Origin: Prevotella sp.
GTDB taxonomy: Bacteria > Bacteroidota > Bacteroidia > Bacteroidales > Bacteroidaceae
DNA length: 58,505 nucleotides
Assembly: GCA_017477435.1 (NCBI GenBank)
Contig: JAFUVV010000042.1
Coordinates: forward strand, 1 to 58,505
Direction of reading: 5' to 3'
Below the pieces are notes generated by a model. It had not been told where the DNA came from. It saw only the letters and a program-made list of their open reading frames with translations, and did not search any database. Positions 1-58,505 of this stretch are shown here, one piece after another (position 1 is the stretch's first letter; each line of letters begins with the position of its first letter). Position numbers and translations under genes: made by a program.

Positions 1-161
1 AGGTTGGCCTGTTAGGTCTGAAAGTCTGGATTTGCCGTGGTGAGGTCTATGGAAAGGTAGACTTGGCTCCTAACTTCACCCAGGAGAAGGGCGCAGCCCG
101 CTCTAACGGCGATCTTAAAAACGGTGGCATAAGATTCCGCAACAAGATTAATAAACGTTAA
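1..161 (+). CDS. rpsC: 30S ribosomal protein S3, C-terminal end (partial)
   Basis: The reading frame is open from base 3 to a TAA at 159-161 and encodes the last 52 residues of S3. It includes the conserved C-terminal segment KVWICRGEVYGKVDL and a basic tail ending in INKR. S3 sits at the mRNA entry side of the 30S head. The start lies outside the window. rplP follows 14 bp later, the standard order of the bacterial S10 operon, so the two are almost certainly co-transcribed. Confidence 0.95.
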   Translation, partial: VGLLGLKVWICRGEVYGKVDLAPNFTQEKGAARSNGDLKNGGIRFRNKINKR

Positions 162-175
162 AGTAAGAAGCTATC

Positions 176-604
176 ATGTTACAACCTAAGAGAGTTAGAT
201 ATAGAAGACCGCAGGACGGACGTGGCAACAAAGGCAACGCTCACCGCGGTACGCAGCTGGCCTTTGGCTCTTTCGGCATTAAGACGCTGGACGCCAAGTG
301 GATTGACAGCCGCCAGATTGAGGCAGCTCGTGTGGCAGTGAACCGTCGCATGAACCGTGAAGGCCAAGTCTGGATTCGCATTTTCCCTGATAAGCCAATC
401 ACCCGTAAACCAGCCGACGTGCGTATGGGTAAGGGTAAAGGTGACGTAGCAGGATGGGTGGCACCAGTGACACCAGGACGCATCCTTTTCGAAGTGGAAG
501 GCGTGCCTTTCGAAGTTGCTAAAGAGGCTCTCCGCCTCGGTGCACAGAAACTTCCTGTGAAGACAAAATTTGTTGTTAGACGTGATTACGATAAAAACGC
601 TTAA
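176..604 (+). CDS. rplP: 50S ribosomal protein L16
   Basis: A 142-residue protein of normal length for L16, starting [11 protein letters not shown] and containing the family blocks [17 protein letters not shown] and [15 protein letters not shown]. The latter is the conserved loop near the A-site tRNA elbow. L16 organises the A site and peptidyl-transferase region of the 50S subunit. It lies 14 bp after rpsC and 3 bp before rpmC in the ribosomal operon. The initiating ATG at 176 gives the expected N-terminus, so no other start is needed. Confidence 0.98.
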
Positions 605-607
605 GCT

Positions 608-802
608 ATGAAGACAAAAGAAGTAAGAGAACTTGACGCTACTGCATTGGCAGAGAAGTTAGAGAATGCACAGGCACAGCTTACACAACTGAAGCTCAAC
701 CATGCTGTTTCTCCACTTGAGAATCCATCACAGATTAAGGCCGTTCGTCGTGATATCGCCAGAATGAAGACAGAACTTCGTCAGAGAGAACTTAATAAAT
801 AA
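608..802 (+). CDS. rpmC: 50S ribosomal protein L29
   Basis: A 64-residue, helix-rich protein with the L29 core ([27 protein letters not shown], then [16 protein letters not shown]). L29 is a two-helix hairpin at the peptide exit tunnel, next to L23 and the docking site of signal recognition particle and trigger factor. The gene starts 3 bp after rplP and its stop is followed almost at once by rpsQ, which indicates tight operon packing. Confidence 0.97.
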
Positions 803-813
803 CAATGGTCCAG

Positions 814-1071
814 ATGGAAACAAGAAATTTAAGAAAAGTAAGACAGGGTGTCGTTGTAAGCAACAAGATGGATAAAACCATTGTTATTGCAGCAAAGTTC
901 AAAGAGAAGCACCCCATGTACGGTAAATTTGTCCAGAAGACAAAGAAGTACCATGCTCATGATGAAAAGAATGAGGCCAACATCGGTGATACCGTGCTTA
1001 TTATGGAAACCCGTCCTTTGAGTAAGACAAAGAGATGGAGATTAGTTCAAATAATCGAAAAAGCTAAGTAA
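814..1071 (+). CDS. rpsQ: 30S ribosomal protein S17
   Basis: S17 of 85 residues, an OB-fold 16S rRNA-binding protein. Family blocks visible are [27 protein letters not shown] and [17 protein letters not shown]. There are two in-frame ATGs, at 805 and 814. I chose 814 because METRNLRK is the usual S17 N-terminus, while the 805 start adds only three residues (MVQ). Neither has a Shine-Dalgarno site, as is common in Bacteroidetes. It lies between rpmC and rplN. Confidence 0.95.
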
Positions 1072-1073
1072 TT

Positions 1074-1439
1074 ATGATACAAGCAGAATCAAGACTTATA
1101 GTAGCTGATAACAGCGGTGCTCGCGAGGCTCTCTGCATCCGCGTGCTGGGTGGCACCCGCCGTCGTTATGCCAGCGTGGGTGATGTGATTGTTGTTGCTA
1201 TCAAGAACGCCATCCCTACAAGCGATGTGAAAAAAGGTGCAGTATCTAAGGCTTTGGTTGTACGCACAAAGAAAGAAGTACGTCGCGCCGACGGTTCATA
1301 TATCCGCTTCGACGACAACGCTTGCGTGCTGCTGAATAATGCAGGTGAGTTGCGCGGTAGCCGTATCTTCGGTCCGGTTGCACGCGAATTGCGCGCCGTA
1401 AACATGAAAGTCGTTTCTTTGGCACCTGAGGTTCTTTAA
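1074..1439 (+). CDS. rplN: 50S ribosomal protein L14
   Basis: A 121-residue L14 starting [19 protein letters not shown], which is diagnostic for the family. Further conserved blocks are [14 protein letters not shown] and [14 protein letters not shown]14 sits at the subunit interface, contacts 16S helix 14 and binds ribosomal silencing factor RsfS. The gene starts 2 bp after the rpsQ stop, so translation is probably coupled. Confidence 0.98.
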
Positions 1440-1458
1440 TTATTAAAATCTTAAAGGA

Positions 1459-1785
1459 ATGAGTAAGTTACATATAAAGAAAGGTGACATGGTTCTTGTC
1501 ATTGCCGGTAAGGACAATTACAAGATTAAAGGAAGCAAGACTCCTCACAAGGTGCTTAAGGTACTCGTGAAGGAGCAGCGTGCCATCGTTGAAGGTGTAA
1601 ACATGGTATCGAAGAGCACAAAGCCATCGGCAAAGAATCCTCAGGGAGGCATTGTCAAGCAGGAAGCTCCTATTCATATTTCAAATCTGATGCTGGTTGA
1701 CCCGAAATCGGGAGATCCAACCCGCGTAGCTATCAAGGTAAAGGAAGATGGTACGAAAGTACGCGTCGCTAAAAAGTCAGGATAG
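1459..1785 (+). CDS. rplX: 50S ribosomal protein L24
   Basis: A 108-residue L24 with an N-terminal KOW motif ([19 protein letters not shown], residues about 7-25) and the later block [20 protein letters not shown]24 is one of the two proteins that start assembly of the 50S subunit, binding the 5' end of 23S rRNA near the tunnel exit. It lies 19 bp after rplN and 11 bp before rplE. Confidence 0.97.
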
Positions 1786-1796
1786 GAGATTAAGTA

Positions 1797-2351
1797 ATGG
1801 ATACAGCACAATTAAAGAAAGTATACAAGGAGACCATTGCTCCTTCATTGCAGAAGCAGTTTAACTACTCTTCGTCAATGCAGATTCCTGTCCTGAAGAA
1901 GATTGTCATCAATCAGGGACTTGGCGATGCCACACAGGACAAGAAAATCATCGACGTTGCTGTGAACGAGATCACAACAATCGCAGGCCAGAAGGCAGTT
2001 GCAACATATTCTAAGAAGGATATTGCAAACTTCAAGCTTCGTAAGAAGATGCCAATCGGCGTGATGGTTACTCTGCGCCGTGAGCGCATGTACGAATTCC
2101 TCGAGAAACTGGTGCGCATTGCATTGCCACGTATTCGCGACTTCAAAGGTATTGAGACAAAGTTCGACGGTCGTGGTAACTACACACTTGGTATTCAGGA
2201 ACAGATCATTTTCCCGGAAATTAATATCGATTCGATAGACCGCATACAGGGTATGAACATAACATTCGTTACCTCTGCTAACACAGACGAAGAAGGTTAT
2301 GCACTGCTGAAGGCATTCGGTCTTCCATTCAAGAACGCTAAAAACGATTAA
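1797..2351 (+). CDS. rplE: 50S ribosomal protein L5
   Basis: A 184-residue L5, which with L18 and L25 binds 5S rRNA and contacts P-site tRNA. Conserved segments are [18 protein letters not shown], the loop [33 protein letters not shown] and [16 protein letters not shown]. Length and N-terminus are normal. It sits between rplX and rpsN, in the usual order. Confidence 0.98.
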
Positions 2352-2355
2352 TACA

Positions 2356-2658
2356 ATGGCAAAAGAATCAATGAAAGCCCGCGAGGTAAAGCGTGCGAAG
2401 CTCGTTGCCCGTTATGCTGAGAAGCGTGCTGCCCTTAAGAAGGTTATTGCAACAACCGATGATCCGGCAGAAGCATACGAGGCTGCTCGTAAACTTCAGG
2501 CCATTCCAAAGAATGCAAATCCTATCCGTCTTCACAACCGCTGTAAGATAACAGGACGTCCGAAGGGATACATCCGTCAGTTCGGCCTGTCGCGTATTCA
2601 GTTCCGTGAGATGGCTTCGGCAGGCCTGATTCCTGGCGTAAAGAAGGCAAGCTGGTAA
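2356..2658 (+). CDS. rpsN: 30S ribosomal protein S14, zinc-free form
   Basis: A 100-residue S14. The C-terminal half reads [20 protein letters not shown], then [18 protein letters not shown]. The zinc-ribbon form of S14 is about 61 residues with two CxxC pairs. This is the longer form and has only one cysteine in this region, so it should not bind zinc. S14 is a late-assembling protein of the 30S head. The gene starts 4 bp after rplE. Confidence 0.97.
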
Positions 2659-2715
2659 GAGATATTTTTTTTAATATTGTCGGGGGAGTCCCGATTAATT
2701 AAATCATTTTATATT

Positions 2716-3111
2716 ATGACAGATCCAATAGCAGATTATCTGACTAGACTCAGAAATGCAATCATGGCACATCACCGTGTCGTGGAAATTCCTGCGTCTA
2801 ACTTGAAGAAGGAAATTACAAAGATCCTCTTCGAGAAAGGCTATATCCTTAACTACAAATTTATTGAGGATGGGCCACAGGGAACAATCAAGATCGCCCT
2901 TAAGTACAATCCCGCAACACGCGAGAATGCGATCAGAGTTCTCAAAAGAGTGTCGAAACCTGGTCTTCGTAAGTACACAGGTTATAAAGACATGCCGAGA
3001 GTTATTAACGGACTTGGTATTGCTATCATATCAACGTCTCAGGGTGTAATGACAAACAAGGAGGCTGCCGACCTCAAGATCGGTGGTGAGGTTCTTTGCT
3101 TCGTCTATTAA
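2716..3111 (+). CDS. rpsH: 30S ribosomal protein S8
   Basis: A 131-residue S8 starting MTDPIADYLTRLRNAIMAHH, the expected N-terminus. The C-terminal block is GLGIAIISTSQGVMTNKEA. The frame extends upstream to a TTG at 2677, but those 13 extra residues do not resemble S8, so I chose the ATG at 2716. S8 organises the central domain of 16S rRNA and in enterobacteria represses the spc operon by binding its mRNA; nothing here shows whether that holds. A 57-bp gap separates it from rpsN. Confidence 0.97.
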   Translation: MTDPIADYLTRLRNAIMAHHRVVEIPASNLKKEITKILFEKGYILNYKFIEDGPQGTIKIALKYNPATRENAIRVLKRVSKPGLRKYTGYKDMPRVINGLGIAIISTSQGVMTNKEAADLKIGGEVLCFVY

Positions 3112-3126
3112 TTGGAGGATTTCATT

Positions 3127-3696
3127 ATGTCAAGAATAGGAAAATTGCCGATTAATATTCCTTCTGGTGTTACAATCAACCAGGACAAGGACGGTGTCGT
3201 TACTGTGAAAGGCCCGAAAGGTGAACTGTCGCAGAAGGTTGACCCATCTGTTAAGATGAAAGTCGAAGATGGTCAGATAACGTTTGAAATCGACGAGAAC
3301 AGCCCAGTGAACTATAAGCAGAAACAAGCTTTCCACGGACTCTATCGCGCATTGGTAAACAATATGGTCGTCGGCGTAAGTGAAGGTTTCAAGAAGACTC
3401 TTGAACTCGTAGGCGTTGGCTACCGCGTGTCAAATCAAGGAAACCTGATCGAGTTCTCTCTCGGTTACACTCATCCAATTTTCATTCAGCTCCCAAGCGA
3501 AGTGAAGGTCGAGACGAAGTCGGAGAGAAACCAGAATCCTCTTCTCATCCTGGAGTCTTGCGACAAGCAACTTCTTGGACTCATCTGTGCTAAGATTCGT
3601 TCTTTCCGTATGCCGGAGCCTTATAAAGGAAAAGGTATCCTCTTCCAGGGCGAGGTTATCCGCAGAAAGTCTGGTAAGACGGCAGCAGCTAAGTAA
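3127..3696 (+). CDS. rplF: 50S ribosomal protein L6
   Basis: L6 of 189 residues, starting [15 protein letters not shown]. Conserved blocks include [11 protein letters not shown] and the C-terminal [23 protein letters not shown]6 binds near the sarcin-ricin loop and factor-binding site. An upstream in-frame TTG at 3112 would add five residues. The ATG at 3127 is preferred because it gives the family N-terminus and has GGAGG at 3114-3118, about 8 nt upstream. A Shine-Dalgarno site this clear is unusual in a Bacteroidetes genome. Confidence 0.97.
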
Positions 3697-3715
3697 TTTT
3701 AAATTATTTACGATT

Positions 3716-4060
3716 ATGACAACAAAGAAAGTAGAAAGACGAATTAAGATAAAGTTCCGCATTCGCAAGAATGTCAGTGGAACAGCAGAGCGTCCACGCC
3801 TTAGCGTGTTCCGCTCAAACAAGCAGATCTATGCACAGGTTATCAACGACGTGACCGGTACAACTCTCGCTTCTGCATCATCACTCGGCCTCGAGAAGAT
3901 GCCAAAGAAGGAGCAGGCACAGAAGGTCGGCGAACTTGTTGCACAGAAGGCAATTGCTGCAGGTGTAACCGCAGTGGTATTCGATCGTAATGGCTATCTG
4001 TATCATGGCAGAGTGAAGGAACTTGCCGATGCAGCTCGCAAAGGTGGACTTAATTTCTAA
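3716..4060 (+). CDS. rplR: 50S ribosomal protein L18
   Basis: L18 of 114 residues, the 5S rRNA-binding protein. Conserved parts are [29 protein letters not shown] and the C-terminal [20 protein letters not shown]. The same frame is open upstream to 3575 inside rplF, but those residues are a shadow of rplF. The ATG at 3716, 19 bp after the rplF stop, gives the normal length and N-terminus. Confidence 0.97.
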
Positions 4061-4067
4061 AACGATT

Positions 4068-4580
4068 ATGGCAATGAATACAATTAAAGTAAATAGTGAC
4101 GTTGAATTGAAAGATCGTCTGGTCGCAATCAACCGTGTGACAAAAGTTACAAAAGGAGGACGTACCTTCACTTTCGCTGCTATCGTCGTTGTAGGTGATG
4201 GTAATGGTATCATCGGATATGGTCTTGGTAAGGCTGGCGAGGTGACAGCAGCAATTGCTAAAGGCACTGAGGCTGCAAAGAAGAACCTTGTGAAAGTGTC
4301 AGTTCTGAAAGGTACTATTCCTCATGAGATTGAAGCCCACTACGGTGGTGCACGCGTATTCCTGAAGCCGGCAGCAGCTGGTACTGGACTCGTAGCTGGT
4401 GGCGCTATGCGTGCCGTGCTTGAGAGTGCTGGTGTGAAGGATGTCCTTGCAAAGTCGAAGGGTTCTTCGAATCCCCACAACCTTGTGAAGGCTACTATAG
4501 TTGCCCTGAGCCAGATTCGTGATGCTTACACCATCGCTGGCGCACGCGGCATAAGTATGGACAGAGTGTTTAACGGATAA
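4068..4580 (+). CDS. rpsE: 30S ribosomal protein S5
   Basis: S5 of 170 residues. An N-terminal dsRNA-binding-like domain contains [20 protein letters not shown] and [17 protein letters not shown], followed by [21 protein letters not shown] and [13 protein letters not shown]5 helps form the mRNA entry tunnel and influences decoding accuracy. The frame is open to 4023 in the tail of rplR. The ATG at 4068, 7 bp after the rplR stop, gives the usual N-terminus. Confidence 0.97.
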
Positions 4581-4593
4581 TTAGAGTAAAGAA

Positions 4594-4770
4594 ATGGCAA
4601 CAATTAAAGTAAAACAGATTAAGAGTAAAATCGGTGCGCCAAAGGATCAGAAAGCAACCCTTAAAGCACTTGGTCTTCACAAAATCTCGCAGGTTGTTGA
4701 AGTTGAAGATACTCCAACTTTCCGTGGCATGATCCAGAAAGTTCATCATCTTGTAACCATAGTAGATTAA
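4594..4770 (+). CDS. rpmD: 50S ribosomal protein L30
   Basis: A small gene of 58 codons from ATG 4594 to TAA 4768-4770, starting MATIKVKQIKSKIG. It contains the L30 core QKATLKALGLHKISQVVEV followed by FRGMIQKVHHLV. This is full length for bacterial L30. It fills the gap between rpsE (13 bp upstream) and rplO (20 bp downstream), where rpmD is expected. Confidence 0.95.
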   Translation: MATIKVKQIKSKIGAPKDQKATLKALGLHKISQVVEVEDTPTFRGMIQKVHHLVTIVD

Positions 4771-4790
4771 CATTATTAAAAGTAGATATT

Positions 4791-5237
4791 ATGAAATTAA
4801 ATACTTTGAAACCAGCTGCTGGTTCAACACATTCACGTCGTCGCATCGGTCGTGGCCCAGGTTCTGGACTCGGCGGAACGTCTACACGTGGACACAAAGG
4901 AGCCAAGGCACGTTCTGGATATAAGAGAAAGATTGGCTTCGAAGGCGGACAGATGCCTCTGCAGCGTCGTTTGCCGAAAGGTGGATTCAAGAACATCAAC
5001 CACAAAGAATACTTTGCAGTCAATTTGTCTACTCTTCAGAAGCTGTTCGACGAAAAGGGCTTAACAAAGATTGGTATTGCTGAACTGAAGGCAGCAGGTC
5101 TGACAAACGGAAGAGAACTCGTGAAGATTCTCGGTAAGGGTCAGCTCACTGCGAAGCTCGAGGTAGAGGCAAATGCTTTCTCGAAGACAGCAGAAGAAGC
5201 TATCAAGGCAGCAGGTGGTAACACAACTATAATCTAA
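4791..5237 (+). CDS. rplO: 50S ribosomal protein L15
   Basis: A 148-residue L15. The N-terminal extension MKLNTLKPAAGSTHSRRRIGRGPGSGLGGTSTRGHKG is glycine- and arginine-rich, threads into 23S rRNA and is diagnostic. It is followed by FEGGQMPLQRRLPKGGF. L15 acts in late 50S assembly. The gene lies 20 bp after rpmD and 4 bp before secY, matching the conserved rplO-secY junction. Confidence 0.97.
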   Translation: MKLNTLKPAAGSTHSRRRIGRGPGSGLGGTSTRGHKGAKARSGYKRKIGFEGGQMPLQRRLPKGGFKNINHKEYFAVNLSTLQKLFDEKGLTKIGIAELKAAGLTNGRELVKILGKGQLTAKLEVEANAFSKTAEEAIKAAGGNTTII

Positions 5238-5241
5238 GTAA

Positions 5242-6579
5242 ATGAAAAAGTTTATTGAGACACTGAAGAACTGTTGGAAGATTGAGGATCTGCGTCAGCG
5301 CCTCCTCATAACATTGTTGTTTACGGCAATCTACCGATTCGGATCGTTTGTCGTACTTCCAGGTATTAACCCTGCAGCATTGCAGAATCTGCAGCAGCAG
5401 ACCGCAGGTGGTCTGATGTCGCTCTTGGACATGTTCTCAGGTGGTGCATTCTCCAATGCGTCAATATTTGCACTTGGTATTATGCCCTACATCTCGGCTT
5501 CTATCGTCATGCAGCTGCTCGCCGTCGCTGTTCCTTATTTCCAGAAGAGACAGCGTGAAGGTGAGAGCGGAAGAAAGAAGATCAACTGGTATACACGTAT
5601 ACTCACCGTGATTATCCTCTTCTTCCAGGCTCCGGCCTACCTGATGAACCTTAAGTATCAGGCTGGTCAGGCTCTTGCCTCTGGCATATCGTGGAATGCA
5701 TTCATGTGGCCCGCAACAATTATTTTGGCTGCTGGTAGCATGTTCATTCTGTGGCTGGGTGAGCGCATTACAGACAAGGGCGTCGGCAATGGAGTCTCGC
5801 TGATAATCATGCTCGGTATCATTGCTCGTTTCCCACAGGCTTTTGCTCAGGAGTTTACCTCTCGACTCGAGGCTGTCAGCGGTGGTGGTATCATCATGTT
5901 CATTGCAGAACTTCTGATACTTTTCGCTGTCATCTGTGCTGCAATCCTGCTTACACAGGGGACACGCAAGGTGCCTGTGCAGTATGCTAAGCGACTTGTA
6001 GGCAATAAGCAATATGGCGGTGCACGCCAATACATCCCACTGAAGCTCTTCGCAGCCAATGTGATGCCAATCATCTTTGCTCAGGCTCTGATGTTCATCC
6101 CATTGACATTCATCCGCTTCCAGGCAGAAGGGGCATCGTCGATTGTACAGCAGTTGACTGATAACCGTAGTTTGCTGTATAATGTGGTTTATGTGATACT
6201 GATCATCGCCTTCACATATTTCTATACAGCTATTACGCTCAATCCGACACAGATGGCAGAAGACATGAAGCGCAACAACGGTTTCATTCCTGGTATCAAG
6301 CCAGGAAAGCCGACAGCCGACTATATCGACACTGTGATGTCGCGCATCACATTGCCCGGCTCTCTCTTCATTGCCTTCATTGCTATCATGCCAGCTCTTG
6401 CAAGTCTGTTGGATGTGCAGCAAGGATTCGCTCAGTTCTTTGGAGGAACATCGCTTCTGATTCTTGTCGGTGTCGTCATTGATACTCTCAAGCAGATCGA
6501 GAGCCACTTGCTCATGCGCCACTATGATGGTCTGCTGAATTCCGGTCGCACGCGCAGTGCAGGAGTATCAGCATACTAA
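5242..6579 (+). CDS. secY: Protein translocase subunit SecY
   Basis: SecY of 445 residues, the channel of the Sec translocon in the inner membrane. It has about ten hydrophobic segments. Recognisable SecY features are RFGSFVVLPGINP at the first membrane segment, DMFSGGAFSNASIFALGIMPYISASI (plug and second segment), GERITDKGVGNGVSLIIM, and the cytosolic loop FTYFYTAITLNPTQMAEDMKRNNGFIPGIKPG that contacts SecA and ribosome. It starts 4 bp after rplO. Downstream comes map directly; adk, which follows secY in many bacteria, is at 52010 here. Confidence 0.98.
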   Translation: MKKFIETLKNCWKIEDLRQRLLITLLFTAIYRFGSFVVLPGINPAALQNLQQQTAGGLMSLLDMFSGGAFSNASIFALGIMPYISASIVMQLLAVAVPYFQKRQREGESGRKKINWYTRILTVIILFFQAPAYLMNLKYQAGQALASGISWNAFMWPATIILAAGSMFILWLGERITDKGVGNGVSLIIMLGIIARFPQAFAQEFTSRLEAVSGGGIIMFIAELLILFAVICAAILLTQGTRKVPVQYAKRLVGNKQYGGARQYIPLKLFAANVMPIIFAQALMFIPLTFIRFQAEGASSIVQQLTDNRSLLYNVVYVILIIAFTYFYTAITLNPTQMAEDMKRNNGFIPGIKPGKPTADYIDTVMSRITLPGSLFIAFIAIMPALASLLDVQQGFAQFFGGTSLLILVGVVIDTLKQIESHLLMRHYDGLLNSGRTRSAGVSAY

Positions 6580-6594
6580 TCCAAGTCTTTCGGA

Positions 6595-7392
6595 ATGAAA
6601 ATATTTCTGAAGACGGAAGATGAAATCGATTTGATGCGAAAAGCCAACCGACTCGTCGGTGCGACTTTAGCAGAATTATCAAAGCACATAAGGCCGGGGG
6701 TGACGACCCTGCAACTCGACAGAATTGCTGAAGAGTTCATTCGCGACCATGGTGCGATACCAACTTTCAAGGGATTTCCTAATCCTTATGGAGGCCCTTT
6801 TCCGGCGAGTATATGTACATCAGTTAACGATGTCGTAGTTCACGGAATACCCAGCGAGAAGGTCGTTCTCAGAGATGGCGACATCATCTCCATCGACTGT
6901 GGAACACTTCTCAATGGATTTAACGGCGACAGTTGCTACACCTTCCCCGTAGGCGACGTCTCCCCGGAGATTGCACTACTGCTGAAGACAACAAAAGAGT
7001 CCTTATATTTAGGAATCAAGCAAGCTGTTGCAGGCAACCATGTTGGCGACATATCTTATGCCATCCAGACTCATTGCGAGTCAAAAGGCTATGGCGTAGT
7101 GAGAGAAGTCACGGGACATGGTATCGGTCGCAAGATGCACGAAGACCCGCCTGTACCTAACTACGGAACCAAGGGCGATGGTCCGTCTCTCAAGGACGGA
7201 ATGTGCATAGCAATAGAGCCGATGATAACGCTGGGCGACCGTCGGGTGTGGCTGCTTCCCGATAAGTGGAGCATCATTACCCGCGACCGCAAGCCAGCAG
7301 CCCATTTTGAGCACACCGTTGCCATCCATAATGGAAAAGTTGAGATTTTATCTACATTTGACGAAATAGAACATTCACAGAAAGAAAACTAA
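6595..7392 (+). CDS. map: Methionine aminopeptidase, type I
   Basis: A 265-residue type I methionine aminopeptidase that removes the initiator methionine from new proteins. Metal-binding motifs of the pita-bread fold are visible: [19 protein letters not shown] (two Asp ligands), [15 protein letters not shown] (His) and [10 protein letters not shown] (Glu), plus a final Glu near FEHTVAI. The N-terminal His site is VVHGIPS. It sits 15 bp after secY and 11 bp before infA, so it is made with the ribosomal proteins. Confidence 0.97.
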
Positions 7393-7403
7393 AAACATCA
7401 CTT

Positions 7404-7622
7404 ATGGCAAAACAGTCTGCAATAGAGCAGGACGGAACAATCCTCGAGTCACTCTCGAATGCAATGTTCCGCGTAGAACTTGAGAACGGCGTTCAGATTA
7501 TTGCTCACATATCCGGCAAGATGCGAATGCATTACATTAAAATCCTCCCTGGCGACAAGGTAAAGGTCGAGATGAGCCCTTACGACTTGACGAAAGGAAG
7601 AATCGTTTTCAGATACAAATAA
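7404..7622 (+). CDS. infA: Translation initiation factor IF-1
   Basis: A 72-residue IF-1, a single OB-fold domain that occupies the 30S A site during initiation. Conserved blocks are [40 protein letters not shown] and [15 protein letters not shown]. It lies between map and rpmJ in the spc/alpha block. Confidence 0.98.
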
Positions 7623-7633
7623 TCACTAAAGAT

Positions 7634-7750
7634 ATGAAGACAAGAGCATCATTAAAGAAACGTACACCCGACTGCAAGATCGTTCGTCGCAAAGGTCGTC
7701 TGTTCGTTATCAACAAGAAGAACCCTAAGTACAAGTTACGTCAGGGTTAA
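7634..7750 (+). CDS. rpmJ: 50S ribosomal protein L36, zinc-free form
   Basis: A 38-codon gene from ATG 7634 to TAA 7748-7750, starting [20 protein letters not shown] and ending NPKYKLRQG. The common zinc form has three cysteines and a histidine. Here only Cys14 remains, and the positions of the other ligands hold non-ligand residues (for example Tyr in NPKYK where His is usual). It is therefore a complete zinc-independent L36. It lies 11 bp after infA and 44 bp before rpsM. Confidence 0.95.
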
Positions 7751-7794
7751 CCATTAACATTTCATTAATCAAATTTCAAAATTATCATTTAACA

Positions 7795-8175
7795 ATGGCA
7801 ATAAGAATTGTTGGAGTAGATTTGCCCCAGAATAAGCGTGGCGAAATCGCATTGACTTATATCTACGGTATAGGTCGAAGTAGTTCAGCAAAGATATTGG
7901 ACAAGGCTGGTGTTAGCCGCGACCTGAAGGTCAACGAGTGGACTGACGCCCAGGCAGCCAAGATCCGTGAAATTATCGGCGCTGAATATAAGGTTGAAGG
8001 TGATCTCCGCAGTGAGGTCCAGCTCAATATCAAGCGACTGATGGACATTGGTTGCTATCGTGGTGTACGTCATCGTAATGGTCTTCCCGTTCGTGGTCAG
8101 AGCACAAAGAACAATGCTCGTACCCGCAAAGGTAAAAAGAAGACTGTTGCAAACAAGAAGAAGGCCACTAAGTAA
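7795..8175 (+). CDS. rpsM: 30S ribosomal protein S13
   Basis: A 126-residue S13 with the N-terminal block [27 protein letters not shown] (helix-hairpin-helix), [16 protein letters not shown] and a lysine-rich tail [16 protein letters not shown] that reaches toward P-site tRNA. S13 forms bridges between the 30S head and the 50S. The ATG at 7795 gives the standard N-terminus. The 44-bp AT-rich gap before it has no clear promoter. Confidence 0.97.
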
Positions 8176-8214
8176 GTTTAAAGTTTAAAGATCAAAATTT
8201 AAAGCTTAAAGATT

Positions 8215-8601
8215 ATGGCAAAGAAAACAGTCACAAAGAAGAGAAATGTGAAGGTTGACGCTGTCGGACAGCTTCATGTTCATAGCTCATTCAACAATAT
8301 TATCGTGTCTTTGGCAAACAGCGAAGGTCAGATCATCTCTTGGTCGTCGGCCGGTAAGATGGGCTTCCGCGGTTCAAAGAAGAATACTCCTTATGCAGCT
8401 CAGATGGCAGGCGAGGATTGTGCAAAAGTAGCCTACGACCTTGGTCTCCGCAAGGTGAAGGCATACGTGAAAGGTCCCGGCAACGGCCGTGAGTCTGCTA
8501 TCCGTGCCGTCCATGGCGCAGGTATCGAAGTGATCGAGATCGTCGATGTCACACCACTGCCACACAATGGCTGCCGTCCTCCAAAGCGTCGTAAGGTATA
8601 A
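8215..8601 (+). CDS. rpsK: 30S ribosomal protein S11
   Basis: A 128-residue S11. Conserved parts are the basic N-terminus, [50 protein letters not shown] and the C-terminal [13 protein letters not shown]11 forms part of the 30S platform near the E site. It lies 39 bp after rpsM, and the next gene, rpsD, is 82 bp downstream. Confidence 0.98.
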
Positions 8602-8683
8602 ATTCTAATAAACATTTTTCATCAAATAGGAAAAAGGTTGATGGCAAAAGAAACTTACAGCCTGTTCCTAAATAACAAATATT

Positions 8684-9292
8684 ATGGCAAAGTATATAGG
8701 TCCGAAATCTAAAATTGCACGCCGTTTTGGTGAACCCATCTACGGCCCCGACAAAGTTTTGTCCAAGAGAAACTTCCCTCCTGGACAGCATGGCAACACT
8801 CGCCGCAGAAAACAGTCTGAGTATGGTGTCATGTTGGCAGAGAAGCAGAAAGCTAAGTACACCTATGGTGTTCTCGAGCGTCAGTTCCGTAATATGTTTG
8901 AGAAAGCAGCTAAGTCGTCGGGTATCACCGGTGAGGTGCTTCTGCAGTTGCTCGAGAGTCGTCTCGACAATGTAGTCTATCGCCTCGGTATCGCTCCCAC
9001 ACGTGCTGCTGCTCGTCAGCTTGTAGGCCACCGTCACATCGTTGTCGATGGTAAAGTTGTGAACATTCCTTCTTACTCGGTTAAGCCAGGCCAGATTGTC
9101 GGTGTGCGCGAGAAAGCAAAGTCTCTCGAGGTCATCGAAGCAGCTCTTGCTGGGTTCAACCACAGTAAGTATCCTTGGCTCGAATGGGATGAGAACTCAA
9201 AGAGCGGCAAGTACCTCCATATTCCGGAGCGCGCCGACATCCCAGAGAACATCAAAGAGCAGTTAATCGTAGAATTGTATTCTAAGAACTAA
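8684..9292 (+). CDS. rpsD: 30S ribosomal protein S4
   Basis: A 202-residue S4, which nucleates 30S assembly on the 5' domain of 16S rRNA. The C-terminal S4 RNA-binding domain (about residues 93-155) contains [31 protein letters not shown] and [14 protein letters not shown]. The N-terminal zinc-type CxxC motif is absent, consistent with the zinc-free S14 and L36 in this operon. The gene follows an 82-bp AT-rich gap that holds no recognisable promoter. Confidence 0.97.
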
Positions 9293-9308
9293 TCAAATCA
9301 TTAAATTA

Positions 9309-10301
9309 ATGGCGATATTAGCATTTCAAAAACCCGATAAAGTTGTAATGTTGGAAGCCAACGACAAGTTCGGAAAGTTTGAATTTCGTCCTCTGGAGCA
9401 TGGCTATGGTATTACCATCAGTAACACCCTCCGTCGCATTCTTCTTTCGTCGCTTGAGGGATATGCCATCAATACTATTAAGATTGCTGGCGTGGAGCAT
9501 GAATTCTCTTCTGTCCCTGGAGTGAAAGAGGATGTAACCAACATTATCTTGAATCTCAAACAAGTTCGATTCAAGCAAGTAGTAGAAGAATTCGAGAACG
9601 AGAAAGTTAGTATCACCGTAGAGAATTCCACAGAATTCAAAGCAGGTGATATAGGTAAGTATCTGACTGGATTTGAAGTGTTAAACCCTGATTTGGTGAT
9701 TTGTCATTTGGATTCCAAAGCATCTATGCAGATTGATCTCACAGTGAACAAAGGTCGTGGCTATGTGCCTGCCGAGGAAAACCGCGAGTTCTGCACCGAT
9801 GTAAACGTTCTCCCAATCGATTCAATCTACACCCCTATCCGCAACGTCAGATATTCGGTAGAGCCTTATCGTGTCGAGCAGAAGACCGACTACGACAAGC
9901 TTGTGCTCGAAGTGACTACGGATGGTTCCATACACCCGAAGGATGCGCTTAAGGAAGCTGCCAAGATCCTCATCTATCACTTCATGTTGTTCTCCGACGA
10001 GAAGATCACACTTGAGAATCCCGATCAGGACAACAACGAAGAGTTCGACGAGGAAGTGCTCCACATGCGCCAGCTCCTGAAGACGAAGCTCACCGATATG
10101 AACCTCTCTGTCCGTGCGCTCAACTGTCTGAAGGCTGCCGATGTAGAGACTCTGGGCGATCTTGTGCAGTATAACAAGACCGACCTCCTCAAGTTCCGCA
10201 ACTTTGGTAAGAAATCGCTTTCTGAGCTTGATGATTTGCTCGAGAGTCTGAATCTGTCGTTTGGAACTGATATTTCAAAGTATAAATTAGAGAAGGAATA
10301 A
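9309..10301 (+). CDS. rpoA: DNA-directed RNA polymerase subunit alpha
   Basis: A 330-residue alpha subunit. The N-terminal dimerisation domain includes [28 protein letters not shown] and [11 protein letters not shown]. The C-terminal domain (about residues 245-320) includes [34 protein letters not shown], the helix-hairpin-helix fold that contacts upstream promoter DNA and activators. It nucleates polymerase assembly. It lies 16 bp after rpsD and 42 bp before rplQ. Confidence 0.98.
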
Positions 10302-10343
10302 TATTAATGCATAATTAAGTTCCTTTTAAACAAAAAGACAAAA

Positions 10344-10856
10344 ATGAGACACAATAAGAAATTCAACCATCTGGGCCGTACTGCAGACCATCGCGCTGCC
10401 ATGCTTGCAAACATGACAATCTCGCTGATCATGCACAAAAGAATCACTACGACCCTCGCAAAAGCCAAAGCTCTCAAGAAGTACGCAGAGCCGCTTATCA
10501 CAAAGTCAAAGGACGATTCCACCAACTCTCGCCGTGTAGTATTCAGTTACCTGCAGAACAAGGAGGCTATCAAGGAACTCTTCGGAGTCGTAGCACCAAA
10601 GGTGGGCGACCGTCCCGGTGGCTACACACGTATCATCAAGCTCGGTAGCCGTCCAGGCGATGGTTCCGACATGGCATTCATCGAGCTCGTTGACTTCGAC
10701 GAGAACATGGCAAAGACTCCTAAGGCAGCCGCCAAGCGCACACGCCGTGGTGGTAAGAAGAAGTCTGAGGAAGCTGCAGCCGAGGCTGTTGAGCAGCCCG
10801 TAGCTGAAGAGACAGCTGTCGAAGCTCCCGCTGCTGAGGAAGAAAAGGCTGAATAA
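10344..10856 (+). CDS. rplQ: 50S ribosomal protein L17 with extended acidic tail
   Basis: L17 core in residues 1 to about 125: [46 protein letters not shown], and [30 protein letters not shown] tail of about 45 residues follows, first basic ([11 protein letters not shown]) and then rich in Ala, Glu, Val and Pro. Compact L17 proteins are about 120 residues, so the tail is an addition, probably disordered and on the ribosome surface. It is the last gene of the operon and is followed at once by a strong terminator. Confidence 0.96.
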
Positions 10857-10885
10857 TTTTTTGCTTTTTTAAAAGCTGTCAATAG

Positions 10886-10919
10886 AAAAGTCTCCGCACA
10901 AAGGTGTGGAGACTTTTTT
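10886..10919 (+). terminator. Rho-independent terminator of the ribosomal operon
   Basis: A 14-bp stem (10886-10899 pairs with 10904-10917, with one G-U pair) with a 4-nt loop, ending in a run of six T at 10914-10919. It lies 30 bp after the rplQ stop. It closes the S10/spc/alpha transcript. Confidence 0.93.
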
Positions 10920-11261
10920 GTATTATCACCCATTCGTGATTCCTGCCCAGCCAGAACAATCCAACCTTCCGTGTCTGCTGTTGTACACCACTTTTCCTTA
11001 TAAATGTGCCCATGTGAGTGAAAGCGGATAAAAACAAGCTCCGTTATGCATTTTTAACTAATACATATAACTTACTAATATTCAGTACGTTATATTACCC
11101 CCCCCCTCGGTAAGGTGTAGAAAAAGTGTAGAAAAATTCCTGCGAAAAAATTTGGTATTATTATTTTATGCTAATATATTTGCAGCGGAATGTATGACGA
11201 AAATCACATAACACCCCAAAAAACAAGAAATAACGACATTATTTAACCACTAAAAACCAGA
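10920..11261. other. Intergenic region with poly-C tract and promoter
   Basis: No gene is visible. The notable parts are a run of nine C at 11098-11106 and the promoter at 11151-11182 that serves the following gene. Base composition becomes AT-rich from about 11040 onward, continuing into the next gene. Confidence 0.6.
11151..11182 (+). promoter_or_regulatory. Bacteroidetes-type promoter
   Basis: A -33 box TTTG at 11151-11154 and a -7 box TATATTTG at 11175-11182 are separated by 20 bp, matching the Bacteroidetes consensus exactly. Transcription would start near 11188, giving a leader of about 74 nt before the gene at 11262. Confidence 0.8.
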
Positions 11262-12632
11262 ATGAATATGAGACGAACAATTTTTTCCCTTTTCGCAGTT
11301 TTGCTATTTCCGTTGCTGGTCTGTGCGCAGGATGCTAATCAGATTCAAATAGATCAAGTGCCAATGTTTGCAAACTCAAAGAACGGAAACGCCAACAGTC
11401 TAGATGAATATATGACAAACAATATTATATATCCTATAGACCAGATGAAACATGAAGTTATAACAAATATACGCGGTAAAATTTTAATATCTTCAGAAGG
11501 AAAGGTTAAGGGATTGGAAGTTTATAACAAAAATGTTCTTGATTCTTTTAAGAAGGAGATTTATCGTGTTCTGAGCAAAACAGAATGGACTCCTGCCATG
11601 TCTAACGGTAGATATATTTCTATTTGGCAAGATTTAAATATATACATCAATCTATTTGACACTAATTACATGCCAAGTTATATTGGGTCTCCTCTTCGTA
11701 AAGTTAAGAGATTTATCAATAATCCCACAAAATATCCTTCTGGGATGAAAAATGAAGAATATAAACAGCTACTTGAAAAATTTTCCAATGTATATGCTGT
11801 TTATCCTATCAGTTCAGAAATAAACGATCAATATGCACGAATGCTTATTTCTGATGGTCGTTTCACAGAAGCCCATGAAGCATTGAGTATTGGAGCCAGA
11901 GATACATCTGACTATATACTAAACACAAAGACAAATGTTCTTGGTCTCCTACTTTCGTCAATGCTCTATGATAAAGAAAGATATAGCGATAAGGCAAAGC
12001 TTGAATACTCGAATACACAACAATATATATCAAAACTATTTTTCCGAAACAACCTTGGTAGGTCTATTATCCAAGAAGATGAAGCATACAAAGACCGTCA
12101 TGCTATACAAACGCTGAATGACTTCGACAATGCAATACAAAGAAATACTACAGATTGGTATTATAAACAAAAAGTAGAAAACGAATGGTCGCTGAATAAA
12201 ATATACGACATTTCAGCAGAAATGGAAAGACGCGGTTTGCTTAGTAGTGGAGCCGTAAAACAGAATACTGCCATCATTTATAATCTGTACAAATCAGATT
12301 ATTTGAAAGCAGACGACTTTTTCCAACTTGCCATACGTTCGCTGGTTACTCGCTTGAGCGAGGGTGATGACATGGAGAAGGCGCAGCTGATTAGTATGAT
12401 AGCCGACGAGAAGGTGTCTGACAAGGTGCGCAAGCAGCTGCAGGGACTTTACGACCAGGTGGAGGCACTGAAGCTGAGCAAGGACGAGATAGTGAACAAC
12501 GTGATAATGTATGCCCCCGTTCAGGATCCGTCGAAGACGAAGGAGGAGAACAAGGCTGCCGCTACCGAGTTCTACCGCATCCGTGATGCGATAAACGATG
12601 TCTATCACCTCGACTGGCTGGAGAAGAAATAA
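11262..12632 (+). CDS. Secreted protein with a TonB C-terminal-like domain; function unknown
   Basis: A 456-residue protein with a signal peptide (MNMRRTIFSLFAVLLFPLLVCAQ). Residues about 35-130 resemble the C-terminal domain of TonB-family proteins as found in Bacteroidetes: an ENIKYP-like NNIIYP, then IRGKILISSEGKVKGLEV, an Ala/Val-rich helix and a TEWTPAMSNGRYISI strand. The rest is mostly helical and not recognised. The first three quarters (to about 12320) are AT-rich with codon use unlike the neighbours, while the last 300 bp return to the GC-richer style of the genome, so the gene looks mosaic. It stands alone behind its own promoter. Confidence 0.7.
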   Translation: MNMRRTIFSLFAVLLFPLLVCAQDANQIQIDQVPMFANSKNGNANSLDEYMTNNIIYPIDQMKHEVITNIRGKILISSEGKVKGLEVYNKNVLDSFKKEIYRVLSKTEWTPAMSNGRYISIWQDLNIYINLFDTNYMPSYIGSPLRKVKRFINNPTKYPSGMKNEEYKQLLEKFSNVYAVYPISSEINDQYARMLISDGRFTEAHEALSIGARDTSDYILNTKTNVLGLLLSSMLYDKERYSDKAKLEYSNTQQYISKLFFRNNLGRSIIQEDEAYKDRHAIQTLNDFDNAIQRNTTDWYYKQKVENEWSLNKIYDISAEMERRGLLSSGAVKQNTAIIYNLYKSDYLKADDFFQLAIRSLVTRLSEGDDMEKAQLISMIADEKVSDKVRKQLQGLYDQVEALKLSKDEIVNNVIMYAPVQDPSKTKEENKAAATEFYRIRDAINDVYHLDWLEKK

Positions 12633-12702
12633 AACGGAATAACGGATTAACTTCGTTGATCCTCTTAATTATTCGCAAGCTCATCAGCAAGCAGTCAATC
12701 AT

Positions 12703-12743
12703 AGTTCTCTGCTCTCCCCGCAGGGGCATCATCGAGCAGAACT
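12703..12743. other. Nested stem-loop after the TonB-C-like gene
   Basis: An outer imperfect stem (AGTTCT-CT-GCTC at 12703-12714 against GAGCAGAACT at 12734-12743) encloses a compact hairpin CCCC-GCA-GGGG at 12716-12726. No clear T-run follows, so it could be a weak terminator, an RNA-stabilising 3' structure or chance. Confidence 0.4.
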
Positions 12744-12912
12744 TTAGATTTCATTTGCGAGCATTAACATATTATAATGGGGATTTTGAGTGTGTGCCTT
12801 TAGGTATGCAACGGTAGAAAGAATCAATAATCATACTACCAACACTCTTCACCTTTATTTCCGTGCTTTCCTTTTCGGGCGTTAAGTATTATACTCCTTA
12901 ATTGCCTTGTGA

Positions 12913-12996
12913 AAATTTTGCTAGCAAAATTTCTGGTAAAGAGCCCATCTAATGTCATTAAAGAGGCTTCCTATTCGAAATTTTGCTAGCAAAATT
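12913..12996. repeat. Two perfect palindromes flanking two 22-bp family-A repeat units
   Basis: A 20-bp perfect palindrome built on TTTTGCTAGCAAAA lies at 12913-12932, and an 18-bp version of the same sequence at 12979-12996. Their centres are 65 bp apart, close to three 22-bp steps. Between them sit two degenerate 22-bp units (12935-12956 and 12957-12978) of the family whose consensus is ATTAAAGAGCCTTTCTAATGC plus C, also present at 18236-18323 and 55055-55142. Confidence 0.85.
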
Positions 12997-13049
12997 ATTT
13001 ATTGCTGGTTTTATTAGTTGCAAAAGTTGATGCGCATGAAGGCTGTGGA

Positions 13050-13157
13050 GCATTTGTGAGTGGCGCAAGAAGGATGGAGTAGGGAAAGACGAGGCATTTG
13101 TGAGTAGCGCAAGAAGGATGGAGTAGGGAAAGGCGAGGCATTTGTGTGGGGTGCAAG
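13050..13157. repeat. 44-bp tandem repeat
   Basis: Two nearly identical 44-bp units (13050-13093 and 13094-13137) and the start of a third (13138-13157). Each begins GCATTTGTGAGT and contains AAGAAGGATGGAGTAGGG; the first two differ at only a few positions. A degenerate unit precedes them. The period is twice the 22-bp period of the other arrays, but the sequence is unrelated. Noncoding. Confidence 0.85.
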
Positions 13158-13220
13158 GAAAAGGGATGAGCGGAAGAATCGGTTTTGGGCAGGTAATTAT
13201 GGGGCAGTTGGCTTATGGGC

Positions 13221-13250
13221 AAAAAAAATGGGGCTCCGCCGAGTCCCAAT
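13221..13250 (-). terminator. Rho-independent terminator on the minus strand
   Basis: Read on the minus strand this is a GC-rich hairpin (GGGACTC, loop GGCG, GAGCCCC, one mismatch) followed by eight T (13228-13221). It lies about 115 bp beyond the stop of the minus-strand gene at 13364 and could end that transcript or a short separate RNA starting near 13285. Confidence 0.65.
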
Positions 13251-13283
13251 CTTTGTTAACCTTAAATCTAATACCATGAAAAA

Positions 13284-13322
13284 CACGATGCAAAGGTAGG
13301 TGTTTTTGCATCGTGCTGCAAC
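13284..13322 (-). promoter_or_regulatory. Hairpin overlapping a possible minus-strand promoter
   Basis: An 11-bp inverted repeat (CACGATGCAAA at 13284-13294, TTTGCATCGTG at 13305-13315) with a 10-nt loop. Its left arm overlaps TACCTTTG on the minus strand (13298-13291), a match to the Bacteroidetes -7 box, with TTGC as a partial -33 box 19 bp upstream (13321-13318). A start near 13285 would give an RNA of about 60 nt ending at the terminator at 13221. The same hairpin could instead be a 3' UTR structure of the upstream minus-strand gene. Confidence 0.4.
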
Positions 13323-13363
13323 TATTTTTGAATTCAATTGCTAATTTCTTTCCTTTTATTGAT

Positions 13364-16300
13364 TTACGTCAACTTCTGGCTGTCTGTGAGTACCACTCCT
13401 TCTTGTTTTTTCCCGTCCATCATGATTGTGAGTGGGTGGTCGAGCCGTACGTGGCGGAGGTATTTTGTCTCTTCTATGGCCTCCGTTGTATCGAGTAGTT
13501 CTTTTCGGAAGAAGCCGCTTCCCGTGTTTTCGTCGATAGTGAAGTATCCCACTCCGAAGGATGTCAGGTTCTGGAAGAAGTGCGTGCCCTGGCTTGGGTC
13601 GACGCGATAGTTCTTCAGTGCTGTCTCCACTATCAGTCTTGCTTGCGAGATGTGTGGCCACTTCACAGGTATGCCGAGCCACGAGTCGCTCGATCCCCAG
13701 CGTCCCGGGCCGATGAGAATGTATCCGCGTTTCTCTGCTGCAAACTGGCGGTTCATCTTTTCTATCTCTTCTGCGATGAGGGGGTTGTTCTGTGCGGAGA
13801 AGTTTTCGTCGGTCTTTACGTAGACAATATCTGTCACTTCGTCATTCACTCCGTGTCCGAGTGAGTTGTGCGAGCGTAGCAGACAACGTTCGTCGGCTAT
13901 CTGCGTGAGGTCTTCGTTGAGCACCTGCTTTGTGTCGACGATGGGCCTTATCTGCAGCAGATATAGTTCTCCGGTGCGGTCGTTGTTCAGGTTGCATGCG
14001 AGCTCAATCTCAACAGGTCGGCGCATGCTCTCTGCTCCGTGCTTCATCGACAGCTGCAGGAGTTCTGGTAGGGGGAACACTCCCTGCTGGAGTACGCCTG
14101 CGAAGGAGATGATCTTCCGTCCGCCCTCGTAGATGCCGTCGCGAATGACCTGGTCGTAGGGGTCGTAGGTAGTGGCGATGTAGTTGAGCGAGCGGTCGCG
14201 GTCGGCTTCCCTGACTTTCAGTTTCAATATATTGAATCCGTCGTCAACCTTGAAGTCGGTGCCCACGCGGTCGAGGTCGAGTGCATAGAACTGCGTCTGT
14301 GTCTCGCGCAGTGCGGTGTCGGTCTCGCTTGTCTGTAGCACCTGATGCGGATGGTATGGCGACACTCGCAGTGTCTGTCCGCCGTCGACGATGTATTTTC
14401 CGAGTCCGAGTGCGAGCGATGCTATGCCCTCTTCGGAGCGTTCGTCGCCGATGGGATAGTAGTTTATTGAGCGCAGTACTCCGCTGAAATTCGGGTAGTA
14501 GCGGTTGCCGTACTGATGTCCTACCACCTCTTGTAGTATGACGGCCATTTTCTCTTGGTCGATCACGTTGCTCGTGGCCGACATGTAGGTCTTCGAGTCG
14601 CGGTAGAACACCGACGCGTAGACGCCTTTTATGGCACATGCGAGCATGCGTAGCATGGCGTCGTGGTCGTCGAGATAGGGTATCATGTATGTGCTGTAGA
14701 CGCCTGCGTAGGGCTGGTAGTGGGCATCTTCGAGCAGCGACGACGAGCGCACGGCGATGGGTGAGCGTGTGGCGGCGAAGAAGGTGATGAAGTCTTCGAT
14801 GTATTCGTCGGGCAGCTGTGCCTGCAGGAAGTGTGAGAGGATTTCCTCGTCGGGGATGTCGCTCAGGGCGATGGGGTAGAGGTTGTTCTGCTCCATGAAC
14901 TGGTCGAAGATGTCGGTGCAGAGCACGACGGTCTTCGGTATCTGTACCTTCACTCCTTCATACTGCTGGAACTCCGGGTGCATCTTCACAATGTTGTCGA
15001 GGAAGGCCAGTCCGCGTCCCTTTCCTCCGAGCGATCCTTCGCCGATGCGTGCGAAGTGGGAGTAGGAGTCAAACTTCATTCGGTCGAACACAGCCACGAC
15101 TCCGATGTTCTTCATGTGGCGGTATTGTACTATGGCGTCGAAGATGATCTGGCGGTGTGCGTCGACGTCCTGCAGCTTGTGCCATGTGACGTCTTTCAAG
15201 AATTCCGACACGGGGAATATTGCTCTTGCCGAGAGCCAGCGACTCATGTGGTTGCGGGAGATGTGATAGAGCATCGATTCCCGTGGAATCTTGAAGATGT
15301 TGTCCTGCAGTTCTTTCAGCGAGCTTACGCGCATTACTTCTTCGTGTGTCTGCGGGTCGCGGAAAATGAAGTCGCCGAATCCCATGTGTTCTTCGAGGAT
15401 ATGCCGGAGGTCGAGGCTCATCTTCTTCGAGTTCTTGTCTACGAAGCGGAATCCTTCGGCTTCGGCCTTGGCGCGGTTGTCGGCCTCCGAGCTTTCCATG
15501 ATGAGCGGCACGTATTCGTTGTCGGCGCGTATGGCCCGCAGCAGTTTCAGTCCTGCCTCTGAGTCTTTCTCCACTTGGCTGCCATAGGTAGACTTCTCGG
15601 GTGATGATTTCATGGGGAACCTGACGTCGCTGATGACTCCGAGGACGTTCTGCGAATAGCGTTTATATACGTCGATTGCCTCCTCATAGCTGCGTGCGAG
15701 CACCACCTTCGGCCGTCCTCTCATGCGCAGTGTGGCGGCATGTCGGTTGAGAGCCTCGGTGGAGAATCTCTGGCTCTGCAGGAGGATATAGTTGTAGAGG
15801 TTGGGCAGTATGCTCGAGTAGAAGCGTATGCTGTCCTCCACGAGGAGTATCATCTGCACGCCACCCTCGCGGATGTCGTGCTCCAGGTTCATCTTGTCTT
15901 CGATGAGTTTTATGATCGAGAGGATGAGGTTTGTGTTTCCCAGCCAGCAGAACACGTAGTCGAATATCGACAAGTCTTCGTCTTCCATGCGCCGTGTTAG
16001 TCCGTGGGAGAATGGTGTGAGCACCACACAGTGTATGTCGGGGAACCGTGCCTTTATGCTCCGTGCGATGCTGAAGGCGTCGTTGTCGGCGTTGCCGGGC
16101 ATGCAGATGACGAGGTCGATGTTGGTCTTGCTGAGCACCTCCTCGGCCTCCTGCTCCGTGCTCACCTGCGTGAACGTAGGCGGATAGCGAAGGCCCAGCT
16201 CCATATACTCATTATATATCTTTTCCTCTATGCGGCCGTCGTCTTCGAGCATGAACGCGTCGTAGGGGTTTGCCACGATGAGTACGTTGTAGATGCGGCG

Positions 16301-16372
16301 CATCATTAGATTGACGAACGTCACATCCTTCAGTATGAATTTGTTCCACTGTTCTGGGATGTTGCTTCTCAT
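13364..16372 (-). CDS. Tandem receiver-like domains fused to a PEP/pyruvate-binding ATP-grasp domain
   Basis: A 1002-residue cytoplasmic protein. Residues about 27-160 form a degenerate receiver-like domain (NVLIVANPYDAF, then DLVICMPG). Residues about 173-330 form a second receiver with an acidic pair (LLVEDS), a candidate phospho-acceptor Asp249 (ISDVRFP) and Lys313 (FVDKN). Residues about 440-810 are a PEP synthase/PPDK N-terminal ATP-grasp domain with GGKGRGL, IAVRSSSLLEDA and the closing LLQIRP. No phosphohistidine or PEP-binding domain follows, only a C-terminal region of about 190 residues that I do not recognise. It is therefore not a complete PEP synthase; phosphotransfer under response-regulator control is an inference. 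It lies 38 bp after the GH172-like gene, possibly co-transcribed. Confidence 0.8.
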   Translation of the reverse strand: MRSNIPEQWNKFILKDVTFVNLMMRRIYNVLIVANPYDAFMLEDDGRIEEKIYNEYMELGLRYPPTFTQVSTEQEAEEVLSKTNIDLVICMPGNADNDAFSIARSIKARFPDIHCVVLTPFSHGLTRRMEDEDLSIFDYVFCWLGNTNLILSIIKLIEDKMNLEHDIREGGVQMILLVEDSIRFYSSILPNLYNYILLQSQRFSTEALNRHAATLRMRGRPKVVLARSYEEAIDVYKRYSQNVLGVISDVRFPMKSSPEKSTYGSQVEKDSEAGLKLLRAIRADNEYVPLIMESSEADNRAKAEAEGFRFVDKNSKKMSLDLRHILEEHMGFGDFIFRDPQTHEEVMRVSSLKELQDNIFKIPRESMLYHISRNHMSRWLSARAIFPVSEFLKDVTWHKLQDVDAHRQIIFDAIVQYRHMKNIGVVAVFDRMKFDSYSHFARIGEGSLGGKGRGLAFLDNIVKMHPEFQQYEGVKVQIPKTVVLCTDIFDQFMEQNNLYPIALSDIPDEEILSHFLQAQLPDEYIEDFITFFAATRSPIAVRSSSLLEDAHYQPYAGVYSTYMIPYLDDHDAMLRMLACAIKGVYASVFYRDSKTYMSATSNVIDQEKMAVILQEVVGHQYGNRYYPNFSGVLRSINYYPIGDERSEEGIASLALGLGKYIVDGGQTLRVSPYHPHQVLQTSETDTALRETQTQFYALDLDRVGTDFKVDDGFNILKLKVREADRDRSLNYIATTYDPYDQVIRDGIYEGGRKIISFAGVLQQGVFPLPELLQLSMKHGAESMRRPVEIELACNLNNDRTGELYLLQIRPIVDTKQVLNEDLTQIADERCLLRSHNSLGHGVNDEVTDIVYVKTDENFSAQNNPLIAEEIEKMNRQFAAEKRGYILIGPGRWGSSDSWLGIPVKWPHISQARLIVETALKNYRVDPSQGTHFFQNLTSFGVGYFTIDENTGSGFFRKELLDTTEAIEETKYLRHVRLDHPLTIMMDGKKQEGVVLTDSQKLT

Positions 16373-16410
16373 TCTATTGTCTGCTATTTATACTTTTCAC
16401 TCTTTACTTT

Positions 16411-18036
16411 TCACTTTTTCAGGTCGCCGTACCAGAAATATGAGTTGCTTACGTCTATCTGTCCCATCGACCATCCTTCTATCTCGAAGTTGAACTTCAT
16501 GCCTTTTCGGAATGTCATGGTGTCGAGCAGTCTTACTCTCTGCCACGTCATCCATCCGCGGTTGCCCTTCACGTCGTCCACTCGCGGTACACCGCCGTAG
16601 GGTGTCAGCATGGTTGGCACCGGGGGCGACCATGAGCAGTTGTAGTAGTCTTCTGTCCCTGTGCCGTGGTATGATGGGAAGCGGTCGTCGTCTATCCATA
16701 TCTTCTCGTCGCCCTCGCCATACCATTCCTTCCAGTAGTTGTCGTCGGTGTCGTCGGTGCGTGCTCTCAGCCTGTTGTTCGCTGCAAGGACGTCGCCTAC
16801 GTACACCCCTCGCCCTCGTATCGTGGCGAAGTTCCATTCATACACTTCGAGCGTGTTGAACTTGTTGCTTACGCTGACGGTCTGCTCCTCGTGGCCTGAG
16901 GCGTGGAAGTAGAGTGTGTTCGGCGTGCGGGCGTTGCGGTCGGTGATTATCTCCACGTCGCCTGCGAACGGCACCTCGCCCTGACACTTGAACCTCACTT
17001 CGGCCTTCTGTCGGAACGGCATTATCCATCGGCTGTGCATTGTCCCCGCGCCATCGCAGTCGGTGTACCAGCCTTTCAGCTCTGCGCCATCCCTTCCTCC
17101 GGCGAAGAAGTCGCACAGTGGGACATCTACACACTGCGTTCCGTCGAAGAGTATCTGTATTTTAGTCTTGTTCATGACGTCGGCATAATGCTGTCGTGCC
17201 TCATCGCTGAGTCGGAGGTTTATCCCGTATATCGCTGCATTCCGGCGGTTTATCGTCAATGAGTTGGTCCCTGTCATCTTTGCCTTCTTAACCTTCCCCT
17301 TTCCGTATGGCCTGGGATTGAGCAGCTGTACATTCACCTTCTCCATTTTTGTGCGACATTGTTCCATCTCCTCGAGCGTGAACGACCGCACTGCCGTATT
17401 CGCCTCATATCGACGGAAGCCTACCTGATAATAGCGCACAATTCTTAGTTCCGTATCGCCGTCCTCGAGTGTTATCTTCAACGACCGCGCGTATGGCATT
17501 GGCAGATAGCTGGTGTTTCCGCCGCGGTCGTGGGTGGCGGTGCTATATCGCGAGTGGTTGAACATCAGACCTTTGCCCATAGGAATCGGGAACATGTTCA
17601 GGTCGAAAGCCGGTATGACGACGCTCGCTTCCTGCTCACCGTCGAAGTAGAACCTCAGCGTGCCCTGCTTGTCGCTCGTCGTTATCCACAGCCGTGTTAC
17701 TGCTCCGGGCCCTTCCTCGTCGAAGAGTACGCGCTCCGTGCGGCCATTATTCTGCTCAGTGCGAATAAATCCCCGTCCGTCCTCGTTGCCATACCACCCA
17801 GGCACGTCGGGAGCAACCGAGCGGCGGTCGTAGCTGGTCGTCTGAGCAGTCTGGTAGAACGGAGCAGGAAACTCGGTGACAGCCCGGCGGTCCATCATCT
17901 CTTCGAGAAGCGATGATAGCGAGATGGGGTTCGACGGGCTTCCTGGCTTTTGCGACCTGCGGCTTGTAGCATTGCCCGATGAAAAGAACAGGGCAAGAAC
18001 GACAAACAATAAGAAACGATGACAGTTGTGTTGCAT
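16411..18036 (-). CDS. DUF2961 (GH172-type) secreted glycoside hydrolase
   Basis: A 541-residue protein with a signal peptide (MQHNCHRFLLFVVLALFFSSGNA). The family is recognised from GPGAVTRLWITT, LRFYFDGEQ, NRGGNTSYLPMPYA-like segments and the C-terminal FPSYHGTGTEDYYNCSW, characteristic of DUF2961, now glycoside hydrolase family 172, some members of which act on fructose- or arabinofuranose-containing sugars. The substrate here cannot be read from the sequence. The frame is open upstream to 18237, but the ATG at 18036 starts a clean signal peptide and follows a -7-like box at 18062-18055. It is 38 bp upstream of the receiver/ATP-grasp gene on the same strand. Confidence 0.8.
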   Translation of the reverse strand: MQHNCHRFLLFVVLALFFSSGNATSRRSQKPGSPSNPISLSSLLEEMMDRRAVTEFPAPFYQTAQTTSYDRRSVAPDVPGWYGNEDGRGFIRTEQNNGRTERVLFDEEGPGAVTRLWITTSDKQGTLRFYFDGEQEASVVIPAFDLNMFPIPMGKGLMFNHSRYSTATHDRGGNTSYLPMPYARSLKITLEDGDTELRIVRYYQVGFRRYEANTAVRSFTLEEMEQCRTKMEKVNVQLLNPRPYGKGKVKKAKMTGTNSLTINRRNAAIYGINLRLSDEARQHYADVMNKTKIQILFDGTQCVDVPLCDFFAGGRDGAELKGWYTDCDGAGTMHSRWIMPFRQKAEVRFKCQGEVPFAGDVEIITDRNARTPNTLYFHASGHEEQTVSVSNKFNTLEVYEWNFATIRGRGVYVGDVLAANNRLRARTDDTDDNYWKEWYGEGDEKIWIDDDRFPSYHGTGTEDYYNCSWSPPVPTMLTPYGGVPRVDDVKGNRGWMTWQRVRLLDTMTFRKGMKFNFEIEGWSMGQIDVSNSYFWYGDLKK

Positions 18037-18054
18037 TTGAACAGTTTTATGTCG

Positions 18055-18084
18055 CAAATATAAGAAAAAATACAGACAAACAAG
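18055..18084 (-). promoter_or_regulatory. Probable promoter of the GH172-type gene
   Basis: On the minus strand TATATTTG (18062-18055) matches the -7 box. The best -33 candidate, CTTG at 18084-18081 with an 18-bp spacer, is imperfect. Transcription would start near 18049, some 13 nt before the chosen ATG. Confidence 0.5.
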
Positions 18085-18235
18085 AATCGGGAGGTGTTTT
18101 TGCGTAAAAAAACGTGCGTGAAACATTTTTTTGGTGTTCTCGGCGGTGGTCTTATTTGTACTCAGTCCATTTAAGAAAAATGGGGAAAATAGAGAAAAAA
18201 ATGTATCGCCGAGGGTGGAAAAATGCCCTTTTTTC

Positions 18236-18323
18236 ATTAAAGAGCCTCTTTGACGAGGTCAACCCAATGGGTTAATGCCATTAAAGAGCCTTTCTAATGC
18301 CATCAAAGAGGCTTTCTACCGAG
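18236..18323. repeat. 22-bp family-A repeat array, four units
   Basis: Four consecutive 22-bp units at 18236, 18258, 18280 and 18302. The third is the clearest copy (ATTAAAGAGCCTTTCTAATG plus CC); the second is the most divergent and holds CCCAATGGG. Units contain dyad symmetry (CATTA and TAATG arms, AAAG and CTTT within). The array lies in the divergent gap between the GH172-type gene and gdhA. Confidence 0.85.
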
Positions 18324-18590
18324 GCAAAAAAAGGCCATTTTTTGCCTTTTTTGGTGCAAAAACGGGTGTTTTTCCGATGTCGTGGCGACCTGTCTCTTGG
18401 TAACCGGCTGCATTACAGTGTTTTATGAAAAGCGCTCAAAACTCGCGTATTTTCGGCCGCGCGATTTCTATTTTGAAATTATCGCACTCTCGTGCGTTAA
18501 GAGAAGTTAAAAACAGCCTTTTTCGGGGGGTGTTTTCATAGCCCTTTTTCCGTGAAACAATTTGCTTTTTTATAAATTTCCGGCGTTTTA
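18324..18590. other. Rest of the divergent gap upstream of gdhA
   Basis: Together with the array before it and the promoter after it this makes a 668-bp gap between divergent genes. It contains poly-T and poly-A stretches with a GGCC-centred inverted repeat (AAAAAAGGCCATTTTTTGCC near 18326) but no open reading frame with coding character. Confidence 0.5.
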
Positions 18591-18622
18591 TTTGGAGGTG
18601 ACAAAGAAAAGACTTACTTTTG
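18591..18622 (+). promoter_or_regulatory. Promoter of gdhA
   Basis: TTTG at 18591-18594 and TACTTTTG at 18615-18622 are separated by 20 bp, an exact Bacteroidetes promoter. The start near 18628 leaves a leader of about 77 nt before the gdhA ATG at 18705. Confidence 0.82.
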
Positions 18623-18704
18623 TATAATCTTTTGACAATAAGCCGTCAGGCATATAGTTTTCAAACAATTAAAATAACAGATCTACAAAAAAGACAATGC
18701 TACT

Positions 18705-20042
18705 ATGAATGTAGAGAAAATCATGCAAGACCTGGAGCGCAAGCATCCGGGCGAGTCAGAGTATTTGCAGGCAGTGCGCGAAGTGCTGCTCTCTATCGAA
18801 GACGTTTACAACCAGCACCCCGAGTTTGAGAAGGCCAAGCTCATCGAGCGCCTTGTCGAGCCCGAGCGGATAATCACGTTCCGCGTGCCATGGACCGATG
18901 ACAACGGCGAAGTGCACGTCAACCTTGGTTACCGCGTGCAGTACAATAGCGCCATTGGCCCATATAAGGGCGGACTGCGTTTCCATCCGTCGGTGAACCT
19001 CTCGATCCTGAAGTTCCTCGGATTCGAGCAGACATTCAAGAACGCTCTCACCACCCTGCCCATGGGCGGCGGCAAGGGAGGATCAGACTTCTCCATCCGC
19101 GGTCGTTCCGACGCCGAGGTGATGCGCTTCTGCCAGGCATTCATGACAGAGCTCTATCGCCATATCGGTCCCGACGAAGACGTGCCGGCAGGCGACATTG
19201 GAGTCGGCGGACGCGAGATAGGCTACCTCTTCGGGATGTATAAGAAGCTGACCCACCAGTTCCAGGGCGTGCTCACCGGCAAGGGCCTCGAGTTCGGCGG
19301 CTCACGCATACGTCCGGAAGCCACAGGCTACGGCGCCATATACTTCGTCAACCACATGCTCTCCACCCGCGGTGAAGAGATAAAGGGCAAGACCATCGCC
19401 ATCTCCGGATTCGGCAACGTGGCATGGGGCGCTGCCAAGAAGGCGACGGAGCTCGGAGCAAAGGTCGTGACCATCAGCGGTCCCGACGGATACATCTACG
19501 ATCCAGCCGGCCTCGACGAAGAGAAGATTGCCTATATGCTCGAACTCCGTGCCTCTGGCAACGATGTCTGTCAGCCATACGAGGAAGAGTTCCCCGGTTC
19601 GAAATTCTTCCCCGGCCATAAGCCATGGGAGCAGAAAGCCGACATCTACATGCCATGCGCTACCCAGAACGAGCTCAACGGCGAAGATGCCGACCACATC
19701 CTGGCCAACAATCCTATCTGCGTGGCCGAGGTGTCGAACATGGGCTGCACGGCTGAGGCTGCCGAGAAGTTCGTAGCAACGAAGACCCTCTTTGCCCCTG
19801 GCAAGGCTGTAAACGCCGGCGGAGTGGCAACATCGGGACTGGAGATGACGCAGAACTCGATGCGACTGAGCTGGAGCAATCAGGAAGTAGACGAGAAACT
19901 ACACTATATAATGTCGTCGATTCATGAGCAGTGCGTGAAGTATGGCACCGAAGCCGACGGATATATCGACTACGTGAAAGGCGCAAATATCGCCGGATTC
20001 ATGAAAGTGGCCAACGCCATGATGGCGCAGGGCATTGTCTAA
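18705..20042 (+). CDS. gdhA: Glutamate dehydrogenase, NADP-type small hexameric form
   Basis: A 445-residue enzyme interconverting 2-oxoglutarate plus ammonia and glutamate. Conserved elements: GYRVQYNSAIGPYKGGLRFH and the catalytic-lysine block TLPMGGGKGG (residues about 122-131), PAGDIGVGGREIGY, GGSRIRPEATGYG and the nucleotide-binding loop SGFGNVAWG. Length matches the 450-residue hexameric class, which in Bacteroidetes is usually the ammonia-assimilating enzyme; the coenzyme preference is inferred from this class. The next gene, rlpA-like, starts 15 bp later, so both may share the promoter at 18591. Confidence 0.95.
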   Translation: MNVEKIMQDLERKHPGESEYLQAVREVLLSIEDVYNQHPEFEKAKLIERLVEPERIITFRVPWTDDNGEVHVNLGYRVQYNSAIGPYKGGLRFHPSVNLSILKFLGFEQTFKNALTTLPMGGGKGGSDFSIRGRSDAEVMRFCQAFMTELYRHIGPDEDVPAGDIGVGGREIGYLFGMYKKLTHQFQGVLTGKGLEFGGSRIRPEATGYGAIYFVNHMLSTRGEEIKGKTIAISGFGNVAWGAAKKATELGAKVVTISGPDGYIYDPAGLDEEKIAYMLELRASGNDVCQPYEEEFPGSKFFPGHKPWEQKADIYMPCATQNELNGEDADHILANNPICVAEVSNMGCTAEAAEKFVATKTLFAPGKAVNAGGVATSGLEMTQNSMRLSWSNQEVDEKLHYIMSSIHEQCVKYGTEADGYIDYVKGANIAGFMKVANAMMAQGIV

Positions 20043-20057
20043 CGAAACTGAAAGCGC

Positions 20058-20684
20058 GTGAGAAAGGAAATAGTCTTATCACTTTTAGCTATAATACTCA
20101 TGTGGGGCTCTGCCAGTCTGCACGCACAGTCGCAGACAGGCAAAGCCTCTTATTATGCTAAAAAGTTCATTGGCCGGCGTACGGCAAGCGGCGAGCGACT
20201 CCATCGCGACAGCCTCACTTGCGCCCACCTGAAGTATCCTTTCGGCACGCGACTGAAGGTGATAAATCCTGCCAACGGCAAAGAAGTCATCGTGCGTGTG
20301 AACGACCGAGGCCCATATCACCGCGGGAGAATAATAGATCTCTCTTGGGGAGCAGCTCGCGAGCTGGGCATACTGGCCCAGGGAATAGCGATGGTGAGGG
20401 TAGAAGTGGTACACGGCGACGATAACGTGCCCTATCGCATCGACGAGAAACTCGAGCTCGATATACCCGATTTCGAAATCTATGAGCCCATGCTGAAGTT
20501 CGACGACGATTGGGAGGGAATGGTGCCACAGCTCAATCTGCCCGAAGTGCCAATGACTACGGTGGGAAACGAAGATACGAAGGACGAAAAGACGATGACG
20601 AAGGACGAAAAGACGATGACGAAGGACGAAAAGACGATGACGAAGGACGAAAAGACGAAAGGACGAAAGACTAAGAAACGATGA
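20058..20684 (+). CDS. RlpA-like double-psi beta-barrel septal protein with a repeat tail
   Basis: A 208-residue exported protein: signal peptide in residues 1 to about 23, then the RlpA fold with [37 protein letters not shown] and [18 protein letters not shown]. RlpA proteins bind or cleave peptidoglycan lacking stem peptides at the division site; the catalytic pair (His and Asp of the DRGP block) looks present. The start is a GTG at 20058; no ATG precedes the signal peptide. The C-terminal 40 residues are a tandem repeat of TKDEKTM encoded by exact 21-bp units, a charged, probably disordered tail. No SPOR domain is present. Confidence 0.82.
20577..20660. repeat. 21-bp coding tandem repeat in the RlpA-like gene
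   Basis: Four copies of a 21-bp unit beginning ACGAAGGACGAAAAGACGAT at 20577, 20598, 20619 and 20640, identical except at the end of the last. Each encodes seven residues (TKDEKTM), so copy-number changes keep the frame. Related sequence continues past the stop codon at 20684. Confidence 0.93.
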
Positions 20685-20761
20685 CGAAGGACAAAACGAC
20701 AGAGAGTCGGAAACAAAAGTAAATAACGTTTAACTATTTAACATTTAACATATTAACATAT

Positions 20762-21679
20762 ATGAAACGCATCTCAACAACACTCACGCTGATGGCCTTT
20801 GCCATCGCGATGACCGCTCAGAGCCTGTTTGTGGGCACGTATAATGTGCGCTATGCCAACGGCGACGACGTGGAAGAAGGTAATGGCTGGACACGCCGCT
20901 GTCCTGTCCTCTGCGACATGATAAACTTTGAGGAGCCCGACATCTTCGGTACTCAGGAAGCATTGATTCTGCAGCTGAAAGACATGCTCAAGCGTCTGCC
21001 GCAGTACAGTTACATCGGTGTGGCGCGCGAAGACGGCAAGGAGGACGGCGAACACTCGGCAATCTTCTATCGCAAGGACAAGTTCAAGCTGCTCGACTCG
21101 GGCAACTTCTGGCTCAGTGAGACCCCCGACAAGCCCGGCCTGGGATGGGATGCCGCCTGCACACGCATCTGTACGTGGGGAAAATTCAAGGACACAAAGT
21201 CGAAATTGAAGTTCTACTACTTCAACCTCCACATGGACCATGTCGGACGTGTGGCACGTCGTGAGGGTGCCAAGCTCGTGATACAGAAGATTAAGGAGAT
21301 TGCCGGAGAGAAGGCTCCTGTGATTCTGACAGGCGACTTCAATGTCGACCAGAACGACGAGATCTACTCCATCTTCTCGCAATCGGGTCTGCTCGACGAC
21401 ACCTATGCCGTTGCTGAGCATCGCTTTGCAGAGAACGGGACGTTTGTGGACTATAAGACCGACCGTTTCACGAAGAGTCGTATCGACCATATCTTCGTGA
21501 CGAAGAACTTCAAGGTGCATCGTTATGGCGTGCTTACCAATGGCTACTGGACTCCGAAGGAGGGAACCGTGTCTCATGGTAGCGGCAATGCTCCTCGCGA
21601 GTTGCGTATGAGGAAGTACGACCGTCGCATGCCTTCGGATCACTATCCTGTGTTTGCAAAGATAGAATATAAGAAATAG
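20762..21679 (+). CDS. Secreted endonuclease/exonuclease/phosphatase-family hydrolase
   Basis: A 305-residue protein with a signal peptide (MKRISTTLTLMAFAIAMTAQ). All catalytic blocks of the EEP (DNase I-like) superfamily are present: Asn28 (GTYNVRY), Glu66 (GTQEA), His157 (NLHMDH), Asp192/Asn194 (TGDFNVD), Asp242 (SRIDHIF) and Asp293/His294 (PSDHYP). It is therefore expected to be an active metal-dependent phosphodiesterase or phosphomonoesterase outside the cytoplasm. The substrate (nucleic acid, phospholipid or sugar phosphate) is not determined. It stands alone behind a 77-bp gap and ends at a terminator shared with the convergent lipoprotein gene. Confidence 0.88.
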   Translation: MKRISTTLTLMAFAIAMTAQSLFVGTYNVRYANGDDVEEGNGWTRRCPVLCDMINFEEPDIFGTQEALILQLKDMLKRLPQYSYIGVAREDGKEDGEHSAIFYRKDKFKLLDSGNFWLSETPDKPGLGWDAACTRICTWGKFKDTKSKLKFYYFNLHMDHVGRVARREGAKLVIQKIKEIAGEKAPVILTGDFNVDQNDEIYSIFSQSGLLDDTYAVAEHRFAENGTFVDYKTDRFTKSRIDHIFVTKNFKVHRYGVLTNGYWTPKEGTVSHGSGNAPRELRMRKYDRRMPSDHYPVFAKIEYKK

Positions 21680-21702
21680 TATCTTAGCCGGTTTAGAAAC
21701 CA

Positions 21703-21740
21703 ATCAGAGGGAACTCCTTGTGGGGTTCCCTCTGATGTTT
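21703..21740. terminator. Terminator between convergent genes
   Basis: A perfect 12-bp stem (21703-21714 with 21725-21736), 10-nt loop, then GTTTTAT. It lies 23 bp after the EEP gene stop and 45 bp after the stop of the minus-strand lipoprotein gene, so it may serve both. Confidence 0.85.
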
Positions 21741-21780
21741 TATGTCGTTGCCGGCGGGTCTTCTTTCCTGCCTTGGCGTC

Positions 21781-22608
21781 TTATTTCTTGCTCGTGGTTA
21801 TGTTGAACTCGCTGACCTTCGATATGGCGTGGTTGCCTTGTACGACTGATATGCATAGTTTCACCATGCCGTCTTTCAGTCGGTTGTCGCCCTTCACGAG
21901 TGCGGTGTATCTGATGCCTCGCCCTGGGTCTATGCGCTCCACGTGCATGCCCGGGGAGATGTAGATGTGCTTGTTGCCAGTGGCGTCGATCACCGTGGGT
22001 TCAACGTCGTAGAGCGGTGCCTCGCCGTGGTTGTAGACCTCGAATATCACCTTGCAAAGCTCACCTCGGCTGATGCGGTTGTCGCCGTTGTCGTCGATGA
22101 AGCGTGCGTTGCGTATCTCGATGGTCGGTGTGTAAGTGTATGCGCTTGCCAACTGCTCTACGCTGGAGGTGCTGGGCATCATGGTCGTCGGCTCGCTGCC
22201 TTTATATTCGCCGCTGTACTCCTCGCCTGTGAAGTCGTAGATGCGGTCGTCGCCGCTGTTTGTGGCATCGAATCCGCTGTCGTAGTTGTCGTAGCCGCTG
22301 TTGTATTCTGCGTTCTGACGTGCTTTCCGTGCAGCGGCTCTTTCGGCCTTGTCGTGCTTATATTGTGCGTAGTCGTCGGCTTTCTTCTTGTCGGCTTGTG
22401 CTCCGATGGCGCCTCCGATGATTGCTCCGCCTGCCATACCGACGATAGTACCCACGTCGTGTCCGCGCGGTCCGCTGGATATGCCACCAATGGCACTGCC
22501 GAGGATACCGCCCAGATGGGTGCCTGTGTAGGCTCCTGCTCCTGTGTATGTGCCGCAGCTGCTGATGATGAGCACGAGTGCTGTGGCGAGTATGACTGTC
22601 TTCTTCAT
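21781..22608 (-). CDS. Glycine-zipper lipoprotein with a CARDB-like C-terminal domain
   Basis: A 275-residue lipoprotein: the lipobox ends at Cys18 (LIISSCGTY). Residues about 32-70 form a glycine zipper (GGILGSAIGGISSG, GMAGGAIIGGAIGAQ) typical of membrane-inserting periplasmic proteins. A charged, Asn/Asp/Tyr-rich linker follows. Residues about 160-272 look like an Ig-like CARDB domain (FIDDNGDNRISRGELCKVIFEVYN, then APLYDVEPTV). The overall role is unknown; binding to outer membrane or another envelope protein is a guess. It is expressed from its own promoter at 22676-22646. Confidence 0.75.
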   Translation of the reverse strand: MKKTVILATALVLIISSCGTYTGAGAYTGTHLGGILGSAIGGISSGPRGHDVGTIVGMAGGAIIGGAIGAQADKKKADDYAQYKHDKAERAAARKARQNAEYNSGYDNYDSGFDATNSGDDRIYDFTGEEYSGEYKGSEPTTMMPSTSSVEQLASAYTYTPTIEIRNARFIDDNGDNRISRGELCKVIFEVYNHGEAPLYDVEPTVIDATGNKHIYISPGMHVERIDPGRGIRYTALVKGDNRLKDGMVKLCISVVQGNHAISKVSEFNITTSKK

Positions 22609-22645
22609 TTTCTTATAGCTTTTGATGGTTTATATTTCTGTGTTG

Positions 22646-22676
22646 CAAAGTTAAGTATTCCTATTGGCTTGTCAAA
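22646..22676 (-). promoter_or_regulatory. Promoter of the glycine-zipper lipoprotein gene
   Basis: On the minus strand TTTG (22676-22673) and TAACTTTG (22653-22646) are 19 bp apart. Transcription would start near 22640, about 32 nt before the ATG at 22608. Confidence 0.8.
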
Positions 22677-22714
22677 ATGCAATTTCCCTAAACGTGAGTA
22701 GGGAAAACCCTAAA

Positions 22715-22805
22715 TTAGGTTTTAGGTTTTAAGTTTTAAGTTTTTAGGGCTTTGGTTTATGAGGTTTTTAGGTTTTTGGTTTTGGTTTTTTGGGGCTTTG
22801 AGGAT
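22715..22805. repeat. T/G-rich low-complexity stretch
   Basis: Irregular repeats of GTTTTA, GGTTTTT and GGTTTTGG on the plus strand, with almost no C. It lies between the stop of the six-hairpin glycosidase gene and the promoter of the lipoprotein gene. No fixed period and no stem-loop is evident. Confidence 0.6.
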
Positions 22806-22812
22806 GATTTTT

Positions 22813-24801
22813 TCAGAGTCTTATCGTCAGCTTCTTGCCCTTAAACTCTTTGGTTGTAACGGTTTTTCCTTCTTTTACTATGTCGATCTTCACCCTTCCA
22901 CCATCGCGTCGGACGACGATGTCGAAATTGTCCTGACAGATTCTTACGTGCCGTAGTGCCATCTGTGGCCAGTCTTCAGGCAGTCGTGGCAGTAGGGTGA
23001 ACGTGCGCAGTCCTGTCGGTCGGATGCCGAACAGTCCTTCTGTGAACACCCTGCCATATAGTCCGCTTTCTGCTGCGAGATGTCGCTGGTTGCCTTCGGG
23101 CCATGCTTCGATGGCGTAGGGCACGTGGCTTCCCAGTAGCCGCTGTGTGGAGTAGTACTGCAGGTGGTTCAGTGTGCGCTCGGTGTCGCCTGCCATCAGT
23201 GCGCCACGCAGGGCGTAGAGCGTCGTGCGGTCCCAGAAGGTGGTCGATCCTTGCTGCGTGAGCATGCCGTCCTTTGTCCACAGCTTGTCGGAATAGAGAG
23301 CTTCGAGTGTGCCCTCTGCATGGGTGAAAATGCCCATCGTCAGGGGAATGCAGATCCACGAACGGAGCAGCGTGCAGCCGTCGTAATACTGGTAGGTGTC
23401 GTAGCCTTGTATGTTGCGGTGGAAATAGCTCTCAATTTTTTTCTCCATCTGTCGTGCTTCGTCGGCATATTTCTTTTCCGCCTTCTTCCCCAGTTTCAGT
23501 TCCTTGGCCAGATATGATGCCGAGAGCAGTGCGTCGTAGTAGAGCGAACTCGTGCAGAGGTTTGCCTCTCCGCTTGGAAATCTGTTCTCGAGCTCGTCGC
23601 AGTCGGAAGCCACTGCTCCTCCCTTGTTCAGTTTCCTGTGGCAGTATTCCAGGCACCACTCAATGAGTGGCCACAGCTGTCGTGCCTCGTCGATGCTTCC
23701 TCTGGCGAGGGCATATCGTGCTGCGCCGTAGGCTATCATTGCCTGGTCGCCGCGGTCGCCGGCACCGTTCCAGATGTCGGTGCCTTCGGCTATGATGCTC
23801 GAGGGGATGGGCTGCCACGCGTCGTTCATAAACCTGGCAAAGTGTCGGAACGAGTTCAGCGCCGATTGGCAGCCGTATTCATAGCCCGTGAACGGGAAGT
23901 AGGGGTTCATGTATTCTGCCTGGTCGTTGGCCCAGATTGCGGCATAGTACGACTCTCCGCCGGGTCCGTGCATCGGGCCGCCTTTCGTCTGGTAGATACT
24001 TTCCTGCGAACGTATCTTCGAGAATGCGAACATGCGGTTGAGCACCTCGTCGGGGGTGTCGAGGATGAGGTTTTGCTGCCATGTGCTCACTACTTCCTGT
24101 CGCATCCGCAGCTCTTCGCCGGCATCGACGGCGGGCGTCGGTTCGCTGTCGACAACTGCCGAGGTGACGGCGCAGAACGACATGCTCTCGCCCGGATTTA
24201 GCTCCCTGACGGTGCTGCCGTAGATTTTCTGTTCAATCCGATAAGCTCCGCCTACTCCCTCCGATGCCGGCGTCGTCAGCGTCGGATGCCAGTCGTCGAT
24301 TGCTATGCGAGCCTTGCGCTGGCCATCGTTCGTCAGTGTAAAGAGCTCTACGAGTGCGGGTTTCTCGGTCGACGGCAGTATGCAACGGGTGATTTTGATG
24401 TCTCTCGCACTGCTCACCACGGTCAGTGTGCCGTCGAGCGTGATATGGTCTACTTTCTCTCCCAGTCTGACGATTGCGTTCTTGTTTACTCTCACCGCCT
24501 CGAGCGGGTTCCAGTCTATCCGTCTCATCAGGCTTGCGTGTGTGTCGTTGGGTATTGTGCGCAGCAGTGGCCACACCATGCCGCGGCTGCAGTGGAAACG
24601 TCCCTGTGCGTCTACGCCGTAGCGTAGGCGCACCGACATGCGCTTGCCCGACATCTCGATGTCGTCGTCGTGGGCGCGGCCGTCGAATGTCCATGTGATG
24701 CTGTTGCCCTCGCCGAGCGTCCAGTAGCTGTCCTGCGACTCCGCATGAAGGCCGGCAGGAAGGAGAAGGGTGGTAAGAATAAATGCTTTCAGTGTACTCA
24801 T
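22813..24801 (-). CDS. Secreted six-hairpin (alpha/alpha barrel) glycoside hydrolase-like protein
   Basis: A 662-residue protein with a signal peptide (MSTLKAFILTTLLLPAGLHA). An N-terminal beta-rich domain (about 25-220) is followed by a helical barrel (about 230-580) with aromatic and acidic motifs of six-hairpin glycosidases: YYAAIWANDQAEYMNPY, GTDIWNGAGDRGDQA, RFPSGEANLCTSSLYYDAL and EAWPEGNQRHLAAESGLYG. A C-terminal beta domain closes the protein. Such proteins include GH78-, GH95- and GH65-like enzymes; I cannot assign the family or substrate. A 22-bp repeat array lies just upstream. It is co-directional with the DUF4886 gene. Confidence 0.75.
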   Translation of the reverse strand: MSTLKAFILTTLLLPAGLHAESQDSYWTLGEGNSITWTFDGRAHDDDIEMSGKRMSVRLRYGVDAQGRFHCSRGMVWPLLRTIPNDTHASLMRRIDWNPLEAVRVNKNAIVRLGEKVDHITLDGTLTVVSSARDIKITRCILPSTEKPALVELFTLTNDGQRKARIAIDDWHPTLTTPASEGVGGAYRIEQKIYGSTVRELNPGESMSFCAVTSAVVDSEPTPAVDAGEELRMRQEVVSTWQQNLILDTPDEVLNRMFAFSKIRSQESIYQTKGGPMHGPGGESYYAAIWANDQAEYMNPYFPFTGYEYGCQSALNSFRHFARFMNDAWQPIPSSIIAEGTDIWNGAGDRGDQAMIAYGAARYALARGSIDEARQLWPLIEWCLEYCHRKLNKGGAVASDCDELENRFPSGEANLCTSSLYYDALLSASYLAKELKLGKKAEKKYADEARQMEKKIESYFHRNIQGYDTYQYYDGCTLLRSWICIPLTMGIFTHAEGTLEALYSDKLWTKDGMLTQQGSTTFWDRTTLYALRGALMAGDTERTLNHLQYYSTQRLLGSHVPYAIEAWPEGNQRHLAAESGLYGRVFTEGLFGIRPTGLRTFTLLPRLPEDWPQMALRHVRICQDNFDIVVRRDGGRVKIDIVKEGKTVTTKEFKGKKLTIRL

Positions 24802-24831
24802 ATATTTCCTTGTTTTTATCTTCTGTATTCA

Positions 24832-24963
24832 CTATCAAGGCTAGATAGCGATGCTGTCAAAGCCAGATAGTGATACTATCAAAGCCAGATAGCGATGCTG
24901 TCAAAGCCAGATAGCGACACTATCAAAGCCAGATAGTGACAATGTCAAAGTCAGACACTGTCG
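24832..24963. repeat. 22-bp family-B repeat array, six units
   Basis: Units start at 24832, 24854, 24876, 24898, 24920 and 24942, exactly 22 bp apart. The core is CTATCAAAGCCAGATAG, whose ends CTATC and GATAG are inverted repeats, followed by a 5-bp variable link (CGATG, TGATA, CGACA, TGACA). The last unit is degraded. It fills the gap between two minus-strand genes. The same core occurs in opposite orientation at 47773-47904. Confidence 0.93.
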
Positions 24964-24969
24964 GCGGCG

Positions 24970-25743
24970 TTATCTGATGTTTATCAGGTGGAGGTTTTCC
25001 AGCACCGTGTGCTGTGCTGTCTGCTGCAGCAGTTCGGCCTTGTCGTCGGCGATACCGCACTTCACCCCCGTCTGGTATGGCCGTTGGAAGATGGTGGTGA
25101 AGATGACGTTGGCCGCGAGGTAGGAACCCATTATCGACGGATGGGTGCAGTCGTCTTCGTAGAGCTGAATCTCCGGGTGCTCATCGCGCACCTTTTTCCA
25201 CGCCATCCCCACGGGTGCGCACCACGACTGGTTCTTGTAGGCCATCTCGAGATAGCTCGTCTTCAGTCGCTCCTGCATCGTCGTGTAGTGGTGGGCAGGC
25301 TCGTAGTCGGTCTTGTAGATGGTGCCATACTTGTGGCCCCACGTCATGTAGTAGATCACTCGTACCCCCGGCGAGCCGGCCTTCGCCATGCTGTCGATGG
25401 CGTGAGCGTAAGGGTATGTCGTCTTTATCACGTCCTCTGTGGCGAGCGACGGCAGCGTGCTCTGCTCCTGCACGACGACGTAGTCCCACCCTCCACTCTT
25501 CAGCAGACTGACGAGTCGCGGGTTCTTCAGGTGGCCCGACAGCTGTTCGCCGCCCTTCAGGACGGTGGTCGTGCTCAGACGCATGCGCTGCGACGAGGCG
25601 ATGTCCTTCACTATCTGGGGCAGGTCGTGGAAGTAGGTGTAGCTGTTGCCAATCCACAGGATTCGCAGCGAGTCGCCCTCGGCAGCCGACAGCCTGAACG
25701 ACGCGGCAAGAGAGAGCAGAACGATAAAAAAGAATCTTTTCAT
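24970..25743 (-). CDS. DUF4886 (SGNH-like) secreted protein
   Basis: A 257-residue protein with a signal peptide (MKRFFFIVLLSLAASFRLSA). It starts with ILWIGNSYTYFHDLP, a block I equivalent to the GDS/GNS motif of SGNH hydrolases, and has VVVQEQS in the middle and DDCTHPS near the end, the usual Asp-x-x-His of block V. This pattern fits the DUF4886 family of Bacteroidetes, probably esterases acting on carbohydrate or lipid acyl groups. Substrate unknown. A -7-like box (TACATTTG, 25785-25778) lies about 35 bp upstream. Confidence 0.78.
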   Translation of the reverse strand: MKRFFFIVLLSLAASFRLSAAEGDSLRILWIGNSYTYFHDLPQIVKDIASSQRMRLSTTTVLKGGEQLSGHLKNPRLVSLLKSGGWDYVVVQEQSTLPSLATEDVIKTTYPYAHAIDSMAKAGSPGVRVIYYMTWGHKYGTIYKTDYEPAHHYTTMQERLKTSYLEMAYKNQSWCAPVGMAWKKVRDEHPEIQLYEDDCTHPSIMGSYLAANVIFTTIFQRPYQTGVKCGIADDKAELLQQTAQHTVLENLHLINIR

Positions 25744-25777
25744 GTTGTAGAGCTTTAGATTGTTTCTATAAACTACG

Positions 25778-25785
25778 CAAATGTA
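25778..25785 (-). promoter_or_regulatory. Possible -7 box of the DUF4886 gene
   Basis: TACATTTG on the minus strand matches TAnnTTTG, but no TTTG is found 19-21 bp upstream. Its position, 35 bp before the ATG, is reasonable. Confidence 0.4.
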
Positions 25786-25871
25786 AGGAAAAAAGTTGAA
25801 CGGCGAGAATTTTTTATATAATAAAAACCGAAAAAAAACGTTATAAATATTGGAGAGTGCAGATAATTTGT

Positions 25872-25879
25872 TAAATTTG
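25872..25879 (+). promoter_or_regulatory. Possible -7 box of the aquaporin gene
   Basis: TAAATTTG matches the -7 consensus and lies 65 bp before the aquaporin ATG. The upstream -33 region has only TTGG (25850-25853) at an 18-bp spacing, so the promoter is plausible but imperfect. Confidence 0.45.
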
Positions 25880-25944
25880 CATTTGTGCAGGCAAAATATA
25901 GCCCCCGGAAGTAAGAGATTTGTTTAACTTAAAACTATAACAAG

Positions 25945-26625
25945 ATGAAAAAGTATTTAGCAGAACTCGTTGGAACATTTGTTCTGACATTCTTGGGATG
26001 CGGCGCAGCAGTGAGCCTCAATTGTGGCATCGACGTTGCATCAGTAGTAGGCACAGCCGTAGCATTCGGACTTGCAGTAGTAGCTATGGCTTACACAATC
26101 GGTGGCATCAGCGGTTGCCACATCAACCCCGCCATCACACTGGGAGTATACCTGAGCGGCCGCATGGAGAGCGCTAAGGAATGCGCAATGTACATGCTCT
26201 TCCAGGTTATCGGCGCCATTCTCGCCGCAGCATGTCTCTTCGTAATCGTACAGACAGCTCCCGAACTTGCTGTCGGCACAAAGACAGGTGCTAACGCATG
26301 TAACGGCGGCGTGCTCAACGGCTTCGTCGTAGAGCTCGTGCTGACAACACTGTTCGTGCTCGTAGTGCTCGGTGCAACAAGCAAGACAAACGGCGCAACA
26401 AACAACTTTGCAGGTCTGGCAATCGGTCTGTCGCTCATCCTTATCCACCTCGTGGGCATCAACTTCACAGGCACATCTGTCAACCCGGCACGCTCTATCG
26501 GTCCTGCTCTCTTCGAAGGCGGACAGGCACTCAAAGACCTCTGGGTGTTCATAGTAGCTCCACTCGCAGGCGGTGCTCTCGCTGCTTGCATCTGGAAATG
26601 CCTCACAGCAAAAGAGGAAAAATAG
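25945..26625 (+). CDS. aqpZ: Aquaporin Z, water channel
   Basis: A 226-residue inner-membrane channel with six membrane segments and the two NPA half-helices: HINPAITLG (NPA 61-63) and SVNPARS (180-182). The selectivity-filter residues match the water-specific class: Phe41, His168, Thr177 and Arg183, corresponding to the Phe, His, Thr and Arg of E. coli AqpZ. Glycerol channels carry small or aspartate residues instead. It is a single-gene unit, ended by a terminator at 26646-26673. Confidence 0.92.
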   Translation: MKKYLAELVGTFVLTFLGCGAAVSLNCGIDVASVVGTAVAFGLAVVAMAYTIGGISGCHINPAITLGVYLSGRMESAKECAMYMLFQVIGAILAAACLFVIVQTAPELAVGTKTGANACNGGVLNGFVVELVLTTLFVLVVLGATSKTNGATNNFAGLAIGLSLILIHLVGINFTGTSVNPARSIGPALFEGGQALKDLWVFIVAPLAGGALAACIWKCLTAKEEK

Positions 26626-26645
26626 TTTTTTGTAATTTTTTGGAG

Positions 26646-26673
26646 GGGCGGATAGTTCATCCGCCCTTTTTTT
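26646..26673 (+). terminator. Terminator of aqpZ
   Basis: Stem GGGCGGAT/ATCCGCCC (26646-26653 with 26659-26666), 5-nt loop, followed by seven T. It lies 20 bp after the aqpZ stop. Confidence 0.92.
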
Positions 26674-26799
26674 AGTATCATTCCCTAATGGTGGGGTCAT
26701 TTCTTTTACTCTCTGAGGACGAATGTCCGAAGGAGAAAGTAAATAGGTATGAATACCATCACATAAAAATAAAAACAGAATTTACAGAACACACCTAAT

Positions 26800-28038
26800 A
26801 TGAAGAAATCGAAAGGCAGTCTGACAACGCGACAATACCTCGTGCCGTTCATCCTCATAACGACATTGTTCTTCCTGTGGGGATTTGCACGTGCCATACT
26901 CGACGTGCTCAACAAGCACTTCCAAAACACACTCGACATATCGATCACGCAGTCGGCACTCATACAGGTGACAACCTATTTCGGCTATTTCCTGATGGCC
27001 ATACCTGCCGGAGTGTTCATCAACAGGCACGGATATCGTCGGGGCGTGGTCTTCGGACTGCTTCTTTTCGCTTTCGGATCATTAGCATTCATACCCGCAG
27101 AAGCCGCCGGCTTCTATGCCTACCTCGCAGGACTCTTCGTGATAGGCTGCGGACTCACCTTCCTCGAGACGGCAGCAAATCCTTATTCCACCGAACTCGG
27201 ACCGCGGGAGACAGCATCGAGCCGACTCAACCTCTCGCAGACGTTCAACGGCATGGGATGCTTCATGGCAACGCTGATCGTCGGGCAGTTCCTCTTCGCC
27301 CGCGACGACGGAGGCGAGAACGGAAGCGTGGTGGTGCCATACGCCGTGATGGGTGTGATCGTACTTGCCATTGCCCTCGTGTTCAGCCGTGTTGACCTGC
27401 CCGAGATAAGCCACGCCGACGATGCTGCCGACGCGACAGCAGAAGAGAAGGGCAGGGGAGTGGCAGCAGTGATGAAAAACCACCTCTTCGCCTTCGGACT
27501 GATGGCACTGCTGGCCTACGAAGTGGCAGAAATATCTATAAACAGCTATTTCGTCAACTTCGTCACTGCCGAAGGCTGGATGAGCGACCTCGGTGCATCG
27601 CGAATAATATCGCTTGCACTCGTCATCTTCATGGTGGGGCGCTTCATCGGGTCGTGGGTGATGAGGTTTGTGCGTGCCGAGGTGATGCTCGCATGGTGCG
27701 CCGCAGGAACGGTGGCATGCATGCTCATTGTGCTGATGGACCTCGGACGTGTGGCAGTCGTGGTACTCGTGATGAACTACCTCTTCGAGGCGATAATGTT
27801 CCCAACAATATTCTCGCTCGCCGTGAGAGACCTCGGGTCGCTGACAAAGAGCGCGTCGTCGCTGCTGATGATGACACCCATCGGAGGCTGCGCATTCCTG
27901 CTCATGGGATACATAGCCGACAGCACGAACAGCGTTCTTCCGTTCGTACTGCCGCTCGCAGGATACATCGTCGTGATGCTCTACGCCCTTAAAATGGTAG
28001 GAAAACGCAGCACAGGTCAGGCAGCGAATAGTCGGTGA
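26800..28038 (+). CDS. FucP-like sugar:proton symporter of the MFS
   Basis: A 412-residue transporter with about 12 membrane segments. It resembles the FHS (fucose/glucose/galactose) group: LFFLWGFARAILDVLNKHFQ near the start with the acidic Asp35 in TM1, TTYFGYFLMAIPAGVFINRHGYRRG, FLETAANPY in the fourth segment and LNLSQTFNGMG after it. Substrates in this group are L-fucose, hexoses and related sugars; which one is not determined. It is convergent with a four-gene operon coding a glycosidase, nucleoside hydrolase and ROK kinase, which could feed the same pathway. Confidence 0.85.
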   Translation: MKKSKGSLTTRQYLVPFILITTLFFLWGFARAILDVLNKHFQNTLDISITQSALIQVTTYFGYFLMAIPAGVFINRHGYRRGVVFGLLLFAFGSLAFIPAEAAGFYAYLAGLFVIGCGLTFLETAANPYSTELGPRETASSRLNLSQTFNGMGCFMATLIVGQFLFARDDGGENGSVVVPYAVMGVIVLAIALVFSRVDLPEISHADDAADATAEEKGRGVAAVMKNHLFAFGLMALLAYEVAEISINSYFVNFVTAEGWMSDLGASRIISLALVIFMVGRFIGSWVMRFVRAEVMLAWCAAGTVACMLIVLMDLGRVAVVVLVMNYLFEAIMFPTIFSLAVRDLGSLTKSASSLLMMTPIGGCAFLLMGYIADSTNSVLPFVLPLAGYIVVMLYALKMVGKRSTGQAANSR

Positions 28039-28065
28039 CAGCGTTACGGGAATCGAAAAAACAAT

Positions 28066-28098
28066 AAGGCCGGATAGCTCATCAGCTGTCCGGCCTTT
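28066..28098. terminator. Bidirectional terminator
   Basis: A 9-bp stem AAGGCCGGA/TCCGGCCTT (28066-28074 with 28089-28097) with TTTTC on the right and, read from the other strand, TTATTGTTTTTTC. It lies between the convergent transporter gene and phosphodiesterase gene and can serve both. Confidence 0.87.
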
Positions 28099-28121
28099 TC
28101 TTGCTTTTGATTTATGTTTCC

Positions 28122-29021
28122 TTATTTGAAAACGCTATATATTGGCACGCCGCGCCATGCTTGCGGGCGTTTCAGGTTGAACACCTCGGCAATGGTTGCA
28201 GCCGTGTCGTATTGCATCACGACATCGTCGATCTCGCCGAGTTTCTTCACTCCCTTGCCCGACACGACAAACGGTGTCTCAAGCTCGAGAAGCGTCCTGC
28301 CTCCGTGACCCTTGTCTACGCCACCATGGTCGCCAGTCATGATGAATATCGTATCGTCGTAGATGCCTGCATCCTTCGTGGCTTGGATGATGCGTCCCAC
28401 CTGCTTGTCGAGCATGCTGAGGCAGTCGTAATAGCCCTGAGTGTCGTGACCTTCGTGGTGGCCCACCCAGTCGAGATGCACATAGCAGACGGCAAAAAGC
28501 GTAGGCTTCTTCTCCTTGATGTATTTCTCTGCCATGCGCGTCAGGTGCTCTGGGTCGTCGCGATAGTCGGGAGCGTAGTCGCGGTAGTCGACAGCCACAG
28601 AGTCGATTACGTATTTCACGCCGTCCCACTCATAGATGCAACCCATCTCGGCATTTGGAATTTGTTCGCGCATTATTGAGAATATCGTTGGGAACACACC
28701 GCGACTGTTGGTGTACATCGACGGTATGTCGGGCACTTTTGAGTTCCACTGGAAATAACCATGCATCTCTGTGGGAGCTCCGTTGAACATTGATGCCCAG
28801 TTGATTGCCGATGCCGAGGGCATCACAGAACGCTTTTTGAGACTGTAGCAGCCGTTGTCCATCAGCGAACGGATGTTGGGGATGTATTCGGATTTCTTCA
28901 CACTATATGCTCCCCATGCATCGATGCCGATGAATACCACGTGCTTCGCCTTCCATCGTTTTGCCTCTGAGGGGATGGCAATGAGACAAATGGCGAATAG
29001 AATAAAGATTAATCTTTTCAT
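28122..29021 (-). CDS. Secreted phosphodiesterase of the alkaline phosphatase superfamily
   Basis: A 299-residue protein with signal peptide (MKRLIFILFAICLIAIPSEA). Metal-site motifs of the alkaline phosphatase/nucleotide pyrophosphatase superfamily are visible: Asp34 (VVFIGIDAWG), a candidate Ser nucleophile in the MPSASAINW block, HLDWVGHHEG and TGDHGG. The frame is open to 29279 in the kinase gene, but the ATG at 29021 begins the signal peptide and leaves a 26-bp gap after that gene. It is the last gene of a four-gene minus-strand operon. Confidence 0.82.
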   Translation of the reverse strand: MKRLIFILFAICLIAIPSEAKRWKAKHVVFIGIDAWGAYSVKKSEYIPNIRSLMDNGCYSLKKRSVMPSASAINWASMFNGAPTEMHGYFQWNSKVPDIPSMYTNSRGVFPTIFSIMREQIPNAEMGCIYEWDGVKYVIDSVAVDYRDYAPDYRDDPEHLTRMAEKYIKEKKPTLFAVCYVHLDWVGHHEGHDTQGYYDCLSMLDKQVGRIIQATKDAGIYDDTIFIMTGDHGGVDKGHGGRTLLELETPFVVSGKGVKKLGEIDDVVMQYDTAATIAEVFNLKRPQAWRGVPIYSVFK

Positions 29022-29047
29022 ATTGAGTCTTATTTTTCTGGATTTTT

Positions 29048-29872
29048 CTATAATTGCGATGCACCGAGGAGGTTGCAATCCTTCAGTTTGGAAAACACGA
29101 TCTTCACGTTTTCTGCCTCGTGCGGATAGGGGAATCCTTCGTGCATAGAGCGAATCATTGCCTGCTCGAAGAGAGGAGCTGACGCCGATATTCCGCCGCC
29201 GATGATGATGCACTCGGGGTCGTAGGTGAAGAGAATCACTTGCAGGAGTTTGCCCAGGTGGAATCCGAACTTCTCCCACAGTGCCTTGGCCTTCTCGTCG
29301 CCCTCTGCCATCTTTCGGGCTTCGTCGGCTCCTGTGGTGTCGTGGAGCTTGAAGAACTGGCTGCTGGTATAGTGCTCATAGTCGGAATCGAGATAAGGCA
29401 GACATCCTATCTCACCAGCTCCGGTGTTGGCACCACGGTGGAGCTTGTTGTCGATCACGATGCCTGCACCGACTCCAGTGCCAAGGGTAATGCCCACGAT
29501 GCTGCTGTAAGGCTTGCCTGCGCCGAGAGTCTTCTCGCCCCATACGAAGCAGTTGACGTCGTTGTCGATGCGGGTGCTGATACCAAAGCGTTTCTCGAAG
29601 ATTTCTTTCAGGTGGACCTCATCCCAGGAGGGAATGTTCTGCACGTTGTAGACTATGCCTTTCTCATAGTCGACCACCGATGGCACGGCCATTCCGATGC
29701 TCGTACATTCAGCATCTATGACTCGCTCTATGAGCGTGCCGATGTGTTCTACTACTTCCTCCTTCGTGCCTTCTGCCTTGCATGGCTCCGACACCTGGCA
29801 AGCTATTCTGCCGTCTTCAATGCGTGCGACACGCAGATTTGTGCCGCCCAAATCGATAGCTATGCTTTTCAT
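29048..29872 (-). CDS. ROK-family sugar kinase
   Basis: A 274-residue cytoplasmic protein. The phosphate-binding DLGGTNLR (residues 7-14) and the central DNDVNCFVWGE with catalytic Asp define the ROK family, together with GITLGTGVGAGIVIDN. The CxCGxxGC zinc site of many ROK proteins is missing; the equivalent stretch reads GEIGCLPYLDSDYEHY, as seen in some Bacteroidetes ROK kinases. No DNA-binding domain, so it is a kinase rather than a repressor. Its sugar is unknown; it sits between a nucleoside hydrolase and a phosphodiesterase gene in one operon. Confidence 0.85.
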   Translation of the reverse strand: MKSIAIDLGGTNLRVARIEDGRIACQVSEPCKAEGTKEEVVEHIGTLIERVIDAECTSIGMAVPSVVDYEKGIVYNVQNIPSWDEVHLKEIFEKRFGISTRIDNDVNCFVWGEKTLGAGKPYSSIVGITLGTGVGAGIVIDNKLHRGANTGAGEIGCLPYLDSDYEHYTSSQFFKLHDTTGADEARKMAEGDEKAKALWEKFGFHLGKLLQVILFTYDPECIIIGGGISASAPLFEQAMIRSMHEGFPYPHEAENVKIVFSKLKDCNLLGASQL

Positions 29873-29882
29873 ATTGTTCAGG

Positions 29883-30881
29883 TTATTTCTGTTTTGGTTG
29901 TTTTATGATGCAGTCGTCGAGAATGGTTGCTATCTCCTTCTCTGGCAGTTTCTTCACGAGTATGACGTGCTTGCCGTTCTCGCTGGGTGTCCACGTGTTG
30001 TGTCCGCTCTTCTCCACGTTTATGGTTCCGCGCTCGGCATTGAAGTATGGTTCAATGCCCTTTATTGCTGTGTATACTGCAGTGAGGTCCCAGCTTGAGC
30101 GGCCCTCAGGATTGTCCTGTGCGAGTGTGATGGCGTATGCGTCTTTTATAGGACTCTTCTCGGCGTCAGACTGACTGACGGGCTTACCTGTAAGTATCTC
30201 GTTGCCAATCTCCCAGCCGCTGAAGATAATCTCTGTGGGCCATGCCGGGATGACTTCATACGAAGCCAGCGAGTCGATGAATACGTTGAACTCATGGCCT
30301 TCAGGAAAACCACCAGCCATCGATACGAGGCGCTTCACTTTCTTCTCTACAAGCTCTTTGCCGCTGAGAGGGCTATATTCGTCGGGTTCCGACTTGAGCA
30401 GGTTGTTCAGGTTTGTGAAGAAACCGATGGTGCAGATCGTCACGCTTGTGTCGGGCTGGGCGCTAAGCACCTTCCTGTAGAGCGTCACGGCATCCTCGGC
30501 ATCGGCAGTAGAATTCAGTTTGTGCGGATAGTTGTCTGCCAGATGCTGTGCCCAACTCGGGTTGTGACCGTCTTTCATATCAGCGCCACCTTCTCCTTTC
30601 GGTGCTCCGATGGGTATGTCGGGGCGGTTGAAGTAGGTGTTGATGACGTCGATGCAAGGAGCGACGAGCTCGTTCTTGTTCGACGACATCGTAGCGAGAA
30701 TGTTCACTTGTCCGCTGTCGGCAAGCACATGCATCACAGCCATGGCCCCCACGTCGTCGTAGTCGGGACCAAGGTCGGTGTCGAATATCAGGTTTACAAC
30801 ATTTTTGTTGTCCTGCTTGCACGATGTAGCAAAGGCTGTGGTAAATGCAACGGCGGCGATTAAAAAGAGATATTTCTTCAT
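29883..30881 (-). CDS. Nucleoside hydrolase, lipoprotein
   Basis: A 332-residue protein. The lipobox FATSC places Cys21 as the lipidated residue, so the enzyme faces the periplasm or cell surface. The nucleoside hydrolase signature DTDLGPDYDD (residues 34-43) holds the calcium-binding aspartates, and TICTIGFFTNLNNLL and VSMAGG match later family blocks. The enzyme would split nucleosides, or a related N-glycoside, into base and sugar. Its neighbours in the same operon are a glycosidase (5 bp upstream) and a sugar kinase (10 bp downstream), which fits release and phosphorylation of the sugar. Confidence 0.85.
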   Translation of the reverse strand: MKKYLFLIAAVAFTTAFATSCKQDNKNVVNLIFDTDLGPDYDDVGAMAVMHVLADSGQVNILATMSSNKNELVAPCIDVINTYFNRPDIPIGAPKGEGGADMKDGHNPSWAQHLADNYPHKLNSTADAEDAVTLYRKVLSAQPDTSVTICTIGFFTNLNNLLKSEPDEYSPLSGKELVEKKVKRLVSMAGGFPEGHEFNVFIDSLASYEVIPAWPTEIIFSGWEIGNEILTGKPVSQSDAEKSPIKDAYAITLAQDNPEGRSSWDLTAVYTAIKGIEPYFNAERGTINVEKSGHNTWTPSENGKHVILVKKLPEKEIATILDDCIIKQPKQK

Positions 30882-30886
30882 GCTGA

Positions 30887-32491
30887 TTACAATGTTTGCG
30901 TACCTGCTTTCACTTCCTTATCTTCTTTTCCACCATCCCAGATGAGAGTGACCTTGAACGGGATGTTGCTCTTGATAGTCACCTTCGGCTTGTCGTTCTT
31001 CGAGTTGCGCTTTGCAACTTTCACAGAGACTTCTCCATTTTCTCCGAGTGGGTAGCGGTCGATGCCGTAGCCGTCGGTCAGGTGTACGTCGATGGTCATG
31101 TGATTCTCCTGGATGTCGGCGCGTATGCCGAAGATGTATTCAATGAGTTCGGCGATTGGTGGCAGTCCTGTCCATCCCACGAAGTCCTTGCGGGCCATGA
31201 ATCCTGGCTCGGTGCCTTCTGGTGCATAGTATTCGAAGAATGTGCCTGTCTTTTTGTAGACTTCGAATACATTGTTATAGTGGTTGGTCACTATGTCCCA
31301 TGCCAGATCGCGGTAGCCTTTGTTCACGAGGCCGGAGATGAGCATGTAGTTTGCTCCTGGCCATACGCCTCCGACCCAGTAGCGGCCGTTGGCCTTATAC
31401 TTCGGATGGCTTGCCGAGAGCGACGGGCAGCGATGTGTGCGGTTGAACTTTGTGGTGTCGCTCAGATGAGCCACGAGTTTGTCGAGCTTCTCCTTCGGGA
31501 GTACGTCGGTGTGGAGCACCCAGTAGGCATAGATACCCTGCGTAGTGCTCAGGCTGTTGTCTTCGTATTGGTCGTAGAGGAATCCGTCCTCTTCGCTCCA
31601 CATGTTCTCGTTGATGTATTTTGTGAGCTTCTTGATGTCGTCCTCAAACTCTTCAATCTCCTGCCAGCGCTCGAGGTAGAATCCCATCTTGAGCAGTTGG
31701 TCGGCCACCATTATCTGCTGCAGGCAAGCGTCGAGCCATATCATGTGGCCGTTGGAGTAGATTGTGTTGTACTCGTCTTTCACTCTTGGCATGTTGTCCA
31801 TACCTGTTCCCCAGCCGCTACTCCAGTATGTACCATTGCGCCATGTGTGGTTAAGTTTCAGCCATTTGTAGTAGGCTGCGAGCACTGGGAATACTTTATT
31901 CAGTCGGTTGTCGTCGCCGAATTGTGTGAAGTAGAGCCATTCCGACCATGGCAGTATGTTCGGACCGGTGCTGGTGGGGTCGTAGCGACCGAAGCAGTCG
32001 CTGCCGTCAGCGCGTATCTCGCGGCAGATGAATCCGTCGGGATGCTGCTTGGCGTAGAAGTTGTCGAGTGTCTTCTGGAAGGGGAAGAAGTTCTTTCCAT
32101 ATCGGCAGAACATGGTGATGAATGCGCAGTCCCACATGAAGATGTTTCCGTTGTAGGCTGGCGAGATGTATGGAGTGACGAAGCCTGAGTCGTCGAGTGG
32201 CTGGCTGACGTTGGTGAGTCCTATCTGCCATGCTTTCCAGTACATCTCTATCTCTTTCTCGTGTCCGTCCCAATAGGGTGCTGGCAGGACCTTTTTTGCC
32301 TGCTCAAATGTGCCGGGCTTCTGTTTTTCCACCTTTGCCGTGCGGTAGTGGTTCTCTGCCACGAGCGGTTCTCTTACGTAGGTGTCCTTGTAGGGGAGTT
32401 TATACAACGGCGACCCCGATGATATCAGGTTCTGTGCCTCTGCTCCCACCGCCGCCAAAAGTGCGATTCCAAAAAATATTATTTTTCTCAT
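30887..32491 (-). CDS. Secreted trehalase-like (GH37/GH63, MGH1-type) glycosidase
   Basis: A 534-residue protein with signal peptide (MRKIIFFGIALLAAVGAEA). An alpha/alpha barrel fills most of the length, with FMWDCAFITMFCRYG, GTGMDNMPR, HMIWLDACLQQIMV, GRYWVGGVWPGANYMLI and FFEYYAPEG...GWTGL, typical of the trehalase/GH63 clan including mannosylglycerate-hydrolase-like proteins. Acid and base are probably Asp in GMDNMPR and Glu in FFEYYAP. The C-terminal 90 residues are a beta domain. Substrate not determined. It is the first gene of the four-gene operon; two TATTTTTG boxes lie 40-60 bp upstream without a matching -33 box. Confidence 0.82.
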   Translation of the reverse strand: MRKIIFFGIALLAAVGAEAQNLISSGSPLYKLPYKDTYVREPLVAENHYRTAKVEKQKPGTFEQAKKVLPAPYWDGHEKEIEMYWKAWQIGLTNVSQPLDDSGFVTPYISPAYNGNIFMWDCAFITMFCRYGKNFFPFQKTLDNFYAKQHPDGFICREIRADGSDCFGRYDPTSTGPNILPWSEWLYFTQFGDDNRLNKVFPVLAAYYKWLKLNHTWRNGTYWSSGWGTGMDNMPRVKDEYNTIYSNGHMIWLDACLQQIMVADQLLKMGFYLERWQEIEEFEDDIKKLTKYINENMWSEEDGFLYDQYEDNSLSTTQGIYAYWVLHTDVLPKEKLDKLVAHLSDTTKFNRTHRCPSLSASHPKYKANGRYWVGGVWPGANYMLISGLVNKGYRDLAWDIVTNHYNNVFEVYKKTGTFFEYYAPEGTEPGFMARKDFVGWTGLPPIAELIEYIFGIRADIQENHMTIDVHLTDGYGIDRYPLGENGEVSVKVAKRNSKNDKPKVTIKSNIPFKVTLIWDGGKEDKEVKAGTQTL

Positions 32492-32552
32492 AATCCAATG
32501 AATTTCTTTATGTTTTAACCTCCAAAAATTATCAAAAATATACTCAAAAATA

Positions 32553-32966
32553 TTATTTCTCTATTACGTTGATTAGTTCACATGTATTGGTCGACTCGTC
32601 GAAAATATATTTTTCTGTGCGAACAGCCAAAGGTCCGAAGTTAATCAGCATCCCGTATTTTGTGTGAGTTAGGCGCATATAGTTAAATAACTGTAGTCTA
32701 TGCTCAGATCCAATATGCTCAACAGTTTTAAGTTCTAAAATGACTTTTCTGTTGATCATCATATCAATACGATAACAGTTTGATAGTCTATGTCCTTTGT
32801 AATACATCGGAAGTGGTACCTCATGTTCTACTGTTAACCCCTCTTGTTGGAGTTCCCATTCGAGAGCGGCTTCGTAGGCATTCTCCAAAAGGCCGTAATC
32901 CAATTCGTTGTATACGTCGTAGGCTTTTCCTGTAATAATGTATGACAATGACCCTTCGCGTTCCAT
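32553..32966 (-). CDS. GxxExxY protein (PD-(D/E)xK-like)
   Basis: A 137-residue protein with the name-giving motif GLLENAYEAAL at residues 25-35 and a core YRIDMMINRKVILELKTVE that looks like the Asp...Glu-x-Lys active site of PD-(D/E)xK nucleases. These small proteins are common in Bacteroidetes and their role is unknown. The gene and its flanks (32492-33029) are clearly more AT-rich than their neighbours, so it may be an insertion. No close partner gene. Confidence 0.82.
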   Translation of the reverse strand: MEREGSLSYIITGKAYDVYNELDYGLLENAYEAALEWELQQEGLTVEHEVPLPMYYKGHRLSNCYRIDMMINRKVILELKTVEHIGSEHRLQLFNYMRLTHTKYGMLINFGPLAVRTEKYIFDESTNTCELINVIEK

Positions 32967-33029
32967 CTTTTTTAAAAAATATATTTTTGTGTTATTTTTG
33001 AAGATTTTTGGAGGCCTTTGTCCGTATGT

Positions 33030-34154
33030 TTACATTCCCATGAGGTATTTGATTTTCCAGAATACGTCGGTGTTGCTGTAGAATCCTGTGAAGAGCTCTG
33101 ATCCTGGGCCGTAGGCATATACGGGCACCATTGTTCCGGTGTGGTCGGTGGATGAGAAGTGGCATGTCACCTTTCCTTCCGCCAGCTCACCGCCGTGTAC
33201 TGTCATTCCTCCGGTCTCATGGTCGGCAGTGACTACCACGAGTGTCTCGCCGTCCTGCTCGGCCCATTTCATCACGGCGCCGATGGTCTGGTCGAAGTCG
33301 AGAGTCTCCTTCATGAGCATGTCGAGCTGGTTCCAGTGGCCATAGTCGTCGAGCTGAGAACCTTCCACCATCAAGAAGAATCCGTTCTTGTTCTTGTTCA
33401 TCAGGTCCATGCCTTTCAGCGATGCCTTTGCGAGCATGTCGCCGCGGTCGTCGGGTTCGGGGGTATCGCCTTCAAAGGGTACACACCACACGCGGCTGGT
33501 GTTGCAGTTCTGCAGGTCGTCGAACGAGCGCAGCACTTTGTATCCCTTTCCCTCGAGCTCTTTGAAGATGTCGCGGCCGTCCTTGCGGTTGACGAATTTC
33601 CTGGCTCCACCGCCGAAGACATAGTCTATTCCGCAGTCGGGGAACAGCCCCACGAGCTCTTCCTCGTTGTCGCGGTCGATGTTGTGGGAAATGAAGTCGC
33701 ACGGTGTGGCGTCCCACAGTCGGCATGTCACGGCGATGCCGGCGTCCTTGCCAGCCTTCTTAGCCAAGTCGCAGAGCGTGGTGAGGTGCTTGCCTAATGG
33801 GTCTACTCCCACGGCATGATACACGGTCTTATGTCCCGTGGCGAGCGATGTGCCGCCCGAGCCGGAGTCGGTCACGAGCCGGTTGGTGGCAGGGGTCTCA
33901 GAAAGACCGGTGGCCATTGAATTCTCAAGCCACAGATGGCCGCGGTTGCAGGTCCAGGCGGCTTGGATGTGCATGAGGCTCATGCCATCGCCTATCATCA
34001 GGATGACATTCTTCACCTTCTTTCCGGTCGTAGGCTTTATTGTCTCCACCGTGTAGGGTTTTTCGTGGGTGTAGGTTTGTAACTTTGGTCTCTGTGCCAT
34101 CGCCGTAACTGCTATAGTCGCCATGGCAAGTGTCAGTAAGATGTTTCTTTTCAT
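33030..34154 (-). CDS. Alkaline phosphatase, PhoA family
   Basis: A 374-residue exported phosphomonoesterase (signal peptide MKRNILLTLAMATIAVTAMA). Active-site motifs are complete: Asp56 (MIGDGMS), the nucleophile Ser97 (VTDSGSGGTS), LDDYGHWNQ and TADHETGG for zinc, and TDHTGT for the last zinc-binding His. The chain is shorter than E. coli PhoA. It would release phosphate from organic phosphates outside the cytoplasm. It lies downstream of the susCD/EEP cluster on the same strand, separated by the four-helix-bundle gene and a 9-bp repeat array, so co-transcription is uncertain. Confidence 0.9.
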   Translation of the reverse strand: MKRNILLTLAMATIAVTAMAQRPKLQTYTHEKPYTVETIKPTTGKKVKNVILMIGDGMSLMHIQAAWTCNRGHLWLENSMATGLSETPATNRLVTDSGSGGTSLATGHKTVYHAVGVDPLGKHLTTLCDLAKKAGKDAGIAVTCRLWDATPCDFISHNIDRDNEEELVGLFPDCGIDYVFGGGARKFVNRKDGRDIFKELEGKGYKVLRSFDDLQNCNTSRVWCVPFEGDTPEPDDRGDMLAKASLKGMDLMNKNKNGFFLMVEGSQLDDYGHWNQLDMLMKETLDFDQTIGAVMKWAEQDGETLVVVTADHETGGMTVHGGELAEGKVTCHFSSTDHTGTMVPVYAYGPGSELFTGFYSNTDVFWKIKYLMGM

Positions 34155-34189
34155 AGTTATTTTATTTAATATGTTGTTGTCGATGGGTT

Positions 34190-34260
34190 ATCCGGGTATT
34201 CCGGATATTCCGGAAGTTCCGGGTAATCCGGATATTCCGGTTTTTCCGGAGTTTCCGGGA
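34190..34260. repeat. 9-bp CCGG array after the four-helix-bundle gene
   Basis: Eight CCGG tetramers spaced exactly 9 bp apart (34192, 34201, 34210, 34219, 34228, 34237, 34246, 34255). Typical unit: ATTCCGGAT, itself nearly palindromic. The array begins 6 bp past the stop codon (34267) of the four-helix-bundle gene, whose own coding sequence holds the same nonamer array. Confidence 0.93.
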
Positions 34261-34266
34261 TGATGC

Positions 34267-35058
34267 TTACTTTCTCATCTCTTCTAATATTTTTCTCAAG
34301 CGGGCATTTTCTTCTTTCAGTGATTCTATTTCTCTGCGTTGAGCCTCAATAACTTCTTTTTGCGTAGCACGCTGGTCAAGACGTGCTGCAGTCATTCGCT
34401 CTCGTATTCCACCTTCTGTTGTGAACTCTCTGTCTTTTCTCTCTATATATTTTGTGAGTGCGGAATCAACTTGGTGGCATAGGCATATTGCCATGTTTGC
34501 CAGTTCCTCGTCGTTCATTCTTGGGAGAATAGATTTATAATCTTCGAACTTGTAGTGGTTTTTGCAATACTGATGCAGTTGTTCAAAGCGAGGATTTCCG
34601 TTATGCCATTCGTTTAGTCCATGGCGTTTAAGGTAGTCGAGGTAGTCTTCCAGAAGTTCTTTGTTACTTCCTCGGGCTATGCCAAGGAGTTTCAGTTCCG
34701 TTTCTGTTGAGGTCTGTCCGTCGCTACTGCCTTCAGCGATGTTTTGCTTTGTGCTCCGTGCTGCTTGTACCATTTGATCGACAGTGCGGTCGCCATATTT
34801 AGGCAGGTAATGTTGACAAAATGTTTGTGTCAGCTGATATAACACCTCGCTGCGCATATAGAAGCGCAGTCCTGTATATACGACAGGTTTGCGTAATACA
34901 CTTGCCACTCCGTCAGCATAATGCCTAATTTGAGGGGAGTGCTTGCTGGAATAGCGAGGAGAGCCGGATGTTCCGGGGTTTCCGGAGATTCCGGATAATC
35001 CGGAGTTTCCGGAGGATGTGGTGTGGTAAGGTTTATTATCGCTTTGCTTTTCAGTCAT
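34267..35058 (-). CDS. Four-helix-bundle suffix-domain protein with Gly-X-Y-like N-terminus
   Basis: A 263-residue protein. Residues about 16-36 are a collagen-like run (SSGNSGLSGISGNPGTSGSP) encoded by 9-bp CCGG repeats. Residues about 55-165 are a four-helix bundle of the 23S rRNA-intervening-sequence/S23 type (EVLYQLTQTF, AARSTKQNIAEGSSDG, ELKLLGIARGSNKELLEDY), here the variant that serves as a suffix domain. The C-terminus is a coiled coil (EAQRREIESLKEENARLRKILEEM). The frame starts earlier at a TTG (35067), but that codon lies within the -7 box, so the ATG at 35058 is chosen. The mRNA would then be almost leaderless. Function unknown; related bundles bind nucleic acid. Confidence 0.75.
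   Translation of the reverse strand: MTEKQSDNKPYHTTSSGNSGLSGISGNPGTSGSPRYSSKHSPQIRHYADGVASVLRKPVVYTGLRFYMRSEVLYQLTQTFCQHYLPKYGDRTVDQMVQAARSTKQNIAEGSSDGQTSTETELKLLGIARGSNKELLEDYLDYLKRHGLNEWHNGNPRFEQLHQYCKNHYKFEDYKSILPRMNDEELANMAICLCHQVDSALTKYIERKDREFTTEGGIRERMTAARLDQRATQKEVIEAQRREIESLKEENARLRKILEEMRK
34962..35014. repeat. 9-bp CCGG array inside the four-helix-bundle gene
   Basis: Six CCGG tetramers exactly 9 bp apart (34964, 34973, 34982, 34991, 35000, 35009). On the coding strand each unit gives three residues of the Gly-X-Y type. The unit matches the array after the stop codon at 34190-34260. Confidence 0.92.
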
Positions 35059-35064
35059 ACTTTG

Positions 35065-35096
35065 CAAAGATACGAAATATAAAAGAAATGAGCAAG
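35065..35096 (-). promoter_or_regulatory. Promoter of the four-helix-bundle gene
   Basis: On the minus strand TATCTTTG (35072-35065) fits the -7 box, with CTTG (35096-35093) as a near-match -33 box 20 bp upstream. The predicted start point (about 35058-35060) coincides with the ATG at 35058, implying a leaderless or nearly leaderless message. Confidence 0.6.
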
Positions 35097-35189
35097 CGAT
35101 TACAATACATTAACAAAAACGTTTGTGGTCGTGCCTTGTTTGTTGCTTAAGGCAGCTTCGGCATTGTCTTTGTCGTTGTGATCTCTTTA

Positions 35190-35987
35190 TTATATCTCTT
35201 CGATCGACAGCAGGAAGGCGTTCTGTGTTCCTATTTCTGTCGTGGCTGTTTCGCGTAGCTTCCAGTTTCGTCCGACGACAAACAGCGTATAGTCGTCAAC
35301 AGGCTGCATGACGAGACTAATATTCATGCCGCTGATGGCAGACATCTTATTCACCAAAGCTTTCGAAAGGCTGGTCTTCACTTCGCCGACGATGACGGCC
35401 TTGGTTGGTGAGCCAGTCAGTCGCTTCATGATGTTCTCAGCGGCGTTGATTTGTTCTTGGGTAGTGAATTTCACTGTTGCAAACGCTACTTCCTTCATCT
35501 TTGCCGGGTTGTTCATCAGTGGTGCCTGTGTCGGAACATATTGTATGAAACAACCTTCGGCAACGGGAGTAGTTTGCACCGAATTGATCTTGTGACTAAG
35601 TACGATGGTGGAACCTTCGATGTTGTCGCCCTTATATCCTTCCATGACGAAAGAGCAGAATCGTACCGAGAGATTCGAGAGCTGAGTAGATACATTTTGG
35701 CAGGTAGCAGGGTCGGCGTATTTGGTCACGTCGGTATTGTCGACGACAGCCAGTTTTACGTCGTTCGTCTTAATGTAGTTGGCTACTTTCTCTACGTTGG
35801 CGTTAGCCGATGCATCGCTGAGTGAGGTGATGAAACAGATGTTCACCGTGTTGTCTTTATTCCACTCGTCCTTTTCCTGTTCGCCTCCTTCGCTGCCTGG
35901 ATCGTAGTTGTCGTCGCTGCCGCCACAGGCTGTCATCATCATGCCGCACATGAGCAGCATCAATATATTCAGAATATTTTTCTTCAT
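35190..35987 (-). CDS. Lipoprotein resembling a degenerate EEP (DNase I-like) fold
   Basis: A 265-residue lipoprotein (lipobox ending at Cys21, MMMTACGG). After an acidic linker, the body can be aligned by eye along its length with the EEP hydrolase encoded 19 bp upstream (for example EGSTIVLSHK with YGNAILSRYP, and DPATCQNVSTQLSNL with DPKTLKYRDVVQDLAANL). The catalytic residues are lost: GDMNEW becomes GEVKTS, the THLDH His becomes KFTTQ, and SDHFP becomes NAFLL. It is probably a non-catalytic partner or binding protein; this homology is my inference. Two ATGs are possible; GGAGG at 36001-35997, 9 nt before the ATG at 35987, selects the second. Confidence 0.6.
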   Translation of the reverse strand: MKKNILNILMLLMCGMMMTACGGSDDNYDPGSEGGEQEKDEWNKDNTVNICFITSLSDASANANVEKVANYIKTNDVKLAVVDNTDVTKYADPATCQNVSTQLSNLSVRFCSFVMEGYKGDNIEGSTIVLSHKINSVQTTPVAEGCFIQYVPTQAPLMNNPAKMKEVAFATVKFTTQEQINAAENIMKRLTGSPTKAVIVGEVKTSLSKALVNKMSAISGMNISLVMQPVDDYTLFVVGRNWKLRETATTEIGTQNAFLLSIEEI

Positions 35988-36006
35988 AGTTTTCATCCTC
36001 CTTCTT

Positions 36007-36822
36007 TTATTTAAACTTAATGACAGAAATTACAGGGAAATGGTCTGAGAGTGTCACGCCGTCGCAGACATTGCTGCCGATACGCTTTTCTACTACCTCG
36101 AAAGCATTTTTCGAACCATAGATATAGTCGAGTTTCGAGCCAGACTGATAGGTCTTTCCTTCCTGGCAAAGGCGGTCGTATGTGCTGTCGAGCAGCTTGA
36201 TGACGTCTGTCCCGGGCCATTCGTTCATGTCGCCCGTGAGGATAGTGGGAATACTACTGCTCAGCACGTTGCCAGCGACAAGTACCTTTGCCTGCTCCAT
36301 CTGTCCACCGATGTGGTCGAGGTGAGTGCAAGCCACGCGCACCATCTTGCCCGAAGGCAGCAGTATCTCTGCGGTGACCACGCCACGCTGGTCGGCTGAA
36401 CCGGCCGGACGTGGTAGCTGCATGGCGTTAATGTTGAGGATGGGGTAGCGGCTGAGAATGGCATTGCCATAGAGCTCGTCCTGGCAGAAAGTGTACTTCG
36501 ACTCATCCTCTCCGCCATTCTTGTTCATCAGATTATACGAGTATCCGAACACTCCGAAGAGCTTCAGGTTTGCTGCGAGGTCCTGAACCACGTCGCGATA
36601 CTTCAGAGTCTTCGGATCCATCTGGCGTGCGCTACGGTTTTCCACCTCGTTGAGGCAGATGATGTCAGCATTCTCCTCGGCGAGCAGTTTGGCAAATGGC
36701 TTTACGTCGAAGTTGGAATTCTCAAACGACTTGATGTTGAAGGTGATTACTTTCAGCTGGTCTTGAGCCTGTGCGAGTGTTATTGTGCACACGGCCAGAC
36801 ACAGCATTATTATTTTTTTCAT
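36007..36822 (-). CDS. Secreted endonuclease/exonuclease/phosphatase-family hydrolase of the susCD locus
   Basis: A 271-residue exported enzyme (signal peptide in residues 1 to about 19, ending AQAQ). EEP active-site residues are all present: Asn29 (ITFNIKS), Glu59 (CLNEVE), His167 (CTHLDH), Asp198/Asn200 (TGDMNEW), Asp232 (SKLDYIYG) and Asp260/His261 (LSDHFP). It should be a metal-dependent phosphoesterase. It lies downstream of susD, separated by a terminator-like hairpin, and 19 bp before a degenerate relative. The frame extends to 36849, but the ATG at 36822 starts the signal peptide. Confidence 0.88.
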   Translation of the reverse strand: MKKIIMLCLAVCTITLAQAQDQLKVITFNIKSFENSNFDVKPFAKLLAEENADIICLNEVENRSARQMDPKTLKYRDVVQDLAANLKLFGVFGYSYNLMNKNGGEDESKYTFCQDELYGNAILSRYPILNINAMQLPRPAGSADQRGVVTAEILLPSGKMVRVACTHLDHIGGQMEQAKVLVAGNVLSSSIPTILTGDMNEWPGTDVIKLLDSTYDRLCQEGKTYQSGSKLDYIYGSKNAFEVVEKRIGSNVCDGVTLSDHFPVISVIKFK

Positions 36823-36849
36823 TTTCTTGTTCTGGTTTTTGATAGTCAT

Positions 36850-36891
36850 TAAAAGAAAGAGGAGGCTTCTCTTTCGCGAAGTCTCCTCTTT
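36850..36891 (-). terminator. Terminator or attenuator between susD and the EEP gene
   Basis: A 14-bp stem (36856-36869 with 36878-36891, one G-U pair), 8-nt loop, followed on the minus strand by TTTCTTTT. It lies about 35 bp after the susD stop and would let most transcripts end after susCD while some read into the EEP and lipoprotein genes. Confidence 0.8.
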
Positions 36892-36926
36892 TATGTTAGA
36901 TATTCTCTTTGTTAGAAAATACTTGA

Positions 36927-38777
36927 TTAGTAACCTTCGTTCTGCTTCAAAGCACCGTTAGCGTTTGAAACCTCAGAGTCGCGATATGGGAACACGATCT
37001 TCCAGTCTTCCCACTTCTTTGCAGGTGCCTGATAGTCATAATAAGGTCCTTCTACGTAAGGAGCAGCCCAACAAGCTCTTGCAGCAACCATTACCTTATA
37101 TGGTGTTTCTTCTGTAGTCTTGTAGTTCTTGTCATCCTCTTTGTTTTCGTAGTCGCTACCTTCTGTCGGGAATTTTGCAGGATCCTTCTCCCAGAACAGT
37201 TTCTCTCCGTCATAGTTTACGTCTTGAATCTGTCCGTTTTCAGTTCCGTCTTCGCCGATGTAGTGACGTACATCTGGGTGTTTCTCAAGTTCTGCGATAG
37301 CAAGAGTCTTGATTTCAGCAGAAGGAGCACCGACAGCCCAACGCTTCAGGTCGTAGAGGTGATCGCTGTGCTCGAAGGCAAGCTCACAACGGCGCTCGTG
37401 ATAGAGGTCTGCCCATGTAGCTGTGCCAGCGAGAGGATTGATGCCTACGCGTGCACGAATCTTGTTGATGTCAGCTGTTGCACCTGCTGCGTTACCTGTT
37501 GCGAGGTAAGCCTCGGCACGGAGAAGCAGACAGTCAGCAAAGCGCATGATTGGGAAGTTGATGCGTGCTGTTGGCCAGTCGCCATTGTCACTTACGTATC
37601 CGTTTGTGATGGGGTCATCATGACTAAATGGCTCAAGATACTTGGCAATCATGAAGCCAGCTTCAACGTCACGTGTTGAGTAGAAGCGGCGTGCGTCACC
37701 AAAGAATGTGAATTTCTGGCCATACTCGAGAATTGAATTGCGCAGACGATAGTTGTCATCGTCGTTGTTTGTACCAGCGGCAAGGTTCGGGGTATCCTTC
37801 TGCATCTCCTTGAAGATGTCGAGAGATGGCTTGAACTGTCCCCATCCGTTCATGTAACCCCAAGCACCATTGTCAAGAGAGACACCAACGAATTCGATAC
37901 CACCTTTACCACTACCACCACCTTCTGATGGGATAGTCCATACATACTCCTTGTTGCGCCACTTGCTGTAGTCGGAAGTGAAGTTGTCGGTAAAGTCTTC
38001 TGCGAGGTCGCGACCATACTGGCTAATCATCTTGTTCACCTCTGTGATCACGTTAGCGTACTGGCTCTTGTCCCAGCATGCCCAGTAAGCATAAACCTTT
38101 GCCTTGTAACCGGCGCAAGCTGCTTTGTGAGCACGACCGAAGTCGTCATCGGCATACTGCTCAACTGTTGGGAGGAGTGCTTCGGCTTTGTCAAGGTCTT
38201 CGATGATAAGCTGGTAGTTCTCCATTACAGTTGCACGCTGTGGTGGGATAGAGTAGTCGTATCCGTCAGCGAAATCTTCATAGCGTACGAATGGAACACC
38301 TTGCTTGTTTGTACCATAGCGGTATGCGATGTAGAAGTGTGCGAGTGCACGGCAGAAGTATGCTTCACCGAGGCTACGTGTTTCAATAGCGGTGAGGCTG
38401 CCTTTTGCTTGTTTCTTGAGAAGTTGGTCGATAACCCAGTTAGCTCTTTGCTGGCGTCCGGTCAATCTGCCCCATACGTCGTTCAGCGGACCGGTGCTGC
38501 CTGTGATAGTAAGAGTAGCCATTGTTGGGTAGCTACGTGTACGGCCCCATACGAAGTCGTTGGCTGCGCCCTGCTCCCACATGAATTCGCGTCCGAAGCA
38601 AGCTTCGTCCTGGAATCCGTCGTAAAGAGCATCGACAGCATCAATTGCCTGCTGGTCGGTCTGGAAATAGGTGTCAGAAGAATAAGCACCTTCAGAAGTA
38701 GGCTGCAGGAAGTCTTCGCATGATGTCATAAAGAATACTCCTGCTAATGCGATAGCTGATAATATATACTTTTTCAT
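36927..38777 (-). CDS. SusD/RagB-family nutrient-binding outer-membrane lipoprotein
   Basis: A 616-residue lipoprotein: MTSCED places the lipidated Cys at position 20. The SusD/RagB pattern is clear: an N-terminal helical segment with QAIDAVDALYDGFQ, RSLGEAYFCRALAHFYIAYRYG (TPR-like region) and the C-terminal FPIMRFADCLLLRAEAYLATG, DLYHERRCELAFEHSDHLYDLKRW and final FPYRDSEVSNA. SusD proteins form the lid of the SusC channel and bind the ligand at the cell surface. It lies 47 bp after susC. The ligand is not predictable; the downstream hydrolases suggest a phosphate-containing compound. The start at 38777 is preferred over 38810 because it gives the signal peptide directly. Confidence 0.93.
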   Translation of the reverse strand: MKKYILSAIALAGVFFMTSCEDFLQPTSEGAYSSDTYFQTDQQAIDAVDALYDGFQDEACFGREFMWEQGAANDFVWGRTRSYPTMATLTITGSTGPLNDVWGRLTGRQQRANWVIDQLLKKQAKGSLTAIETRSLGEAYFCRALAHFYIAYRYGTNKQGVPFVRYEDFADGYDYSIPPQRATVMENYQLIIEDLDKAEALLPTVEQYADDDFGRAHKAACAGYKAKVYAYWACWDKSQYANVITEVNKMISQYGRDLAEDFTDNFTSDYSKWRNKEYVWTIPSEGGGSGKGGIEFVGVSLDNGAWGYMNGWGQFKPSLDIFKEMQKDTPNLAAGTNNDDDNYRLRNSILEYGQKFTFFGDARRFYSTRDVEAGFMIAKYLEPFSHDDPITNGYVSDNGDWPTARINFPIMRFADCLLLRAEAYLATGNAAGATADINKIRARVGINPLAGTATWADLYHERRCELAFEHSDHLYDLKRWAVGAPSAEIKTLAIAELEKHPDVRHYIGEDGTENGQIQDVNYDGEKLFWEKDPAKFPTEGSDYENKEDDKNYKTTEETPYKVMVAARACWAAPYVEGPYYDYQAPAKKWEDWKIVFPYRDSEVSNANGALKQNEGY

Positions 38778-38824
38778 ATTTCTGTTTTCCTTTCTTAATT
38801 TATGATTCATATACTGCTGTAGTA

Positions 38825-41800
38825 TTAATATGTAATCCTAACACCGAAAGAAATAGTTCTTGACACAGGGAATTTGATTGAATCCCATCCGCCGCACTCT
38901 GGGTCCATTCCGGAGTATGGAGTGATAGTGAAGAGGTTCTCACCTGTGATGTAAGCAGAGAGTGTAGAGCCGCGGTCGCCGAAGTGTGAAACTTTGCGAA
39001 GCAGGTCTGTAAAGTCGTAAGAGATAGAAAGGCTCTTCAGACGGAGATAAGAACCGCTCTCGAGATAGTAGTCGCTTGTACGAGAGAAGTTGCCATTCGC
39101 ATCACTACGAGAGAGACGTGGGATGGTAGCATCTGTAGTCTTACCCCAGCCCCAAGAATCCTTAATACCTTCAGCACGGTTGAAGTTACCTTCGTTATCG
39201 TTGAAGATCATAGTCTTACCGCAGTAGAATACCTGTGCGCCACCTACGCCCTGGAACATGAAGTCAACAGCGAGCTTCTTATAGTCGAAGCCACCAGAGA
39301 GAGCGTATGTCCACTTCGGGACAGCATTGCCGCAGAACTGACGGTCGGCGTCAGTGATTTGTCCGTCGTTATTGAAGTCGATGAACTTCAGGTCGCCAGG
39401 CTGTGCGTTTGGCTGAATCTTGTTGCCGTCCTTTGTGTAGGCGTCGATTTCGGCCTGTGTCTGGAAGATACCGTCGGTCTTTATCAGATAGAACTGGTCG
39501 AATGGTCCACCGGCTGTGGTGCGATAGACATCGTAGAGGTTACGGAAGCTTCCTCCCTGTACCCAGTCAATCCAGTTGCCTTCGTTGTCTTGCTCCGAAG
39601 TCTTAGTCACTTCATTGTGCAGCCAAGCGAGGTTGCCACGCAGATAGTAGTGGAAGTCGTTACCGATCTTGTCATTCCAAGCAGCTGTCACCTCAATACC
39701 CTTGTTCACAACTTCACCGCTGTTGATAGATGGTCTTGTATCTACACCGATGTAGTTCGGGAAGTTAAGTGTCTGTGACTGGATAAGGTCGAATGTGCGC
39801 TTGTTGAAGTAGTCGAAGCTAAGAGACAAGCGGTTGTTGAATGTAGCAAGGTCGAGACCAATGCCCCATTGCTCAGATGTCTCCCAAGTCAGAAGTGGGT
39901 TGAAAGCACGTCCGTTGTAGACGGTTGTTCCCCATAAAGGTGCGCCTCCCATACCATATTGAGCGCGCTCACGCTTTGTGTAGTCGCCACCGCGATAGAG
40001 GTTAACGGCTGAGTAGTTAACACCTACAGACCCCATGTTACCTACGCGTCCCCATGATCCGCGGATCTTGAAGAGCTGGATCTTGTCCTTCAGAGGCTCC
40101 CAGAACTTCTCGCTTGAGAGTTTCCAAGCTGCTGTGAATGCTGGGAATGTGCCGCTGTTGTGCTCGTAAACCAGACGTCCTGCCCAGTCCTTACGTACAG
40201 AAGCTGTGAGGAAGTAGCGGTCGGCGTAAGAGTAACCAGCACGTGCTACAACAGCAACGTTGGTATCCATACCATTGTAGCCATCGTTTGCAACCTTTGA
40301 ATCAGCGAAGTCGATGTATTGCAGAGCTGTTGACTCATCGCTGTAGCCAGAACCAGAAATAGAACTCCAGCGACCTGTTGTCTTGCTGGCTGTGGTAGAG
40401 AGCATGAGGCTTACGTTGTGCAGACCGAAGTTGTTGTCGTAGTTCAGAGTGTTCTCTGTCTGCCAGCGGTAGCTTGTTGAAGATCCCTCGCCAAGGCTTG
40501 CGTTAGAAGGAGACTCCTGACGACCTGTACGCTCGTAGCGATAGTGGTGGAAGTTCTTATAGTAGTTGTGAGCCAGCACGTATGTGTAGCGGCTTGTGAA
40601 CTTCAGGCCTGGGATGATGTTGTGGATGGTCAGGGCTGTATTCGTTTGGAATTCCTGCCATGTGTTCCAGTTGTCATCACCTTCGAGCAGGCGGAGTGGA
40701 TTATAAATATCACCAAACTGGGTTGTATTGGAATTGTATTCCATTGGCAGCCAGCTTGAGAATGTTCCGTCCTCATTGTACGTAGGTGCGCACTGTGGTG
40801 CGTAGATGGCATTGATAAGGACACCGTCGGTAACACCGCTGGTGTTGGCACCGCGGCCACGGCTGTGACGCCAGTTGGCATCTTCAGAGATGTTGATCCA
40901 CTTGTTGATGTCGAAGTCGCCTTTATAGTGAGCATTCACGAACTTGTCGAAGGTGTTCTTCAGTGTACCCTCACGGTTTGAGTATGTGAACGATACACGG
41001 TTGCGCATTACTTCGTTGCTGTAATTTAAGGCAACGGTGTGACGCTGACGAATAGCAGAGCGGAAGATAGCATCTGTCCAGTCCGTACGTTGCTGAGAGA
41101 TGTAGTCCTGTGCACCAGCCGAGAAAGCTTTGAACCAGCCTTCGTCGTCACGATTTCTCATTTCGATTTGGTCGGCTGCGCTGAGTCCATGGATGGTGTT
41201 GATAGCGTTTGCTACGCTGAGCTGTCCATCATACTCCAGAGCAACGCCCTTGAGGCCTTTCTTTGCGCTCTTTGTGGTAACGATGATTACACCACCGTTA
41301 GCAGCTGAAGCTCCATAGACGGCTGCAGAAGCAGCGTCCTTCAGGATTGTCATGCTCTCGATTTCAGAAGCAGCAGGGATCTGTGCGTTGGGTACTCCGT
41401 CGACCACCCAAAGGATACCATCACTTCCTGAACCCTTACCACGGATTGTCATGCTGAAGTCACCGCCAGGAGCACCTGAGTTCTCTACTACGGTAACGCC
41501 AGGAACCTGTCCCTGCAGCATACCTGTGGAACTTGTGAGCGAACGCATCTGCACTTTCTCGGGCATTGCCAGTGTACCTACAGAACCAGAGAGGTCCTGC
41601 TTACGAGCCTGGACACCGAATCCGAGTGCAACAACCTCGTCGAGAAGGAGTGCATCTTCCTCGAGAGTGATGTTCATCACGTTCTGTGCTGTAACCTGCT
41701 GGGTCTTGTAACCGATAGCAGAGATTTCGAGCTTTGCCCCACTGTTTACAGCGAGAGAGAAGTTACCGTCAACATCGGTAGCAACGCCATTACCTGTACC

Positions 41801-41998
41801 TACAACCTTAATTGTGGCACCGACGATTGGCTCGCCTGTTGTGTCGACGATGGTTCCCTTAACGATATTGTCCTGCTGAACGGCGTTCACAGAAGCTGTG
41901 TCAGCAAAGGCAACAGAAGGAGCAAAAAACGCAATCATTGCAAAAAGCGCCATCTTCTTGAGGCTCTTTGCAGAAAGCAGAAAATTACTTTTTTCCAT
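38825..41998 (-). CDS. SusC/RagA-family TonB-linked outer-membrane transporter
   Basis: A 1057-residue outer-membrane protein: signal peptide (to about residue 32), carboxypeptidase-regulatory-like domain (about 45-120, KGTIVDTTGEPIVGATI), TonB-box region LDEVVALGFG, plug domain with IRGKGSGSDGILWVVDGVP and VTTKSAKKG, and a C-terminal beta barrel ending in aromatic-rich FGVRITY. It imports the ligand bound by the adjacent SusD using TonB energy. The signal is SusC's own; no regulator (ECF sigma/anti-sigma pair or hybrid two-component system) lies nearby. A strong promoter at 42097-42066 drives it. Confidence 0.95.
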   Translation of the reverse strand: MEKSNFLLSAKSLKKMALFAMIAFFAPSVAFADTASVNAVQQDNIVKGTIVDTTGEPIVGATIKVVGTGNGVATDVDGNFSLAVNSGAKLEISAIGYKTQQVTAQNVMNITLEEDALLLDEVVALGFGVQARKQDLSGSVGTLAMPEKVQMRSLTSSTGMLQGQVPGVTVVENSGAPGGDFSMTIRGKGSGSDGILWVVDGVPNAQIPAASEIESMTILKDAASAAVYGASAANGGVIIVTTKSAKKGLKGVALEYDGQLSVANAINTIHGLSAADQIEMRNRDDEGWFKAFSAGAQDYISQQRTDWTDAIFRSAIRQRHTVALNYSNEVMRNRVSFTYSNREGTLKNTFDKFVNAHYKGDFDINKWINISEDANWRHSRGRGANTSGVTDGVLINAIYAPQCAPTYNEDGTFSSWLPMEYNSNTTQFGDIYNPLRLLEGDDNWNTWQEFQTNTALTIHNIIPGLKFTSRYTYVLAHNYYKNFHHYRYERTGRQESPSNASLGEGSSTSYRWQTENTLNYDNNFGLHNVSLMLSTTASKTTGRWSSISGSGYSDESTALQYIDFADSKVANDGYNGMDTNVAVVARAGYSYADRYFLTASVRKDWAGRLVYEHNSGTFPAFTAAWKLSSEKFWEPLKDKIQLFKIRGSWGRVGNMGSVGVNYSAVNLYRGGDYTKRERAQYGMGGAPLWGTTVYNGRAFNPLLTWETSEQWGIGLDLATFNNRLSLSFDYFNKRTFDLIQSQTLNFPNYIGVDTRPSINSGEVVNKGIEVTAAWNDKIGNDFHYYLRGNLAWLHNEVTKTSEQDNEGNWIDWVQGGSFRNLYDVYRTTAGGPFDQFYLIKTDGIFQTQAEIDAYTKDGNKIQPNAQPGDLKFIDFNNDGQITDADRQFCGNAVPKWTYALSGGFDYKKLAVDFMFQGVGGAQVFYCGKTMIFNDNEGNFNRAEGIKDSWGWGKTTDATIPRLSRSDANGNFSRTSDYYLESGSYLRLKSLSISYDFTDLLRKVSHFGDRGSTLSAYITGENLFTITPYSGMDPECGGWDSIKFPVSRTISFGVRITY

Positions 41999-42065
41999 CT
42001 TGTTTGTTTTAAATTAATAATATAAAAAATACTTTTTTTGTTAATAGATTTTTCCAAATGGCGTG

Positions 42066-42097
42066 CAAATATAGCAATGATTTCTTTAAAAAACAAA
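42066..42097 (-). promoter_or_regulatory. Promoter of the susCD operon
   Basis: TTTG (42097-42094) and TATATTTG (42073-42066), 20 bp apart on the minus strand, match the Bacteroidetes consensus exactly. Start near 42060, leader about 61 nt. A second TATATTTG (42153-42146) upstream lacks a -33 box. Confidence 0.83.
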
Positions 42098-42474
42098 AAA
42101 AACTCAAAGAAATTTGTAAAAATATGCTTGTGTACGCGCACAACACAAATATAGCTGAATCGGAAAGGTGAATAAAAGTAAATTGAAAGTTTGGGAGGCG
42201 GACTCGGATAATGGGGATGGGAGAAGTACAGAGACTTTGTACTCTCAGTACATGGGCTTTGTACTCGGAGTACATGGCTTTTGTACTCGCAGTACACGGG
42301 CCTTGTATTGTTGGCGGATAGCATGGAGGGTCGTGCTGCCTGCCGTGGCTGCCGGAGCCAGGGCGGGTGGTTTATTTGCAATGTCGGTTTTGCATTTTCG
42401 TCTTATCGGGGGGCAGAGGAGCAGCGTTTAACTCTTTTTATACCTCTTTTATATTTAAATAATGTTATAGTGTC
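42098..42474. other. Divergent gap between the susC and aldolase promoters
   Basis: No credible gene. It contains a second -7-like box for the minus strand (42146-42153), the 22-bp family-C array with GTACTC dyads (42236-42301) and a GC-rich stretch (42302-42420) with no recognisable feature. Confidence 0.55.
42236..42301. repeat. 22-bp family-C repeat array, three units
   Basis: Units at 42236, 42258 and 42280, exactly 22 bp apart. Each contains TGTACTCnnAGTACA or a one-base variant, a nearly perfect dyad, followed by TGGGC-type linkers. Degenerate copies flank both ends. The array sits between the divergent susC and aldolase promoters. Confidence 0.9.
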
Positions 42475-42505
42475 TTTGACATGAAAAAATAATGTGCTAA
42501 TTTTG
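42475..42505 (+). promoter_or_regulatory. Promoter of the aldolase gene
   Basis: TTTG (42475-42478) and TAATTTTG (42498-42505) are 19 bp apart, an exact match. Start near 42511, about 47 nt before the ATG at 42558. Confidence 0.82.
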
Positions 42506-42557
42506 CAAAGCCTTTGAAAAAGAAGACGATTTCAAATTATTAATACACAACAAGATT

Positions 42558-43568
42558 ATGGTAAACTACAAAGATTTAGGTTTGGTGAACACTCGTGAGA
42601 TGTTCAAGAAAGCCATCAACGGCGGTTATGCTATCCCAGCGTTCAACTTCAACAACATGGAGCAGCTGCAGGCCATCATCAAGGCATCTTCTGAGCTGAA
42701 GAGCCCTGTTATCCTTCAGGTGTCGAAGGGCGCTCGCAACTATGCCAACCAGACTCTCCTACGCTATATGGCACAGGGTGCTGTGGAGTATGCAAAGGAA
42801 CTGGGATGCAATCATCCTGAAATCTGCCTCCACCTCGACCACGGCGACAGCTTCGAGCTTTGCAAGAGCTGCGTAGACTTCGGTTTCTCTTCAGTGATGA
42901 TCGACGGTTCTGCTCTTCCTTACGAGGAGAACATCGCCCTGACGAAGAAGGTTGTGGAGTATGCCCATCAGTTCGACGTGACCGTTGAGGGTGAGCTTGG
43001 CGTGCTCGCAGGCGTAGAGGATGAGGTTGCCTCTGAGGTGTCTCACTACACAAAACCTGAGGAAGTTATCGACTTCGTAAGCCGCACAGGAGTTGACTCG
43101 CTGGCTATCTCTATCGGTACCAGCCACGGTGCTTACAAGTTCACACGTGAGCAGTGCACAGTTGATCCTGAGACAGGTCGCCTCGTTCCCCCACCATTGG
43201 CATTCGACGTGCTCGACGCCATCATGGAGAAGCTTCCTGGATTCCCAATCGTTCTCCACGGATCATCGTCTGTTCCACAGGAGTATGTCGACATCATCAA
43301 CGCCAACGGTGGCAAGCTGCCCGATGCAGTGGGTATCCCCGAGGAGCAGCTCCGCAAGGCTGCCAAGAGCGCAGTGTGCAAGATCAACATCGACTCCGAC
43401 TCTCGTCTGGCCTTCACCGCTGCCGTGCGCAAGGTGTTCAACGAGAAACCAGGTGAGTTCGACCCACGTAAGTACTGCGGTCCTGCACGCGACCTGATGA
43501 CAGAACTCTATAAGCACAAGATTGTCGACGTGCTCGGTTCTGACAACAAGCTCGCTCAGCTCGACTAA
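42558..43568 (+). CDS. fba: Class II fructose-bisphosphate aldolase
   Basis: A 336-residue zinc-dependent aldolase of glycolysis and gluconeogenesis that interconverts fructose 1,6-bisphosphate with dihydroxyacetone phosphate and glyceraldehyde 3-phosphate. Visible are CLHLDHGDSFE with zinc His and catalytic Asp, EGELGVLAGVED, SIGTSHGAYK and VLHGSSSVP, all class II blocks. ATG at 42558 follows its own strong promoter; a terminator follows at 43612. It is a single-gene unit divergent from susC. Confidence 0.95.
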   Translation: MVNYKDLGLVNTREMFKKAINGGYAIPAFNFNNMEQLQAIIKASSELKSPVILQVSKGARNYANQTLLRYMAQGAVEYAKELGCNHPEICLHLDHGDSFELCKSCVDFGFSSVMIDGSALPYEENIALTKKVVEYAHQFDVTVEGELGVLAGVEDEVASEVSHYTKPEEVIDFVSRTGVDSLAISIGTSHGAYKFTREQCTVDPETGRLVPPPLAFDVLDAIMEKLPGFPIVLHGSSSVPQEYVDIINANGGKLPDAVGIPEEQLRKAAKSAVCKINIDSDSRLAFTAAVRKVFNEKPGEFDPRKYCGPARDLMTELYKHKIVDVLGSDNKLAQLD

Positions 43569-43611
43569 CAGAAGGGAAAGCTTTGAGTGGAAACTCACAG
43601 TATAAAAACGT

Positions 43612-43650
43612 AAAGGGGATCATCCTGACGCAGGATGGTCCCCTTTTTTG
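43612..43650 (+). terminator. Terminator of the aldolase gene
   Basis: A 16-bp stem (43612-43627 with 43631-43646, one G-U pair), 3-nt loop, and a six-T run within the arm and tail. It lies 43 bp after the stop. Confidence 0.92.
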
Positions 43651-43695
43651 TTGCTCTATGCGGAAGGGCTTGTGATGTGATTTCTGGGAGTTAAG

Positions 43696-43721
43696 CCCAA
43701 ATCGGTCATGACCGATTCGGG
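43696..43721. repeat. Perfect 18-bp palindrome
   Basis: AATCGGTCATGACCGATT at 43700-43717 is identical to its reverse complement, and CCC/GGG flank it with one mismatch to make a 26-bp dyad. It lies 18 bp after the minus-strand DUF3857 gene, without a T-run. It could be a protein-binding site or a 3' RNA structure. Confidence 0.8.
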
Positions 43722-43739
43722 TTGAGATGTGGCGCCAGT

Positions 43740-45644
43740 CTATTTCTTGATGACTATCTGCTGCCTTAAGGCCTTTTCTGTGGCCTGTATCCATTCTTTT
43801 AGTTGCGGGTATGTGGCTTTGTCCCATTTGCCGGATGACAGCGAGAGAGTGTTGCCGATGGCAATCGTCGTGCGGGCATTTCCCTCTTGCTGTGGCAGCT
43901 GCTCCAGTTTCAGGGTGTGGCATCCGGCAACAGTTGCTCCGTCGGGCTTGTACTGCTGTTGGCTGTCGGCAGGGCGTGCTTCGAGGGTGAACCCTTCTGG
44001 CAGGGTGATTCGGATGTCGTAGGAGTCGACAATCGACTGGCGGATGTTCACGTCGTTGACCCTCGCCTCCTGCTGTACGGCGTTCTTCATGCTTGCAGCA
44101 AAGGGGTTGATGGGTATGAATAGCCGTGTGCCTGCCTTTTTTCCGAATACATTGCTGTGGGCCTTGGCCGTCACTCTGACTGTCGGGACTGCCTTTTCGC
44201 TGCTGATGTCGCTCCATTCTACCTCGTCGAAGGTGAGCTGAGAGATGTTCCACATATTGTGCAGCCGCTCCTTCATCTTGTCTTTCTCGAGGAACTGCCA
44301 GTAGAATGCATCTTCGTATTCAGTTCCCGCAAAGTCGATTGTTGCATCTATGTCTGCTGTTCCGTCGGCAGCCACATCGATGTTTGCGTGCAGGGTGGTG
44401 GCGTTCTGCTCGTCATTGTATGCCGGCACGTGTGCCAGTTTTCCGCCATCGGGCGTGATGAGCAGGCAGTCGTGGCCGGCTATGCCATCGTGGAGATAGC
44501 CCATGGGGAGCATCGGGTTGGTGCACTCCAGCCAAAGCGTGTCGCTGCTGAGCGGCACTTGCAGGATGACGTGGTTGAACTGATTGAGGCTGACAAAGTC
44601 TTCGTGTATCTTCTCCCTTTTTGTATGTATCGTAGTGTAAACCGACTCTATGCCTACAGCTTCGAGCATTGAACGCATGTAGTTGGTCAGTGCCTTGCAG
44701 TCGCCCATGCCGGTGCGGTTGACGTTCTCTGCCGTTGCCGGTTGCCATCCGCCGATTCCCAGTTGTATGCTGTTGTAGCGAGTGGTCTTTCTCAGCAGCT
44801 GATATATTGTTTCCACTTTCTCTCGGTCGTTCTGGCATGATGCGGTCATGCTGCGCAGCTGCTCCTTGAAACTGTCGGGCAGGGCGTCCCTGTCTTTTAT
44901 CAGTCCGTATTGCCATGCGCCGAACTCCTTCCACGACATCATGCTTCCTGACGTCTTATAGAGCGAGAATTTTTTCGGCGAGAACCATGCCATCGGCAGT
45001 ATTTCCGTAGCCGGTGGCGACAGCGGCTCACTCTTTATCGGCGCTATCGATGTCAGCTCTATCTCTGTCAGTGTGTGTCCGTCGTCGGTCTGCGATGTCT
45101 TCACGGGGGTGTTGATGGCCTGCAACCTGTATTGCACTTCCACGTCGGCAGGTGTAGAGAGCCTGTAGGCAGCGTGGCGCACCTCGGTGGCATAGGCCGG
45201 GACAGGATTGAACGAGGGGAATATGACTATTCCGCCGGTTTCCTCTACTTCTGTCGATACGGTTATCGTGACAGGGTACGACGTGGGTTGGTATTCGTAG
45301 TAGTACATCCGTCCGTCGGTCACCATGTCCGGGCTGTACTCTGTAGCTTTTAGCTCGCTTTTCTTTATCTTCCTCACTACCTTCCCCGTGGCGTCTGCCA
45401 CTGTCATCGAGAATTTGGAGAGCTTTCTGGTGTCGTCGCAGCTGATGCTGAACTCTGCCAGCGACTCTGCTTTCTGGTCGAGCAGCTCGATGGTGTATGT
45501 CTGTGTCCACTGCAGCCGCTGGCTGTTTATGCAGTTCACCTCATCCACGTAGTCGTGTACGATGGCATGTATTTTCTGTGCCGTTGCCATTTCCGGCACG
45601 GCTGCCATGACGAGTATGAAAGGAAGGAATAGTAGTCGCTTCAT
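43740..45644 (-). CDS. DUF3857 secreted protein with intact transglutaminase-like triad
   Basis: A 634-residue exported protein with a signal peptide (MKRLLFLPFILVMAAVPEMATA). An N-terminal beta-rich DUF3857 region (about 40-230) precedes a transglutaminase-like domain with Cys316 (MGDCKALTNYM), His358 (FNHVILQV) and an acidic third residue in WLECTNP. The C-terminus is another beta domain. The start overlaps the stop of the upstream gene by 4 bp (ATGA, 45641-45644), so the two are translationally coupled. The frame extends to 45677 but that is the upstream gene's sequence. Role unknown; related proteins sit on the outer face of Bacteroidetes envelopes. Confidence 0.82.
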   Translation of the reverse strand: MKRLLFLPFILVMAAVPEMATAQKIHAIVHDYVDEVNCINSQRLQWTQTYTIELLDQKAESLAEFSISCDDTRKLSKFSMTVADATGKVVRKIKKSELKATEYSPDMVTDGRMYYYEYQPTSYPVTITVSTEVEETGGIVIFPSFNPVPAYATEVRHAAYRLSTPADVEVQYRLQAINTPVKTSQTDDGHTLTEIELTSIAPIKSEPLSPPATEILPMAWFSPKKFSLYKTSGSMMSWKEFGAWQYGLIKDRDALPDSFKEQLRSMTASCQNDREKVETIYQLLRKTTRYNSIQLGIGGWQPATAENVNRTGMGDCKALTNYMRSMLEAVGIESVYTTIHTKREKIHEDFVSLNQFNHVILQVPLSSDTLWLECTNPMLPMGYLHDGIAGHDCLLITPDGGKLAHVPAYNDEQNATTLHANIDVAADGTADIDATIDFAGTEYEDAFYWQFLEKDKMKERLHNMWNISQLTFDEVEWSDISSEKAVPTVRVTAKAHSNVFGKKAGTRLFIPINPFAASMKNAVQQEARVNDVNIRQSIVDSYDIRITLPEGFTLEARPADSQQQYKPDGATVAGCHTLKLEQLPQQEGNARTTIAIGNTLSLSSGKWDKATYPQLKEWIQATEKALRQQIVIKK

Positions 45645-47644
45645 GACGTTTTCTTTATGACAATTATGTCGTTGCATTGTTCTGCTATCACTTCAAATGT
45701 TTTCTTCAGGTTTTGATATTCGTTTGCCAGATAGTATGTCTTGTTGATTGCCATTCGCACGAGTATGTTCAGCGTGTTTCCTGTGGCCGATAGTTTCTTG
45801 GTGAATACTATGTCATTTCCTTCGAGGCTGACGAGCGACGGCTTTGGTATTTCTTCTACTGCATATCCGTCGGGCAGTGTTATGCTGAACGTTATGTTGA
45901 AGTAGTCCCTGTATGGCATGTCGACGGGCAGTGTCCGCTTTTCTTTTGTGAATGGTGCTTCGGAGAATGGCAGCAGGTTTCCTATCTGCAGATATATCAT
46001 GCCGTCGGCGGCATTGCAGTTCATCTCAAACCCTGTCTCGTCGTTTACGGCTTCGGTATGTTCATAGGCATTCTTTATGTTGTAAGCCTTTATTTCTGCG
46101 TTAAGGTCTTTGGCCATTTCGCTGATGTATGCCAGACTGTCTTTTGCCTCTCTGAATTTCCTTCTTTTATAGGCAGCGCTGTTTCCGTTGTATCTCGAGG
46201 ATATTGTTCCTTTCAGTATTCCGTCTTGCTGTAGGACGGCCTTCACGAGTGTTGTCTGCTTTCCCTGGCTTGCTGCCTGCAGGTTGAACCATTTCCCTGC
46301 CAGCTTCACTTTTTCGCCTACTACTCGTCCGTGGCTGCTGAGCAGGTTTGACGGTATGACGTTTATGGCTCCATATTCTGCCGAGGAGTCGAGGAAGAGC
46401 AGTGTGGAGTCGGTGTCGGCTATACCTACTACGAATGTGTTCAGTGCGTTTATCGACGGGTGTGTCATTGGTATGGTGCCGTTGTCACGGCTGCTCATCA
46501 CCACGGGGAATGCGTCGATGCGTGCGTCGCGCAGCATGTTTATCAGGATGAAGTTCAGGTCGGCGTTGCTTCCGCCTCCGTCTTTCTCAATGTCGCGCAC
46601 TGAGCGTCCGAAGAGCCGGTACTTTCCGTTCCAGTTAAACTTTTTCATCAACATGTCATAGCATGCCTCTATTCGTTGGGTCTGGTCTTCTATGTCGAAT
46701 ATTCCTGCTTCTGTCATTTCTTTCTTCAGTGGGTCTGCCCGTCGCATGCGTCCTCCGAAGCTCTCGTCTTTCATGAGCATCTCGTCTATCTTCTCCCACG
46801 TCGTGGTGTATTCCTTGTGCACCGATCCTCTCACAGCGAATGTGTGGAAGTCGGCCGTCACCTTGTTGCACACGTCGGAGAGGCTCCAGATGAAGTTCTC
46901 TGCCTTCAGTGCCGAGAGGTTGTGGCCTGTGTATGAATAGTCGCTGCCAGAGCATTGCAGGCTGCCGCTTGTGGTCTGGAAGTTGAACCCTGCAGCCTTG
47001 CGTTCCTGATCCATCTTGTCGAGCTCATGACCTCTCATTTCCACGCTGAACTGGAAGAACTCCGGTATCTGCAGGTGGTAGTGGCAGTAGGCGGTGGGTA
47101 TAGAGTGCTGCGCATACCACGTGTCGATCTCGTATGACATGTTGCTGCGTTTCTCGTATTGATATTCCACCACTGTGCCTACCTGCACCTTGGGCACTGA
47201 GAATTTCAGCACCATCTGTTTGTCGTCTATGCGTTCGCGGAAGATGAGGTTGCTCTCCATCTTTGTCTTCTCCACCTTCCCGTCGACCATGTTGAACGCT
47301 GTGGCCTTCACGCTGTTGATGTCTTCCTTGTATTGTCCCTCTTCCGGCCGGTAGTATACCAGTTGCACGTTGGCGTGGTCCTTGCCGTCCTCTTTAAGTA
47401 TCTTTATGCGTGTCTTCACCTCGGTGACCACCCAGAAGTCTTCGTCGTACATCTCGTAGCGCGTGTCGACGTCGCTGTAGAGAATCACTGCCGACGCCTC
47501 TTTGTCGTAGGCATATTCGGTCATCTCCAGCTCCTCTTTCGTAGGGTTGCCGAACTTGGTGTTCACCTTTTCCTGCTGTGCGCTTGCCGGCAGCGAAAGG
47601 AGAAATGTCAGAAGAATGAAGAGTGTGTAAAATGTTTTTTTCAT
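45641..47644 (-). CDS. DUF3857 secreted protein with degenerate transglutaminase site
   Basis: A 667-residue exported protein (signal peptide MKKTFYTLFILLTFLLSLPASA). It has the same layout as the coupled downstream gene: DUF3857-like N-terminal region, transglutaminase-like domain and C-terminal beta domain. The catalytic Cys is Ser359 (GGGSNADLNF) and the His position is Asn402 (LNTFVVGI); only the acidic residue (FLDSSA) is kept. It cannot be a cysteine transglutaminase or peptidase. Its ATG lies 57 bp after a strong promoter at 47731-47701. Confidence 0.82.
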   Translation of the reverse strand: MKKTFYTLFILLTFLLSLPASAQQEKVNTKFGNPTKEELEMTEYAYDKEASAVILYSDVDTRYEMYDEDFWVVTEVKTRIKILKEDGKDHANVQLVYYRPEEGQYKEDINSVKATAFNMVDGKVEKTKMESNLIFRERIDDKQMVLKFSVPKVQVGTVVEYQYEKRSNMSYEIDTWYAQHSIPTAYCHYHLQIPEFFQFSVEMRGHELDKMDQERKAAGFNFQTTSGSLQCSGSDYSYTGHNLSALKAENFIWSLSDVCNKVTADFHTFAVRGSVHKEYTTTWEKIDEMLMKDESFGGRMRRADPLKKEMTEAGIFDIEDQTQRIEACYDMLMKKFNWNGKYRLFGRSVRDIEKDGGGSNADLNFILINMLRDARIDAFPVVMSSRDNGTIPMTHPSINALNTFVVGIADTDSTLLFLDSSAEYGAINVIPSNLLSSHGRVVGEKVKLAGKWFNLQAASQGKQTTLVKAVLQQDGILKGTISSRYNGNSAAYKRRKFREAKDSLAYISEMAKDLNAEIKAYNIKNAYEHTEAVNDETGFEMNCNAADGMIYLQIGNLLPFSEAPFTKEKRTLPVDMPYRDYFNITFSITLPDGYAVEEIPKPSLVSLEGNDIVFTKKLSATGNTLNILVRMAINKTYYLANEYQNLKKTFEVIAEQCNDIIVIKKTS

Positions 47645-47700
47645 CTTAGATATATTGGTTAGTTATAATGTGTCTCAGATATGATGTTTAATGTTGAGAG

Positions 47701-47731
47701 CAAAATTATAAATTATTTTCATAGAAGCAAA
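47701..47731 (-). promoter_or_regulatory. Promoter of the DUF3857 gene pair
   Basis: TTTG (47731-47728) and TAATTTTG (47708-47701), 19 bp apart on the minus strand. Start near 47695, leader about 50 nt. Confidence 0.82.
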
Positions 47732-47772
47732 ACAAAACGTCTTTTTTTTCTTTTGCTCCGGCAATTGTGTTG

Positions 47773-47904
47773 CTATCTGGCTTTGACAGTGTTGCTATCT
47801 GGCTTTGACAGTGTTGCTATCTGGCTTTGACAGTGTTGCTATCTGGCTTTGATAGTGTCGCTATCTGGCTTTGATAGTCCTGCTGTCTGTGCTTGATACT
47901 GCGC
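47773..47904. repeat. 22-bp family-B repeat array, six units, opposite orientation
   Basis: Units at 47773, 47795, 47817, 47839, 47861 and 47883, 22 bp apart. Core CTATCTGGCTTTGATAG (CTATCTGGCTTTGACAG in the first three) is the reverse complement of the core in the array at 24832-24963. The last unit is degraded. Between the promoter of the DUF3857 pair and the next minus-strand gene. Confidence 0.93.
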
Positions 47905-48009
47905 CCTGAACAGTAGCCTTCTTCTCTGTGATGGCACGGCTGTCCTACGCGAAGAAATGTCCTCGCGCGCGTAATATATTATAATGTATAGGTGAAAAGT
48001 GGTCTGTCC
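47905..48009. other. Spacer between the 22-bp array and the membrane-protein gene
   Basis: This is the remaining part of a 365-bp gap (47645-48009). It has a CGCGCGCG-like stretch at about 47964 and is otherwise featureless; no gene or terminator is evident. Confidence 0.4.
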
Positions 48010-48687
48010 CTATCTGACCAAATCGCCTAACAATTCAAATAGTTCTCCAGTTTTATTAGAAATATAGTTGGTTATGCGTCCTATTTTGCCGTCACCGTAT
48101 GAATAAATTTCGTTTCTTACGATGAGCAGCGACAATACTACCGACACCCAGTAGTATGAGATGAAATTGTTTTTTGGGTCTTCGGGCATGGTGAAGAGAG
48201 GCACTCCCCAGTCTGCGCCCTTCCGCATGTAGAACATGACGTGGAAGAAAACGAGCCAGCAGATAAAGAACAGGAATAAAATCCAGTATCTTCTGTGATG
48301 AATATGATATTTGAGGTCAGCCAGAAAGAACGCATAGAACCAGTAGTGGAGCATTGTGAGCAGTACGACGTAGTCCAGTGCACCGATAATCCATCCGAAT
48401 GCCTTCGCAAAGAAATGCACGCCGAACAGGCTGTCCATCTTACCGCCTATGGTGTCGGCTATAAAGTCGTAGATGAATCCGTCGGGGCTGAGTGGATTTG
48501 GAAACCAGATGTCGTAGTTGGCCGACCATTCGTCCCACGCGAAGTTGAAAGCAATGACACAGAGGAAGGTCGGTAGCATCACGATTACGTATACTCCCCG
48601 GTTTGTATGCAGTAGGGCATCGATTACGCCGAAGATGAGTCCGAGGACAAATATGGCAATGGCACCGTAAAATATCAGTTCCAACAT
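48010..48687 (-). CDS. Multipass inner-membrane protein of unknown function
   Basis: A 225-residue protein with about five or six hydrophobic segments (residues about 3-24, 32-50, 95-120, 134-155 and 175-192), rich in aromatic residues (YWFYAFFLADLKYHIHHRRYWILF). No signal peptide, catalytic motif or known family is recognised. It starts 29 bp after the DUF4831 gene on the same strand and may be co-transcribed with it and nnrD. Confidence 0.75.
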   Translation of the reverse strand: MLELIFYGAIAIFVLGLIFGVIDALLHTNRGVYVIVMLPTFLCVIAFNFAWDEWSANYDIWFPNPLSPDGFIYDFIADTIGGKMDSLFGVHFFAKAFGWIIGALDYVVLLTMLHYWFYAFFLADLKYHIHHRRYWILFLFFICWLVFFHVMFYMRKGADWGVPLFTMPEDPKNNFISYYWVSVVLSLLIVRNEIYSYGDGKIGRITNYISNKTGELFELLGDLVR

Positions 48688-48716
48688 ATTTGATATAGTG
48701 TATCAGATAGTTGTGT

Positions 48717-49763
48717 TTATTCGAGCGGTTCCACGTCGAGGCGCTCGATGTTTCCCGTGAGAGGATGGAGCGAGATGTGTGTTGTGACTTTCTTTCCGAA
48801 CAGTGTGCCGCTGATCATCTCCACTCGTCCGAACTGTGCTGCATACATCTCGCTGGTGAGCACGGTGTTGTTGCCGTCGGCAATCTTCACGCGTATCTTC
48901 CCCGGCAGGGTGACGTTGAGGCCGATGTCTTCCTTCGACTTCTTCCCGTCGTCGGCACTTGCCGGAAGTGGAGCGATGGTCTGCAGGTCTTCTATGCTGA
49001 TGTAGAACGGTCGGCCAGAGAAGTCGTCGGCGTCCACCACACCGAAGTGGCGTGAGAAGCGGAACAGAAGGTCGCGGTCGGTCTGTTGCTCGGGTATGTA
49101 GCTCAGTATCACCTCTGTAGTGTCTTTCTGCGTGCTTCCCTCGAACACCTGCATGAGTGCTTTCTCCTGAGTGTCGAGGTTTACAAGCATAATGCGCAAC
49201 TGCTCACCGTCCTTAGGCATGAAGTCGGCCTCGCCGCGCGACAGTTGGTTGCGGCTGTCGCGTATGTCGTAGATCTCCTGCGCTATGAGCTGCGCCATCT
49301 TTGCATGGCTGCCGGCGCTCAGTATGTCCTGACTCATGAAGTCGTGGGGGTTGAGAGCCTTCGGCTGTGGCTTCGCTACGAATGGCTCCGGTTGTGCGAC
49401 AGGCTTGCCGTTGTCGTTGATGGCCAGCAGCACCCCGTTCTCGTCTTGAGTGAGGTTGATGATGCTGTGCTTCTTGTCTATGAGTAGCTTGTAGCATCGG
49501 GCGGTGTCGGGGATGGCGTCCTGCGACAGGCTGATGCCCACGATGTTGTATTCCGTCGACGCCTCCTTCGCTGCTTCCTGCTTCATGTAGAGCATCGAGT
49601 AGCCGGCAAGCTCGCCAGGCTCGAATGTTGTCTTCTCCACGAGGAGGGCTATTCTGAGTGTTGTCTTCGGGAGTGAATATCTGATACCCTCGGCATCGGT
49701 TTGTGCGTTGGCGTTGATGGTCATCAGTAGTGCCGTTGCTACGGCGGCAAATGTTTTTTTCAT
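48717..49763 (-). CDS. DUF4831-family secreted protein
   Basis: A 348-residue exported protein (signal peptide MKKTFAAVATALLMTINANA). It matches the DUF4831 pattern of Bacteroidetes: IRYSLPKTTLRIALLVEKTTFEPGELAGY near the start and GLNVTLPGKIRVKI toward the end. Function unknown; the family is thought of as an envelope protein. It lies between nnrD (65 bp upstream) and the membrane protein, all minus-strand. Confidence 0.78.
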   Translation of the reverse strand: MKKTFAAVATALLMTINANAQTDAEGIRYSLPKTTLRIALLVEKTTFEPGELAGYSMLYMKQEAAKEASTEYNIVGISLSQDAIPDTARCYKLLIDKKHSIINLTQDENGVLLAINDNGKPVAQPEPFVAKPQPKALNPHDFMSQDILSAGSHAKMAQLIAQEIYDIRDSRNQLSRGEADFMPKDGEQLRIMLVNLDTQEKALMQVFEGSTQKDTTEVILSYIPEQQTDRDLLFRFSRHFGVVDADDFSGRPFYISIEDLQTIAPLPASADDGKKSKEDIGLNVTLPGKIRVKIADGNNTVLTSEMYAAQFGRVEMISGTLFGKKVTTHISLHPLTGNIERLDVEPLE

Positions 49764-49828
49764 TTTATGATTTGTAGTTTATAATATGCTTTCAGTGGTG
49801 AGGGCAGATGAGGGTAAGGGTGAGAGCC

Positions 49829-51346
49829 TCAGTCGTTTAATCGTTTGAATGCTTGTGGCAGATATTTTATTATATCGCTTGCCATGAGGCTTTCTTTTCC
49901 TATTTCCTTTGCTGCGAGGTCGCCTGCGAGTCCGTGGAGATACATTCCCAGCATGCATGCCTCGGCTTGTGCATAGCCACGTGCGAGGAGTGCGGTGATA
50001 ATGCCTGTTAGTACATCTCCACTTCCTGCCGTTGCCATGCCAGAGTTGCCGGTGGAGTTGAAGATCACTTTCCCGTCGGGCATGCACAGTGCGCTGTAGT
50101 GTCCTTTCAATATGACGTATCCCTTCACTTTCTCTGCCAGGTCACGTGCCCGGCTGAGTTGTTCGTAGCCTCCGTTCGACTGCATTCCTGTGAGTCGGTC
50201 GAGTTCGGCGGGGTGGGGGGTCATAATGATGTCGCGTGGCAGCTGTTGCATCCATGCGCGGTGGTTGCCCAGGATGTTCAGTGCATCGGCATCGACGACG
50301 ATGGGGCACTGCGCACGGCGTATCTGTGCTATGAGTGCGATGGCAGTGTTCTCATGCTGTCCGATACCCGGGCCTATTCCGATGGCGTCGTAGTCCTCGG
50401 TGGGCAGTGCCTCCGAGAAGTATGTTTCCTCGTGGTCTATTTTCAGTATTGCCTCGGGTATGGTGGTCTGCATGATGGCATAGTTGCGTCGTGGTGTGGC
50501 GATGCTCACTTTTCCTGCTCCTGATCGCATGCATGCTCTCGATGTGAGTATTGCTGCTCCTGCCATGCCGTAGCTTCCGGCCACGATGAGTGCGTGGCCC
50601 ATCATGCCTTTGTGGACGAAGTCGTTGCGCGGGAGCAGTAGGCGTCTGATGTCGTTTTCCTCCACGATGCGGTACTGCGTGTCGGTCTTGGCGATGTACT
50701 CCTGCGAGAGGCGTATGTCGAGTATGCGCAGTTGTCCGAGATACTGTTGATTGTCGGCGAAGAGCATCGACAGCTTTTTCTGCTGTATGGTCAGTGTCAG
50801 GTCGGCCCTGATGATGTTTGGCTTTATGTTGTAGGTGTTGTCTTCGGTCATGAGTCCCGAAGGCATGTCGATGCTTACTACCTTTGCCGGCGACTGGTTG
50901 ATATATTTTACGAGCGAAGCGAATCCTCCGGCGAGCGGTTTGTTGAGTCCTGTGCCGAAGAGTCCGTCGACAACGACCATGTTTTTCTCGAGCACCGGTG
51001 GGTCGAAGTTCACGCTTATCTCCTTGAAGTCGGCCACGCGCTTCTTTTCCAGGAGCCGTGTCTTGTTGGCCAGGCATTCGTCGGAGAGGTGGTCGTGGAT
51101 GTTGAAGAGATATACAGAAACCTTATATCCCTGGTCTGCCAATATGCGTGCCACAGCCAGTGCATCGCCGCCGTTGTTGCCTGGACCGGCGAACACCACC
51201 ATCGGTGTCGTCGTCTGCCATATGCCGGCAATCACTTGTGCGATGGCTTTTGCCGCACGTTCCATCAGGTCGAGCGATGTTATGCGCTCGTGGTCGATGG
51301 TATATCGGTCGAGATCATTTATCTGCTGACTTGTGAAAATTTTCAT
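49829..51346 (-). CDS. nnrD: Bifunctional NAD(P)HX epimerase and ADP-dependent dehydratase
   Basis: A 505-residue fusion that repairs hydrated NADH and NADPH. Residues 1 to about 215 are the epimerase (YjeF N-terminal) domain with FAGPGNNGGDALAVARIL and VDGLFGTGLNKPL. Residues about 225-500 are the ribokinase-like dehydratase with VDADALNILG, TPHPAELDRL and GSGDVLTGII. Both catalytic parts look complete. It is divergent from hpt across a 93-bp gap containing possible -7 boxes on both strands. Confidence 0.93.
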   Translation of the reverse strand: MKIFTSQQINDLDRYTIDHERITSLDLMERAAKAIAQVIAGIWQTTTPMVVFAGPGNNGGDALAVARILADQGYKVSVYLFNIHDHLSDECLANKTRLLEKKRVADFKEISVNFDPPVLEKNMVVVDGLFGTGLNKPLAGGFASLVKYINQSPAKVVSIDMPSGLMTEDNTYNIKPNIIRADLTLTIQQKKLSMLFADNQQYLGQLRILDIRLSQEYIAKTDTQYRIVEENDIRRLLLPRNDFVHKGMMGHALIVAGSYGMAGAAILTSRACMRSGAGKVSIATPRRNYAIMQTTIPEAILKIDHEETYFSEALPTEDYDAIGIGPGIGQHENTAIALIAQIRRAQCPIVVDADALNILGNHRAWMQQLPRDIIMTPHPAELDRLTGMQSNGGYEQLSRARDLAEKVKGYVILKGHYSALCMPDGKVIFNSTGNSGMATAGSGDVLTGIITALLARGYAQAEACMLGMYLHGLAGDLAAKEIGKESLMASDIIKYLPQAFKRLND

Positions 51347-51406
51347 ATCGAAGGCAAAAATACAAAATTAAAGTAAATAAGTAGCAATGTTTTGACATAA
51401 TTTTTG

Positions 51407-51414
51407 TAAATTTG
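51407..51414 (+). promoter_or_regulatory. Possible -7 box of hpt
   Basis: TAAATTTG matches the -7 consensus 26 bp before the hpt ATG. No TTTG lies 19-21 bp upstream, so support is partial. Confidence 0.45.
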
Positions 51415-51439
51415 TGGCCGAAATACCAAAAAGCATCCT

Positions 51440-51979
51440 ATGAAGAGAGTAAAATTAGGTGACAAGACGTTTGAAGTCTCTATTCCCGAGGCCGAGATTA
51501 AAGAGCGCGTCCGCGTTGTGGCAGAGAAGATTAACCACGACATGGCAGGCAAGAATCCATTGCTGCTGGCAGTGCTCAATGGATCGTTCGTTTTTGCTGC
51601 CGACCTGATGAGAATGCTCACCATTCCCTGCGAAATATCGTTTGTGAAACTGGCTTCCTATCAGGGCACCACGTCGACAGGCAAGATATCGGAAGTGATA
51701 GGCATCAACGAGAACCTGACAGGCCGAACGGTGATAATCGTAGAAGATATCGTCGACACCGGCCTGACGATGAAGCGTATGGTGGAGTCGATAGGCACAC
51801 GCAACCCCGCGTCGGTGCATATCTGTTCGTTGCTCGTGAAGCCCGACAAGCTGCAGGTGGACCTCAACATTGAATATGCCGCAATGCATATACCCAACGA
51901 TTTCATAGTGGGCTATGGTCTCGACTACGATCAGATGGGGCGTAACCTCCCAGAGATATATACTGTGGTCGACGAATGA
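51440..51979 (+). CDS. hpt: Hypoxanthine phosphoribosyltransferase
   Basis: A 179-residue purine-salvage enzyme that converts hypoxanthine and guanine to IMP and GMP using PRPP. The PRPP-binding loop VIIVEDIVDTGLTM (residues about 97-110) is unmistakable, with LAVLNGSFVFAADL and VGYGLDYDQMGRNLP also matching type I purine phosphoribosyltransferases. adk follows 30 bp downstream on the same strand, so adenine and guanine nucleotide metabolism genes are grouped. Confidence 0.93.
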   Translation: MKRVKLGDKTFEVSIPEAEIKERVRVVAEKINHDMAGKNPLLLAVLNGSFVFAADLMRMLTIPCEISFVKLASYQGTTSTGKISEVIGINENLTGRTVIIVEDIVDTGLTMKRMVESIGTRNPASVHICSLLVKPDKLQVDLNIEYAAMHIPNDFIVGYGLDYDQMGRNLPEIYTVVDE

Positions 51980-52009
51980 AAATATATGTTTAACTTAATA
52001 ATGAGATAA

Positions 52010-52582
52010 ATGAAGAATATTGTTATTTTCGGTGCCCCTGGTTCAGGAAAAGGCACCCAGAGCGACAAGTTGATTGAGAAATACGGTTTCGGACACATCT
52101 CCACCGGCGACGTGCTGCGTGCCGAGATAAAGAACGGAACAGAACTTGGTAAGACCGCCAAAAGCTTTATCGATCAGGGACAGCTCATCCCCGACGAACT
52201 CATGATCAGTATCCTCGCCAGCGTCTACGACAGCTTCGGCAAGGAGCATGCTGGTGTGATCTTCGACGGATTCCCCCGCACCATCCCGCAGGCTGAAGCC
52301 CTGAAGACGATGCTTGCCGAGCGCGGACACTCCGTGGCAGCAATGATAGAGCTCGACGTGCCTGAGGACGAGTTGATGACCCGTCTCATCAAGCGAGGCA
52401 AAGAGAGCGGTCGCTCCGACGACAACGAAGAGACAATAAAGAAACGCCTCGACGTCTACCACAACCAGACGGCTCCGCTTGTGGAGTGGTATGAGAAAGA
52501 GGGCCTTCGCCGACACATCGACGGCCTCGGCGACCTTGAGAGAATCTTCGCCGACATCTGTAAAGTAATAGACAATATTTAG
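52010..52582 (+). CDS. adk: Adenylate kinase
   Basis: A 190-residue adenylate kinase that balances AMP, ADP and ATP. The P-loop is [11 protein letters not shown] (residues 7-17), followed by [28 protein letters not shown] and [20 protein letters not shown]. The LID is short (no zinc-finger cysteines), the usual small form. In many bacteria adk lies between secY and map; here it is about 45 kb away, next to hpt. Confidence 0.96.
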
Positions 52583-52668
52583 TTCATCCCACCCATTCCG
52601 CCTTTCCTGTGAAAGGGGCACGCCCCCCAAACCGACACAGGAGAGACGGGATGGGCTTTTTTGTCGTT

Positions 52669-53841
52669 ATGGCTGAAAGTAATTTCGTAGACTATGTGAA
52701 GATCTACTGCCGCTCAGGAAAGGGCGGCCGCGGTTCCATGCACCTCCATCGTGCGAAGTACCAGCCCCTCGGCGGTCCCGACGGCGGCGACGGCGGACGA
52801 GGTGGTAACGTCTACCTGCGTGGCAACCACAACTACTGGACCCTGCTCCACCTGAAATACAATCGCCACGTCTATGCCGAGCACGGTGGCGACGGAGGAA
52901 AAGACAAGTGTCACGGCACGGACGGAAAGGACCAGTACATTGACGTGCCATGCGGTACGGTGGTCTACAATGCCGACACAGGCAAATACGTCTGCGACGT
53001 CACCTACGACGGACAGGTGGTGATGCTCCTCAAAGGCGGTCGCGGAGGACTGGGAAACTTCCAGTTCCGTACGGCTACAAACCAGGCCCCACGCTATGCT
53101 CAGCCAGGAGAACCCATGCAGGAGATGACCATCATCCTCGAATTGAAGCTCCTTGCCGACGTAGGGCTCGTTGGATTCCCCAATGCAGGAAAGTCGACAC
53201 TGCTCTCCTCGCTGTCGAGTGCACGGCCGAAAATAGCCAACTATCCCTTCACCACCCTCGAGCCCAGTCTCGGTATCGTGGCCTATCGCGACCAGCAGTC
53301 GTTTGTAATGGCCGACATACCGGGAATCATCGAAGGCGCTGCCGAAGGTAAGGGGCTGGGACTACGTTTCCTCCGACACATCGAGCGCAACTCGCTGTTG
53401 CTCTTCATGGTGCCCGGCGATACCGACGACATAAAGCGCGAGTACGAAATCCTCCTCGACGAGCTCCGACGCTTCAATCCCGACCTGCTCGACAAGCATC
53501 GCGTGCTTGCCGTGACCAAGTGCGACCTGCTCGACGACGAACTCATCGACATGCTCCGCGAATCATTGCCCGACGACCTGCCCGTGGTGTTCATCTCGGC
53601 AGTGACAGGCTACGGCATACAGCAGTTGAAAGACGTGCTGTGGAGCGAACTCAACAACGAGAGCAACAAGTTGCAGGACATCGTTGCCGAGGAACGAATC
53701 GTACACCGCGACAAAGACATGACCCGCTTCTCCACCGAAATGGCTGCCGAGGGCGAGGACATGGAAATAGAAACCGACGACGAAAATGCCGACAGCGACG
53801 ACGACTTCGGCGATTTCGACGGCGAAGAAGAATTTGTATGA
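52669..53841 (+). CDS. obgE: GTPase Obg/CgtA
   Basis: A 390-residue Obg GTPase acting in 50S assembly and stress signalling. The glycine-rich Obg fold (residues 1 to about 158; [28 protein letters not shown]) is followed by the G domain (G1 [10 protein letters not shown]3 [10 protein letters not shown]4 TKCDLLDD). In place of the OCT domain there is a highly acidic tail ([25 protein letters not shown]). The frame is open to 52609; the ATG at 52669 is the family start. Its TGA overlaps the ATG of the next gene by 4 bp. Confidence 0.95.
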
Positions 53842-54977
53842 TAAACAGAATGATCAACATACTGCGCACACTGGCTGTTGCCTCGCTGCTCGTCGTGACC
53901 CTCACGGCGTGGGCACCGGTGAAGAATGAGTTCACTCCTGCCGAGCAACAGTCGATCAGCGTAGAGACCCCGGGACTCTTCGACAAGAGCAAGACAATAC
54001 GTATCGATATGTCTCTGCTCCGCGACGAAGAATATTCCTTCCCGCTACCCGTCGGTAAGATTGCGCCTGGGAAAGACAACAATATTCTCATCACCACCAC
54101 CGAAGGCGACGCCGTGAAGGCGATGTTCGACGGATGTGTGCGTCTGTCGCGCAAGCACCCGGAATTCGGTAACATCATCGTGGTGCGTCATGCCAACGGA
54201 CTCGAGACCGTCTATGGCAATAATGCGCAGAACCTTGTCAAAGTGGGCGACGTCGTGAAGGCGGGGCAGACAATTGCCATCGTCGGACAAAAGGACGAGA
54301 AGGTGTACCTCGAGTTTGCCATAATGATCAACGGCGGAAGGATAAACCCCGAGACGGTGCTCGAATACAACAGCCATCGCCTCCGTCCACGTACCCTCGT
54401 TTGCACGAAGATGGAGCGCGGTGTAGACATCAAGCTCGAGGGTGGCAATGGCAAGGCGGCGATAGTCGAGCGCGAGGCAGCCCTCGACCCGAACCCCTTC
54501 GCCAAGGGCAACCTCTACAAGTGGGACCTCAGGAAGATGCCCGAGGGATCGTGGGACTACCCGCTCCACGGATGCAAGGTGATAAGTCCGTTCGGAGGAA
54601 AGCGCCACCATGGCGGCGTAGACCTCAAGACGGTGCCTAACGATAGCATTCATGCTGCGTTCGACGGTGAGGTGGTGCGCTCAGGACCATTCTCCGGCTA
54701 CGGCAACTGTGTTATCATAAAGCACGCCAACGGCCTCGAGACGCTCTACAGCCACCAGTCGAGAAACCTCGTGAAGGTAGGCGAGAAAGTGAGGGCAGGC
54801 CAGGTGATCGGACTCACGGGACGCACAGGACGCGCAACGACGGAGCATCTGCATCTGGAGACGAAGTTCAACGGCCGACGCTTCAACCCCATCATCCTCT
54901 TCGACCACAACAACCACTGCCTGCAGCAAGTGACTCTCACGTTCACCCGCAACGGCAATGTCAGTTCGTCGCGATAG
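53838..54977 (+). CDS. M23-family peptidase with a degenerate and an intact M23 domain
   Basis: A 379-residue exported protein (signal-like N-terminus [20 protein letters not shown]). Residues about 80-180 are an M23 fold lacking metal ligands. Residues about 245-350 are a second M23 domain with the full zinc site: His258 and Asp262 (RHHGGVDL) and the HLHLE motif (His337, His339). It would cleave peptidoglycan peptide bridges, the N-terminal copy acting as a support or binding domain. Its ATG at 53838 overlaps the obgE stop, so the two are translationally coupled. Confidence 0.85.
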
Positions 54978-55054
54978 CAGTAGGCAAAGCCCTGCCGGCA
55001 ATAAGATCGAAACAAGAAATGATGCTCTTGCAACCATCTGATACTCATGGTGTT

Positions 55055-55142
55055 ATTAAAGGGCCTTTCTAATGCCGTTAAAGAGCCCTTCTAATGCCGT
55101 TAAAGAGGCCTTTTGTTGCCATTAAAGAGCCCTTCTGTCAGA
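55055..55142. repeat. 22-bp family-A repeat array, four units
   Basis: Units at 55055, 55077, 55099 and 55121, exactly 22 bp apart, consensus (A/G)TTAAAGAGCCCTTCTAATG plus CC. It is the same family as the arrays at 12935 and 18236. It lies in the gap between the M23 gene and the first phosphodiesterase-PA14 gene, both plus strand. Confidence 0.9.
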
Positions 55143-55224
55143 GGCAGGAAATATTCCTATCAAAAACAGAAGATAAATGTGATAGTTTTAACAATAAGAA
55201 TAACCTAAATAAAAGAAAAAAAAA

Positions 55225-56793
55225 ATGAAGAAATTATTTATCATCCAGCTACTGCTTATGCTGAGTTTAGTATGCAAAGCAGAGGATCGCAGACTTGTCA
55301 TCATCACTTTCGACGGCCTCCGTTGGCAGGAACTCTTCTCAGGAGCCGATGAGGCTCTCGTGGGCAATCAGCGCTATGTGAGCAACCCTGGCGAACTGAA
55401 GAAGAAGTATTGGCGCGCTACTCCCGAGGAGCGCAGACAGGTGCTCATGCCGTTCACATGGGACTATATCGCTAAGAACGGCTATCTCGTAGGCAACCGC
55501 ACGAAAGGCAGTCAGATGCAGGTGGCCAACAGACACTTCTTCTCCTATCCTGGATATAGCGAGAACTTCTGCGGCTATGCCGACGACAAACGCATTGCGA
55601 GCAACGACCCAAATCCAAATCCCAACACCAGCGTGCTCGAGGTGGCTAATAAGGACAAGCGCTACAAGGGCAAGGTGATGGTCTATGGCTCGTGGGAGTC
55701 GATACGCTATGCCGTTAACAACGAGCGCGGTGGCTTCCCCGGGAGTGTGGCCTACGAGACCAATATCTCAGCAAAGCCCAACAGCACACTGAAGCTTATC
55801 GACGACATGTTGCTCGGTATGCCTCGCTACTGGGGCAGTGAGCGTTTCGACGCATTCACCTATGCCTATGCCGTAGAGACTCTGAAACAGGACCATCCGA
55901 AGGTGATTTACATCTCGTTCGGCGATACCGATGAGTGGGCACATGCCGGTAAATACGACTCATACCTCGATGCTGCCAACGGAACCGACATGTTCATCCG
56001 CCGCATTGTGGAGACCTGTGAAGCCGATCCGTTCTATCGGGGCAAGACAACATATCTGCTCACCTGCGACCATGGACGTGGCTACAAGGCTTCCTTCACC
56101 AGCCATGGAGCAGGCACGAAAGGTTCTGACAATACATGGTTTATTGCCTTCGGTAAGGGGGTAGAACGTCTGGGCGAGACAACCTACAACGGACCGTTCT
56201 ACAACCAGCAGTTTGCTGCAACTATTGCCGATGTGCTCGACCTCGATTTCACTCCGAGCAATGGTGTGAAGCAGCAGCCCATCGACCCGCACTACAAAGG
56301 CGAGCCACTGGTCGACCTCGAGCCTTTCACCGTCTACGGCTATTTCCCTGCTCTGGAAAATGTTGTGCCGGCAGGACCTGGCGTGAAATATTCCTACTAC
56401 GAGGGCGAGTTTGATAGCGTCGACGATTTGGCTGCTTCCGGCGTGAAGAAGAAGGGTGTGCTCTCGACAATATCCATCGACCAGTCGAGCAACACCGACC
56501 ACTTCGGATATATCTTCGATACATTGCTGAAAATAGAAAAGGGTGGCACGTATGTACTGTCGTGTACATCCGACGATGGAAGCAAGGTGTTCTTAGACGG
56601 GAAGATGATCATCAACAACGACGGCAGCCACGGTTCAAGCACCGAGGAAGCACAGGTCGACCTGCAACAGGGCTACCACCGCCTGCAGGTGAAGTACTTC
56701 GAAGACTATGAGGGCGAGAACCTTGTCGTCGGTATCGAAGGACAGGGCGTGAAGGCAGAACGCATTCCAGCCACGATGCTCTTCCACGAGTAG
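55225..56793 (+). CDS. Secreted alkaline phosphatase-superfamily phosphodiesterase with PA14-like domain
   Basis: A 522-residue protein (signal peptide MKKLFIIQLLLMLSLVCKA). The catalytic domain (about 20-360) has Asp30 (IITFDGLRW), a candidate nucleophile in FFSYPGYSE, FGDTDEWAHAGKYD and LTCDHGRG, as in nucleotide pyrophosphatase/phosphodiesterase proteins. A C-terminal beta domain (about 385-520) with SDDGSKVFLDGKMIINNDGSHG resembles PA14 carbohydrate-binding domains. It is a close paralogue of the following gene. Substrate unknown. The preceding gap has no exact promoter match. Confidence 0.83.
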   Translation: MKKLFIIQLLLMLSLVCKAEDRRLVIITFDGLRWQELFSGADEALVGNQRYVSNPGELKKKYWRATPEERRQVLMPFTWDYIAKNGYLVGNRTKGSQMQVANRHFFSYPGYSENFCGYADDKRIASNDPNPNPNTSVLEVANKDKRYKGKVMVYGSWESIRYAVNNERGGFPGSVAYETNISAKPNSTLKLIDDMLLGMPRYWGSERFDAFTYAYAVETLKQDHPKVIYISFGDTDEWAHAGKYDSYLDAANGTDMFIRRIVETCEADPFYRGKTTYLLTCDHGRGYKASFTSHGAGTKGSDNTWFIAFGKGVERLGETTYNGPFYNQQFAATIADVLDLDFTPSNGVKQQPIDPHYKGEPLVDLEPFTVYGYFPALENVVPAGPGVKYSYYEGEFDSVDDLAASGVKKKGVLSTISIDQSSNTDHFGYIFDTLLKIEKGGTYVLSCTSDDGSKVFLDGKMIINNDGSHGSSTEEAQVDLQQGYHRLQVKYFEDYEGENLVVGIEGQGVKAERIPATMLFHE

Positions 56794-56800
56794 CCTTCCT

Positions 56801-56887
56801 CTTAGAAAATCTTAGGAAGACCTATGCACTCTTAGGTTTTCCTAAGTTTTTCCTAGGCTCTCCTAGCTTTTCCAAGGATTTCCTAAC
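56801..56887. repeat. 10-bp period CCTAAG-type array
   Basis: Eight to nine successive decamers from 56801 (CTTAGAAAAT, CTTAGGAAGA, ..., CTTAGGTTTT, CCTAAGTTTT, TCCTAGGCTC, ...), each with CTTAG, CCTAA or CCTAG at the same register. It fills the gap between the two duplicated phosphodiesterase genes. Confidence 0.8.
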
Positions 56888-56923
56888 CACACAAAAAAAC
56901 ACTTAATTAATTATTATATAGTT

Positions 56924-58417
56924 ATGAAGAAACTTCTTTTTCTCTTACTCGCCGGCTTGTCGCTTGTTGCATGCAACGACGACAATGTAGAGCGACGGCT
57001 TGTGGTGATTACCATCGACGGCTTGCGATGGCAGGAGCTTTTCACTGGCGCCGACTCTTTTCTCGTTTCCAATGCGAGATATGTGGCGTCGCCCGACTCT
57101 CTCAAGCAGGCATACTGGCGCGACACTCCAGAGGAACGACGCGAAGTGCTTATGCCCTTTACGTGGAGCTACATCGTGAAGAATGGCTACCTTATAGGCA
57201 ATCGTGAGAAGGGAAGCCAGATGCAGGTGGCTAACAAGTGGCATTTCTCATATCCTGGCTATAGCGAACTCTTCTGCGGATATCCCGACGATGAGCGTGT
57301 GAACAGCAACGACCTCGGCGATAATCCCAACACAAGCGTGTTCGAGGTTGTCAATCGCGATGAGCGTTATTGCGACAGTGTGATGGTGTATGGCACATGG
57401 GGTGCTATACCTCACATCGTGAACAGCGACCGCAGTGGTATCAAAGGAGGCAACCCTGAGAACAGACGGCGTGGGGATGACTTCACATGCGAATATGCAT
57501 GCAGCCTCCTGAAGGAGCATCATCCGAAAGTGCTCTATGTGTCGTTCGGCGCTACCGACCATGAAGCCCACATTGGCCACTACGACAAGTACCTCGAGGC
57601 AGCCCACAATTTCGACAAATACATTCAAGCTATCGTCGAGACGTGTGAAGCCGATGAGTTCTATAAGGGTAAGACAGCCTACCTCGTATCAACCGACCAC
57701 GGACGCGGACTGCGACGCGCATTCATAAGTCATGGCGTGGGCATACGCGGATCGGAGAACACCTGGCTGATGGCATTCGGTCGAGGGATGGAATGTCTTG
57801 GCGAGACAAGCAACAACGGACCGTTCTACACCCAGCAAATGGCTGCTACGATAGCAAAGGTGACGGGAGTAGACTTCACCCCCGACAATGGCGTGAAGCA
57901 ACCGCCGTTCGACCCTCATTTCAAAGGTGAACCTATCGTCGACGAAGCAGGACTGATCGATTGCGGAAAATTCGCGGCTATCGATGTTACACCGACTGGA
58001 AAAGGCGTGAAGTATGAATACTATGAAGGCGACTTCCATGAGATCGCAGACATGAAACCTGAGACGAAGAAAGCCGAGGGTGTGATGCAGAACTTCGACA
58101 TTACGAAGGCCCAGCGTGAGGATGGATTCGGGTTCGTATTCAAGACATTGATAGACATTCCCGAAACAGGAAAGTATATGTTCACCAATATCTCCGACGA
58201 CGGCTCGTGTGTATGGCTCGACGGTAAGCTCATCATCGACGATGACGGCAGTCATAGCGAGAACTTCACCGAGGCCTATGTCGAGATGGAGAAGGGATTC
58301 CACCGGCTGGAGATTAAATACATAGAAGACTGTGAAGGTCAGACGTACGGTCTTGAACTCGAAGGCCCGGGACTACCCTCAGCACCAATCCCAGCAGCTA
58401 TGCTCCGCTACGAGTAA
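56924..58417 (+). CDS. Phosphodiesterase-PA14 lipoprotein, paralogue of the preceding gene
   Basis: A 497-residue lipoprotein: LSLVAC makes Cys17 the lipidated residue, unlike the cleavable signal of its neighbour. Asp32 (VITIDGLRW), HFSYPGYSE, FGATDHEAHIGHYDKY and STDHGRG match the same superfamily, and the C-terminal SDDGSCVWLDGKLIIDDDGSHS matches the PA14-like domain. The two proteins align throughout. Together they probably act on the same kind of substrate, one soluble and one membrane-anchored. It ends at a strong terminator. Confidence 0.83.
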   Translation: MKKLLFLLLAGLSLVACNDDNVERRLVVITIDGLRWQELFTGADSFLVSNARYVASPDSLKQAYWRDTPEERREVLMPFTWSYIVKNGYLIGNREKGSQMQVANKWHFSYPGYSELFCGYPDDERVNSNDLGDNPNTSVFEVVNRDERYCDSVMVYGTWGAIPHIVNSDRSGIKGGNPENRRRGDDFTCEYACSLLKEHHPKVLYVSFGATDHEAHIGHYDKYLEAAHNFDKYIQAIVETCEADEFYKGKTAYLVSTDHGRGLRRAFISHGVGIRGSENTWLMAFGRGMECLGETSNNGPFYTQQMAATIAKVTGVDFTPDNGVKQPPFDPHFKGEPIVDEAGLIDCGKFAAIDVTPTGKGVKYEYYEGDFHEIADMKPETKKAEGVMQNFDITKAQREDGFGFVFKTLIDIPETGKYMFTNISDDGSCVWLDGKLIIDDDGSHSENFTEAYVEMEKGFHRLEIKYIEDCEGQTYGLELEGPGLPSAPIPAAMLRYE

Positions 58418-58435
58418 ATAGTTGTATTGCCTTAT

Positions 58436-58484
58436 AAAAAGCGAGGGAAGAAATCCACAGCGGATATCTTCCCTCGCTTTTTCA
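58436..58484 (+). terminator. Terminator of the phosphodiesterase pair
   Basis: A perfect 16-bp stem (58436-58451 with 58467-58482) enclosing a small ATCC/GGAT helix, with T-rich tail. It lies 19 bp after the stop. Confidence 0.92.
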
Positions 58485-58505
58485 GTTTTTAGTTTTTAGT
58501 TTTCA

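What the first reader, a model, noticed from the sequence alone, without database searches (positions are those of the whole stretch)
12935..55142. Three unrelated intergenic repeat families share an exact 22-bp period and internal dyads
Arrays at 12935-12978, 18236-18323, 55055-55142 (family A), 24832-24963, 47773-47904 (family B) and 42236-42301 (family C) all step by exactly 22 bp. The unit sequences of A, B and C are unrelated, but each has inverted symmetry (CATTA/TAATG; CTATC/GATAG; GTACTC/AGTAC). An identical period without sequence similarity suggests a shared physical constraint, such as two turns of the helix spacing a bound protein, or an amplification process that copies 22-bp units regardless of sequence. 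It is not CRISPR-like: there are no unique spacers.
Basis: partly seen in the sequence, partly recalled or inferred. Interest (0 to 1): 0.75.

Follow-up and report, generated by a model that had tools for sequence, protein, structure and literature searches.

The report
Mutually spaced four-palindrome DNA elements
Prevotella chromosomes carry small intergenic elements, often of four short palindromes set exactly 22 bases apart, that mostly keep several thousand bases away from each other and whose sequence differs between species while their geometry stays the same, which suggests binding sites for an unknown chromosome-organising protein.

Summary
The arrays are real and genome-wide. In 1.13 Mb of this 2.32-Mb Prevotella genome the 22-bp period gives 115 arrays, against 1-28 for the other periods 17-30. 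Families B and C, and more loosely A, share one design: a 17-bp dyad (5-bp half-sites, 7-bp core) plus a 5-bp spacer. Family C is a fixed element: 73 of 76 clusters hold exactly four dyads, and those 73 are all 85 bp. None of 62 C arrays overlaps a called gene, and none of 29 neighbouring C pairs is closer than 3.4 kb (about 10 expected under 3 kb). The geometry recurs with unrelated half-sites in relatives G039, G061 and G351, with smallest spacings of 5.2-7.6 kb. A two-dyad AAAG/CTTT pattern occurs in 112 of 398 genomes of the genus (reversed control 27), but only at control level in an order sample (5 of 295). Family-C stem changes show no excess of compensation, so protein sites on double-stranded DNA fit better than RNA hairpins. 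Best reading: arrays for an unidentified oligomeric DNA-binding protein placed along the chromosome. Rival: a dispersing repeat with target immunity. The Lrp regulators read do not fit as partner.

The parts
12914..12996 (.). four dyads on the 22-bp grid: outer AATTTTGCTAGCAAAAT-type palindromes, inner two family-A dyads (weak)
   Evidence: pairs 4,3,2,4 of 5; a similar element in the sister-species locus L253
18237..18319 (.). family-A element, four dyads, the second with different half-sites
   Evidence: pairs 4,4,4,2 of 5
24831..24959 (-). family-B element, six dyads CTATC-N7-GATAG
42225..42309 (+). family-C element, four dyads AGTACA-N7-TGTACT, 85 bp
   Evidence: orthologous 85-bp element in RUG12886
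47772..47900 (+). family-B element, five good dyads and a degenerate sixth
55056..55138 (-). family-A element, four direct copies with weak dyads
   Evidence: pairs 4,4,3,2 of 5; orthologue in RUG12886 with a similar change in several copies

Best explanation
These are double-stranded DNA sites for an oligomeric sequence-specific protein. Each 17-bp dyad would bind one dimer; dyads 22 bp (about two helical turns) apart put the dimers on one face of the helix, so a usual element loads four dimers. The elements are placed in intergenic DNA along the chromosome and keep several kb apart, as expected of sites that organise the chromosome (domain borders, bridging or anchoring points) rather than control particular genes. 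Half-site sequence drifts or is replaced between lineages together with the protein; the geometry does not. Shown: geometry, copy number of family C, intergenic place, no clear strand preference, mutual avoidance, lineage-specific sequence. Inferred: a protein, its dimers, and an architectural role.
For: A scan blind to sequence finds the grid at 22 bp only. Family C: 73 of 76 clusters have four dyads, those 73 are all 85 bp; 46 of 48 half-site columns are at least 94% conserved, the other two 93 and 83%. C stems: 70 one-sided changes, 0 compensated in 1752 pairs; G.T 22 against A.C 20; in all seven core and spacer tests complementarity lies below the permuted mean. In five elements shared with RUG12886 I count 6 changes in 45 spacer positions, 5 in 140 core and 1 in 240 stem positions (hand count; 7.2 stem changes would be expected at 3% flank divergence, P 0.006). 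C: 0 of 62 in called genes; gap types 30 co-directional, 12 divergent, 9 convergent, much like all gaps. Spacing: 0 of 29 C intervals under 3 kb (9.9 expected; 5.97 if one per gap of 150 bp or more, P 0.0005); B+C 3 of 49 against 18.8; B avoids C (2 within 2 kb, 6.06 expected, P 0.012). Smallest spacing with unrelated half-sites: G039 5.2 kb, G061 6.8 kb, G351 7.6 kb (null minima about 0.3-0.4 kb). Symmetric flanks CCGGCnGC / GCnGCCGG without covariation.
Against: No partner protein found; the Lrp-type candidates read do not fit. With only 70 stem changes, 0.7 double changes are expected by chance, so the lack of compensation has limited power. Four is not universal: B has 5-6 dyads; G398 2-4, G405 3-6, G402 3 or 6; 44 of 56 listed G351 elements have one more degenerate unit. 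B against B is not significant on its own (0 under 3 kb, 1.8 expected, P 0.13), A shows no avoidance (one lies 157 bp from a C element), and three B-C pairs are 1.1-2.6 kb apart. One single G061 hit, dropped as isolated, lies 1.5 kb from an element. Mutual avoidance would also follow from target immunity of a mobile repeat. B and A arrays turn over between sister species. Strand counts lean to one side (18:9, P 0.12; 45:28, P 0.06).
Confidence: 0.48

Rival explanations
1. Non-autonomous mobile repeats (MITE-like) that spread by an unknown transposase; spacing results from target immunity (an element blocks new insertions nearby), and species-specific sequence from separate bursts.
For: About 150 dispersed C copies by extrapolation from 76 in 1.13 Mb; lineage-specific sequence; symmetric ends; in G351 spacers are alike between copies, as in recent copies; one B array is absent from an otherwise aligned site in RUG12886 (L067 10995).
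Against: No target duplication found at 73 C elements; the four-dyad geometry recurs with unrelated sequence; at 5 of 7 sites with both flanks in hand the C element is also in the sister species and exactly 85 bp; no match in IMG/VR for the two-dyad C pattern or in plasmids for one B array.
Confidence: 0.27
2. Spacing is a by-product: copies that lie close together are lost by recombination or selection, and the arrays are otherwise neutral minisatellites.
For: Direct repeats recombine; intergenic confinement is usual for neutral repeats (established knowledge, no call).
Against: Exclusion over 3.5-7.6 kb for short diverged repeats; constant copy number and no indels in C; stems change less than spacers.
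Confidence: 0.12
3. The arrays act as RNA (or ssDNA) hairpins: decoys, mRNA stability or termination elements.
For: Each unit can be drawn as a 6-bp stem with a 7-nt loop; C arrays begin and end with whole stems.
Against: No excess of compensatory changes, G.T as frequent as A.C, loops and spacers not complementary; no clear orientation or gene-context bias; no Rfam match at the window arrays.
Confidence: 0.05
4. Ordinary multi-site operators of one global transcription factor.
For: Regularly spaced palindromes resemble multi-site operators such as those of BarR.
Against: C arrays also lie between convergent genes (9 of 51 with both neighbours in view); avoidance of neighbours over kilobases is not expected.
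Confidence: 0.08

Closest known systems
BrickBuilt MITE/minisatellite of Porphyromonas gingivalis (PMC4596501; abstract and section list seen)
   Same: intergenic tandem 23-nt repeats without spacers, dispersed, keyword 'species-specific repeat'
   Different: 19 copies in strain ATCC 33277, with leader and tail subunits and small inverted-repeat ends; here 22 bp, often four palindromes, mutual avoidance, sequence changing between species
REP/BIME palindromic elements (recalled; REP is mentioned in passages of PMC8040213)
   Same: dispersed intergenic palindromes
   Different: here no sign of pairing covariation in family C, fixed tandem geometry, all units of an array in register
Lrp-family multi-site operators, e.g. 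BarR (PMC10201364, passages)
   Same: 4-5 regularly spaced 15-bp semipalindromes, octameric protein, DNA wrapping; 15-17-bp spacers, described there as two helical turns
   Different: operators at target genes; the Lrp recognition helices read here are alike in species with different half-sites
Plasmid iterons and partition-site repeats (recalled, no call supports it)
   Same: direct repeats near 22 or 11 bp, same helical face
   Different: one locus per plasmid; here many places on the chromosome
matS/MatP and other chromosome-organising sites (recalled)
   Same: short palindromes spread over a chromosome
   Different: single sites, not four-dyad arrays; MatP was not searched here

Membership tests
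CRISPR array | unique spacers of about 25-40 bp between repeats | tested here: not met
   spacers are 3-5 bp
MITE (incl. BrickBuilt) | target-site duplication | tested here: not met
   no convincing flanking direct repeat at 73 C elements; best P 0.010-0.012 among 768 offsets; old insertions could have lost it
MITE (incl. BrickBuilt) | terminal inverted repeats shared with an autonomous element | tested here: inconclusive
   weak symmetric 8-bp flanks; no linked transposase was sought
REP/BIME | hairpin kept by compensatory change | tested here: not met
   0 of 1752 pairs compensated in family C, 0.7 expected by chance (limited power)
Structured RNA family | match to an Rfam model | tested here: not met
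   window only: FopS at 13218-13286, outside the arrays
Lrp-type octamer sites | recognition helix changes with half-site | tested here: not met
   SGAAIHQRIQKL in G398 (GTACA half-sites) and in G039, G061, G379, G351 (other half-sites); 13 of 36 matching frames were read, one of them out of frame
Lrp-type octamer sites | several regularly spaced semipalindromes | tested here: met
Chromosome-organising protein sites | bound protein in vivo and effect on chromosome structure | not testable with these tools
   needs pull-down, ChIP, Hi-C
Chromosome-organising protein sites | wide, spaced chromosomal distribution | tested here: met

The most novel reading that the evidence does not exclude
A chromosome-organising system widespread in the genus Prevotella: about four protein dimers load on phased palindromes at intervals of several to some tens of kb, forming a grid of anchoring or domain-border sites; the protein's recognition sequence turns over so fast that sister species can carry different grids, while the geometry is kept.
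Probability: 0.4. Interest if true: 0.93.

Novelty: categorically new. Interest (0 to 1): 0.85.

Why it matters
Sites defined by geometry and by distance from one another, with sequence that turns over between species, would be a new kind of chromosomal element. If they organise the chromosome, Prevotella offers many natural experiments in which the same architecture uses different DNA words, and the partner protein could be found by matching recognition residues to half-sites. If instead they are mobile, they are a repeat that measures distance, which is equally testable.

Tried and rejected
Rejected: RNA/ssDNA hairpin function (no excess of compensation, no G.T excess, loops and spacers not complementary). 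Closing stem from the symmetric flanks (246 pairs against 243.8, P 0.43). Replication polarity (whole-stretch GC skew, 23/24 and 14/12). An apparent all-plus strand list in G061 is an effect of the list limit; the whole counts are 281 forward and 290 reverse. Lrp/AsnC partner: recognition helices alike where half-sites differ; G405 showed two weak matches and no frame of Lrp size; one of 13 translations (G351_a) was not the Lrp frame and was ignored. Target duplication: none convincing. IMG/VR for the C pattern and plasmids for one B array: no match. Rfam on the window: only FopS.

Limits. Gene calls are my own rough codon-score calls (74.8% coding); besides C (0 of 62), 1 of 23 B, 0 of 10 A and 1 of 20 other arrays overlapped a called gene. 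The definition of A clusters is ad hoc. Unit lists hold arrays registered on the other strand, and one search counts symmetric elements on both strands. Spacing nulls for G061, G039 and G351 are uniform over contigs, not restricted to intergenic DNA; they rest on capped lists (first 100 places per call: about 1.0 Mb of G061, 1.3 Mb of G351, seven contigs of G039). For G061 I dropped three isolated single hits (one of them 1.5 kb from an element) and three hits past 1.0135 Mb, where the other strand's list ended. In G061 and G351 the evenness of long intervals is weak (CV P 0.134 and 0.008); it is the absence of short ones that is strong. In one search several loci of named genomes overlap, so independent elements are fewer than the counts. 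In RUG12886 most shared C elements lie in 96-97% identical stretches of a genome otherwise about 80-93% identical, so they may have come with exchanged DNA. Of nine elements of G039 and G061 checked, eight are intergenic and one overlaps a called frame.
Full report
The arrays. Direct reading and Tandem Repeats Finder confirm all six places and the 22-bp step. Within the window period 22 and its multiple 44 recur in several places; other periods recur once or twice. The window is contig 12 of a 62-contig, 2.32-Mb assembly estimated 78% complete. The named records that carry the commonest unit are, in a capped list of 28 stretches, mostly ruminant-gut Prevotella/Prevotellaceae assemblies.

Genome scale. 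I read the window plus the first 20 kb or less of 60 other contigs (C1-C61 except C12; C62 not read): 1,134,397 bp. Arrays with at least 18 of 22 matches at a shift: period 22, 115; period 21, 28; period 28, 15; period 24, 12; the rest of periods 17-30, 11 or fewer. Periods 7 and 14 (92 and 55) belong to a separate heptamer class. By half-site counts 95 of the 115 fall in families A (10), B (23) or C (62). The pattern GGCTTT-N16-GGCTTT with one mismatch occurs 114+77 times in the genome against 5+8 for the reversed control.

One design. Aligned on the core, arrays consist of whole dyads: half-site, 7-bp core, inverted half-site, spacer: C AGTACA-TGGGCTT-TGTACT-NNN, B GCTATC-TGGCTTT-GATAGT-NNN, A about CATTAGA-AGGGCTC-TTTAATG-G. 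Of 369 steps between chained dyads (both strands counted) 364 are 22 bp. A scan that uses only dyad symmetry finds 92 four-dyad sets at 22 bp and 1 at all other periods 18-30, none in shuffled sequence (arm 5/core 7; the other two settings give 64 and 91 against 1 and 1). In the window it registers the B and C elements; the A elements are weaker, but their members sit on the same grid, including unlike palindromes beside the A copies at 12914-12996 and 18259.

Family C is a fixed element. Allowing 2 of 12 half-site mismatches, 76 clusters were found: 73 with four dyads, 2 with three, 1 with two. The 73 are all exactly 85 bp. Half-site columns are conserved at 94% or more in 46 of 48 (others 93 and 83%), core columns at 46-93%; spacers vary; flanks show a weak symmetric CCGGCnGC / GCnGCCGG. 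B has 25 clusters, 15 spanning five and 7 six units.

DNA rather than RNA. In 1752 C stem pairs 70 changes are one-sided and none is compensated (0.7 expected by chance, so the test lacks power but shows no excess); 22 leave G.T and 20 A.C; all seven core and spacer tests lie below the permuted mean of complementarity; the flanks do not covary. C arrays overlap no called gene (0 of 62) and occur in co-directional, divergent and convergent gaps (30, 12, 9; 11 at stretch ends) about as gaps do (260, 74, 66). Strand counts lean to the opposite strand without reaching significance (18:9 with 3 ties; 45:28). Half-site centres alternate 12 and 10 bp apart, close to one helical turn. This favours a protein on double-stranded DNA.

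Spacing. In the C set the 29 intervals between neighbours run from 3,477 to 17,738 bp; none is under 3 kb where random intergenic placement gives 9.9 (0 of 2000 permutations). A stricter null, one element per gap of at least 150 bp, gives 5.97 (P 0.0005; CV P 0.0135). B and C together: 101 elements, 3 of 49 intervals under 3 kb (all three B-C pairs, 1.1-2.6 kb) against 18.8. B keeps away from C (2 within 2 kb, 6.06 expected, P 0.012), as if the two were one system; B against B is not significant (0 against 1.8, P 0.13), and A shows no avoidance (1 within 2 kb of C against 1.9; that one at 157 bp).

Relatives. The C half-sites are rare in the genus sample (3 of 120 genomes including this one), but the geometry is not. 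Stretches of 37 relatives not chosen for repeats (539 kb) give 13 arrays at period 22, against 11 at 21, 8 at 24, 2 at 20 and 1 at 23. A scan for four similar copies in the 36 stretches of at least 500 bp gives 18 arrays in 12 stretches at period 22, against at most 6 for any other period 17-30; one of the 18 (L161) is an 11-bp repeat, and a few (L152, L166) are doubtful by eye. The strict dyad-only scan finds 1, 5 or 2 in relatives at 22 bp by setting and none at other periods. G039 carries AAAAGSNTAGCTTTT (223+231 against 1+1 control): 46 clusters in the listed part, smallest interval 5,210 bp, CV 0.50 against 0.91. G061, with a 2.69-Mb contig, carries CAAATTCGCCNAWWTTG (281+290, control 0): in the first 1.01 Mb 51 clusters, 50 spanning four units or fewer; the 48 with at least two hits are no closer than 6,835 bp; of the three single hits left out one lies 1.5 kb from an element. 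G351, a 2.73-Mb contig, carries AAAG-N5-CTTT in fours (225 per strand, control 0): in the first 1.34 Mb 56 elements, smallest interval 7,631 bp (null mean minimum 420, largest in 10,000 draws 3,182); 44 of the 56 have one more degenerate unit. The two-dyad AAAG/CTTT pattern occurs in 112 of 398 genus genomes, the reversed control in 27 by my count; ten or more forward matches in 50, control in 3. In the order sample it occurs in 5 of 295 and the control also in 5; only G592 has many (16). Genomes with other half-sites are invisible to this pattern. Among named carriers of the C half-sites, RUG12886 has four dyads in 11 of 12 clusters, G398 2-4, G402 3 or 6, G405 3-6.

Sister species. RUG12886 (G399) is 80-97% identical in pieces. 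Among C elements with both flanks in hand, five are shared and exactly 85 bp in both genomes; at two (L097) the intergenic DNA differs. In the shared five I count 6 changes in spacers (45 sites), 5 in cores (140) and 1 in half-sites (240). One family-A array (window 55054) is kept, with a similar change in several copies (CTAATG to TATATG or TATGTG). Five B arrays have no B counterpart; only at one (L067 10995) are both flanks well aligned, and at another (L051 17811, poor flanks) RUG12886 has an A-type element nearby. Ten RUG12886 contigs not chosen for C (154 kb) contain four A-type arrays and no B or C, so the dominant half-site may differ between sister species; this is inference from a small sample.

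Partner. Lrp regulators seemed attractive: BarR operators have 4-5 regularly spaced 15-bp semipalindromes bound by an octamer (PMC10201364, passages). But the recognition helix SGAAIHQRIQKL is the same in G398 (GTACA half-sites) and in G039, G061, G379 and G351 (other half-sites) (13 of 36 matching frames read), so those Lrp proteins are unlikely readers. No other family was tested.

Known or not. Open-access searches listed no paper whose title or abstract start describes such elements in Prevotella; apart from PMC4596501, PMC5771137, PMC8040213 and PMC10201364 (abstract or passages) the listed papers were not opened. The nearest described element seen is BrickBuilt of P. gingivalis (PMC4596501): a 23-nt repeat in a MITE with leader and tail, 19 copies. 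Most subscription papers and preprints are outside that library.

Verdict. Fixed geometry, changing sequence and mutual avoidance over kilobases are shown; a protein and a chromosome-organising role are inferred. The main alternative, a dispersing repeat with target immunity, is not excluded.

Noticed in passing
window 13218-13286 (-): Match to Rfam RF04319, Bacteroidetes FopS paralogous sRNA, 74.9 bits (gathering 56), about 220 bp from the first element.
   Followed up: no
own-genome sample, e.g. window 8174-8215 and 22715-22789: Tandem heptamer (7-bp) repeats are very frequent (92 places in 1.13 Mb) and probably explain the 14-, 21- and 28-bp peaks; a second, separate repeat class.
   Followed up: no
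window 13050-13157: A 44-bp unit repeated 2.5 times, just beside the first element.
   Followed up: no
window 20566-20700: 21-bp repeat (6.4 copies) overlapping the 3' end of the ORF 20058-20684, perhaps a 7-residue protein repeat.
   Followed up: no
RUG12886 loci L240, L242, L248: Stretches of about 94-97% identity to this genome, in L240 inside a contig otherwise 83-87% identical: a sign of recent exchange between sister species, or of mixed binning.
   Followed up: partly
G592 (another family of the order): 16 matches of AAAG-N5-CTTT pairs at 22 bp with core TTAGA/TCTAA, perhaps the same design outside the genus.
   Followed up: no
L142 7868-7982 and L122 224-314: Further 22-bp palindromic arrays with other sequences (TTTATCAACGCGTTGGGACACC; GGCTAATGAGCTTGTCATTAGG) in named assemblies.
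   Followed up: no
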